From Liolophura sinensis (Eukaryota > Mollusca > Polyplacophora > Chitonida > Chitonidae): 64,000 nt of DNA. The translations under genes were made by a program, and so were the position numbers. The notes beneath the pieces were generated by a model, which was not told where the DNA came from, searched no databases, and saw nothing but the letters and a program-made list of their open reading frames with translations. Shown here piece after piece: positions 1-64,000 of the stretch. The first letter of the stretch is position 1. Each line of letters opens with the position of its first letter. Where the stretch lies: contig NC_088305.1 in assembly GCF_032854445.1 (NCBI RefSeq), positions 995,001 through 1,059,000 on the forward strand. The letters are read 5' to 3'.

Positions 1-651
1 ACCCTACGCTGAACAGCATTTTACCGATTTTTCATCAAAATGGATATTTTCAAAATGTAAATAGCCCCAAGAAGCTATGAAAACGGCCCAATCAATGCAA
101 AACACATCACAGACATACCCACCAAAAATTATCAGGCTGCTGTGAAATCTAAGCGCATAGTGACATTTTTCACATTTTGGTGACTTCGTCAGTACAGGCC
201 TCGGACCCCCATTAATTTTCCATAAGCGACAATGTTAACGTCTAGCGCTGTAGCTCAGTCCCAAACATTCCGTGGCCATTAAGCTTTGGTGCATACCTGG
301 CCCAGCCTGTGAGAAAGAAGCCATAAAAATCTTGACATAGGTTGACCGTCAAAATCTGGACCTTTCCATGCCGGCAGCTGGGAGGCGTGCCTAGCAACGC
401 CAAGGGGACGTCACTCGCAGCCTCATCACTACCTCACACCTTGTGTCCTCTCGCCCAGAATTACAAACTTTCATCAATAAAGCTCATACCTCCTCAAAGT
501 TTAGACAGTTTCCAGCATTTTAACACCAAGCATGCACCTGTGCACCAAAAATGGACGCCTGGGAGCAAAAAAAGACTTTATACCCTAAAATTCACAGAAC
601 TACAATCGTCCCTACCGAAAAACGGAAGTTGTTAATGGGGGTCTGTGTCCC
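1..651 (-). mobile_element. Reversed, edge-truncated copy of the 3.3-kb terminal-repeat element
   Basis: Positions about 198-651 are the reverse complement of the roughly 454-bp terminal repeat found twice at 28,185-28,638 and 31,058-31,512. Both ends show the inverted motif CAGACCCCCATTA / TAATGGGGGTCTG (here with some base changes at the left end). Positions about 60-195 match, in reverse, the internal sequence just inside the left terminal repeat of the complete copy (28,640-28,760), so this is the start of a whole element that runs off the left edge of the window and not a solo repeat. It is visibly more diverged than the two terminal repeats at 28-31 kb are from each other. The 97-residue frame across it is an accident of the repeat. 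Confidence 0.8.
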
Positions 652-2447
652 TCTGGCTTTGTTATATCTTATCTCCACCGAGCACTTGTTCAGACTGAAC
701 TTGTATGTTTAATTGTGCTCTTGTATACACAGTGCTTATTAGTACACGGATACTGTCTGTGGGATTTTGTGTATATTTCGTCATACACTCAGTTATACTG
801 TGGATTTTCCCTCGTGAATTTGCCTCTGAGCATTTATGCCTGTAGTATATATATATTGTGGAATATATGCGTCCGTTTGGACTTGACACCGTAAGTACTT
901 TAGTATTTGTATAGATACTGCTATCCTTTCTTGTTAAACTTAAGTACTTTAGTATTTGTATAAGTCTTATTATCTGTTCTTGTTAAGCTAATAAATTGTT
1001 GTAAAATAAAATCTGCTGGTTTTGGTTACTTTTTGTGCGGCTAAACTGTCGTGTATTTCGAACAAGCCATCTCCTTGTAATACAGACAGTTTGGGTCGTA
1101 ACACATGAAATGATATGGAAGTAATAAATAAATAAGCATGTGGTGTGGTTAGGTATCAATCCAGTGTTTTGGGCTGGTCAAGTTAGTGTCTCTCTAACTC
1201 ACACATAGGGAAGTCTTTGATACCATGTATTAAAATCTCCTTGTTACAATCAATGTTCAGATGCTTTTCCATATGAACTGTCTGGCATTAGAATGCTGAT
1301 GAATGGACTAAAACAAGTTTAGTTGAACAAATGCAAATGACTTGCCAAAATGTTTATTTGTAGAGGACTGTTGTGAAGATGAGCCATCCATGGGTGAAGG
1401 CCCCCGTACAACACCATCTGAACCAGGTACATTGTCATTGTATATAAGTATATTCACAATATTGGTTCAAAAATGTGCAAATATTATGTACAGTACACTG
1501 ATGTGTTAACAAATCCTCCTTCATCAGACCTCTTATTTGTATTACAGACTTTGTTATTCTACTCAGTTTATACAAAATTAATGACCAGTTTCGCTGGGCA
1601 AACAATTACAGTCGATAAAATAAAGAGATGTGTCAGGTACACAATTAAACCAGAAATCCACTTTCTACTCTTAATTAACATTGCTCCTGTACTAGACACA
1701 TTTGATTTGCAACGGATTCCTGTTTTTGAAATATTATATTGAAATGTTTTTGAGCCTAGTGAAACGCCATCTGCTGTGCAAGGTAATGACTATTGCAACG
1801 ATTCTATAAAATAACTCACATATACACACATGAAGGTGATAGTAATACTGTTATTTTCATAACAAAATGGTACCAGACAAAGACACAAGAAAAGAATGAC
1901 TGTGTCACCACTAGATTTTTAATGAGCATACAATTAGAACACCTGTCACCCTATGCTATGAGTTCTTGGGTTGAGACCTTGACAAGGTCACAAGGTTATT
2001 CACAAGGTCGAGAAAAATTCTAGTACAAGACAAGCAATGTAAATGTTATCCAAAGCCTGGCAGACTTGGATGTGGAACCCCAAAATGCAAACGGTAATGT
2101 CAATTGTCTGCCCACTGTTTGGTGCTGTCCTGATCATTTGAAGTGTTGTCTACAAAACAAAGGTGCATGGAGAGTGATTCCATTTGAACTGTTTGGTTTT
2201 GCCTATTTGGTTAAGATGTTATCTGTTTTTAATACTAAGGAATATCTATGATAAGCTTCATTTCTTGGATTTTAGTAGTTCCTTGACTGATTACTTAATC
2301 AATGAATGGCAGATCACGGGACATACATTAATCTTTTTTGTTTCTTAGTGTAACTTTACCAGCGTACCATGTACAAACATTACTGATTCGTAGCTAAAGC
2401 AGTATTGTACAGATTTTGCATGATTTTTTGTTATGTTAATAGTTCTG
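652..2447 (+). other. Mostly non-coding; possible short exons of a Harbinger accessory gene
   Basis: There is no long open frame. Two short segments are bounded by AG and GT and read as acidic, Ser/Thr/Pro-rich peptide in the sense of the downstream coiled-coil exon: about 1,364-1,426 (reads DCCEDEPSMGEGPRTTPSEP) and about 1,755-1,782 (reads PSETPSAVQ). They could be linker exons of the protein whose last exon is at 2,448-2,672, but their phases do not join cleanly by eye and the expected Myb/SANT domain is not seen upstream. The rest is AT-rich with no recognised feature. Confidence 0.25.
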
Positions 2448-2672
2448 CGAAACAAGCTGAATGTTCCCACAGCAAAAAAAGTTCCACCTACACAGATGGA
2501 CAGGCTGAAAGAACTCGAGAAACAAAGGTTGGCGGTCGAGAGGGAAAAGCTTCAGATCGAGAAGGCACGTAATCTGGAGCAACACAGATTTAACTTTGCT
2601 GTTGCCCGGAGTGGAATTAGCGAATGGCCAGATTTGGCCACTATTTTGCTTCAACAGAGCCACACCAACTGA
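2448..2672 (+). pseudogene. C-terminal coiled-coil exon of a Myb/SANT-like (PIF/Harbinger accessory) protein
   Basis: An AG acceptor at about 2,446-2,447 precedes an open segment ending at a TGA at 2,670-2,672. The peptide contains a charged heptad-like helix (MDRLKELEKQRLAVEREKLQ) and ends ISEWPDLATILLQQSHTN. PIF/Harbinger transposons usually encode, beside the transposase, a Myb/SANT-like DNA-binding protein with such a Lys/Glu/Arg-rich C-terminal helix, and a Harbinger-type transposase lies convergently 1.1 kb downstream. The DNA-binding domain itself is not found in the window, so this is probably a partial or decayed gene. The family assignment is inferred from composition and context. 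Confidence 0.4.
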
Positions 2673-2689
2673 TATGTTACTCTAATTTA

Positions 2690-2825
2690 TTCAATTATTT
2701 ATTTGATCGGTGTTTAAAGCCGTACTCAAGAATGTTTCACTTATACGACAGCGTCCAGCATTATGGTGGGAGGAAACCAGGCATAGCCTGGGGGAAACCA
2801 ACAACCATCCGCAGGTTACTGTAAA
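2690..2825 (-). mobile_element. SINE 3' fragment
   Basis: The reverse complement matches the tail and middle of the complete SINE at 29,194-29,458, including the core 'GTATAAGTGAAACATTC', the 'TACGGC' motif and the 'TGCTGGACGC' block. It ends abruptly near 2,825, so it is truncated on its 5' side. Confidence 0.7.
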
Positions 2826-2829
2826 TGAT

Positions 2830-3786
2830 TTAATGCAGAAGGCCGGGGAAGTATTGGGCAGTTTGTGTGAAAAGATTATGGTTTTGAAGATTTGAAAATG
2901 GCGAACATTTTTTTGTTAGATTTACGTAGAGGTAACAAAATTTAATGGAAGGTCATAACACACACTTAATCGCAAATAATAAATACCTTTATGTGAAAGG
3001 GGAGGTAACTGTGAAAATAATTTTGATAAATCAGAAAGCAAGACTTTAAATGCCGATTCAAACCATACTCTTTTTACCACAATTTACATTGTATTTCCTC
3101 GGTCTTCTCTTTTAAAATTTTATCCAAAAAAATTATATTTTCAGAGACAAATGAATGTCATAAAATATTATTTTTGTACTAAAACCTCTATTTATGTACT
3201 GTATGTGTGCACTTTTATGCTTCATGCACACTGATGGCTAACAGGGATATTAAAAGTCTCCTGTCTGACAACGTTTGACGTTCTGATCATGTAACATGTC
3301 TTCTTTATTCTCTGCGATGTATAGTATTCTGACAAAATGCTAAAGTACAAAATGATACGTACTTGAAGGTGAGAAGATGAAAACTGGTGAGTGCAAAGGC
3401 TATAGTGCATTATATGTGTATTAGACAGTATTAGCTGTTCTGGACTATCGGTACAAACTCTGCAGTACCCTGCAACTGCTGTACACTGATGCAAAAGCTG
3501 AAAATTATGTATGAAACAGCTTGAAAGCCTTAAAACTGCATGCAGTTCTAGTTAATACATAAGACAAACAATGGTGTTAAGGCACTTTCTTGATACGTTT
3601 GGCCCTCAGCACAAGGCTGAGAATAAGTACTGGTCAGCCAGGTGTGTAATCTAACTATGTAGGACATCATGCATAGTAACTTCGACATGGCTTTCCAGTC
3701 AGACTGCAGCTCTGTCGTGCGCGGAGTTTTAGGTGAAATATTATATTTATCTAAACAGCAAAAAATCCAAATTGTAGTATAAGTTA
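2830..3786. other. Non-coding, nothing recognised
   Basis: AT-rich sequence between the SINE fragment and the end of the transposase pseudogene. No conserved frame, tandem repeat or RNA gene is seen. It probably includes transposon internal sequence between the two convergent Harbinger-type genes. Confidence 0.4.
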
Positions 3787-5879
<2,093 letters not shown>

Positions 5880-5979
5880 GTTGAAATTACGCCAAAACGC
5901 ACGTTTATTAGGCTTTACGGTAGCCCAGAAGGTGCCATAGTTTTACACGGAAATTACACGTATAGTGGATACGTAAGAA

Positions 5980-6025
5980 CTTTTATGAAAACGGACGCTG
6001 GTGTTGCGTACGCAGCTTTGTGAAA
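5980..6025. other. Possible terminal sequence of the Harbinger element
   Basis: Read on the minus strand, the sequence upstream of the transposase begins GGGGCCAATTTCACAAAGC, resembling the G/C-rich terminal inverted repeats of Harbinger elements. It abuts the 50-bp minisatellite directly. The matching opposite end and a 3-bp target duplication were not found, so this is tentative. Confidence 0.35.
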
Positions 6026-7440
6026 TTGGCCCCAGGTACTGAGTAATTCAGTCACCTTTCACAGGTGTCACTCTCACTCCAATTTTTTTTTCCGTTTTTA
6101 TTCCTTCATACAATGCTGTCAGTATCAACGTCAGTCTTCACTTTCTGCATGTCAGCATATATATGCATGTGTATAGTCATTGAAGATGTCAGGTACTCAG
6201 TGACTCAGTCTTCTAAGTTGTCGATCACACTGTAGACCTCACGTACTCAGTGACCCAGTCATCTGAGGTGACACTCTTCTTGTAGACGTCGGGTACTCAG
6301 TGACTTATACATCTAAGGTGTAGCTCTCATTGTAGACCTCAGGAACACGGTCACTCAGTGATCTTAGGTGTCGCTCTCACTGTAGACGTTAGGTGCTCAG
6401 TGTCTCAGTCATCTACGGTCTCGTTTTCACAGTAAACTTTTCCTTATTTACTCTATTATACAATGTGCCGCTGTCAGTACAAACATCAGCTTTCACTTTC
6501 TTTATGTTTATTAGGTGCCACTCAGTGTAGACGTTAGGTACTCAGTGACTCAGTCATCTAAGTTGTCAATCTCACTCGGTCATCTAAAGTGTCGCTCTTG
6601 CTGTAGACGTTAGGTACTCAGTGTCTCAGTCATCTAAGGTGTCGTTCTCACTGTAAACTTTGTTTCCTCATTTACTCTTTCATACACTGTGCCGCTATCA
6701 CTTGAAACGTCAGCCTTTACTTGCTGCATGTATATAACGTGTAACTCACTGTAGACATCAAGTACTTACTCAGTGACTCAGTCATCTAAGCTGTCACTTC
6801 CACTGTAGACGACAGGTAGGCTACACAGTGACACAGTCATCTAAGTTGTCAATCTCACTCGGTCATCTAAAGTGTCGATCTCACTGTAGATGTCAAGTAC
6901 TCAGTGACTCAGTCATCTAAGGTGTTAATTTCACTATAGACATAAGCTACTTATTGACTCATGCGTTTAAGTTGTCGATCACACTGTAGACGTCAGGTAC
7001 TCAGTAACTCAGTCATCTAAGGCGTCACTCCCACTGTGGACGTCAGGTAGGCTACACAGTGACTCTGTCATCTAAAGTGTCGATGTCACTGTGGATGTCA
7101 GGTACTCAGTGACTCAGTCATCTAGGGTGTCACTCTCACTGTAGACGTCAGGTAAGCTACACGGTGACTCTCTCATCTAAAGTGTCGATCTCACTGTAGA
7201 TGTCAGGTACTCAGCGACTCAGTCATCTATGGTGTTAATTTCACTATAGACATAAGCTACTCATTGACTCAGGAATTTTAGTTGTCGATCACACTGTAGA
7301 CGCCATCTACTTAGTGACTCAGTCATCTAAGGTGTCACTCCAACTGTAGGCGTCAGGTAGGCTGCACAGTGACTCTGTCATCTAAAGTGTCGATCTTACT
7401 GTAGATGTCAGGTACTCAGTGTCTCATTTACCTAAGGCGT
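6026..7440. repeat. 50-bp minisatellite, array 1 (left of block A)
   Basis: Degenerate tandem units of about 50 bp built on TGTCACTCTCACTGTAGACG followed by TCAGGTACTCAGTGACTCAG and TCATCTAAGG. Variants with TCAGGTAGGCTACACAGTG alternate with the basic unit to form higher-order dimers of about 100 bp. An interspersed module (a TTTCCTTATTTACTCTATTA-like block followed by TACAATGTGCCGCTGTC) recurs every few units. The same family separates blocks A/B and B/C. Confidence 0.9.
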
Positions 7441-7941
7441 TACTCTTGCTGTAAACTTCATTTCCTTGTTTACTCTGTTATACAGTATGCCGCTTTTACT
7501 ACAAACGTCGGTCAAAAGGAGGTGGCGGCGTGAGACTCGACCCTACATTCTATCACATGGACCAAATATTGGGCAAAGCGATGATAAGCAAGTGATTGTA
7601 GGGATGTTTCCCTGCTGGGTTATTTCATTCCGCAAAGCTGAGCAACCTACTCGTCAGTACCATCTGGCAAAATGCGCCCCGATTTGTAAACTCTGTGACC
7701 CCCTGCTTATTATCAACATTTAGTATACAAGTGAAATATTGGCTGATAAATCAGAAATCCCTTTGCTATGTCTGAAAACAAAACAATGGACAGCAGCTAT
7801 ACAGTGTATATATTATGTATACACAGCGACTACAAAATGCCATCTTCGGTCATTCAGACTTACCTCTCGTGTATCTTTATGTATCACCGATGAGAAAAAC
7901 AACACACAACGCAACACAATATAATTCATCATTGCACATGC

Positions 7942-7947
7942 TTTATT
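7942..7947 (-). terminator. Poly(A) signal AATAAA, secreted-peptide gene copy A
   Basis: AATAAA on the minus strand, followed by a GT-rich stretch, about 440 bp past the position homologous to the stop codon. The same signal in the same context is kept in copies B and C. This is the probable 3' end of the transcript. Confidence 0.5.
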
Positions 7948-8104
7948 TCTACTCCTCTGTACGGAGTGTAAAGAAAATATACAGATTTGAATTTGTAAAT
8001 TGGGAGAACAAGATTGTATAGATTTTGTTGTATAAATCCGGTTAGGATCAAGTAGCGAGCAAAACCAAACGTTTTTTTTTTACTTAGAAAGGTAAACATT
8101 CATC

Positions 8105-8320
8105 AAGCAAACACATGATTTATCTGATTGCTGCATAACAAGTGCACACTTATTTAATTGCTGTTTGACGAGTATACACATGATTTATCTGATTGTTGCT
8201 TGACGAGTATACACATGATTTATCTGATTGCGGCCTGAAGAGTATACACATGATTTTTCTGACTGCTGCTTGACGAGTACACACATGATTTTATCTGGAT
8301 GCTGCATGACGAGCATACAG
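8105..8320. repeat. 35-bp minisatellite in the 3' UTR, copy A (about 6 units)
   Basis: Units read GATTGCTGCTTGACGAGTAT then ACACATGATTTATCT. On the minus strand this lies between the stop codon and the AATAAA signal, so it would be in the 3' untranslated region. Unit number differs between the three gene copies. Confidence 0.85.
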
Positions 8321-8380
8321 ATGGCGTATATGATCTTTAAGCAATATTGTAGACATACATTAGCTGGACAGTTGGTACCG

Positions 8381-11648
<3,268 letters not shown>

Positions 11649-11696
11649 TTTTGCTGTTGTTTGACGACAGAAGCGGGTTCTTGAAACTGATGACAA

Positions 11697-11736
11697 ACTG
11701 ACTCGTATTCCGCTACTGAAGACTTGGAAATTTATA
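11697..11736 (-). promoter_or_regulatory. Core promoter of secreted-peptide gene, copy A
   Basis: Minus-strand TATAAAT at 11,736-11,730, then an initiator-like TCAGTTT about 35 bp downstream (A at about 11,699), then a roughly 50-nt leader to ATG 11,648 in the context CAGCAAAAATG. The segment from TATA box to exon 1 donor is almost unchanged in all three copies, while flanking sequence in copy C has drifted, which supports function. Confidence 0.65.
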
Positions 11737-11739
11737 TGT

Positions 11740-13754
11740 TTGCGATTGACTTTTTCTTCTTTTTAAGATTTTTAAAAAGCAATCGACCGTTTAATATAAA
11801 AACAAGGCTAAACAATATACAGCGTACATATGCACAAACCACTGGATGGTTTTGTATATTTTTTTAACTAATGAATAGTTAATATGCACAAACAGCCAAA
11901 TGGAACTGTCAGTTTGTGAAATTTGCAGTTTTATTAACATAAAGAAAGTCTGATTGGTAAACTACATAATATATATAATAAAGACAGAAATATTGTACAC
12001 GTAACAGTTTTGTTAAAAGAGTTTGTACTCGAAAAAAAAACTGATAAAAAGAGGGTATAGTTGTGCGTGAAAAATTAGGTCTTGCGAGAATGTTTGTACC
12101 ATTGTACCATTTGTACAATTTCTGTTAAAACAAACAATCCATTAGGGCAAGCTGTTTTGGTATTTATTCTCTGACATTGCACTGAAATCATTTTAGCAAG
12201 ATTAACATTTTTTTTATGCTGTGCTTAATTTTTAATACCATCGCTTGGTTTATAAAGAAATGAATAAATTTTTTAAACACTTATATTTACTGTGTAATTA
12301 CAGTGATTGTAACATATGTGATGGGTTTATTGCTTGAGCAGAGTTTCCAATGTATATAATCAACAACAATATAAACGGTCTTATTATCAGTTGCTGGATA
12401 AACACGTTTAAGTGTGTTACATTTAAGCATTGTATTATCAGTTGCAATGAGGTGTTTATGACACTTTTCCATTATACACATGTAAAATAATTTTATACAT
12501 ATGCGTAATTCTTTTGTACATAAGTGGAAATCTTGTTGGCATGCAGTAAGTATAACCAAAATTTTATTTCACATATACATAAACAAAAGTTTTCAGCAAA
12601 ATACCCAAACTGCTTGCCATTTTCTGACAGGTTAGACCAATATTATTCTATATATTAGTGCTGCCTAACTCCAATAACCATGGTATGAGAACGCAATAAC
12701 TCAAATTGAAAGGGAGTGAATATAATTTTACAGGAACAGATTGCATAAAAGACAAATGTCAATGAAAACCGTCTCTACAAAGCTGTTTACTTATAATTTA
12801 ATTTTTTCCCACTGAATTAAATGCAGTTGCTTTATACACTAGTCTGTCAATTTCATAGAAGCCACCTTTTTTCTTCTACAGGCGAATTTCTTTTAAAAAC
12901 ATATTTGAAATGCATTTTTAATTATGCGCTGTAAGTCCTATACCAACATTGAAACCCGTGTTTAGACTTGAAAACACGTTTTGTTTCTAAACACAAGCCA
13001 GGAATTTCATGAAATCCATCTTAGTTTTTAAACATTTGAATGCTTTTAAATCAACCAATCAACAGGATACATGGCGATGTGATCAGCACTTGGTCACCCT
13101 AACGATCCGAGTTCACATGGCTAGTAATCTTCTCGACGAGAAGCATTGGGCCGCCTGTTTGCTGACAGGAAGCCACCGTAAGCCGTGCTCCCGTGTTCAC
13201 AGGGAAGAAAGCCCAAACATATGGTCCTTCAAATACCTTCATATGATATATAACAGTGTAATTCACCAAAAACAAAATTAAACCAAAGCTTAAAACAATT
13301 GTTCATTCAAAAGACAAGTTGGTGAATTTTTTACTTTTTAATTTTCCAATTTTCTTTTTCGCCTATACCTGCTTTAAGCAGGACACGTCTCTCACTTATT
13401 CTGACACAAGTGCTTTTTGTTGTATCTTTTAACGCTATAGTGTGATGCTCATACTAAATAAAAACGGCTAGTTACATTAACATGTGCCTGGGGATGCAGG
13501 CTAAACACTGAACTTCGGGTGGTGTTGGAGGTTTACACGTTGGATTTAACTATGTTAGACGCTGCTTGATTTCATTTAAAATTGCAATTATTACTTTTCG
13601 TTGATTTTTGGCTAATTTGTTACATATCTTGAAAATGAAATGTTATTTACAACTTTGATAATGATCAGTGATAATTTTGGAAGAAATGGAGGAGGTTAAG
13701 AATTCGTAACTTTAGATTTATAACTCGATGAGGTGTAGAGTTTTTTTTTCCTTC
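11740..13754. other. Non-coding upstream region shared by the three blocks
   Basis: AT-rich sequence upstream of the peptide gene, nearly identical in block B (about 35,960-37,986) and recognisable in block C (about 59,490-62,185). Short frames here, such as the 90-codon frame at 13,009-13,281, show no codon-level conservation and are not called. No RNA gene is seen. Confidence 0.5.
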
Positions 13755-13990
13755 ATTTGATTTGAGGTTTACTCCGTACTCAATAATATTTCACTTATAC
13801 GACAGCGGCCAGCAATGTGTTGGGAGGAATCCGGGCAGAGCCCGAGGGAAATCGACGACCATCTGCAGCTTGGTGGTAGACCTTCCCACATGTACTTGGA
13901 GAGGAAATCAGAATGGGTTGGACTGGAACGGCCAGACTGGAAGCCAGCATGATCTGGGCTTGAACTCACACAGACAGAATTGGTGAGAGG
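13755..13990 (-). mobile_element. SINE copy, block A
   Basis: The reverse complement matches the complete SINE from its tRNA-like 3' part (GAGTTCAAGCCC, B-box region) to the GTATAAGTGAAATATT tail, with an internal insertion around GGTTGGACTGGAACGGCCAG. Also present in B (37,987-38,222) and C (62,190-62,330), so it predates all the duplications. Confidence 0.75.
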
Positions 13991-14282
13991 CTCCTAGGTC
14001 ATTGAAACGTTGCAAAATGTAGAACTTTACAAAATGCTTAGAACATGCTGTAGTTCAAGACAAGCCCATGTCATATTAACACTATTGGGCGTTGTGCTCC
14101 GCACAATAAATGTTGGAAATCTTCAAACCTATTAAAACATTAGCGAACAATCGTTTCAAAATGTTTTCAGTCAGATGTTACAGGATTTAAAATGATGTAT
14201 GATTTTAAAACTTAGAAAATCATGGTAACCTAACATTTGTATTTTATGTTTGTAAATTCGGTAAACAACCAAGGCTGTTGCC

Positions 14283-14510
14283 GCAAATTTTATTTATTTA
14301 AACATTTGATTGGTGTTTACGACGTGCTCAAATATATTTCACTTATACTATGCCGACCAAAAGTATGGTAAAAGGAAATAGGGCAGAGCCCCAGGGAAAC
14401 CCACAAACGCCTGCAGGTTGCTGGAAAACCTTGCCACCTACGGCCCGTTTGCTGATGGTAGACAATGGTGTACAGCATACTCGTTTATCAGAAATTTGTT
14501 GGCCGCATGA
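14283..14510 (-). mobile_element. Second SINE fragment, block A
   Basis: A diverged minus-strand SINE 3' part (GTATAAGTGAAATATATTTG, TACGGCCCGT-like blocks). It ends directly where the CT-rich minisatellite begins. Homologous copies lie at 38,514-38,740 (B) and 62,650-62,872 (C); in C the homology to A and B stops at its end. Confidence 0.65.
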
Positions 14511-14559
14511 GACTATCCCGCAACTTACCTCTCTCCCCGTAGCGTACATGTCCTGAATT

Positions 14560-17500
14560 TCCCCCATCCTCCCCCTCCCGCCAACAAACATGCGTTGACT
14601 CACCCCTATCTTCCCTCTCTTCACCCCCCCCCCCACCCCACCCCAGCATCCTCAACCAACATACGTTGGCTATCCCCCAATCCCTCGCTCCCCAACAGGC
14701 ATACCCTAACTATCCCCCATCCTCTCCCTCTCTCCCCCAAAGTCCATGTGCTGCCCATCCTATATTCTCACTCTCAGCCATTCCCCAATCAAGATGCGCT
14801 AACTATTCCACATCCTCTAACCTCAACCACCCGGTATGCCTTGACTATTCTCCATACTCTCTCCTTCAATAACAGCACGCGATGACAAATCCACACTCTC
14901 CTCGTTCCTCAACCTCCCCACCCAGTATGCACACTCCGCCACTCCCCCCCCCCCACATGCGCTGACTATTCTCCATCCTCTCCCCTCCCCACACAACATG
15001 CGATGACTATTCCACATACTTCCCCACCCACTCACCCAGTATGCACACTCCCCCACCCCACATGCGCTTTCTATATTACATTCCCTCTCCTCCCCACACA
15101 ACATGCGATGACTATTCCACATACTTCCCCACCCACTCACCCAGTATGCACACTCCTCCACCCCACATGCGCTTTATATATTACATCCTCTCCCCTCCCC
15201 ACCCTACATTCGATGACTATTCCACATACTTCTCCAACCACTCACTCAGTATGCACACTCCCCCACCCCACATGCGCTCACTATTCCACATCCTCTCCCC
15301 TCCCCACACAACGTGCGACGATTATTCCACATCCTTCCCCACACACTCACCCAGTATGCACACTCCCCCACACCACATGCGCTTACTATACAACATCCTC
15401 TCTCCTCCCCACACAACATGCGATGACTATTCCACATCCTTCCCCACCCACTCACCCAGTATGCACACTCGCCCACCCCACATGCGCTTACTATACCACA
15501 TCCTCTCTCCTCCCCACACAACATGCGATGACTATTCCACATTCCACATCCTCTCCCCTCCCCACACAACATGCGATGACTAATCCACATCCTTCCCCAC
15601 CCACTCACCCAGTATGCACACTCGCCCACCCCACATGCGCTTACTATACCACATCCTCTCTCCTCCCCACACAACATGCGATGACTATTCCACATTCCAC
15701 ATCCTCTCCCCTCCCCACACAACATGCGATGACTATTCCACATACTTCCCCACACACTCACCCAGTATGCACACTTCCCCACCCCACATGCGCTTACTAC
15801 ACCACATCCTCTCCCCTCCCCACACAACATGCGATGACTATTCCACATCCTCTCCCCTCCCCACACAACATGCGATGACTATTCGACATACTTCCCCTCC
15901 CACTCACCCAGTATGCACACTCCCCCACCCCACATGCGCTGACTATTCTCCATCCTCTCCCTTCCCCACACAACATGAGCTCACTTTTCCACATCCTCTC
16001 CCCTCCCCACCCTACTTACGATGACTATTCCACATACTTACCCACCCACTCACCCAGTATGCACACTCCCCCTCCCCACATGCGCTAACTATTCCACATC
16101 CTCTCCTTTCCCCACACAACATGCGATAACTATTCCACATCCTCTACCTTCCCCACAATACATGCGATGACTATTCCACATACTTACTCACCCACTCACC
16201 CAGTATGCACACTCGCCCACCCCACATGCGCTTACTATACCACATCGTCTCTCCTCCCCACACAACATGCGATGACTATTCCACATACTTCCCCACCCAC
16301 TCACCCAGTATGCACACTCCCCCACCCCACATGCGCGGACTATTCTCCATCTTCTCCCTTCCCCACACAACATGAGCTCACTTTTCCACATCCTCTCCCC
16401 ACCCCACTCTACTTACGATGACTATTCCACATACTTACCCACCCACTCACCCAGTATGCACACTCGCCCACCCCACATGCGCTAACTATTCCACATCCTC
16501 TCCCTTCCCCACACAACATGCGATGACTATTCCACATCCTCTACCTTCCCCACACAACATGCGATGACTATTCCACATCCTCTACCTTCCCCACAATACA
16601 TGCGATGACTATTCCACATACTTATTCACCCACTCACCCAGTATGCACACTCCCCTACCCCACATGCGCTGACTATTCCACATCCTCTCCCTTCCCCACA
16701 CAACATGAGCTCACTTTTCCACATCCTCTCCCCTCCCCACCCTACTTACGATGACTATTCCACATACTTACCCACCCACTCACCCAGTATGCACACTCGC
16801 CCACCCCACATGCGCTAACTATTCCACATCCTCTCCCTTCCCCACACAACATGCGATGACTATTCCACATCCTCTACCTTCCCCACACAACATGCGATGA
16901 CTATTCCACATCCTCTACCTTCCCCACAATACGTGCGATGACTTTTCCACATACTTACTCACCCACGCACCCAGTATGCACACTCGCCCACCCCACATGC
17001 GCTAACTATTCCACATCCTCTCCCTTCCCCACACAACATACGATGACTATTCCACATCCTCTACCTTCCCCACAATGCATGCGATGACTATTCCACATAC
17101 TTACTCACCCACTCACTCAGTATGCACACTCCCCTACCCCACATGCGCTGACTATTCCACATCCTCTCCCTTCCCAACACAACATGCGCTCACTGTTCCA
17201 CATCCTCTCCCCTCCTCACCCTACATGCGATGACTATTCGACATACTTCCCCCCCACTCACCCGGTATGACACACTCTCCCAAACGCACATGCGCTGACT
17301 ATTCTCCATCCTCTCCCTTCCCCACACACATGCGATGACTATTCCACATACTTCTCCACCGACTCACCCAGTATGCACACTCCCCCCACCCCTCATGCGC
17401 TCACCATTTTACATCCTCTTCCTTCCCATACAACATGCGATGACTATTCCACAAACTTCCCCACCCACTCACCCAGTATGCACACTCCCCCACCCCACAT

Positions 17501-17945
17501 GTGCTCACTTTTCTCCAACCTCTCCCCTCCCCACACAACATGCGGTGTCTATTCCACACACACTTCCCCACCCACTCATCCAGTATGCACACTCCCCACC
17601 TCTCATGCGCTTGACTATTCTTCATCCTCTTTCCTATCCCCACACAACATGCGATGACTATTCCATATACTTCCCCACCCACTCACCCAGTATGCACACT
17701 CCCCACCCCACATGCGTTCACTATTCCACATCCTCTCTCTTCCCACACAACATGCGATGACTATTCCACATACTCCCCCCCCCCCACTCACCCAGTATGC
17801 ACACTTCCCTACCCCACATGCGCTCACTATTCCACATCCTCTTCTCTCCCCACACAACATGCGATGACTATTTCACATCCTTCCGCACTCACTCACCCAG
17901 TATGCACACACCCTCACTCCAGATGCATTTATTATTCCACATTGT
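14560..17945. repeat. CT-rich, 105-bp higher-order minisatellite, block A
   Basis: About 3.4 kb of units of roughly 105 bp, each built from sub-blocks such as CCCCACACAACATGCGATGA, CTATTCCACATACTTCCCC, ACCCACTCACCCAGTATGCA and CACTCCCCCACCCCACATGC. Shorter units that omit the middle blocks alternate with full ones. The plus strand is strongly G-poor; the minus strand is correspondingly G-rich (GTGGGGAGGGGAGAGG). Because 105 is divisible by three and stop codons are rare in the unit, long frames open on both strands, including a 291-codon Thr/Pro/His-rich one. These are repeat artefacts. Confidence 0.93.
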
Positions 17946-18530
17946 CCCTCGACGTTGTCATTTTTTTATGAAATATGTACTTGTTGCGCACGAGTACAGA
18001 AAAAATAGTGCCATTTTCTTATATTAATAGGTGATGGTGTTGCGCGTAAGTACAGAACAGATAAACACCATTATCTTATCAAATTTGTAGAGTTGCGCAT
18101 GAGCACGAAAACGACGATGTCATTTTCTTGTGAATGTGTACAGTGTTACTCATGAGTTCAGAAAATATGGTGCCATTTTTTTATAATAATAGGGTGAAGT
18201 TGCGCGTAAGTACAGCAAAGATGACACCATTTTCTTAGCAAATTTGTAGAGTTGCGCATGAGCACAAAAACAATTGACGTCATTTTCTTATGAAATGTGC
18301 GAGGCAGAGTGTTACGCATGAGTTCAGAAAAGATGGTGCCATTTTCTTATATAAATAGGGTAGGAAGTTGCGCATAAGTACAGCATAGAGGATGCTATTT
18401 TCATCAAATATGTACAGATTTGCGCATAAGTACAGAAAGAATGAAGTCATTTTCTTAAGAAATATGTACAGAGATGCGCATGAGTACATACAAGATGACG
18501 TCATTTTCTTTTCAAATATGTACTGAATAG
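17946..18530. repeat. 54-bp repeat with CRE-like palindromes, block A
   Basis: About ten degenerate units of 54-60 bp: AGTTGCGCATGAGTACAGAA, AAGATGACGTCATTTTCTTA, then an AAATATGTACAG block. Perfect CREB/ATF palindromes TGACGTCA occur at 18,275-18,282 and 18,496-18,503, and one-base variants occur in other units. Each unit also has a TTGCGCA motif resembling a C/EBP half-site. It may be fortuitous, but the array could act as a regulatory cluster. Confidence 0.8.
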
Positions 18531-18534
18531 TGGC

Positions 18535-18890
18535 ACTTATTGATTTTATTCATTTATTTGGTGTTTTACCACGTACTCATATTCGTACTCGTCGTAACAT
18601 ATTTCACTTATACGATGGCGGGCAGTATTATCGTGGCAGGAAACCCGGGCAGAGCTGATGAAACCCGGGACCATTCCAAGGTTGTTGTCATACCTTCCCA
18701 CTTAGGACCGGAGAAGATATATTTACATACCAATTGTGTAGACGGCGCCGAAGGTCAGATTCACCAGGACGCCCCTGTTATCTCCCGAACAGCCCAGAAC
18801 TCCACCATTGCCCAAGGCCTTCCCCTAGATCTACTGTTACCGCAAGACAATAATCTGTCGACCACTAAGCCCTCGCAGCATGCACACTGA
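18535..18890 (-). mobile_element. SINE remnant with unrelated flank, block A
   Basis: The minus strand contains the SINE tail (GTATAAGTGAAATATG) and the AAACCCGGGC/GGTCCCGGGT region from about 18,720 to 18,535. The 116-codon plus-strand frame over this interval is antisense to the SINE and not a gene. Block B copy at 42,893-43,250. Confidence 0.65.
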
Positions 18891-19204
18891 TCTAAGTTTG
18901 TTGTAATTTGGTTATACAATATTTATATGCTTTAGTGTGACAAGGAAGGCCTGGGTTCGTGAATGTGCGAACCAGATATATGGAAATGTGTAGATAAACA
19001 AGTGACCACTATATCTGGTACCCCACAAACAGATGTATGCTAAATCCGTTAATATTAAAAGAAAGTCTGTTGCTAGTGAGTGATTGCTAGTGTGTATTGT
19101 GTTATTATAACATAATTCTGTGTTACATTCAACATAGTATCCATGTTAGTTTAATAGAATATTTATGTTGAATTAACAGAGTATATGTTAAATTCACAGA
19201 AATA

Positions 19205-19310
19205 ATTGTGGCAGCAACCTGCCGTTGGTCGTGGATTTCATACTGGATCTGCCCGGTTTCCTCACCGTAATGTTGGCCGCCGTGGAGCAAGTGAAGTATT
19301 CTCTGTTGCA
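19205..19310 (+). mobile_element. SINE fragment, block A
   Basis: Plus-strand match to the SINE middle and tail: GCAGCAACCTGCCGTTGGTC, then CTGCCCGGTTTCCTCACCG and TGGCCGCCGT. Block B copy at about 43,560-43,665. Confidence 0.6.
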
Positions 19311-20185
19311 ATAGATACTCTGTTGCATTAGCAGAATACAATCTGGCAGACAACAAACTTTCTCTGAAAATTAACATTATGTTTCTTGAGTGTACGCTTG
19401 TAGACGTTGAGTATTCGAGTATGTGATTTTCGAGATCCTTTCTTCCTGTTCTCTGCCTCGTACATTGTTTTCTGTGAATCATCTTTGTTAGCCGTCGGGA
19501 ATATCAGACGCATTGCGTCATACAATGCTAGTTTGTGCAATGTGTTCGTATGCCCAGTGTCAATACAGTGTGACTGAGCGGGGTGTCATGTCTGTTGTCT
19601 TCCGCATGAAGCTTCCCTGGCGGCAGCATTTTGGGCGCATGATCTCGACGTGCCGTGCCTTCTACGGCCTTACGCTTTGGAAGGTCTGCGGGCATCCTGC
19701 GGATAGCTGTATTTATATGTCAGCTATTTTCTTATTGGTATAAAATGTATGGTTGGTGGACATGGGGAAGACTCTGAGTAAAAGTACAGCTTAACAGCCG
19801 TGCCTTCCCTGTGTAACCTGAAAACAATGACAGATGTGGAGAGCACTCTGAGTAAAGATGCTGGTCAAGAGCTGTGCCTTCCCAGTGTAGCCTGAACTAT
19901 GATGGATGTGATGTAATGACAACATATAACATGTTTACAGGACAAAACAAGGAACTGGTTAGAAACATAAAAAAAAGAAATGATACAGATAGATAACAGA
20001 CCGAATAAACTATAGAAATATGTAATATATGCAACAACAAAAGTATTTACACTATAAAAGAATGAATCATATGTATCATATGTGATAAAATGAGGCTACA
20101 ATGCGAGGACATAAAGACTACTTACTGAAATAATATTTATCATTATCATTTAATATGAGAAGAAATTTCAATGCTAGCCATCGAT
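19311..20185. other. Non-coding, nothing recognised
   Basis: Contains two loose copies of a short phrase (ACTCTGAGTAAAG.TRCTGGT) near 19,770 and 19,845 that recurs at about 22,230-22,320, suggesting an old dispersed repeat. No coding frame is conserved beyond the overall near-identity of A and B. Confidence 0.4.
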
Positions 20186-20835
20186 TTAAAATCTATTTGA
20201 TTCTGCAATAAATTTATGCACAGTTTTTAAGACAATTTTGTTTTCTTTAGGTTTTACTTCATCGGATCCAAATAATACTATATTACAATTATATTTTGAA
20301 CACGAAGGAATAAATATTGTGTAGTTTACGCCTGCAGATATTGTTGATGTAATTTGTTCGAGCATATGATTTCTTTGAGTGGCATATTTGGCATTCAAAA
20401 AAATAATGTAGTAATAAAGTACATTTTCACATAAATGATTACAATTCGGGCACGCGCGAACATTGCTTAAATTGTACTTCAAAAGGTCGGCATTCAGAGC
20501 GCTAAGTCCCAAAGTATCATTTACAAATGTTAGGTAAAGTAATGGACCAAGTATAGAACCCTGAGGGAGCACGCAGGAAATGGGTTTGGCATCTCATTCA
20601 CTACCATTAATACAGACCTTGATTTTTCCTCTCAGTTAGATGATCATTCAGCCAAGAAAGTAATAGATCTCCAATACGAAATTGCTCCAACTTAAACAGA
20701 AGACCTTTATGCCAAACTTTATCAACTGCTTTACACACATCAAGAAAGGCCATACACATGTCATTTACGTTGTCAAGGTTTTGACATATTTGATTTATCT
20801 TGATAACAAATTCGCAAATCCCAGTGTAAGTATTA
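20186..20835 (-). pseudogene. Non-LTR retrotransposon reverse transcriptase remnant, block A
   Basis: Minus-strand peptide MAFLDVCKAVDKVWHKGLLF carries RT motif A (FLDVxKAxD), followed by LEQFRIGDLLLSWLNDHLTERK, a frameshift with stops, then LPQGSILGPLLYLTFVND (the PQGSILGP motif). The FADD catalytic region is absent: the frame jumps directly to the LINE C-terminal zinc-like motif (ACPNCNHLCENVLYYY). It is therefore a frameshifted, internally deleted, dead fragment. The same lesions are present in block B. Confidence 0.85.
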
Positions 20836-20856
20836 CAATTTTCCTTTCACGTCACA

Positions 20857-20960
20857 GACACACACACACACACACACACTCACACACATACACACACACA
20901 CACACACTCTCACACACACACACACACACACACTCACACACACACACACACACACACACA
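20857..20960. repeat. (CA)n microsatellite, block A
   Basis: Interrupted CA tract of about 104 bp; the block B allele is longer and largely uninterrupted in its second half (45,209-45,328). Confidence 0.95.
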
Positions 20961-21177
20961 TTTCATTTCGTTTGTCATTTTGTTTGTGTCACAGTCAGTA
21001 AAGCATACAGCTACGGATTACCACACGAGTCATAGACTAAAAGCTCTGTGTAAACCAAGAAACTCGTGCGGATTTGAAACTTGTTGAGTAGGTCAGAGTT
21101 TGTACAATGCAAGTGTGCGGGTAAGACTGCACCGGGTAGCTCCATACAAGCGTGCTGGAATCGACCAGAATGTTGTT

Positions 21178-21973
21178 TTACAAGCTGACAAAGTCTTTTA
21201 TATCCCGTTCATTGCTGGCGAGTTTCTTGTGTGCGCTTTCTGTCGCACGAAAGAATACATTGCCATCATGGGTCCAAGCGCTATGAATCTTGCCTTGCTT
21301 TTTCAGTTTTAGCAAAGATTTAAATAAAGAAAAGCGCAACTTCGTTAGATCCTCTCTCCAAAAATGTCACTTTTGGAGATAATTACATTTACGGCTCTGG
21401 CCAGCCTACTACAAATTGCATCATCTGTAGCTTCATTTTCCAGTAGCGTAAGACCATTTATTCTCAAACATTCTCTTCGGCTATACTGTTTAGCACGGTC
21501 AAAAGACAAAGCATTTTCTTCCTTGAGTACTTGTAGTTCTGATGTGGATTCATCAAGGGCAGTTTTCAAACAGGACACTTCCGCAGATAACTTCTCTGTT
21601 TGGTCGTGGTATTTTTCTATAAGCTTATCCTTTTCACATACTTTTTCAAAGGTAGTCTTCAAATCAATAGCGAGGGACGATATTTTGGAGTCACTTTCTT
21701 TCATCACTTCCATGACTTGATTCATTGCTGACTTTACAGCTTGTTGAATACAGATATCAAGATGCTTTTGAATCTTGCTGTCAATAAGGCCTTCTAAATT
21801 TACAAGGTTTGCCGGCATAGGGTTTGATTGATAGGTAGACTGCTAGCTGACGGTATGTCACCAAGTGAGTTTACTTTCTTCCGGGTAGGGTTGTGTAAAA
21901 GCTTGCTTGCCTTTCTCTTGTTAGCCTGGGTATGTTTCTCCGACTTGTCAATGTCAGTTGTCGCGGAAGCCAT
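21178..21973 (-). pseudogene. LINE ORF1-like protein remnant, block A
   Basis: The start ATG is at 21,973. The N terminus is Lys-rich (NKRKASKLLHNPTRKK). A frameshift near 21,815 leads to a long coiled coil (LEGLIDSKIQKHLDI through LKEENALSF) and an RRM-like stretch (QYSRRECLRINGL). A second break near 21,345 leads to a C-terminal segment KKQGKIHSAWTHDGNVFFRA, ending in a stop at 21,178. Coiled coil, RRM-like region and basic C-terminal domain in this order are typical of LINE ORF1 proteins. It lies upstream of the RT remnant on the same strand, so both probably derive from one element. Confidence 0.75.
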
Positions 21974-22010
21974 TTTTAAAGTACACTTCCCACAACGTCC
22001 TGAAGATTAG

Positions 22011-22449
22011 GGCTCGACCTGCATGCCCTGTCCGAAAAGTCTAATGGCTTTCAACAATCAACGGTAGTATCTGCTTGATAGTTTTATGTCTCAGTCATCT
22101 TTTCAAAATCCCTACAATGCCACAGCCTTGCAACAGAACAACTAACAGAACAGCTAACCCATCTCAGTGAGAGTAGCGGAGGTCAAATCGACACGTCTGC
22201 TCTCGTCGCCATCTTGTTTTTGGTGGGTAGCACTCTGAGTAAAGATACTGGTTAGCAGATGTGCCATGTAAACTGAACAATGATATTATGTGAACAGCAC
22301 TCTAAGTAAAGGTACTTGTTAACAGCTATGCCCCCCCACCCCCCACCCCCCACCCCGTGTCAGTTGAACAATACTGGAACTGACCAAGAACTCGTAACTG
22401 ACCGAGAACTAACCTCAGGTATCGTCAGATTTAATAACTGTAAATCGAT
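22011..22449. other. Non-coding with C-rich tract
   Basis: Contains a C-rich run at about 22,328-22,352 that is longer in block B (about 46,698-46,732), and the dispersed ACTCTGAGTAAAG phrase. Nothing else is recognised. Confidence 0.4.
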
Positions 22450-22650
22450 CATTTACAGACAAAATTAAGTCCAGCTCATTCTGGCTTCCCCTCGGGCCGT
22501 AAGTGGGAAGATCTAACAGCAACCTGCGGATGGTCAAGGGTTTTTCCAGGGCTCTTTCCGGTTTCCTCCTACCATAATACTGGCCACCGTCGTATAAGTG
22601 AAATATTCTTGAGTGCGGCGTAAAACATTAATCAAATAAATAAATACGGA
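22450..22650 (+). mobile_element. SINE 3' part with poly-(AAAT) tail, block A
   Basis: Plus-strand match to the SINE from GTCCAGCTCATTCTGGCTTC through GCAACCTGCGGATGGTCAAG to GTATAAGTGAAATATTCTTG and an AATCAAATAAATAAATAC tail. The tRNA-like head is missing, so it is 5'-truncated. Block B copy at 46,845-47,015. Confidence 0.8.
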
Positions 22651-24319
<1,669 letters not shown>

Positions 24320-24324
24320 GCTAT

Positions 24325-25900
24325 ATCCGTAATGTAAATAAAACTGTCCTTGGTATCAGACACTGCTATGTCGGTGTTATGGATACACGGTGTCCCTGAC
24401 ATCACGCACCGCTGTGCCTGTGTTGTGGAGAAACAGTGTCCCTAATATCACCCATTGCTTTGTCGGTGTTGTGGATACAAGGTATCCCTGATATCACACA
24501 CTGCTATGTCGGTGTTGTGGATACAAGGTTTCCCTAATATCACACATTGCTGTGTCTTTGTCGTGTCCCTAATATCACAAATTGCTGTGTCTGTGTTGTG
24601 GACAAACAGTGTCATTAATATCACACACTGTTATGTCGGTGTTGTGGATACAAGGCGTCTCTAATATCACATACTGCTATGTTGGTGTTGTGAATAAAGA
24701 GTGCCCATAATATCACTCATTGTTATGGCGGTGTTGTGGTTACAGAGTGCCCCTAATATCACACATTGCTATGTCGGTGTTGTGGATAGAGAATGCTTCT
24801 AATATCACACACTGCTGTGTAGCTGTTGTGGATAGAGAGTATCCCTAATATCAACCATTGCTTTTCCGGTGTTGTGGATACAGAGCGCCATTAATATTTC
24901 TCATTGCTATGCCGCTGGTCTTAATACACATTGTCATTCAAGTCACCCATTGCTGTTCTGGTGTTGTGGATACAGAGTGCCCTTAACATCACACACTACT
25001 ATGTCTGACAGCGGGTTCCCTTAATATCACATATTGCTACATGTTTGACGGTGTTGTGGATACAGAGTGCCCTTAATATCACACATTGCTGTATAGATGT
25101 TGTGGATACAGTTTGCCTGTAATATTGTGCACTGCTATGTGGGTATTATGGATACAGAGTGCCCTAAATGTAACACATTGCCATGACGGTGTCGTAGATA
25201 TTACGTGCCCTTAATATGACACAGTGTTGTGGATACAGAGTCTCCTTAATATTACACACTGCTACATGTAGATCGGTGTTGTGCACACAGAGTGCCCTTA
25301 ACATTACATACTGCTATGCCGGTGTTGTGCATACAAAATTTCTTTAACATCACACACTGCTATGTCGGTGTTGTGAATATAGACTGCCCATATTATCGCC
25401 CGCTGTTATACCGGTATTGTAGATACATAGTGCCAATATTACCGCACACCGTTTTGTCGGTGTCGTGGATACATAGTGCCAATATTATCAAAACAACGTT
25501 TTCTCAGTGTTGTGGATACATAATGTAAGTATTATCACACACTGTCATTCCGGTGTTCTTCATACAGAATGTACATATTTTCTCGCAGTGCTATGACGTA
25601 GGGTGTGGTGTGTAGTGCCCTTATATCACACACTGCTTTATCGGTGTTGTGGATACAGAGCGTCCCTAATATCAGGTATTGCTATGTAGGTGCTGTATAT
25701 ACAAAGTGTCTTTAATATCATACGGTGTTACATCGGTGTTGTGAATACAGATTGCTCTTATTACCACACACTGCTATATGTTTACCGGTTTTGTGGATAC
25801 AGAGTGTCCTTAATATAACACACTATTTCATGTATACCGGTGTTGTGGATGCCTTATTGTCACACACGGCTGTGCCTGCGTTGAGGGCATAAAGAAATTG
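24325..25900. repeat. 46-bp minisatellite, block A
   Basis: About 34 degenerate units: CTGCTATGTCGGTGTTGTGG, ATACAGAGTGCCCCTAATAT, CACACA. Divergence increases towards the right. Short frames with repeating Cys/Gly/Val peptides are artefacts of the repeat. Confidence 0.92.
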
Positions 25901-26270
25901 ATTATCCTTAATGTAAGAAAAGCTGGCAATGCCGATGTTAACCGTGCCCCCCAAATCACCAGCAATATAATCTCAACAGTGTGAATTTAGAGTGTCCTCA
26001 ATATAACACTCGATTTCTTCCCGCCGTATTTCTGGCTACAGTCGTAGAAATATTTATGACAACGGCACAAAACAACAATCAAAACAATAATAAATCAATG
26101 GAACAAAAACTGCAATGCCAATTTTGTGGATACATTGTGCCCTCAAAACCACCAGCAGTGTAATCCCAATATTGTGGACAAAAGTGTACATTTTTCCGCA
26201 TTCCATGTGTGTACTTCAACATTTGCATGAAAAAACATTTTCCGCTGTAAAAGACGTCAGGTTTTGTCTG

Positions 26271-28184
26271 GCCGAGTCATCAAAGATGTCATTCTCACTA
26301 TAGTCAGGTACTCAGTGAGTCTGTCATGTAAGGCAGATGTCAGAAACTGAGTAACTCGGTCATACAAGGTCTCACACTCACTCTTAACATTATTTCCTCG
26401 TTTAGTCATACAATCTGCCGCTGTAATAACAAACGTCAACCTTCACTGGCTGCATGTATATAAGATGATACTCACTGTGGACATCAGGTACTGAGTGATC
26501 CAGTCACCTCTCACAGGTGTCACTCTCACTTCAATTTTTTTTTGTTTCTTTTTATTCCTTCATACAATGTGCCGCTGTCAGTACAAACGTCAGTCTTCAC
26601 TTTGTGCATGTATATAAGGTGTCAGTCATTGAAGATGTTAGGTACTCAGTGACTCAGTCTTCTAAGTTGTCGATCACACTGTAGACCTCAGGTACTCAGT
26701 GACCCAGTCATCTAAGTTGTCGATCACACTTTAGACCTCAGGTACTCAGTGACCCAGTCATCTAAGGTATGAATGAATGATAGTGGTTTAACGCCACATC
26801 AGCAATATTTCAGCCATATCGTGACGACGGTCATCTAAGAATTTACTCTAACTGAAGACCTCAGGTACTCAGTGAATCAGTCTTCCAAGCTAGGCATCAG
26901 TCAGTCGTCTAAGGCAGTTGTCAGGACTTGAGTGACTCGGTCAAACGAAATCTCACTCTCCCTGTAAACTTTATTTCCTCGTTTATTCATCCAATCTGAA
27001 GCTGTAATAACAAACGTCAACCTTCACTTGCTGCATGTACATAAGGTGTCGTTCTCACTGCAGACGTTAGATACTCAGTGTCTCAGTCATCTAAGTTGTC
27101 GCCCTCACTGTACACGTTAGGTACTCAGTGTCTCAGTCATCTAAGTTGTCAATCTCACTCAGTCATCTAACGTGTCGCTCTCACTGTAGACGTTAGGTAC
27201 TCAGTGTCTCAGTCATTTAAGGTCTCGTTTTCACTGTAAACTTTGTTTCCTTATTTCCTCTATCATACACTGTGCCGATGTCACTTCAAACGTCAGCCTT
27301 TACTTGCTGCATGTATATAACGTGTAACTCACTGTAGACATCAAGTACTTACTCAGTGACTCAGTCATCTAAGGTGTTAATTTCACTATAGACATCATCT
27401 TCTTATTGACTCAGGCATTTAAGTTGTCAATCACACTGTAGACGTCAGGTACTAAGTGACTCATTCATCTAAGCTGTCACTTTCACTGTAGACGTCAGGT
27501 AAGCTACACAGTGACTCTTTCTATTTAAATGTCACCCATACTATAGATGTCAGGTACTCAGTGACGCAGTCATCCAAGGAGTTAATTTCACTATAGACAT
27601 CAGCTACTTATTCACTCAATCATCTGAGGTGTCACTCCCACTGTAGACGTCAGGTAGGCTGCACAGTGACTCAGTCATCTAAGGTGTCACTCCCACTGTA
27701 GACGTCAGGTAGGCTACACAGTGACTCTGTCATTTAAGGTGTCACTCCCACTGTAGACGTCAGGTAGGCTACACAGTGAGTCTGTCATCTAAAGTGTCGA
27801 TCTCACTGTGGATGTCAGGTACTCGGTGACTCATTCATCTAAGGTGTCACTTCCAATGTAGACGTCAGGTAGGCTACATAGTGACTCTGTCATTTAAGGT
27901 GTCACTCCCACTGTAGACGTCAGGTAGGCTACACAGTGACTCTGTCATCTAAAGTGTCGATCTCACTGTGGATGTCAGGTACTCAGTGACTCAGTCATCT
28001 AAGGTGTCACTCCCACTGTAGACGTCAGGTAGGCTACACAGTGATTCTGTCATCTAAAGTGTCGATCTCACTGTGGATGTCAGGTACTCAGTGACTCAGT
28101 CATCTAAGGTGTCCCTTCCACTGTAGACCTCAGGCAGGCTACACAGTGACTCTGTCATCTAAAGTGTCGATCTTCCTGTAGATG
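26271..28184. repeat. 50-bp minisatellite, array 2a (between blocks A and B)
   Basis: Same family as 6,026-7,440, with clearer alternating dimers at 27,600-28,150 (GTAGACGTCAGGTAGGCTAC, ACAGTGACTCTGTCATCTAA, then GTCGATCTCACTGTGGATGT and CAGGTACTCAGTGACTCAG). It is interrupted at 28,184/31,513 by a mobile element, so arrays 2a and 2b were once one array. Confidence 0.92.
26765..26832 (-). mobile_element. Second SINE-type tail inserted in the minisatellite
   Basis: A short piece with GGTTTAACGCCACATCAGCA, ATATTTCAGCCATATCGTGA, whose reverse complement ends GATGTGGCGTTAAACC. This tail is analogous to, but distinct from, the GGCGTAAAAC tail of the main SINE family. Copy at 51,528-51,596. Confidence 0.6.
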
Positions 28185-28638
28185 GACGCAGACCTCCATT
28201 ACAACTTCCGTTTTTCAGTAGGGTTTGATTGTAGTTCTGTGTATTTTAGGGTGTAAAGTCTGTTTTTCCTGCCAGCTTGCCGTTTTTGGTGTACAGGTGC
28301 ATGCTTGGTATCAAAATGATGGAAATTGTCTAAGCTCTGGGCAGGTATGAGTTTTAATGATGAAAGTTTGAAATTCAGGGCGAGAGGACACAAGGAGACA
28401 TGTGGTGATGAGGCTGCGAGTGACGTCCCCTTGGCGTTGCTATGCACCCCTCCCAGCTGCCGGCATGGAAAGGTCCAGATTTTGACAGTCAACCTATGTC
28501 AAGATTTCTGCAGCTTCTTTCTCACAGGCTGGGCCAGGTATGCACCAAAGCTTATTGGCCTCGGAATGTTTGGGACTGAGCTACAGCGCTAAACGTTAAC
28601 ATTGTCGCTTATGAAAACTAATGGGGGTCTGTGGCCTG
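28185..28638 (+). repeat. Left terminal repeat of the 3.3-kb element
   Basis: 454 bp, direct repeat of 31,058-31,512 and reverse complement of about 198-651. Confidence 0.85.
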
Positions 28639-29181
28639 ATCTGTCCACTTGTGCCAAAACATGTAATATGTCACTGTGTGCTCAGATTTCGCAGCAGCCT
28701 GATAATATTTGGTGGTTACATCTGCGATGTGGTTGCATTGACATGGAACTTGATTAAGCAGTTTTAAATCTTTTTAATTCTATATTTTCCCCACATATCC
28801 ATTTTGTCTAAAAATCGGCTAAAACGCTCTGTGGTCAAGGGTAGTACAGGAGTATAAACAGACTGGAACAAACACAGACAACGTTCATTGTTCCTGGTTT
28901 TTAAAATGTCTCTTTTGGGGCTGACATTTGATAAATAATGCAAAATTTGAGTGCTGCGAGTGAAATTGGAGTATGTGGCTGATAGATAGGGTGTGTGATT
29001 AAGGATGGTCAATGAGGCCTTGTATCACATATAAGGGCCCAGCCTCACACAGGTGGATAAAAACACATCAGCAGATTAATTTACTTTGCTAGAGTAGTAG
29101 AGAGGGCCAGTGTGCATTTAATTTACAAACCAAGTCAGGTTACTCCCATGTGTGCCACCACACACTAGGTAAATGTGCTTA

Positions 29182-29470
29182 CAAATCATCCTGGGGCCTC
29201 CGTGGCTCAGTCGGTTAAAGCGCTAGCGCAGCGTAATGACCCAGGAGTCTCTCACCAATGCGGTCGCTGTGAGTTCAAGTCCAGCTCATGCTGGCTTCCT
29301 CTCCGACCGTACGTGAGAAGGTCTGTCAGCAACCTGCGGATGGTCGTGGGTTTCCCCCGGGCTCTGCCCGGTTTCCACCCACCATAATGCTGGCCGCCGT
29401 CGTATAAGTGAAATATTCTTGAGTACGGCGTAAAACACCAATGAAAAAAAAAAAAAATCAAATCATCCTG
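29182..29470 (+). mobile_element. Complete tRNA-derived SINE with 12-bp target duplication
   Basis: The body is 29,194-29,458 (265 bp). The polymerase III A box reads TGGCTCAGTCGG (from 29,203) and the B box GTTCAAGTCC (from 29,272). A central domain and the GTATAAGTGAAATATTCTTG ... GGCGTAAAAC tail follow, ending in an A run. It is flanked by perfect 12-bp direct repeats CAAATCATCCTG at 29,182-29,193 and 29,459-29,470, the signature of LINE-mediated insertion. This is the reference copy for the SINE fragments elsewhere in the window. It is nested within the 3.3-kb element. Confidence 0.95.
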
Positions 29471-31057
29471 CAGTCACAAAACATTAAAAACAGGCATCTC
29501 TGCTGCAACACTGTCTGCTGTTATGGGCATAGACTTGAAGTGGACAAGGTAAATTTTCCTCTTTAAACTTAAAAATAAACCACTGTACGCATGTAGTTTT
29601 CATTGCATGTGTATATTCATTCCTCTGACAAGGAACATGTGCACTCACACAGTATGTGTGGCGTTGGAACAGAAATGATCAATTTCAAGTATCTAGCATA
29701 CATGTAAGTGTGATCTGTTGGAATATTGCCCTTGTGAAAATGAGTCTCTGCCCCACCAGGCGTCTGTTTCTCCACCAGATCATAGTACGCTGTTCCTGCG
29801 ACATCTCTAGGAGTTTTTGTTGTAGTATCTGGCCCAGTGTGGCATCCACCTCCCTGGGCAACTGGGATTTTTTTTTATGTTTCCAATGTCCTCACACACA
29901 AGTTTAGAAAATAGACAGTTACATATGGCTTTCACATCCTAGTTTAATACCTACTTGTCCATTCCTCATGTCCTCCCAGGAACACCCAGTGTGGAACCTG
30001 ATTACGGATGTAATTTCTCACTGATTATTTGAGGATTTCTGTGTTGTTACAGGTTAAAAAGTATAGCTTTTCCCCTCTTCTTGGGTCCCTTCAACATGTC
30101 TTGGGAGGGTTGCCTTGGTCTTGGTGAGTGTCTGAATGACCAATGTGTATGTATTGTGTGGCTTTATTTTTGTAAGTGGCAAATTCATATTTCTCCTTTC
30201 TACTTATCTCTTGTAGATGCCAGTGTCACACTTTGGTGTTTGTTATGTGGAAAGTACTAATTTAGTGTGAGGCAACAACACAGGTGGTGGGATTCTTTTG
30301 CACTGTGAGTTGAGGTAAGCCAGCCAACCAATGGCAGCCATGGGGGAGGCGGGAAAGGGTTGTAGTGGGGGAGGGGGGGTAGTGGGTGATCTTTTGAAGG
30401 GTTTTATCATGTGAATCACTATGTAAAAGGGATACTAGTCTTTTCTTTAGCCCTATCCATGGAAACTGTGCCTATGAGCATTTCTATATCAATTTGGATG
30501 CACATGTTTACTTTGATGGTGATCAAAATGTACTTTTCTGGAATTTTGAAACTCCGCTTTGCTACCAACCTGTATCACTTTAAGTCAAATTTTGCACAAA
30601 GTTGCTAAAAGGTATGTCCTATATTTTGTAAGTGAATTGTCAAATAAATTACCAGTCTTTTGATATATATTTTGACACTTTTGGCTTCTAAGTATTTTCT
30701 TAACACTGCTGTAAACAAGAAAATCCACTTGAAAATCCATAATTTTCTAAATGTTTGTCAATGGAAAATGTAAAATACTTTGTCATTGGAATTTTTCATT
30801 TTTCTTGCAGATATACGTACCAGCTTTCCAAAACATTTGACCTGGTTGAGATATTTTGAACGGTATGTGCAATACAGAGCTTTGAACTCTGTGCTTGAGG
30901 ACGGACAAACAGACACATTTTCAAGATAGGGGTACCCCAAGTTAAATTCCTCCTACTCAAAAATTTTTGCATGTATCAAGCCGTTTGAGGTTTAGAGGTA
31001 GTAAGCATTATGTGGTGCAAAAATTACTGATTTTGAAAAAAGTTGGCTGGTGTGATA

Positions 31058-31512
31058 GGACACAGACCCCCATTACAACTTCCGTTTTTCAGTAGGGTTT
31101 GATTGTAGTTCTGTGTATTTTAGGGTGTAAAGTCTGTTTTTGCTGCCAGCCTGCCGTTTTTGGTGTACAGGTGCATGCTTGGTATCAAAATGATGGAAAT
31201 TGTCTAAGCTCTGGGCAGGTATGAGTTTTAATGATAAAAGTTTGAAATTCTGGGCGAGAGGACACAAGGAGACAGGTGGTGATGAGGCTGCGAGTGACGT
31301 CCCCTTGGCGTTGCTATGCACCCCTCCCAGCTGCCGGCATGGAAAGGTCCAGATTTGACAGTCAACCTATGTCAAGATTTCTGCAGCTTCTTTCTCACAG
31401 GCTGGGCCAGGTATGCACCAAAGCTTATTGGCCTCGGAATGTTTGGGACTGAGCTACAGCGCTAAACGTTAACATTGTCGCCTATGGAAAACTAATGGGG
31501 GTCTGTGGCCTG
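31058..31512 (+). repeat. Right terminal repeat of the 3.3-kb element
   Basis: Direct repeat of 28,185-28,638, followed at once by AGATG and resumption of the minisatellite. Confidence 0.85.
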
Positions 31513-31765
31513 AGATGTCAGGTACTAAGTGACCCAGTCATCTAAGGTGTCACTCCCACTGTAGATGTCAGGTAGGCGACACAGTGACTCTGTCATCTAA
31601 AGTGTCGATCTCACTGTAGATGTCAGGTACTCAGTGACTCAGTCATCTAAGGAGTTAATTTCACTATAGACATCAGCTACTTATTGACTCAGGCATTTAA
31701 ATTGTCGATCACACTGTAGACGTCAGGTACTCAGTGACTCAGTCATCTAAGGTGTTACCTTTGCT
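31513..31765. repeat. 50-bp minisatellite, array 2b (right of the element)
   Basis: About five units continuing array 2a in phase and ending with the TTCATTTCCTTGTTTACTCT module that also ends arrays 1 and 3. This marks the left edge of block B. Confidence 0.9.
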
Positions 31766-32257
31766 GTAAACTTCATTTCCTTGTTTACTCTATTATACAA
31801 GATGCCGCTTTTACTACAACCGTAGGTCAAAATCAAGTGGCGGCATAATTCCCAACCCTACATTCTATCACATGGCCCAAATATTGGGCAAAGCGATGAT
31901 AAGGAAATGGTTGTGGTGATGTTTTTCTGCTAGGTTTTCTCATTCCGCAAAGCTGAGCAACCTAGTCGTCAGTACCATCTTGCAAAAGGCGCCCTGATTT
32001 GTAAATTCTGTGAACCTCCTGCCTATTATCAACATTTAGTATACAAGTGAAATATTGGCTGATAAATCAGAAATCCCTTTGCTATGTTTGAAAACAAAAC
32101 AATGGGCAGCAGCTATACAGTGTATATATTATGTATACACAGCGACTACAAAATGCCATCTTTGGTCATTCAGACTTACCTCTCGTGTATTTTTATGTAT
32201 CACCGATGAGAAAAACAACACACAACGCAACACAATATAATTCATCATTGCACATGC

Positions 32258-32263
32258 TTTATT
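32258..32263 (-). terminator. Poly(A) signal AATAAA, secreted-peptide gene copy B
   Basis: Minus-strand AATAAA about 570 bp past the copy B stop codon, after the 35-bp repeat; position and context conserved with copies A and C. Confidence 0.55.
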
Positions 32264-32409
32264 TCTACTCCTCTGTACGGAGTGTAAAGAAAATCTACAG
32301 ATTTAAAATTGTATCTTAGACAGACAAGATTGTATAAATTCTTAAACAATTTCTGGTTAGGATCAAGTAGCGAGCAAAACGCAACGTTTTCTACACTGTA
32401 GGGCTGACT

Positions 32410-32785
32410 GTCGTCAAATAAACACATGGTTTATCTCATTGCTGCATACCAAGTGTACACATTATTTATCTGATTGCTGTTTGACAAGTATACACATGAT
32501 TTATCTGATTGCTGCCTGACGATTATACACATGGTTTATCTCATTGCTGCATACCAAGTGTACACATGATTTATCTGATTGCTGTTCGACGAGTATACAC
32601 ATGTTTTATCTGATTGCTGTTTGACGGGTATACACATGGTTTATCTAATTGCTGCTTGACGAGTATACACATGGTTTTTTCGACTGCTGTTTGACAAGTA
32701 TACACGTGATTTTTCTGATTGCTGCTTGACGAGTACACACATGATTTATCTGGCTGCTGCATGACGAGCATACAGATGACGTATA
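32410..32785. repeat. 35-bp minisatellite in the 3' UTR, copy B (about 11 units)
   Basis: Same unit as at 8,105-8,320. It has the highest unit number of the three copies and lies wholly between the stop codon (32,838-32,836) and the AATAAA. Confidence 0.85.
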
Positions 32786-32835
32786 TGATCTTTAGGCAAT
32801 ATTGTAGACATACATTAGCTGGACAATTGGTACAG

Positions 32836-35800
32836 TTATTGACAGCAACAGCCGTTGGCCACGGAGGCTGTGTCTTGGACATCCTCAATTTGTATATTTG
32901 TAGGATCTGTACTGGTGATACAGACTGCGGAAAATGGTACATTGGTAAATCCGACATCCATACACGTGCCCATGCCACAACTTCCCACTTCAGTACATGC
33001 TTGTCCAATTGTGTCCGCTCTGCAATTATAATACATGTACATCCATTTTAATAATAGCTAAACGCGCCTAAAAATGCGAATGAAAGGAATTATAGGATAC
33101 AGGATGTCTTAGGCAAAACACTAGAATCTTAGGCATTTGGGCTATGTAGAATAGCCCCAAAAAATGCTTTCACAAAATACCAGCCTCTTCATTGCGCGTG
33201 TTACCGTTCAAAATCGAAGTTCGTGCACTCTATAATACGGTGGCTTTATAACATTTTTAAAATTTAGAAATATGTTAACACTATAAATGGTACAGGAGCG
33301 AGCCTAATATTTTAGTTTTAAAATGCAAAACATCTGAATTATCTATGTAAACAGTGTTGATTCAATGAACGAATATATTGGATCTTCACTAAGGGAAAAA
33401 TGGGTTCTTGCAACCCCAACCCTCGCCAGGTTCCAAGGCGAATGTACAAGGGCTTCAGCAAAAAAGCCTTAAAAGTTATTTACAGCATACAAAAGATGAA
33501 GAAAACTGAGAAGATGAGCGTCTGTAAATTTACGAATTTTTATTTTAGAGGATATATTTTTATTTCATTATATTATATTATTACTACTACTATAGCTCCT
33601 ATATACTCTATGATATATATAGAGGTTTTCTCACTGTAGATTGTTGATTTTTTTATGTCTTGTAGAGAAAAGTACACCATATACTGGTATGACATAGAAC
33701 CACGCCAAATTTAGGGGATATATATTGTGGGGTTAAAATTAACTATATTAACAATAAGGAAAATCAATGCCCTGCTGCAATCTATACATACGTGCACAGA
33801 GTTTCGGTTATTCCCGCGGCTGGAGCAGTGATGATACAAATCCTGCCGGTCATTTGGTCCACAAAAGTTCTGCCGGTCACAGTCTGTGCCACACAGGTAA
33901 GCTGAGTACACTCACACCTAAATGTAAAATGGAAAGCCTTGAAATCAACAGGAAAAGACACAAACTACAAACTTACAGACAAATCAAACAAACTATATAT
34001 TATAAATTCGTCACATTTTCATTCACTGAACAAATTCTTGGTGACGAGTAAAGAGTGATGGGTTGGGGGTAGAGGTGTGTGTTTGTTGGCGTGCGGGGTG
34101 GGGGTGGGGGGTCTGTACATTTCTTTTTTCATCCCTGAAGGGGCGATGAACGAGACGTGGGAAGGTTGGGACGGCGGTTTTCACATCACCACCTAAGTTC
34201 TACCAAATATGTTGAACTCTTTCCACATGATTCAAGTCAAAAATCTTAGCTTGAAAACCTGGAGAAAATTTTTCAGTTTTATAACCTTATTTTTTTTTTT
34301 ATTCTTTTTTTTTTAGTATTAGAAAAACAATATAGAACGTTTTAAGATTGTTAGCTTTGGGAAAATACCTAAATATATTACTGAAAATATACTGTTTGCA
34401 CCCTAATTAATTCCTTCTAGGAAACACTAGACGGTGGCCATCTGAAATTAAGTGTCTGTACTCTCAAAATGAATAGTCTCATACATTTAACATAAAGTAT
34501 GTTGTCTGGGTAATGCTAGAATCTATCCTGTTACACTTATTCTTTTAATTTAACACATGCCCTGAAAGTAGGAAACTAACGGGACATTATGTAATTATGA
34601 GAAAGTATCATATTACAATAACAGATTGCAATCTAGCATTACTTAGACAGCCGACTTTCTGGTCAAAGGAACAGAATATTTTTTGCAGTATACATTTATG
34701 ATAAAAATCATTTAAGCCCATTTAGCCATTAGCGGAAGAGGTATATACGAACCCAGGATTGTGCGGGCGCTGAAAGAACGAAAATGAGCGTGACTGGGCA
34801 GCCTGAGCTCTTTGCCGGGCAGCTGGATGACTTTGGAAAAAATTTTCGATCTGCTGGCTGAAAAAGAAACGCACATGCTAGAAAAATAATCAACATATGA
34901 AATTTTATTAGGATTATGTACTTTTCGTCCACGATATAGCTTTCGTCGACCTTTTTACACATGTGAGTTTGGCGTACATATTCTGTGTGCTTCTTAAACA
35001 TGTGGGTTAAAAAATGCACAGTTGGAAAGTGCAACAGGACTCTTAGTAAATAAGATCAACTTTAAAGTGGATATAAATTGCAATACATACTGAACAATTT
35101 GAGCAATCACTGAAAGACTTTTCCGGTTTGTGAAATCCACGGATTTTCACTGACATTGCGAAGTCAAATTTGTAATTTTGGTAGAAGGCTAGTAGTCACT
35201 AGGGAACTGTATGTAAGGCAGATGGCAATGTAATTTCAATGTAATTCCTGTGTCACCCGTTCCAACCCCGGAGAAATGGGGAGTAAATTTAAATAAGCAC
35301 CGTTGGCTCCAGATGATTTTTTGTAAAATAAACAACTCTTGATAAAGCGGGACATGTTACCTGACAATAACTTGACAAACAGCTGGACAATCAAACCAAA
35401 CATGTTACCTGCTGGGGATTCCGGGACCGTCATACGGCCTTAGTACAAGATTCTGCCCTCTGATTACTCTCTGTCTCGTGTTAGAACTTGTCCCTCCGCC
35501 CCTACCAACATTTGGCCCTCCGACCGGGTTAATACGACGCAAAAAGCTCTGGCGGGCGCCCGTCGGGTGAAACCGGGCAGCATAGGCAACACTGACTAAC
35601 AAGAGCCCAAGGCAGACGGGAAATATCTGAAAAGATTTAGGACAATTTATTGTCAATTTTTACTACAGGATTATATCTGGCGCATGTTTATCCCAGTATA
35701 AATTATGTCTGGCGCATGATTGCCACAGGACTCTCTGCTATACACACAACCGGGCGTTAGGCAAGGATCAAAAAATACATAAACAGATCTGCTATAGACA

Positions 35801-35869
35801 CCACCGAGCATAAAGGAATGCTACATAAAATCGTACTGGCCATAAAAGACTTACCAGACTTCGGGTCAT
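32836..35869 (-). CDS. Secreted Cys-rich peptide precursor, copy B (five exons, intact)
   Basis: Coding exons on the minus strand: 35,869-35,855, 35,626-35,409, 34,857-34,753, 33,917-33,792 and 33,019-32,836. They total 648 nt, 215 aa plus stop. Intron 1 is phase 0 and the other three are all phase 2. All acceptors are AG after pyrimidine-rich tracts; donors are GTAAGT, GTAACA, GTTCGT (weak) and GTATGT. Residues 1-21 form a signal peptide (MTRSL joined to IFPVCLGLLLVSVAYA), with predicted cleavage after AYA. Exon 2 then gives an Arg/Gly-rich linker with an RR site (SFLRRIN) and GGGTSSNTRQRVIRGQN. Exon 3 is Gln/Arg-rich (QQIENFFQSHPAARQRAQ). Exons 4 and 5 hold 12 cysteines, including CECTQLTC, CTEVGSCGMGTC and a terminal NGCCCQ. 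The C-x5-C-x4-C spacing is faintly EGF-like, but I do not recognise the family. An extracellular, disulfide-bonded product is inferred; function is unknown. Confidence 0.75.
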
Positions 35870-35917
35870 TTTTGCTGTTGTTTGACGACAGAAGCGGGTT
35901 CTTGAAACTGATGACAA

Positions 35918-35957
35918 ACTGACTCGTATTCCGCTACTGAAGACTTGGAAATTTATA
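35918..35957 (-). promoter_or_regulatory. Core promoter of secreted-peptide gene, copy B
   Basis: TATAAAT at 35,957-35,951 on the minus strand with TCAGTTT about 35 bp downstream. The leader to ATG 35,869 is identical to copy A by eye. The base pair before TATA differs (CGTATAAAT against CATATAAAT in A and C). Confidence 0.65.
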
Positions 35958-35959
35958 CG

Positions 35960-37986
35960 TTTGCGATTGACTTTTTCGTATTTTTAAGATTTTTAAAAAG
36001 CAATCGACCGTTTAATATAAAAAAAAGGCTAAACAATACACAGCGTACATATGCACAAATCACTGGATGGTTTTGTTTATTTTTTTAACTAATGAATAGT
36101 TAATATGCACAACCAACCAAATGGAACTGTCAGTTTGTGAAATTTGCAGTTTTATTAACATAAATAAAATCTGATTGGTAAACTACATAATATATATAAT
36201 AAAGACAGAAAAATTGTACACGTAACAGTTTTGTTTAAGGAATTTGTACTCGAAAAAAAACTGAAAAAAACAAAACTGATTAAAAAAGGGTATAGTTGTG
36301 CGTGAAAAATTAGGTCTTGCGAGAATGTTTGTACCATTGTACCATTTGTACAATTTCTGTTAAAACAACCAATCAATTGCGTCAAGCTGTTTTGGTATTT
36401 ATTCTCTTACATTGCACTGTAATCATTTTTGCATGTTTAACATTTTTTTCATGCTGTGCTTAATTTTTAATACATGCGCTTGGTTTATAAAGACATGAAT
36501 TTATTTTTTAACGCTTATATTTACTGTGTAATTACAGTGACTGTAACAAATGGGATGGGTTTATTGCTTGAGCAGAGTTTCCAATGTATATAATCAACAA
36601 CAATATAAACGGTCTTATTATCAGTTGCTGGATAAACACGTTTAAGTGTGTTACATTTAAGCATTGTATTATCAGTTGCAATGAGGTGTTTATGACACTT
36701 TTCCATTATACATATGTAAAATAATTTTATACATATGCGTAATTCTTTTGTACATAAGTGGAAATCTTGTTGGCATGCATAAGTATAACCAAAATTTTAT
36801 TTCACATATACATGAACAAAAGTTTTCAGCAAAATACCCAAACTGCTTGCCATTTTCTGACAGGTTAGACCAATATTATACTATATATTAGTGCTGCCTA
36901 ACTCCAATAACCATGGTATGAGAACGCAATAACTCAAATTGAAAGGGAGTGAATATAATTTTACAGGAACAGATTGCATAAAAGACAAATGTCAATGAAA
37001 ACCGTCTCTACAAAGCTGTTTACTTATAATTTAATGTTTTCCCACTGAATTAAATGCAGTTGCTTTATACACTAGTCTGTCAATTTCATAGAAGCCACCT
37101 TTTTTCTTCTACAGGCGAATTTCTTTTAAAAACATATTTGAAATGCATTTTTAATTATGCGCTGTAAGTCCTATACCAACATTAAAACCCGTGTTTAGAC
37201 TTGAAAACACGTTTTGTTTCTAAACACAAGCCAGGAATTTCATGAAATCCATCTTAGTTTTTAAACATTTGAATGCTTTTAAATCAACCAATCAACAGGA
37301 TACATGGCGATGTGATCAGCACTTGGTCACCCTAAAGATCCGAGTTCACATGGCTAGTAATCTTCTCGACGAGAAGCATTGGGCCGCCTGTTTGCTGACA
37401 GGAAGCCACCGTAAGCCGTGCTCCCGTGTTCACAGGGAAGAAAGCCCAAACATATGGTCCTTCAAATACCTTCATATGATATATAACAGTGTAATTCACC
37501 AAAAACAAAATTAAACCAAAGCTTAAAACAATTGTTCATTCAAAAGACAAGTTGGTGAATTTTTTACTTTTTAATATTCCAATTTTCTTTTTCGCCTATA
37601 CCTGCTTTAAGCAGGACACGTCTCTCACTTATTCTGACACAAGTGCTTTTTGTTGTATCTTTTAACGCTATAGTGTGATGCTCATACTAAATAAAAACGG
37701 CTAGTTACATTAACATGTGCCTGGGGATGCAGGCTAACACTGAACTTCGGGTGGTGTTGGAGGTTTACACGTTGGATTTAACTATGTTAGACGCTGCTTG
37801 ATTTCATTTAAAATTGTAATTATTACTTTTCGTTGATTTTTGGCTAATTTGTTACATATCTTGAAAATGAAATGTTATTTACAACTTTGATAATGATCAG
37901 TGATAATTTTGGAAGAAATGGAGGAGGTTAAGAATTCGTAACTTTAGATTTATAACTCGATGAGGTGTAGAGTTTTTTTTTCCTTC
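35960..37986. other. Non-coding upstream region, block B
   Basis: Near-identical to 11,740-13,754. No gene supported. Confidence 0.5.
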
Positions 37987-38222
37987 ATTTGATTTGAGGT
38001 TTACTCCGTACTCAATAATATTTCACTTATACGACAGCGGCCAGCAATGTGTTGGGAGGAATCCGGGCAGAGCCCGAGGGAAATCGACGACCATCTGCAG
38101 CTTGGTGGTAGACCTTCCCACATGTACTTGGAGAGGAAATCAGAATGGGTTGGACTGGAACGGCCAGAGTGGAAGCCAGCATGATCTGGGCTTGAACTCA
38201 CACAGACAGAATTGGTGAGAGG
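37987..38222 (-). mobile_element. SINE copy, block B
   Basis: Counterpart of 13,755-13,990, differing by only one or two bases. Confidence 0.75.
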
Positions 38223-38513
38223 CTCCTAGGTCATTGAAACGTTGCAAAATGTAGAACTTTACAAAATGCTTAAACATGCTGTAGTTCAAGACAAGCCCAT
38301 GTCATATTAACACTATTGGGCGTTGTGCTCCGCACAATAAATGTTGGAAATCTTCAAACCTATTAAAACATTAGCGAACAATCGTTTCAAAATGTTTTCA
38401 GTCAGATGTTACAGGATTTAAAATGATGTATGATTTTAAAACTTAGAAAATCATGGTAACCTAACATTTGTATTTTATGTTTGTAAATTCGGTAAACAAC
38501 CAAGGCTGTTGCC

Positions 38514-38740
38514 GCAAACTTTATTTATTTAAACATTTGATTGGTGTTTACGACGTGCTCAAATATATTTCACTTATACTATGCCGACCAAAAGTATGGT
38601 AAAAGGAAATAGGGCAGAGCCCCAGGGAAACCCACAAACGCCTGCAGGTTGCTGGAAAACCTTGCCACCTACGGCCCGTTTGCTGATGGTAGACAATGGT
38701 GTACAGCATACTCGTTTATCAGAAATTTGTTGGCCGCATG
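38514..38740 (-). mobile_element. Second SINE fragment, block B
   Basis: Counterpart of 14,283-14,510, again abutting the CT-rich minisatellite. Confidence 0.65.
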
Positions 38741-38789
38741 AGACTATCCCGCAACTTACCTCTCTCCCCGTAGCGTACATGTCCTGAAT

Positions 38790-41700
38790 TTCCCCCATCC
38801 TCCCCCTCCCGCCAACAAACATGCGTTGACTCACCCCTATCTTCCCTCTCTTCACCCCCCCCCCCCCACCCCACCCCAGCATCCTCAACCAACATACGTT
38901 GGCTATCCCCCAATCCCTCGCTCCCCAACAGGCATACCCTAACTATCCCCCATCCTCTCCCTCTCTCCCCCAAAGTCCATGTGCTGCCCATCCTATATTC
39001 TCACTCTCAGCCATTCCCCAATCAAGATGCGCTAACTATTCCACATCCTCTAACCTCAACCACCTGGTATGTCTTGACTATTCTCCATACTCTCTCCTTC
39101 AATAACAACATGCGATGACTAATCCACACTCTCCTCGTTCCTCAACCTCCCCACCCAGTATGCACACTCCGCCACTCCCCCCCCCCCACATGCGCTGACT
39201 ATTCTCCATCCTCTCCCCTCCCCACACAACATGCGATGACTATTCCACATATTTCCCCACCCACTCACCCAGTATGCACACTCCCCCACCCCACATGCGC
39301 TTTCTATATTACATTCCCTCTCCTCCCCACACAACATGCGATGACTATTCCACATACTTCCCCACCCACTCACCCAGTATGCACACTCCTCCACCCCACA
39401 TGCGCTTTCTATATTACATCCTCTCCCCTCCCCACCCTACATTCGATGACTATTCCACATACTTCTCCAACCACTCACTCAGTATGCACACTCCCCCACC
39501 CCACATGCGCTCACTATTCCACATCCTCTCCCCTCCCCACACAACGTGCGACGATTATTCCACATCCTTCCCCACACACTCACCCAGTATGCACACTCCC
39601 CCACACCACATGCGCTTACTATACAACATCCTCTCTCCTCCCCACACAACATGCGATGACTATTCCACATCCTTCCCCACCCACTCACCCAGTATGCACA
39701 CTCGCCCACCCCACATGCGCTTACTATACCACATCCTCTCTCCTCCCCACACAACATGCGATGACTATTCCACATTCCACATCCTCTCCCCTCCCCACAC
39801 AACATGCGATGACTATTCCACATCCTTCCCCACCCACTCACCCAGTATGCACACTCGCCCACCCCACATGCGCTTACTATACCACATCCTCTCTCCTCCC
39901 CACACAACATGCGATGACTATTCCACATTCCACATCCTCTCCCCTCCCCACACAACATGCGATGACTATTCCACATACTTCCCCACACACTCACCCAGTA
40001 TGCACACTTCCCCACCACACATGCGCTTACTATACCACATCCTCTCCCCTCCCCACACAACATGCGATGACTATTCCACATCCTCTCCCCTCCCCACACA
40101 ACATGCGATGACTATTCCACATACTTCCCCACCCACTCACCCAGTATGCACACTCCCCCACCCCACATGCGCTGACTATTCTCCATCCTCTCTTTTCCCC
40201 ACACAACATGAGCTCACTTTTCCACATCCTCTCCCCTCCCCACCCTACTTACGATGACTATTCCACATACTTACCCACCCACTCACCCAGTATGCACACT
40301 CCCCCTCCCCACATGCGCTAACTATTCCACATCCTCTCCTTTCCCCACACAACATGCGCTAACTATTCCACATCCTCTACCTTCCCCACAATACATGCGA
40401 TGACTATTCCACATACTTACTCACCCACTCACCCAGTATGCACACTCGCCCACCCCACATGCGCTTACTGTACCACATCCTCTCTCCCCCCCACACAACA
40501 TGCGATGACTATTCCACATACTTCCCCACCCACTCACCCAGTATGCACACTCCCCCACCCCACATGCGCTGACTATTCTCCATCCTCTCCCTTCCCCACA
40601 CAACATGAGCTCACTTTTCCACATCCTCTCCCCACCCCACCCTACTTACGATGACTATTCCACATACTTACCCACCCACTCACCCAGTATGCACACTCGC
40701 CCACCCCACATGCGCTAACTATTCCACATCCTCTCCCTTCCCCACACAACATGCGATGACTATTCCACATCCTCTACCTTCCCCACACAACATGCGATGA
40801 CTATTCCACATCCTCTACCTTCCCCACACAACATGAGCTAACTTTTCCACATCCTCTCCCCTCCCCACCCTACTTACGATGACTTTTCCACATACTTACT
40901 CACCCACTCACCCAGTATGCACACTCGCCCACCCCACATGCGCTAACTATTCCACATCCTCTCCTTTCCCCACACAACATACGATGACTATTCCACATAC
41001 TTATTCACCCACTCACCCAGTATGCACACTCCCCTACCCCACATGCGCTGACTATTCCACATCCTCTCCCTTCCCCACACAACATGAGCTAACTTTTCCA
41101 CACCCTCTCCCCTCCCCACCCTACTTACGATGACTATTCCACATACTTACCCACCCACTCACCCAGTATGCACACTCGCCCACCCCACATGCGCTAACTA
41201 TTCCACATCCTCTCCCTTCCCCACACAACATGCGATGACTATTCCACATCCTCTACCTTCTCCACACAACATGCGCTGACTATTCCACATCCTCTCCCTT
41301 CCCCACACAACATGAGCTAACTTTTCCACATCCTCTCCCCTCCCCACCCTACTTACGATGACTTTTCCACATACTTACTCACCCACTCACCCAGTATGCA
41401 CACTCGCCCACCCCACATGCGCTAACTATTCCACATCCTCTCCTTTCCCCACACAACATACGATGACTATTCCACATCCTCTACCTTCCCCACAATGCAT
41501 GCGATGAATATTCCACATACTTACTCACCCACTCACTCAGTATGCACACTCCCCTACCCCACATGCGCTGACTATTCCACATCCTCTCCCTTCCCAACAC
41601 AACATGCGCTCACCCAGTATGCACACTCTCCCAACGCACATGCGCTGACTATTCTCCATCCTCTCCCTTCCCCACACAACATGCGATGACTATTCCACAT

Positions 41701-42295
41701 ACTTCTCCACCGACTCACCCACTATGCACACTCCCCCCACCCCTCATGCGCTCACCATTTTACATCCTCTTCCTTCCCCATACAACATGCGATGACTATT
41801 CCACAAACTTCCCCACCCACTCACCCAGTATGCACACTCCCCCACCCCACATGTGCTCACTTTTCTCCAACCTCTCCCCTCCCCACACAACATGTGGTGT
41901 CTATTCCACACACTTCCCCACCCACTCATCCAGTATGCTCACTCCCCCACCTCTCATGCGCTGACTATTCTTCATCCTCTTTCCTATCCCCACACAACAT
42001 GCGATGACTATTCCATATACTTCCCCACCCACTCACCCAGTATGCACCCTCCCCCACCCCACATGCGTTCACTATTCCACATCCTCTCCCTTCCCACACA
42101 ACATGCGATGACTATTCCACATACTCCCCCCCCCCCACTCACCCAGTATGCACACTCCCCTACCCCACATGCGCTCACTATTCCACATCCTCTTCTTTCC
42201 CCACACAACATGCGATGACTATTTCACATCCTTCCGCACTCACTCACCCAGTATGCACACACCCTCACCCCAGATGCATTTATTATTCCACATTG
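38790..42295. repeat. CT-rich, 105-bp higher-order minisatellite, block B
   Basis: Counterpart of 14,560-17,945. The order of full and shortened units is the same up to about 40.7 kb; after that unit insertions and deletions accumulate (offset to A moves from 24,233 to 24,351). A 327-codon frame over 39,274-40,257 is a repeat artefact, because the equivalent frame in A is broken by one-base changes. Confidence 0.93.
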
Positions 42296-42880
42296 TCCCT
42301 CGACGTTGTCATTTTTTTATGAAATATGTACTTGTTGCGCACGAGTACAGAAAAAATAGTGCCATTTTCTTATATTAATAGGTGATGGTGTTGCGCGTAA
42401 GTACAGCATAGATAACACCATTATCTTATCAAATTTGTAGAGTTGCGCATGAGCACGAAAACGACGATGTCATTTTCTTATGAAATGTGTACAGTGTTAC
42501 GCATGAGTTCAGAAAATATGGTGCCATTTTTTTATAATAATAGGGTGTGAAGTTGCGCGTAAGTACAGCAAAGATGACACCATTTTCTTAGCAAATTTGT
42601 AGAGTTGCGCATGAGCACAAAAACAATGACGTCATTTTCTTATGAAATGTGCGAGGCAGAGTGTTACGCATGAGTTCAGAAAAGATGGTGCCATTTTCTT
42701 ATATAAATAGGGTAGGAAGTTGCGCATAAGTACAGCATAGAGGATGCTATTTTCATCAAATCATCGATTTGCGCATAAGTACAGAAAGAATGAAGTCATT
42801 TTCTTAAGAAATATGTACAGAGATGCGCATGAGTACATACAAGATGACGTCATTTTCTTTTCAAATATGTAGCCTACTAA
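42296..42880. repeat. 54-bp repeat with CRE-like palindromes, block B
   Basis: Counterpart of 17,946-18,530. Perfect TGACGTCA at 42,627-42,634 and 42,845-42,852, the same two units as in block A. Confidence 0.8.
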
Positions 42881-42892
42881 TAACTGGCACTT

Positions 42893-43250
42893 ATTGATTT
42901 TATTCATTTATTTGGTGTTTTACCACGTACTCATATTCGTACTCGTCGTAAACATATTTCACTTATACGATGGCGGGCAGTATTATCGTGGCAGGAAACC
43001 GGGCAGAGCTGGATGAAACCCGGGACCATTCCAAGGTTGTTGTCATACCTGCCCACTTAGGACCGGAGAAGATATATTTACATACCAATTGTGTAGACGG
43101 CGCCGAAGGTCAGATTCACCAGGACGCCCCCTGTTATCTCCCGAACAGCCCAGAACTCCACCATTGCCCAAGGGCTTCCCCTAAGATCTACTGTTACCGC
43201 AAGACAATAATCTGTCGACCACTAAGCCCTCACAGCATGCACACTGATCT
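42893..43250 (-). mobile_element. SINE remnant with unrelated flank, block B
   Basis: Counterpart of 18,535-18,890. One-base indels change the plus-strand frame relative to A, confirming that the open frames there are not under selection. Confidence 0.65.
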
Positions 43251-43559
43251 AAGTTTGTTGTAAGTTGGTTATACAATGTTTATATGCTTTAGTGTGACAA
43301 GGAAGGCCTGGGTTCGTGAATGTGCGAACCAGATATATGGAAATGTGTAGATAAACAAGTGACCACTATATCTGGTACCCCACAAACAGATGTATGCTAA
43401 ATCCGTTAATATTAACAGAAAGTCTATTGCTAGTGAGTGATGCTAGAGTGTATTGTGTTATTATAACATAATTCTGTGTTACATTCAACATAGTATCCTG
43501 TTAGTTTAATAGAATCTTTATGTTGAATTAACATATATGTTAAATTCAACAGAAATAAT

Positions 43560-43665
43560 TGTGGCAGCAACCTGCCGTTGGTCGTGGATTTCATACTGGA
43601 TCTGCCCGGTTTCCTCACCGTAATGTTGGCCGCCGTGGAGCAAGTGAAGTATTCTCTGTTGCAAT
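43560..43665 (+). mobile_element. SINE fragment, block B
   Basis: Counterpart of 19,205-19,310. Confidence 0.6.
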
Positions 43666-44539
43666 AGAATACTCTGTTGCATTAGCAGAATACAATCTGG
43701 AAGACAACAAACTTTCTCTGAAAATTAACATTATGTTTCTTGCGTGTACGCTTGTAGACGTTGAGTATTCGAGTATGTGATTTTCGAGATCCTTTCTTCC
43801 TGTTCTCTGCCTCGTACATTGTTTTCTGTGAATCATCTTTGTTAGCCGTCGGGAATATCAGACGCATTGCGTCATACAATGCTAGTTTGTGCAATGTGTT
43901 CGTATGCCCAGTGTCAATACAGTGTGACTGAGCGGGGTGTCATGTCTGTTGTCTTCCGCATGAAGCTTCCCTGGCGGCAGCATTTTGGGCGCATGATCTC
44001 GACGTGCCGTGCCTTCTACGGCCTTACGCTTTGGATGGTCTGCGGGCATCCTGCGGATAGCTGTATTTATATGTCAGCTATTTTCTTATTGGTATAAAAT
44101 GTATGGTTGGTGGACATGGGGAAGACTCTGAGTAAAAGTACAGCTTAACAGCCGTGCCTTCCCTGTGTAACCTGAAAACAATGACAGATGTGGAGAGCAC
44201 TCTGAGTAAAGATGCTGGTCAAGAGCTGTGCCTTCCCAGTGTAGCCTGAACTATGATGGATGTGATGTAATGACAACATATAACATATTTACAGGACAAA
44301 ACAAGGAACTGGTTACAAACATAAAAAAAAGAAATGATACAGATAGATAACAGACCGAATAAACTATAGAAATATGTAATATATGCAACAACAAAAGTAT
44401 TTACACTATAAAAGAATGAATCATATGTATCATATGTGATAAAATGAGGCTACAATGCGAGGACATAAAGACTACTTACTGAAATAATATTTATCATTAT
44501 CATTTAATATGAGAAGAAATTTCAATGCTAGCCATCGAT
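43666..44539. other. Non-coding, nothing recognised
   Basis: Counterpart of 19,311-20,185, nearly identical. No gene supported. Confidence 0.4.
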
Positions 44540-45190
44540 TTAAAATCTATTTGATTCTGCAATAAATTTATGCACAGTTTTTAAGACAATTTTGTTTTCT
44601 TTAGGTTTTACTTCATCGGATCCAAATAATACTATATTACAATTATATTTTGAACACGAAGGAATAAATATTGTGTAGTTTACGCCTGCAGATATTGTTG
44701 ATGTAATTTGTTCGAGCATATGATTTCTTTGAGTGGCATATTTGGCATTCAAAAAAATAATGTAGTAATAAAGTACATTTTTACATAAATGATTACAATT
44801 CGGGCACGCGCGAACATTGCTTAAATTGTACTTCAAAAGGTCGGCATTCAGAGCGCTAAGTCCCAAAGTATCATTTACAAATGTTAGGTAAAGTAATGGA
44901 CCAAGTATAGAACCCTGAGGGAGCACGCAGGAAATGGGTTTGGCATCTCATTCACTACCATTAATACAGACCTTGATTTTTCCTCTCAGTTAGATGATCA
45001 TTCAGCCAAGAAAGTAATAGATCTCCAATACGAAATTGCTCCAACTTAAACAGAAGACCTTTATGCCAAACTTTATCAACTGCTTTACACACATCAAGAA
45101 AGGCCATACACATGTCATTTACGTTGTCAAGGTTTTGACATATTTGATTTATTTTGATAACAAATTCGCAAATCCCAGTGTAAGTATTAC
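44540..45190 (-). pseudogene. Non-LTR reverse transcriptase remnant, block B
   Basis: Same frameshift and same internal deletion as 20,186-20,835; one Glu-to-Lys change (NHLCKNVL). The shared lesions show that the element was dead before the A/B duplication. Confidence 0.85.
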
Positions 45191-45208
45191 AATTTTCCTT
45201 TCACGTCA

Positions 45209-45236
45209 CAGACACACACACACACACACACACTCA

Positions 45237-45328
<92 letters not shown>
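45209..45328. repeat. (CA)n microsatellite, block B
   Basis: About 120 bp, 14-16 bp longer than in block A, with fewer interruptions. Confidence 0.95.
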
Positions 45329-45329
<1 letters not shown>

Positions 45330-45545
45330 TTCATTTCGTTTGTCATTTTGTTTGTGTCACAGTCAGTAAAGCATACAGCTACGGATTACCACACGAGTCA
45401 TAGACTAAAAGCTCTGTGTAAACCAAGAAACTCGTGCGGATTTGAAACTTGTTGAGTAGGTCAGAGTTTGTACAATGCAAGTGTGCGGGTAAGACTGCAC
45501 CGGGTAGCTCCATACAAGCGTGCTGGAATCGACCAGAATGTTGTT

Positions 45546-46341
45546 TTACAAGCTGACAAAGTCTTTTATATCCCGTTCATTGCTGGCGAGTTTCTTGTGT
45601 GCGCTTTCTGTCGCACAAAAGAATACATTGCCATCATGGGTCCAAGCGCTATGAATCTTGCCTTGCTTTTTCAGTTTTAGCAAAGATTTAAATAAAGAAA
45701 AGCGCAACTTCGTTAGATCCTCTCTCCAAAAATGTCACTTTTGGAGATAATTACATTTACGGCTCTGGCCAGCCTACTACAAATTGCATCATCTGTAGCT
45801 TCATTTTCCAGTAGCGTAAGACCATTTATTCTCAAACATTCTCTTCGGCTATACTGTTTAGCACGGTCAAAAGACAAAGCATTTTCTTCCTTGAGTACTT
45901 GTAGTTCTGATGTGGATTCATCAAGGGCAGTTTTCAAACAGGACACTTCCGCAGATAACTTCTCTGTTTGGTCGTGGTATTTTTCTATAAGCTTATCCTT
46001 TTCACATACTTTTTCAAAGGTAGTCTTCAAATCAATAGCGAGGGACGATATTTTCGAGTCACTTTCTTTCATCACTTCCATGACTTGATTCATTGCTGAC
46101 TTTACAGCTTGTTGAATACAGATATCAAGATGCTTTTGAATCTTGCTGTCATAAGGCCTTCTAAATTTACAAGGCCTGCCGGCATAGGGTTTGATTGATA
46201 GGTAGACTGCTAGCTGACGGTATGTCACCAAGTGAGTTTACTTTCTTCCGGGTAGGGTTGTGTAAAAGCTTGCTTGCCTTTCTCTTGTTAGCCTGGGTAT
46301 GTTTCTCCGACTTGTCAATGTCAGTTGTCGCGGAAGCCTTT
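45546..46341 (-). pseudogene. LINE ORF1-like protein remnant, block B
   Basis: Counterpart of 21,178-21,973. The start ATG has become AAG (46,341-46,339), and small indels around 46,150-46,175 change the linkage between the basic N terminus and the coiled coil. Coiled coil and QYSRRECLRINGL region are otherwise as in block A. Confidence 0.75.
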
Positions 46342-46844
46342 TTTAAAGTACACTTCCCACAACGTCCTGAAGATTAGGGCTCGACCTGCATGCCCTGTCC
46401 GAAAAGTCTAATGGCTTTCAACAATCAACGGTAGTATCTGCTTGATAGTTTTATGTCCTCAGTCATCTTTTCAAATCCCTACAATGCCACAGCCTTGCAA
46501 CAGAACAACTAACAGAACAGCTAACCCATCTCAGTGAGAGGTAGCGGGAGGTCAAATCGACACGTTGCTCTCGTCGCCATCTTGTTTTTGGTGGGTAGCA
46601 CTCTGAGTAAAGATACTGGTTAGCAGATGTGCCATGTAAACTGAACAATGATATTATGTGAACAGCACTCTAAGTAAAGGTACTTGTTAACAGCTATGGC
46701 CCCCCCCTCCCCCCCTCCACCCCCCCACCCCGTGTCAGTTGAACAATACTGGAACTGACCAAGAACTCGTAACTGACCGAGAACTAACTCAGGTATCGTC
46801 AGGATTTAATAACTGTAAATCGATCATTTACAGACAAATTAAGT

Positions 46845-47015
46845 CCAGCTCATTCTGGCTTCCCCTCGGGCCGTAAGTGGGAGATCTAACAGCAACCTGC
46901 GGATGGTCAAGGGTTTTTCCAGGGCTCTTTCCGGTTTCCTCCTACCATAATGCTGGCCACCGTCGTATAAGTGAAATATTCTTGAGTGCGGCGTAAAACA
47001 TTATCAAATAAATAA
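46845..47015 (+). mobile_element. SINE 3' part, block B
   Basis: Counterpart of 22,450-22,650, with several one-base deletions. Confidence 0.75.
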
Positions 47016-47589
47016 ATACGGACAAAATCAACAGAAGTAAGTGATGTGACTCCATAGTTACCTCTCAGGCTATATAATAACATCAATTTCTATTGAGTGC
47101 ACGTTGTGGGTAAGGTTAGCCGGCAAAAGGGGTGAGGGGTCGGGTGGATGGTACATCACCATTGTGTTCACGACCTGACCTCACCATACCGTTAACTTGA
47201 TACGCAAATAAAAGACGCTATTAGTATATGGCCCAACAGGGGCGATAACTCCAAGGGCCTAAATCTTGAGCCGTGTTACATATCAGCTAACTGGCAGGCC
47301 GAGGAGATAAATAAGAAATAATTACCCAATCAGTTTACAAGCTGCCACGTATGCTTATTTTGCTGCTATTCTGGTAACTAAACACATATGCGTTGTTTGT
47401 TCTATATCTGTTGCTATTATTACCTCATTTATTTTAATTATGTAATAAATAAATTCTGGAGTCTATCAGAATCATTATTCTTAAGTGTAATGTCGATGCA
47501 AGAACAAAAATATAAACGTGTTGAACATATTAAATAGAAAAGACAACGTCTTGTGCAAAAGGGTGTTTATTGTCCCGGCCTGTGTGTAG
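47016..47589. other. Non-coding, left of assembly gap
   Basis: Counterpart of about 22,651-23,218. Nothing recognised. Confidence 0.4.
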
Positions 47590-47789
47590 NNNNNNNNNNN
47601 NNNNNNNNNNNNNNNNNNNNNNNNNNNNNNNNNNNNNNNNNNNNNNNNNNNNNNNNNNNNNNNNNNNNNNNNNNNNNNNNNNNNNNNNNNNNNNNNNNNN
47701 NNNNNNNNNNNNNNNNNNNNNNNNNNNNNNNNNNNNNNNNNNNNNNNNNNNNNNNNNNNNNNNNNNNNNNNNNNNNNNNNNNNNNNNNN
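47590..47789. other. Assembly gap (200 N)
   Basis: Exactly 200 N. The flanks match 23,210-23,218 and 23,325 onwards of block A, where only about 106 bp separate them, so the gap length is probably a placeholder and the missing sequence short. Frames called across it are meaningless. Confidence 0.98.
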
Positions 47790-48654
47790 TGCATCTTAAA
47801 GAACGCAAATATACATTACTATATCTAACAAAACCATTCCATGACAGAGAAAATAATTTTTTAAGAACTTTACAAATTGAATTCATCAATTTGTCGTAAT
47901 TGGTTTCATTGTCTGTGTTATTTGTTTTGGCAATGTATTGTAAGTTATTTTTCCTCGTGATATGTTTTTAAAAATTTTAAATGGCACTAATGGGCCACCA
48001 GTATTTTATAATACCTTGGAAATTTTGCGAATTTGAAACAGCTTTTAATCCAGTGAAAGGAATATGGTGACAAAAAGGAACGAAATGAAAATATTTTCTG
48101 CCCAATATCACCTGTAACTACATTGATGTCTGTAAGAGTAATTTTCCGTTTCGGGCAGGTGTTTTCAAAATCGATGGTTTTAAAGTAATACATGCTGAAG
48201 CCGCCTGCATCCATCATACCGAGAGTAAACCTTGTAAAAATTAAATACAACGAAAGTCTCCTCCACTTTTATCTTATTTTTAAACAGTCGCATCGTAATT
48301 CCAGAGCCAATTATCCTTGTGCTCATCTGATGGCAAGAACGTTAACCTATGTAGCTGTTCTTATTATTGTCTTGGCCAATCCCCACCCAGTGAATGATGT
48401 CAGTCCAAGGCACTGGCTTTAAAACAGGAGAGACAAAAATCAGATAGCAGTACGTAAATGTTTTGAAGATCTTTTGATATGGGAATTTACATATGTCTCG
48501 CACGATCTGTGGATCATCGCCGGGCAGTGTGTGCTGACAGTGCAATTAAAAATTCGGTGCTTTTGTCATCTTAAAGGACAAAATGAAAGTATTCGACGAA
48601 ACATACAAACTGTTTAGGGGATTCTTTTTCCCCCAGAAGCGGGGAGATTTGTAT
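47790..48654. other. Non-coding, right of assembly gap
   Basis: Counterpart of 23,325-24,177, with an unusual density of one-base indels relative to block A (for example at 47,860-48,060 and 48,290-48,560), compatible with either lower sequence quality next to the gap or a different conversion history. Confidence 0.45.
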
Positions 48655-48815
48655 CAGAATATTAGTTACGTCGTTGTAATAGTAGTTTACCTGAACCTTA
48701 ACACAGATGCATCATCCCTAATCCTTAATACCTTTTTTTGAAATCGCTAATCCATATACGCTATCTCTTTCACACCCACCCGGGATCTCTCCCTTCTCCC
48801 CTACTGCCCTAGTAT
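48655..48815. other. Block-B-specific insertion of about 160 bp
   Basis: In block A the sequence TTGTATCAGAATCTCTCTC runs directly into the TC tract. In block B about 160 bp of unique sequence, AT-rich then C/T-rich, separates them. No terminal repeats seen. Confidence 0.7.
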
Positions 48816-48820
48816 TCTCG

Positions 48821-48824
48821 TCTC

Positions 48825-48862
<38 letters not shown>

Positions 48863-48892
48863 CCCTCTCCCTCTCTCTCTCTCTCTCTATCT

Positions 48893-48974
<82 letters not shown>
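48821..48974. repeat. (TC)n microsatellite, block B
   Basis: Interrupted TC tract with CCC interruptions not present in block A. Confidence 0.95.
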
Positions 48975-48976
<2 letters not shown>

Positions 48977-48984
48977 TATGTCCG

Positions 48985-50700
48985 TAATGTAAATAAAACT
49001 GTCCTTGGTATCAGACACTGCTATGTCGGTGTTGTGGATACACGGTGTCCCTGACATCACACACCGCTGTGTCTGTGTTGTGGAGAAACAGTGTACCTAA
49101 TATCACCCATTGCTATGCCGGTGTTGTGGATACAAGGTTTCCCTGATATCACACACTGCTATGTCGGTGTTGTTGATACAAGGTGTCCCTAATATCACAC
49201 ATTGCTGTGTCTGTGTCGTGTCCCTAATATCACAAATTGCTGTGTCTGTGTTGTGGACAAACAGTGTCGTTAATATCACACACTGCTATGTCGGTGTTGT
49301 GGATGCAAGGGCGTCTTAAATATCACATACTGCTATGTTGTGTTAGTGAATAAAGAGTGCACCTAATATCACTCATTGCTATGTCGGTGTTGGTGGGTAC
49401 AGAGTGTCTTCTAATATCACTCATTACTATGACGGTGTTGTGGGTACAGAGTGCCCCTAATATCACTCATTACTATGACGGTGTTGTGGGTACAGAGTGC
49501 CTCTAATATCACTCATTACTATGACGGTGTTGTGGGTACAGAGTGCCCCTAATATCACTCATTACTATGACGGTGTTGTGGGTACAGAGTGCCTCTAATA
49601 TCACACACTGCTGTGTAACTGTTATGGATGCAGAGTATCCCTAATATCAACCATTCCTTTTCCGGTGTTGTGGATACAGAGCGCCCCTAATTATTTATCA
49701 ATTGCTATGCCGCTGGTCTTGATACACATTGTCATTTATGTTCACCCATTGCTATGTCGGTGTTGTGGATACAGAGTGCCCTTAACATCACACACTACTA
49801 TGTCTGACAGAGGGTTCCCTTAATATCACTCATTGCTACATGTTTGACGGTGTTGTGGATACAGAGTGCCCTTAATATTCACACATTGCTGTGTAGATGT
49901 TGTGGATACAGTTTGCCTGTAATATTGTGCACTGCTATGTGGGTATTATGGATACAGAGTGCCCTAAATGTAACACATTGCCATGACGGTGTCGTAGATA
50001 TTACGTGTCCTTAATATTACATGGTGTTGTGGATACAGAGTCTCCTTAATATTACACACTGCTACATGTAGATCGGTGTTGTGCACACAGAGTGCCCTTA
50101 ACAATTACATACTGCTATGCCGGTGTTGTGCATACAAAATTTCTTTAACATCACACAACTGCTATGTCGGTGTTGTGAATATAGACTGCCCATATTATCG
50201 CTCGCTGTTATACCTGTATTGTAGATACATAGTGCCAATATTACCGCACACCGTTTTGTCGGTGTCGTGGATACATAGTGCCAATATCATCAAAACAACG
50301 TTTTCTCAGTGTTGTGGATACATAATGTAAGTATTATCACACACTGTCATTCCGGTGTTTTTCATACAGAATGTACATATTTTCTCCGCAGTGCTATGAC
50401 GTAGGGTGTGGTGTGTAGTGCCCCTTATATCACACACTGCTATATCGGTGTTGTGGATACAGAGCGTCCCTAATATCAGGTATTGCTATGTAGGTGTTGT
50501 ATATACAGAGTGTCTTTAATATCATACGGTGTTACATCGGTGTTGTGAATACAGATTGCTCTTATTACCACACACTGCTATATGTTTACCGGTTTTGTGG
50601 ATACAGAGGTGTCCTTAATATAACACACTATTTCCATGTATACCGGTGTTGTGGATGCCTTATTGTCACACACGGCTGTGCCTGCGTTGAGGGCATAAAG
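48985..50700. repeat. 46-bp minisatellite, block B
   Basis: Counterpart of 24,325-25,900. Around 49,375-49,600 there are about four nearly identical consecutive units (GACGGTGTTGTGGGTACAGA, GTGCCCCTAATATCACTCAT, TACTAT) that block A lacks, a recent local amplification. Confidence 0.92.
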
Positions 50701-51069
50701 AAATTGATTCCTTAATGTAAGAAAAGCTGGCAATGCCGATGTTAACCGTGCCCCCCAAATCACCAGCAATATAATCTCAACAGTGTGAATTTAGAGTGTC
50801 CTCAATATAACACTCGATTTCCTCCCGCCGTATTTCTGGCTACAGTCGTAGAAATATTTATGACAACGGCACAAAACAACAATCAAAACAATAAATAAAT
50901 CAATGGAACAAAAACTGCAATGCCATTTTGTGGATACACTGTGCCCTCAAAACCACAAGCAGTGTAATCCCAATATTGTGGACACAAAGTGTACATTTTT
51001 CCGCATTCCATGTGTGTACTTCAACATTTGCATGAAAAAACATTTTCCGCTGTAAAAGACGTCAGTTTT

Positions 51070-53250
51070 GTCTGGCCGAGTCATCTAAGATGTCATTCTC
51101 ACTATAGTCAGGTACTCAGTGAGTCTGTCGTGTGAGGCAGATGTCAGGAAACTGAGTAACTCGATCATACAAGGTCTTACAACTCACTGTAAACATTATT
51201 TTCCTCGTTTAGTCATACAATCTGCCTCTGTAATAACAAACGTCAACCTTCACTGGCTGCATGTATGTAAGATGTTACTCACTGTGGACATCAGGTACTG
51301 AGTGATCCAGTCACCCCTCACAGGTGTCACTCTCACTCCAATTTTTTGTTGTTGTTGTTTTTACTCCTTCTTACAATATGCCGCTGTTTAGTACAAACGT
51401 CAGTCTTCACTTTCTGCATGTATAGAAGGTGTCAGTCATGGAAGATGTCATGGTACTCAGTGACCCAGTCATCTAAGTGTGACTCTTCTCACTATAGTGA
51501 GAAACTCAGTGACCCAGTCATCTAAGGAATGAATGAATGATAGTGGTTTAACGCCACATCAGCAATATTTTAGCCATATCGTGATGACGGTCATCTAAGA
51601 ATTTACTCTAACTGAAGACCTCAGGTACTCAGTGAATCAGTCTTCCAAGCTAGGCATCAGTCAGTCGTCTAAGGCAGTTGTCAGGACTTGAGTGACTCGG
51701 TCAAACGAAATCTCACTCTCCCTGTAAACTTTATTTCCTCGTTAAGTCATACAATCTGCCGCTGTAATAACAAACGTCAACCTTCACTTGCAACATGTAT
51801 ATAATCGCTCTCACTGTAGACGTTAGATACTCAGTGTCTCAGTCATCTAAGTTGTCGCTCTAACTGTAGACGTTAAGTACTCAGTGTCTTAGTCATGTAA
51901 GTTGTCAGTCTCACTCAGTCATCTAAGGTGTCGCTCTCACTGTAGACGTTAGGTACTCAGTGTCTCAGTCATCTAAGGTCTCGTTTTCACTGTAAACTTT
52001 GTTTCCTTATTTCCTCTATCATACACTGTGCCGATGTCACTTCAAACGTCAGCCTTTACTTGCTGCATGTATATAACGTGTAACTCACTGTAGACATCAA
52101 GTACTTACCCAGTGACTCATTCATCTAAGCTGTCACTTCCACTGTAGACGTCAGGTAGGCTACACAGTGACTCTGTCATCTAAAGTGCCGATCTTACTGT
52201 AGACGTCATGTTCTCAGTGTCTCAGTCATCTAAGGTGTCGATCTCACTCAGTCATCTAAGGTGTCGCTCTCACTGTAGACGTTAGGTACAGAATGTCTGT
52301 TATCTAAGGTGTCGTTCTCACTGTAAACTTTGTTTCCTTATTTCCTCTATCATACACTGTGCCGATGTCACTTCAAACGTCAGCCTTTACTTGCTGCATG
52401 TATATAACGTGTAACTCACTGTAGACATCAAGTACTTACCCAGTGACTCCGTCATCTAAAGTGTCGATCTCACTGTGGATGTCAGGTACTCAGTGACTCA
52501 GTCATCTAAGGAGTTAATTTCACTATAGACATTAGCTACTTCTTGACTCAGGCATTTAAGTTGTCGATCACACTGTAGACGTAAGGTACCCAGTGACCCA
52601 GTGATGTAAGGTGTCACTTCCAATGTAGACGTCAGGTAGGCTGCACAGTGACTTTGTCATCTAAAGTGTCGACCTTACTATAGATGTCAGGTACTCAGTG
52701 ACTCAGTCATCTAAGGTGTCACACCCACTGTAGACGTCAGGTAGGCTGCACAGTGACTTTGTCATCTAAAGTGTCGACCTTACTGTAGATGTCAGGTACT
52801 CAGTGACTCAGTCATCTAAGGTGTCACTTCCACTGTAGACGTCAGGTAGGCTGCACAGTGACTTTGTCATCTAAAGTGTAGATCACACTGTAGACGTCAT
52901 GTACTCAGTGACTCAGTCATCTAAGGTGTCACTTCCACTGTAGACGTCAGGTAGGCTGCACAGTGACTCTGTCATCTAAGGTGTCGATCTCACTGTGGAT
53001 GTCAGGTACCCAGTGACCCAGTGATGTAAGGTGTCACTTCCAATGTAGACGTCAGGTAGGCTGCACAGTGACTTTGTCATCTAAAGTGTCGACCTTACTA
53101 TAGATGTCAGGTACTCAGTGACTCAGTCATCTAAGGTGTCACTCCCACTGTAGACGTCAGGTAGGCTGCACAGTGACTTTGTCATCTAAAGTGTCGACCT
53201 TACTGTAGATGTCAGGTACTCAGTGACTCATTCATCTAAGGTGTTACTTT
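51070..53250. repeat. 50-bp minisatellite, array 3 (between blocks B and C)
   Basis: Same family as arrays 1 and 2. The segment 52,600-53,230 contains a near-perfect repeat of a multi-unit block (52,615-52,800 against 53,035-53,220), indicating recent amplification of a higher-order unit. Confidence 0.92.
51528..51596 (-). mobile_element. Second SINE-type tail in array 3
   Basis: Same insertion as 26,765-26,832, at the same position within the minisatellite, so the flanking minisatellite was duplicated together with the block. Confidence 0.6.
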
Positions 53251-53745
53251 TGCTGTAAACTTCATTTCCTTGTTTACTCTGTTATACAAGATGCCGCTTT
53301 TACTACAAACGTCGGTCAAAAGGATGTGGCGGCACAAGACCCAACCTTACATTCTATCACATGGCCCAAATATTGGGCAAAGCGATGATAAGTAAATGGT
53401 TGTAGTGATGTGTTTCTGCTAGGTTTTCTCATTCCGCAAAGCTGAGCAACCTAGTCGTCAGTACCATCTTGCAAAATGCGCCCTGATTTGTAAACTATGA
53501 GACCTTCTGCATATTATCGACATCAAGTATACAAGTGAAATATTGGCTGATAAATCAGAAATCCCTTTGCTATGTTTGAAAACAAAACAATGGGCAGCAG
53601 CTATACAGTGTATATACTATGTGTACACAGCGACAACAAAATGCCATCTTTGGTCATTCAGACTTACCTCTCGGGTATTTTTATGTATCACCGATGAGAA
53701 AAACAACACACAACGCAACACAATATAATTCATCATTGCACATGC

Positions 53746-53751
53746 TTTATT
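53746..53751 (-). terminator. Poly(A) signal AATAAA, secreted-peptide gene copy C
   Basis: Minus-strand AATAAA about 310 bp past the copy C stop codon, conserved with A and B. Confidence 0.55.
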
Positions 53752-53774
53752 TCTACTCCTCTGTACGGAGTGTA

Positions 53775-54000
53775 AAGTAGTATACACATGGTTTACCTGA
53801 TTGCTGTTTGGCGAGTATACACATGGTTTATCTGATTGCTGTTTGACGAGTATACACATGGTTTATTTGATTAATGCCTGACGAGTATACATATGTTTTT
53901 TTCGACAGCTGTTAGACGAGTATACACATGATTTTTCTGATTGCTGCTTGACGAGCACACACATGATTTATCTGGCTGCTGCATGACGAGCATACAGATG
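53775..54000. repeat. 35-bp minisatellite in the 3' UTR, copy C (about 7 units)
   Basis: Same unit as in copies A and B, between stop codon and AATAAA. Confidence 0.85.
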
Positions 54001-54057
54001 ACGCATATGATCTTTAAGCAATATTGTAGACATACATAAGCTGGACAATTGGTACTG

Positions 54058-57000
54058 TTATTGACAGCAACAGCCGTTGGCCAAGGAGGCTGTGTCTTGG
54101 ACATCCCGAATTTGTATATTTGTAGGATCTGTATTGGTGATACAGATTGCGGAAAATGGTACATTTGTAAATCCGACATCCATACACGTGCCCATGCCAC
54201 AACTACCCACTTCAGTACATGCTTGTCCGATTGTGTTCGCTCTGCAATTATAATACATGTACATTCACTTTAATAATAGCTAAACGCGTCTTGGAAATAC
54301 GAATTAAAGGGATTATACGATACCGGATGTCTTAGGCAAAACACTAGAATCTTAGGCATTTGGACTATGTAGAATAGCCCAAAAAAATGCTTTTACAAAA
54401 TACCAGCCTCTTCATTGCGCGTGTTGCCGTTCAAAATCGATAATGAAGTTCGTGCACTCTATAATACGGTGGCTTTATAACATTTTCAAAATTTAGAAAT
54501 ATGTTAACACTATAAATGGTACAGATACGAGCCTAATATTTTAATTTTAAAATGCAAAACATCTGAATTATCTATGTAAAAAGTGTTGATTCATTGAGCG
54601 AATATATTGGATCTTCACTAAGGGAAAAATGGGTTCTTGCAACCCCAACCCTCGCCAGGTTCCAAGGCGAATGTACAAGGGCTTCAGCAAAAAGCCTTTA
54701 AAGTTATTTACAGCATACAAAAGAAGAAGAAAACTGAGAATATGAGCGTCTGTAAATTTACGAATTTTTATTTTAGAGGACATATTTTTTTCCATTATAT
54801 TATATTATTACTACTACCACAGGTCCGGAACTTCTATCTAACACCTGGTTCAAATATGTCAGCATTCTGTTAGTTTTAAATGAAACCGAAAAACATTGGC
54901 CGAGAGTACCATCCACCCCACTGAGGTAACCACGGCGACAGAATGTTATGACATCCCGTCTAATAACCACGTCTAACAAAAGGCGCTTATGTTGTGTGTT
55001 TTTTTGTATAGTATACAAGTATATCATGTAGTGGTATGACATAGTACCACGCCAAAGTTAGGGGATATATATATTGTGGGGTTAAAATTGACTACATTAA
55101 CAATAAGGAAAATCAATACCCTGCTGCAATCTATACGTACGTGCACAGAGTTTCGGTTAATCCCGCGGCTGGAGCAGTGATGACACAAATCTGGCCGGTC
55201 ATCTGGTCCACAAAAGTTCTGCCGCTCACAGTCCCTGCCACACAGGTAAACTGAGTACACCCACACCTAAATGTAAAATGGAAAGCCTTGAAATCAACTG
55301 AAATCAACAGGAAAAGACACAAACTACAAACGTACTGATAAATCAAACAAACTATATGTGATAAATTCGTCACATTTTCATTCACTGAACAAATTCTTGG
55401 TGACGAGTAACGAGTGATGGGTTGGGGGCAGAGGTGTGTGTTTGGTGGCGTGGTGGGGGGGGGGGGGCAGAGATGGGAGGGGGGGGCTGTACATTTCTTG
55501 TTTTCATCCCTGAAGAGGCAATGAACGAGACATGGGAAGGTGGGGACGGAGGTTTCACATCAACCCCTAAGTTCTACCAAATATTTGAAAGTCTTTTCAG
55601 ATGATTCAATTCAGAAATCTTAGCTTGAAGACCCTGAGAAAATCTGTCAGTTTTACTTCCTTATTTTTTTTATGTTTTTTGATATTTAGTATTAGAAAAA
55701 CAATATAGAACGTTTTAAGATTGTTAGCTTTGGGAAAATATCTATATATATTACTAAAAATTTACTGTTTGCACCCGAATTAACTCGTTCTAGGAAACAC
55801 TAGACGGTGGCCATCTTAAATTAAGTGCTTATACTGTCGAAATGAATAATTTCATAAATTTAACATAAGGTATGTTGTCTAAGTGATGCTAGAATCTATT
55901 CTGTTACATTTATTCTTTGTATTTAATATGCAGCTTGAATGTATGAAACTAACGGACATTATGTCATTATGAGACAATATCATGATCATGTTACAATAAC
56001 AGATTACAATCTAGCATTACTCAGACAACAGACTTTCTGGTCAAAGAAACAGAATATTCTTTGCAGTGTACATTTATGTTTTAAATCATTTAAGCCCATT
56101 TAGCCATTAGTGGAAGAGGTATATACGAACCCAGGATTGAAGTGCCGCTGAGAGAACGAAAATGAGCGTGACTCGACAGCCTGAGCTCTTTGCCGGGCAG
56201 CTGGATTACGTTGGAAAAAATTTTCGACCTGCTGGCTGAAAAAGAAATGCACACATTAGAAAGATCGTCAACATTTGAAATCTTGTTACGATTAAGTCTT
56301 TTTCGTCGTCAGTACAGCTTTCGTTGACGTTTTCACAGATATAAGTTTCGCGTACATATTGTTTGCTTCTTAAACATGTGGGTTAAAAAAATGCACAGTT
56401 GGCAAGTGCAACAGGACTCTTAGTAAATAAGATCAACTTTAAAGTGGATATAAGAAAAGTAAAGGAAACTTATTTCTTATCTCTTTGGTGTAGTCACGAC
56501 CGCATTTTGCATTTATTTCAATGAAGTTTGATGAATAAGGTTTGAAGTGAAATGTTTATTAGTAGGCCTATTTCTCTGCCGGGCATTATTACGGCCATTG
56601 ACAAAGTTGCTAGAACTGGCACGTGATCATGAGTCTGTCTTGCTGTAAGTTTATGTCGTCGTGAGTGAATGTCACGCGGTTTAATTGACGAAGGAATCCT
56701 GAGTGCCCGAGTAAGTAAACGACCCACCTGTGTCAAGAAATGAGGAACATATCACACAGAAAATCCATCTGTTCTGTCCTCTAACATACCAATGTTTCTG
56801 TAGAATGGTGTGTTAGAAAAGCACACAGATATTGGAGAATAACTTCTGAATGTGTTTTACACAGCTTAACACCAGGTTTATGTGGGCAAGAAATCACGAA
56901 TGCAGTTCAGGTAATGAAAACTACATGAATTTCCTTTCAAAAGACAGGGCTGACACGTGAACACTAGTCTATCTGATAACACGTAAATCTCGCTCTAAAT

Positions 57001-59396
57001 TGCATTTCAAACCGAAAAGTTTGAGCAATCACTGACAAACTTTTCCGGTTTGTGAAAACCACGAATTTTCACTTACATTGCGAAGTCAAATTTGTAATTT
57101 TGGTAGAAGGCTAGTAGTCACTAGGGAACTGTATGTAAGGCAGATGGCAATGTAATTTCAATATAATTCCTGTGTCACCCGTTCCAACCCCGGAGAAATG
57201 GGGAGTAAATTTAAATAAGCACCGTTGGCTCCAGATGATTTTTTGTAAAATAAACAACTCTTCATAAACGGGACATGTTACCTGATAATAACTTGACAAA
57301 CAGCTGGACATTCAAACCAAACATGTTACCTGTTGGGGATTCCGGGACCGTTATATGGCCTTAGTACAAGATTTTGCCCTCTGATTACTCTCTGTCTCGT
57401 GTTAGAACTTGTCCCTCCGCCCCCACCACCATTTGGCCTTCCGCCCAGGTTGATACGACGGATGAAGTTCTGACGGGCGCCCCCCGGCTGAAACCGGGCA
57501 GCATAGGCAACACTGACTAACACGAGCCCAAGGCAGACGGGAAATATCTGAAAATATTTAGGACAAATATCAATTTTTTCATTGCCACAGGACTATCTGG
57601 CGCATGTTTATCACAGGACTATATGGCGCATAATTACCACAGGACTATCTGGCGCATGTTTACCACAGGACTATCTGACGCATGATTGCCACAGGACTAT
57701 CTGGCGCATGATTACCACAGGACAATTTGGCGCATGTTTACCACAGGACCATCTGGTGCATATTTATCACAGGACTATCTGACGCATGTTTACCACAGGA
57801 CTATCTGACGCATGATTGCCACAGGACTATCTGGCGCATGATTACCACAGGACAATTTGGCGCATGTTTACCACAGGACCATCTGGTGCATATTTATCAC
57901 AGGACTATCTGACGCATGATTACCACAGGACTACCTGGTGCATGTCTACCACAGGACTACCTGATGCATGTTTAACACAGAACTATCTGGCGTATGTTTA
58001 CCACAGAACTATCTGGCGTATGTTTACCAGAGGGCTATTTGGTTTATGTTTACCACAGGACTGTCTGGCACATGTTTACCACAGGACTATCTGACGCATG
58101 ATTGCCACAGGACTATCTGGCGCATATTTATCACAGGACTATCTGACGCATGGTTACCACAGGACTACCTGGTGCAGGTTTACCACAGGACTACCTGATG
58201 GATGTTTACCACAGAACTATCTGGCGCATGTTTACCACAGAACTTTTTAACATCAGTGACTGTTCATTGCTTCTCTGGCGTATGTTTACCAGAGGGCTAT
58301 CGGGTGCATGTTTACCACAGGACTATCTGGCACATGTTTACCACAGGACTATCTGGCACATGTTTACCACAGGACTACCTTGTGTATGTTTACCACAGAA
58401 CTATCTGGCGCATGTTTACCACAGGACTATCTGGCATATGTTTACCACAGGACTATCTGGTGCATGTTTACCACAGGACTATCTGGTGCGTGTTTACCAC
58501 AGGATTATATCAGGAGCTCGTTGATAAAACTACATGTATCTGTCCTTGTTTAGCATATGTCTGATCGTGGTTAAATCCAAAGAATGAGACCTTAGCCCTA
58601 TAAATAAGTTGGAGCTCTCCAATATGGACTCGAAATCGTTTAACAGATAATAATTCTTTTTCTTTCAATTTTTTGAGCAATGTTGAAGTATTTTTGTTCA
58701 TATGTGGATATGCTATAAGAGCTTTACTTTATGTGATTTTCGAATTTTAAGTCATTTTATTTATTTTACCTTATTTCAAAAGCGAAAGTTTCCTACTTTT
58801 TCTAATTTTAGATGTCAATCAAAGCTCAACGGAGATCGTGTACTATGCCAGAATATTGATTTCACTCAGTCGCCTAGAACATACGTTGCGTCTTTTTAAC
58901 ACCAGTGACTGTTCACTGCTTCTCTTTGCATGATTACGTCCTATTTTCGTACGGTATATACTTCCTTAATTATGTGGTAATTTGTGCTAAACGTCGTTTT
59001 GGGAATTAGCCTTGTGATTATTGACCTGGAAAGTCCATCTTGGTCGACGGCTGGTATACGAATGTCTTTTTCGGCGCATAGATGCAAGAATCAGATAAAC
59101 GTTTAAATAGACCTATTTTACATATGCCGGAATTAAATAGAGGTACAGATACTATACAGATTATTGGATGTTATCCAAGAATCACCAGCTATACACACGA
59201 CCGGGCGTTAGGCAAGCATCAAATAAATACATAAATAGACCCCCTATAAACATCACCGGGCGCCATGCAAGAATCAAATAAATGCATAAATAGACCTGCT
59301 ATACACACAACCGGGCGTTAGGCAAGAATCAAATAAGTAAATGAATACTGTATAAAATCGTACTGGCGATAAAAGACTTACCAGACTTCGGGTCAT
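54058..59396 (-). CDS. Secreted Cys-rich peptide precursor, copy C (five exons, intact)
   Basis: Coding exons on the minus strand: 59,396-59,382, 57,547-57,330, 56,235-56,131, 55,266-55,141 and 54,241-54,058. Exon lengths and phases are identical to copy B (648 nt, 215 aa plus stop). The signal peptide differs at one residue (IFPVCLGLVLVSVAYA). Mature-region changes against B are scattered and mostly conservative (FLRRINPVGG to FIRRINLGGR, QQIENFFQSHP to QQVENFFQRNP), and all 12 cysteines of exons 4 and 5 are kept (CGCTQFTC, CTEVGSCGMGTC, NGCCCQ). Alternative frames of exon 3 contain a stop in this copy, which fixes the reading frame. Intron 1 has grown from about 228 to 1,834 bp by a 26-bp minisatellite. 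Function unknown; secretion is predicted. Confidence 0.75.
56452..57018. other. Block-C-specific insertion of about 570 bp
   Basis: Lies in the intron between exons 3 and 2 of copy C, breaking the sequence that is continuous at 10,848-10,870 in block A. No terminal inverted repeats, target duplication or homology to other parts of the window seen. Confidence 0.7.
57590..58510. repeat. 26-bp minisatellite in intron 1 of copy C
   Basis: About 35 units of CCACAGGACTATCTGGCGCA plus TGTTTA, with variants TGATTA, TGATTG and TATTTA. Blocks A and B carry only two or three degenerate units (11,440-11,520 and 35,670-35,745), the probable seed. Since 26 bp is not a multiple of three, each plus-strand frame repeats a 26-residue motif; these open frames are artefacts. 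Confidence 0.95.
58511..59180. other. Unique sequence in intron 1 of copy C
   Basis: Not present in blocks A or B. A phrase of about 30 bp (ACCAGTGACTGTTCACTGCT with TTTTTA before it) at about 58,890-58,925 recurs at about 58,238-58,272 inside the minisatellite. No gene supported. Confidence 0.5.
59190..59340. repeat. Short tandem triplication, intron 1 of copy C
   Basis: Three degenerate units of about 55 bp containing GCTATACACACGACCGGGCG, TTAGGCAAGCATCAAATAAA and TACATAAATAGAC. Blocks A and B have about one and a half units. Confidence 0.75.
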
Positions 59397-59444
59397 TTTT
59401 GCTGTTGTTTGACGACAGAAGCAGGTTCTTGAAACTGATGACAA

Positions 59445-59484
59445 ACTGACTTGTATTCCGCTACTGAAGACTTGGAAATTTATA
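59445..59484 (-). promoter_or_regulatory. Core promoter of secreted-peptide gene, copy C
   Basis: TATAAAT at 59,484-59,478 with TCAGTTT downstream and the leader to ATG 59,396. Only about two base differences from A and B between TATA and the exon 1 donor, against much higher divergence on both sides. Confidence 0.65.
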
Positions 59485-60359
59485 TGTTTGCGATTTACTT
59501 TTTTGTATTTTTAAGATTTTTAAAACTTAATCGACCGTTTAATATAAAAATAAGGCTAAACAATACAACGCGTACATATGCACGTATCACTGGATGGTTT
59601 TATATATTTTTTTTAATTCCTAAAAAATAGTATGCATAACCAGCCATCTGGAACTATCAGTTGGAAAAATGTGTTGTTTTATAAACGTAAATACAGTTTG
59701 ATTGCTAAGCTGAGGTTAGGTACCTCAACTCTATGGGGAACTTGAGCATCACATAATATATATAATACAGACAAAGGAATTTTTCACGCAACAATGCATA
59801 AAGCATTGGTAACCTAAAACACTGATAAAAACGGGGTATAATTGTGCGTGAAAATTAGGTCTTGTGAGGATGTTTTTTTCTAATTTTTATTTTACGTGTG
59901 AATCAAGAAATAGTAAAAGTATTATACATGAATACTGACATACAGGGCGGGAAGAAAACCCCGAGGGACTTGTTTCATCTTACAGTGCAGTAGAGTCCAA
60001 AAGGAAACACTGAAAATTTTCACGGATTAATGGCCGAAATTGAAACAAAATTATCAGTGGAACTAACTATATAGTAGATCAGATATTTGTACCGTTTCTT
60101 TGAGAATAACCAATCCGTTATGGTAAGCTGTTTTGATATTTATTCTATGATTATACACTGTAATCTCTGATCACGTTTAACATGTTCATCCTGTGTTTAC
60201 GTTTTTAATACATGCGCTTGGTTTCTAAAGACATGAATTTATTTTATAAATACTTACACTGATTGTATAATTACATTACATTGATTGTAACAAATGTGAT
60301 GGGTTTATTGCTTAAGTGGAGTTTCCAATGTGTATAATCAACAACAATCTAAAGTTGTC

Positions 60360-60515
60360 TTATTATCAGTTGCTGGGTAAACACATTTAAGTATGTTACA
60401 TTTAAACATTGTATTATCAGTTTCTGGATAAACCCGTTTACGTGTGATACATTTAAACATTGTATTATCAGTTTCTGGATAAACCCGTTTACGTATGATA
60501 CATTTAAATATTGTA
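60360..60515. repeat. Tandem triplication of a 51-bp unit, block C only
   Basis: Three units of TATTATCAGTTTCTGGATAA, ACCCGTTTACGTGTGATACA, TTTAAACATTG. Blocks A and B have a single unit (12,381-12,432 and 36,615-36,667). Confidence 0.85.
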
Positions 60516-60549
60516 TTATAAGTTGCAAAGAGGTGTTTATGAAACTTTT

Positions 60550-62185
60550 CCATTATACATATGTAAAATATTTTTATACATATGCGTAATTCTTTTGTAC
60601 ATGAGTGGATATCTTGTGAGCATGCATGAGTATAACTAAAACGTTATTTTACATATACATATACAAAAGTTTTCAGCATAAGTGAATGCACAAATACATC
60701 GAATCTTGTAGACACGTGTACGAATAATTGCACATTTGCATGTATGTAGATGCAAAAGACAGGGGAAGTGTTAAACATATTTTTACTAATATGTATAATT
60801 AGAAAAAAATACCCAAACTGCTTGCCATTTTCTGTCACGTTAGACCGAATTTTATACTATATGTCAGTGTTGACTAACTCCAAAAACCAAGTCCCGAGAA
60901 AAAATAATTTGAACTGGATGAAAATGAAAATACGTTTACAGAAAAAGACCGCATAAAAGAAGAATGCCATTGAAAACTGTCTCTAAAAAGCTGTTCAGTT
61001 ATATTTTAAACTTTTCCCACTGAATTCAATGCAGTTAATGATCGAGTTGCAAGATGACCTTTATAGACTATTCTTTCAATTTCAGGGAGGCCACCTTTTT
61101 TTTCATACATTCATCTACAGGCGAATTTCTTTTCAGAACATAAATGAAATATTGTTTTAATCATGGGCTGTAAGAGCTATACCAACATTAAAACCCGTGT
61201 TTAGACTTGAAAACACGTCTTGTCCCTAAACACAAGCCATGTGTTTCATGAAACCCATCATAGTTTTTAAACATTTGAATGCTTTTAAATAAATGAATCA
61301 AGAGGAGATATGACGATGTGATCAGCACTTTGTCAGCAATCGAGGTTTACACGGCTAGTAATACTCAAGACGAGAAAATTTGGGCGGCCTGTTTGCTGAC
61401 AGGAAACCACTGTAAGCCGTGCTCCCGTGTTCAAGCATATGGTCATTCAAATACCTTCATAATAATAATTAACAGTGTAATTCGCCAAAATAAATTAACC
61501 CAAAATGCCGACAGAATGTTGAAAGCACGTGTAAATCAAGTTCCCAAGGTTCATGATTTCTCTACGCATGCTTAACTCGCTAAAATATTTACGAATAAAG
61601 ATAAATGACTTTCCATCAATGGTAGTGGAGAAGTCAATTCCCATGAATACAGATAAGGTTTGTCGATAACCTTTTTGTATACTGTTAACGAGGTCACTAA
61701 TAGCTTCTGAGACTGACAATGTAAACTGTACGGACTATTTAAAATCACCGTAGGCAAAGCGTCCAACAAGGGTTAAACAATTGTTCACTAAAAGGCGTCT
61801 TTACAAGTTGGTAATTTTTTTCTTGTATTTTTTAAAATTCTTTTTGCCAATACTTGCCTTAAGTAGGACACGTCTCTTACTTAGTATGGTACACGTGCTT
61901 TACTGTCTTTTTACTCTGTTGTACGGTGTTCATACTGAATAAACACGAATAAGTGCATTAACACTTGTCTGGCGATACAGACTAACAATGAACTTCTGGG
62001 GATGTTGCACGTTTACACGTTAGATTTAACTATGTTAGACGCTGCTTAATTTCATTTAAAATTGTAATTATTTCTTATCGTTGTTTTCTGCCTAATTCGT
62101 TAGATCTCCTAAAACTGAAATGTTATTTACAACTTTGATAATTAGATTTAAACTTGGTTAAGTGTAGAATTTCTTTCTTTCTTTA
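60550..62185. other. Non-coding upstream region, block C
   Basis: Diverged counterpart of 12,480-13,754. The small frames seen in A and B at this position are broken here. A roughly 300-bp stretch (61,495-61,770) has no counterpart in A or B. No gene supported. Confidence 0.45.
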
Positions 62186-62189
62186 TTTT

Positions 62190-62330
62190 ATTTCAGGTTT
62201 ACACCGTACTCAATAATATTTCAGAGAGGAAGCCAGCATGAGCTGGACTGGAGCGGCCGGAGAGGAAGCCAGCATGAGCTGGGCTTGAACTCACAAAGAC
62301 AGAATTGGTGAGAGGCTCCTAGGTCATTGA
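62190..62330 (-). mobile_element. SINE copy, block C (internally deleted)
   Basis: Counterpart of 13,755-13,990. It has lost the middle and carries a local duplication of GAGAGGAAGCCAGCATGAGC. Confidence 0.7.
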
Positions 62331-62649
62331 AACGTTGCAAAATGTAGCACTTTACAAAATGCTTAGAAAATACTGTAGTTTAACACAAATCTAAGTCATA
62401 TTAACACTATTGGGCGTTGTGCTTCGCACAATAAATGTTGAAAATCTTCGAGCCTATTAAACATTAGCTTACAACTTGCAAAGCATCATCACGCAAACTA
62501 ACATTTTAAAATGTTTTCACTCAATTTTACAGCATTTAAAATGCTGTATTATTTTAAAACTTAGAAAATGGTGGTAATCAAACACTGGCATTTTAGGTTT
62601 GCAAATTCAAAAAAACAACCAAGACTGTCGCAGTAAATTCATGTATATT

Positions 62650-62872
62650 ATATATATTCGATTGGTGATTACGACGTGCTCAAAAACATTTCCGTTATAC
62701 TACGTCGACCAGAATTATGGTTGAAGAAAACCGGGCACAGCCCAGGGGAGACCCATGACCATCTGCAGGTGGCTGACAAACCTTGCCACGTACGGCCCGT
62801 TTGCGCATGAAGGACCTTCGTGTACAGCACACTCGCTTGTCGGTAATTTATTAGCTGTTAGCCGCATGAGAA
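62650..62872 (-). mobile_element. Second SINE fragment, block C
   Basis: Counterpart of 14,283-14,510 and the last sequence shared with A and B. Confidence 0.6.
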
Positions 62873-63489
62873 GTAAAACCACAGTAAAAAAAGTAGTGAA
62901 AAAGTGTGGATACTGTTTCATTTTTTTCAGATATTTCATTCTGGTAACAGAGAAGGGAATATAGGAGATTAAATATTTTTTACGAACTCACCACCGATTG
63001 AGAGTATAACAATTCCAACCACCCTGTCGCGCCTTTAGCCATGTCAAAAGCAATTTGTTTACCTCTCTCTCCTTCTTTCTTTAAACATTCGTATATAAAC
63101 TGTTGTTATTGCTAGGATTCTGCAGCTGGAAAAGCACAATAAGAGCAAGCCTACCTCTTTTCATCTATGACACAACCATTATATTCAGATGCATAGCAAG
63201 ATACTACAGTAAATGGAATGAAAAGCTAGTTTAATAACAGAACACAAAACAGGCTAAGTATCAAAGCACAAAAACAACAACGAAATAATAAGAAAGTAAC
63301 AATCATAATGGCTTTTAAATTTTTACGCCATTATTTTACGCCAGTATTGTTAGCATTACTCGGGAAATAATCTGGTAGATGCCAAAGGTAAGAGGTTTAC
63401 CCCGAGCGCTCCGGAGTAGCGTGTGACCAAGACGGCTCAATCTCTAGGACACACGAGGTACGGTTTCAAATAAATAAATAAATCGATCA
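62873..63489. other. Unique non-coding sequence right of the array
   Basis: No homology to blocks A or B and no recognised gene. It includes an AAATAAATAAATAAAT run near 63,466-63,483 that may be the tail of an old retroelement. Confidence 0.4.
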
Positions 63490-63955
63490 ACACTGCAATA
63501 ACTAGAACGGCGTATTTTTGCAGTGAAACTTTCTGGAAGTTTTCGAAAACAGTGTATTTTGTATAGTATAATTTTTTGCAACTTTTCGCTACAGTCTATG
63601 TTTTAGCTACACTGTATTTTTGTATAGTGTAATTTTCTGGATGTTTTCGCTACGATGTATTTTTGTATTGCATAATTTTTTGCAACTTTTCGCTACAGTG
63701 TATTTTTGTAGAGTATAATTTTCTGGAGGTTTTCGCCACAGGGTACTTCTGCATAGTATAATTTTATGGAAGTTTTCGCTCCAGTGAATTTCTGTAGAGT
63801 ATAATTTTTTGCACGTTTTGACCACAGTGTATTTTTGTAGAATATAATTCTCTGGAAGTTTTGGCCACAGTGTATTTCTGCATAGTATAATTTTGTGGAA
63901 GTTTTCGCTAGAGTGTATTTTTGTGTCGTATAATTTTCTGGAAGTTTGAGTAATT
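63490..63955. repeat. 43-bp minisatellite
   Basis: About eleven degenerate units of GTGTATTTTTGTATAGTATA, ATTTTCTGGAAGTTTTCGCT, ACA. Minus-strand frames across it (Leu/Tyr/Lys-rich) are repeat artefacts. Confidence 0.92.
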
Positions 63956-64000
63956 TGTAACTATTTAAGCATTTACACGAATTTAGAATCAATCCTAAAC

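Follow-up and report, generated by a model that had tools for sequence, protein, structure and literature searches.

Crustins are bipartite antimicrobial proteins that combine a Gly-rich with a Cys-rich part. MEROPS family I84 (cvSI/scSI) consists of molluscan inhibitors of subtilisin-type serine proteases. Its members in the razor clam are encoded in tandem clusters by three exons with two 'type 1' introns; the signal peptide extends over two exons, a further intron lies within the Cys region, and the mature peptides of 69–89 amino acids contain 12 Cys (split 6+6) in the array CX5-8CX4-5CX7-9CX4CTCX6-23CX5-7CX3-6CX5-8CX4CXC (PMC9198434). The exon phases are given there as 0, 2, 2, which we take as that paper's notation for phase-1 introns (PMC9198434). 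In chitons, radular teeth matrix protein 1 (RTMP1) is outlined as a 539-amino acid protein with a predicted signal sequence and a Gly/Ser-rich repeat region followed by WF-rich and His-rich regions (PMC6351634).

Here, we analyzed a window of 64,000 nucleotides from scaffold_7 of the chiton Liolophura sinensis that contains part of a tandem array coding for Cys-rich precursors. The chiton family shares with the I84 inhibitors the molluscan origin, the tandem clustering, the 12 Cys, an intron that interrupts the putative signal peptide, and another one in the Cys region. Membership in I84 was nevertheless rejected on four grounds: the I84 array has a central CTC and ends with CX4CXC, whereas that of the chiton family starts with CXCX4C and ends with CCC; five exons with a 5+7 Cys split are found instead of three with 6+6; the introns are in phases 0, 2, 2, 2 instead of type 1; and a domain of approximately 102 amino acids plus a basic segment, with a predicted mature length of 154 or 194 amino acids, stands against 69–89. 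RTMP1 likewise derives from a chiton, starts with a predicted signal sequence, and combines low-complexity with other regions. Compared by its outline description, it was rejected on architecture, as its length and its Gly/Ser repeat, WF-rich, and His-rich regions do not fit the 215-amino acid chiton precursors. The fusion of a low-complexity basic/Gly segment to a Cys-rich domain is reminiscent of crustins, from which the family differs in Cys number and in giving no WAP domain match in Pfam at E values up to 10.

Gene structure and extent of the array

Scripted splicing of loci B and C gave exons of 15, 218, 105, 126, and 184 nt in each, separated by GT/AG introns, the first in phase 0 and the following three in phase 2, exactly as proposed in an earlier note on this DNA. 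The joined exons formed a CDS of 648 nt each, coding for 215 amino acids (Table 1). A TATA box, also proposed there, was present as TATAAAT at −88 from the ATG in all six copies of the array, and exon 1 was identical in all of them. The predicted composition of the B and C precursors, a signal-peptide-like start followed by an Arg/Gly linker and 12 Cys, was confirmed at the level of the spliced frames.

The earlier note counted three loci of the family in the window, of which B and C are intact. The third, copy A (window 11648–8381), matched C to 97–100% over exons 1–3; insertions of 1 and 11 nt and a deletion of 32 nt in exons 2, 4, and 5 identify it as a pseudogene that has lost the frame.

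Table 1. Features of copies A, B, and C (positions in the window)
Feature	Position	Strand	Basis or remark
B TATAAAT, 88 nt ahead of ATG	59478..59484	-	
B exon 1, MTRSL, phase-0 donor GTAAGT	59382..59396	-	splicing
B exon 2, remaining signal peptide, basic Arg/Gly segment, RQRVIR site	57330..57547	-	splicing
B exon 3, basic tail	56131..56235	-	splicing
B exon 4, domain Cys 1-5	55141..55266	-	splicing
B exon 5, Cys 6-12 and stop	54058..54241	-	splicing
B AATAAA, within 3' block common to B, C, A, and F	53746..53751	-	
Scaffold gap, 200 N, between C and B	47590..47789	.	sole N run in scaffold_7:902001-1079000
C TATAAAT, 88 nt ahead of ATG	35951..35957	-	
C exon 1	35855..35869	-	splicing
C exon 2	35409..35626	-	splicing
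C exon 3	34753..34857	-	splicing
C exon 4	33792..33917	-	splicing
C exon 5 and stop	32836..33019	-	splicing
C AATAAA signal	32258..32263	-	
A exon 1, identical to C	11634..11648	-	
A exon 2, with 1-nt insertion	11186..11404	-	
A exon 3	10530..10634	-	
A exon 4, with 11-nt insertion and stop	9572..9708	-	
A exon 5, with 32-nt deletion	8381..8529	-	

Three further intact copies (D, E, and F) with the same exon lengths as B and C were located just beyond the window. The array members found thus amount to six, five of them intact (B to F), spread over approximately 128 kb; the scaffold gap separates B from the remaining copies. Introns 2–4 of D and E differed by approximately 1%, which is near the published heterozygosity of L. 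sinensis (1.22–1.26%), and a false duplication from uncollapsed haplotypes was considered. As the sequence from one to the other is free of N runs, D and E were provisionally treated as two loci.

Architecture of the precursors

Of the 13 Cys in each full protein (14 in E), one (two in E) belongs to the putative signal peptide, and the remaining 12 form the array CXCX4CX18CX13CX8CX5CX4CX13CX23CCC in a domain of approximately 102 amino acids, with five encoded by exon 4 and seven by exon 5. A structure predicted for the 60 amino acids of exon 5 by themselves, in B and C, was too poor for use (pLDDT 50.5, pTM 0.34); the Cys spacing of this exon may resemble that of colipase/prokineticin-type domains.

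The putative signal peptide and furin site were assigned by eye. The furin-like motif RQRVIR (R-x-R-x-x-R) was retained in five of five intact copies, in which it lies within a block without any variable column (residues 48–70), and its presence throughout suggests that the product is likely a proprotein. Predicted mature lengths are 154 amino acids after cleavage at this site and 194 after removal of the signal peptide alone. Residues 22–112 are basic (net charge +8.9 to +12.0) and residues 113–215 acidic (−5.3 to −12.3), and in D, E, and F the two almost offset each other. The precursors are sharply two-part in charge and carry an invariant furin-like site, features that go beyond the description in the earlier note.

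The two-part charge, which almost cancels out in D, E, and F, and the low complexity of the Gly/Arg segment would also suit a protein that serves as matrix or adhesive in a hard or tough secreted product, be it a shell plate, girdle sclerite, radular tooth, egg hull, or pedal mucus, in which the Arg/Gly part and the acidic Cys domain would build a charge-paired, disulfide-linked matrix; plates, sclerites, and teeth are indeed mineralized by chitons, as outlined in PMC7850002. We regard such a role as possible, if somewhat doubtful, given that the protein is free of repeats, that RTMP1 has another architecture by its description, and that no Pfam family matched at E values up to 10, chitin-binding ones being among those searched.

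Variable residues cluster at positions 156–168 and 190–200. If the proteins were protease inhibitors acting like molluscan I84, with disulfide-fixed loops exposing a reactive site that meets the proteases secreted by pathogens, specificity could shift at these positions, and the features shared with I84 listed above are in line with such a function. It appears unlikely in view of the differences from I84 set out above, which concern the Cys array and its split as well as exon number, intron phases, and size, and no reactive site was identified in the chiton proteins.

Database searches and a distant paralogue

The earlier description of the family as unrecognized held within searches of Pfam-A and PDB sequences. 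Neither whole B and C nor the domains of B and of a distant paralogue (see below) matched any Pfam-A family, chitin-binding ones included, at E values up to 10, a threshold at which the HMMER filters discard most weak matches. The PDB sequence search with B gave a single, nonsignificant match to an unrelated chain (E value 1.3, residues 35–72), and a search with a profile of six gave none at E values up to 10. For viral and prokaryotic relatives, 31 and 30 stretches fitted a word pattern, none of which was confirmed. Six peptide strings of the family had no match in a literature search, and among the papers listed in topic searches on chitons, judged by title and beginning of the abstract, there was no chiton antimicrobial, inhibitor, or comparable Cys-rich family, a narrow look that leaves absence unproven.

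The Cys domain has a distant paralogue 15.6 Mb away. Its initial match had an E value of 0.24; the domain was 37% identical, contained 13 Cys with 12 of 12 array Cys kept, and had the same exon phase. The probability of all 12 Cys occupying identical alignment positions by chance was calculated as 1.5e-6, a value to be read with the aligner's preference for Cys matches in mind. Exon 4 of the paralogue was not found by tblastn with the array query or in the reverse direction, nor were its upstream exons when looked for.

Constraint and exon mosaicism

The NG86 dN/dS values between B and C were 1.10 for the whole CDS, 1.20 for exons 1–3, and 0.99 for exons 4–5. The earlier note had taken a value near 1 in all exons as refuting the family; such values were literally obtained, and we judge them a poor refuter because the intact copies keep the frame, exon lengths, and Cys against the neutral expectation. 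The five intact copies differ by 123 changes (47/42/34 by codon position, with no excess at the third), yet no stop, coding indel, or Cys loss was found; between B and C, 0 coding indels were observed versus 6.5 predicted from introns 3 and 4. In a neutral simulation of the five intact copies (A left out), frame and 12 Cys were both retained in only 1 of 20,000 runs.

These results bear on the view that the array is decaying and effectively neutral, its drifting copies being alike only through recent duplication. The B–C value of 1.10, the already broken copy A, and the lack of a significant departure of omega from 1 are what such an array would show; the simulation, the missing coding indels, the 12 Cys retained in the distant paralogue, and the TATA box and exon 1 shared by six of six copies make it very improbable. 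Three extra intact copies with the same exon lengths, the 12-Cys paralogue, and the neutral simulation all argue for more than chance. The array appears to be a genuine gene family that changes rapidly. A dN/dS near 1 is compatible with strict retention of frame and Cys, and is therefore by itself no ground for dismissing such arrays.

Positive selection was not significant for the whole CDS (omega 1.28, p 0.33) or for any part (linker 1.49, Cys domain 1.23, signal peptide 0.62). The exon and intron rates, compared from rounded values, did not differ significantly either (p 0.054 for E–F, 0.13 for D–F). An omega near 1 could also come from relaxed constraint or conversion.

The exons are mosaic: B was nearest to F in exon 2 (11 differences in 218 nt) and nearest to C in exons 4–5 (19 in 310 nt), and 504 of 1176 pairs of informative sites were incompatible. 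Mosaicism of this kind weakens counts made on a tree. Mosaic tandem copies with an omega near 1 might likewise be expected of a reproductive protein that acts in gamete or seminal recognition and evolves by sexual conflict, which we consider quite unlikely, no Pfam family having been matched. Fast change as such suits reproductive or matrix proteins, too.

A putative secreted defense proprotein

Judging from the deduced sequences, we tentatively favor a family of secreted proproteins with an extracellular host-defense role in hemolymph or mucus, a reading that we hold to be plausible rather than probable. Once expressed, the precursor would be secreted by means of its signal-peptide-like start (residues 1–21, split by the phase-0 intron), which is followed by the Lys-free, Arg/Gly-rich basic segment. 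A furin-type convertase would then cut at the invariant RQRVIR↓G (residues 56–61), separating a basic segment (approximately 4 kDa) from a mature protein of approximately 16 kDa that consists of a short basic tail and the acidic 12-Cys domain, in which six disulfides are likely. This domain may bind a target of microbial or parasite origin; the basic segment may either tether it to anionic surfaces or serve as a second, cationic product. The array would have grown by tandem duplication, with exons being exchanged among its members, probably through gene conversion, and with the Cys scaffold fixed while the remainder changes at an about neutral rate.

A more specific proposal, which we consider rather doubtful, is that cleavage at the invariant convertase site provides a pair of secreted products from a single gene, namely a cationic Arg/Gly peptide and an acidic protein whose 12-Cys fold would be undescribed, and that the copies constitute a conversion-diversified, polymorphic innate defense repertoire of the chiton lineage. 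Chitons represent a deep molluscan branch. The five intact, diverging copies together with the distant paralogue provide a defined 12-Cys gene set for expression, proteome, and activity tests; the L. sinensis tissues named in PMC11068029 include foot, gill, gonad, and heart. As a parallel to a defense role, tandem clusters and 12 Cys are also typical of the molluscan I84 defense inhibitors.

Gene structure and genomic organization

The five-exon splicing that the earlier note had proposed for the intact loci B and C was borne out: both are assembled from exons of 15, 218, 105, 126 and 184 nt with GT/AG borders throughout and intron phases of 0, 2, 2 and 2, and each spliced coding sequence of 648 nt encodes 215 amino acids. 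A DNA search of the genome (609,464,459 bases, 632 contigs) with exon 5 of B matched six places, a count to be taken as a lower bound, all on the same strand of scaffold_7 (32,819,725 bases), which carries the window at 995,001-1,059,000. These comprise B, C, the pseudogene copy A, disrupted in exons 2, 4 and 5, and three further intact copies D, E and F. All six copies have TATAAAT at −88, and few positions vary from this motif to the exon 1 donor. On the 3' side, B, C, A and F carry AATAAA within one common block at a distance of <900 nt; this block is missing from D and E, where AATAAA or ATTAAA nevertheless occurs in the corresponding interval. Intron 1 spans 228 nt in the other intact copies; in B, a minisatellite of 35.5 copies of a 26-bp unit extends it to 1834 nt.

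Coordinates of family copies, repeats and further features
Feature	Coordinates	Strand	Properties
Copy D	scaffold_7 960,938-957,617	minus	five exon lengths as in B and C, 215 codons
Copy E	scaffold_7 945,724-942,388	minus	five exon lengths as in B and C, 215 codons
Copy F	scaffold_7 929,984-926,649	minus	five exon lengths as in B and C, 215 codons
Tandem segmental duplication	window 9442-27478 and 33649-52239		~24 kb, spans most of A and C
Minisatellite, 26-bp unit	window 57585-58508		within intron 1 of B
Minisatellites, 105-bp unit	window 14940-17926 and 39173-42293		long open frames on both strands
Polinton/Maverick-like element	scaffold_7 ~972-977 kb		outside the window, between D and A
DDE_Tnp_4 transposase fragment	window 5268-5825		E 0.00013, below Pfam cut-off
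COX1 series	contig C99 8348-102844		seven matches (one partial), one direction
Distant paralogue	scaffold_7 16,676,954		weak match of the B Cys domain, E 0.24

Large blocks of the segmental duplication are 90-98% identical, and its second unit contains the sole gap (200 N) in the 177 kb examined. This gap is located between C and B, with no N between F and C. Copies D and E differ by ~1% in introns 2-4, close to the heterozygosity given in the genome report (PMC11068029); they are either very recent duplicates or, less likely given the gapless stretch, haplotypes assembled in tandem. The open frames in the 105-bp-unit minisatellites look like repeat by-products. The Polinton/Maverick-like element encodes, in separate frames, an integrase core (E 2.3e-9) and an A32-like packaging ATPase (E 1.9e-8), and gave a weak DNA polymerase B match below the cut-off (E 0.0038).

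The contig of the window is a nuclear chromosome of a chiton. The mitochondrial contig C632 (15,209 bp), read with the invertebrate code, has a gene order like that of the chiton Katharina. The COX1 matches on contig C99 are spaced by ~15.5 kb, as in concatemer-like mitochondrial DNA, and alongside C632 this series is probably an assembly artefact. The assembly was first published as Liolophura japonica with 632 scaffolds and a total of 609,495,693 (PMC11068029); the species name was later corrected to L. sinensis (PMC12441733).

Anatomy of the precursor

The precursor starts with MTRSL-IFPVCLGLVLVSVAYA-A, by inspection a signal-peptide-like sequence. The segment from residue 22 to 112 contains 11-14 Arg but no Lys and is basic (charge +8.9 to +12.0), and residues 113-215 are acidic (−5.3 to −12.3) and contain all 12 Cys of the domain in the order CXCX4CX18CX13CX8CX5CX4CX13CX23CCC. 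The computed pI values of 12.00 and 4.05, which we take to be limit values of the routine, are to be read as "very basic" and "very acidic", respectively. All five intact copies have RQRVIR at residues 56-61, enclosed by a stretch (residues 48-70) without a single variable column. The pattern R-x-R-x-x-R suits furin-type convertases; cleavage at this putative site would release a basic segment (4.2-4.4 kDa) and leave a product of 16.3-16.5 kDa.

Mosaic copies and constraint

Exon 2 of B is nearest to that of F (11 differences in 218 nt versus 17-19 to the other copies), its exons 4-5 are nearest to those of C (19 in 310 versus 37-40), and a single exon 3 sequence is shared by D, E and F. Among 1176 pairs of informative sites, 504 are incompatible with a single tree. 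The simple reading of the aligned copies is that gene conversion or unequal exchange produced the mosaic exons; the mosaicism weakens the tree-based counts.

Whole-CDS dN/dS values (NG86) ranged from 0.76 to 2.46 in the ten pairs of intact copies, the highest belonging to D-E, a pair with hardly any differences; the B-C value was 1.10. Counting over the five intact copies gave a nonsignificant omega of 1.28 (p 0.33), with 0.62 for the signal peptide, 1.49 for the linker and 1.23 for the Cys domain (none significant). Changes at the first, second and third codon positions number 47, 42 and 34. In a simple single-hit simulation with 123 random changes, started from F and leaving out the broken copy A, 1.8% of the runs remained stop-free and 0.26% retained all 12 Cys. 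An array in neutral decay is highly improbable, since both properties were kept in only 1 of 20,000 runs and coding indels were absent where introns 3 and 4 predict 6.5 for B-C, 4.4 for C-D and 4.8 for B-D (P 0.0015, 0.013 and 0.008, respectively). The indel test, which covers five of the ten pairs, themselves not independent, had no power for D-F and E-F (P 0.24 and 0.62). Thus, frame and Cys are retained and the remainder changes at about the neutral rate, a pattern that fits a blend of constraint and diversification but falls short of proof of positive selection.

Host-defence families commonly combine secretion, an invariant Cys framework with varying residues between, exon-exchanging tandem copies and a dead copy. 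An extracellular defence protein is our favoured, still tentative, reading. A matrix or adhesive protein is a possible but doubtful alternative, and a reproductive protein is improbable.

A distant paralogue of the Cys domain

At the distant scaffold_7 match, the DNA contains a counterpart of exon 5 and, upstream of it, one of exon 4, with GT/AG borders and the phase of the array. Used as the query in turn, the paralogue matched, besides itself, only exon 5 in each of the five intact copies (E 2.4e-4, 2.8e-4, 0.009, 0.03 and 0.96). The exon-4 counterpart gave no tblastn match with either the array or the paralogue as query, and its putative assignment rests on position, borders, phase and alignment. 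The aligned Cys domains are identical at 35 of 95 positions, including all 12 Cys (28% at non-Cys positions); the chance probability that all 12 Cys lie at identical positions, 1.5e-6, is made to look too small by the aligner's preference for Cys. The paralogue domain carries a 13th Cys. Neither upstream exons nor the basic segment was found in the adjacent DNA, so the Cys domain may be the older module.

Comparison with known families

No Pfam-A family was matched at E up to 10, either by the whole B and C proteins or by the Cys domains of B and of the paralogue. PDB yielded a single meaningless match (E 1.3) and none by profile, and the exon-5 structure model was of too poor quality for a fold search. 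IMG/VR and GTDB contigs contained no confirmed relatives, a string search of the literature found none of the family peptides, and the family was not recognised among the matches listed in topic searches. Relative to these sources, it is an unrecognised family.

The molluscan protease inhibitor family I84, as described for the razor clam, shares 12 Cys, gene clusters, a two-exon signal peptide and an intron within the Cys region; it differs in having three exons, a 6+6 Cys split, another Cys array, a mature peptide of 69-89 amino acids, and exon phases 0, 2, 2 with type 1 introns versus intron phases 0, 2, 2, 2 here (PMC9198434). Membership in I84 was rejected on these differences in exon number, Cys split and array, mature size and intron phases, and an inhibitor with an I84-like mechanism is unlikely. 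Judged by sequence and gene structure, I84 is a family for comparison rather than a home for classification.
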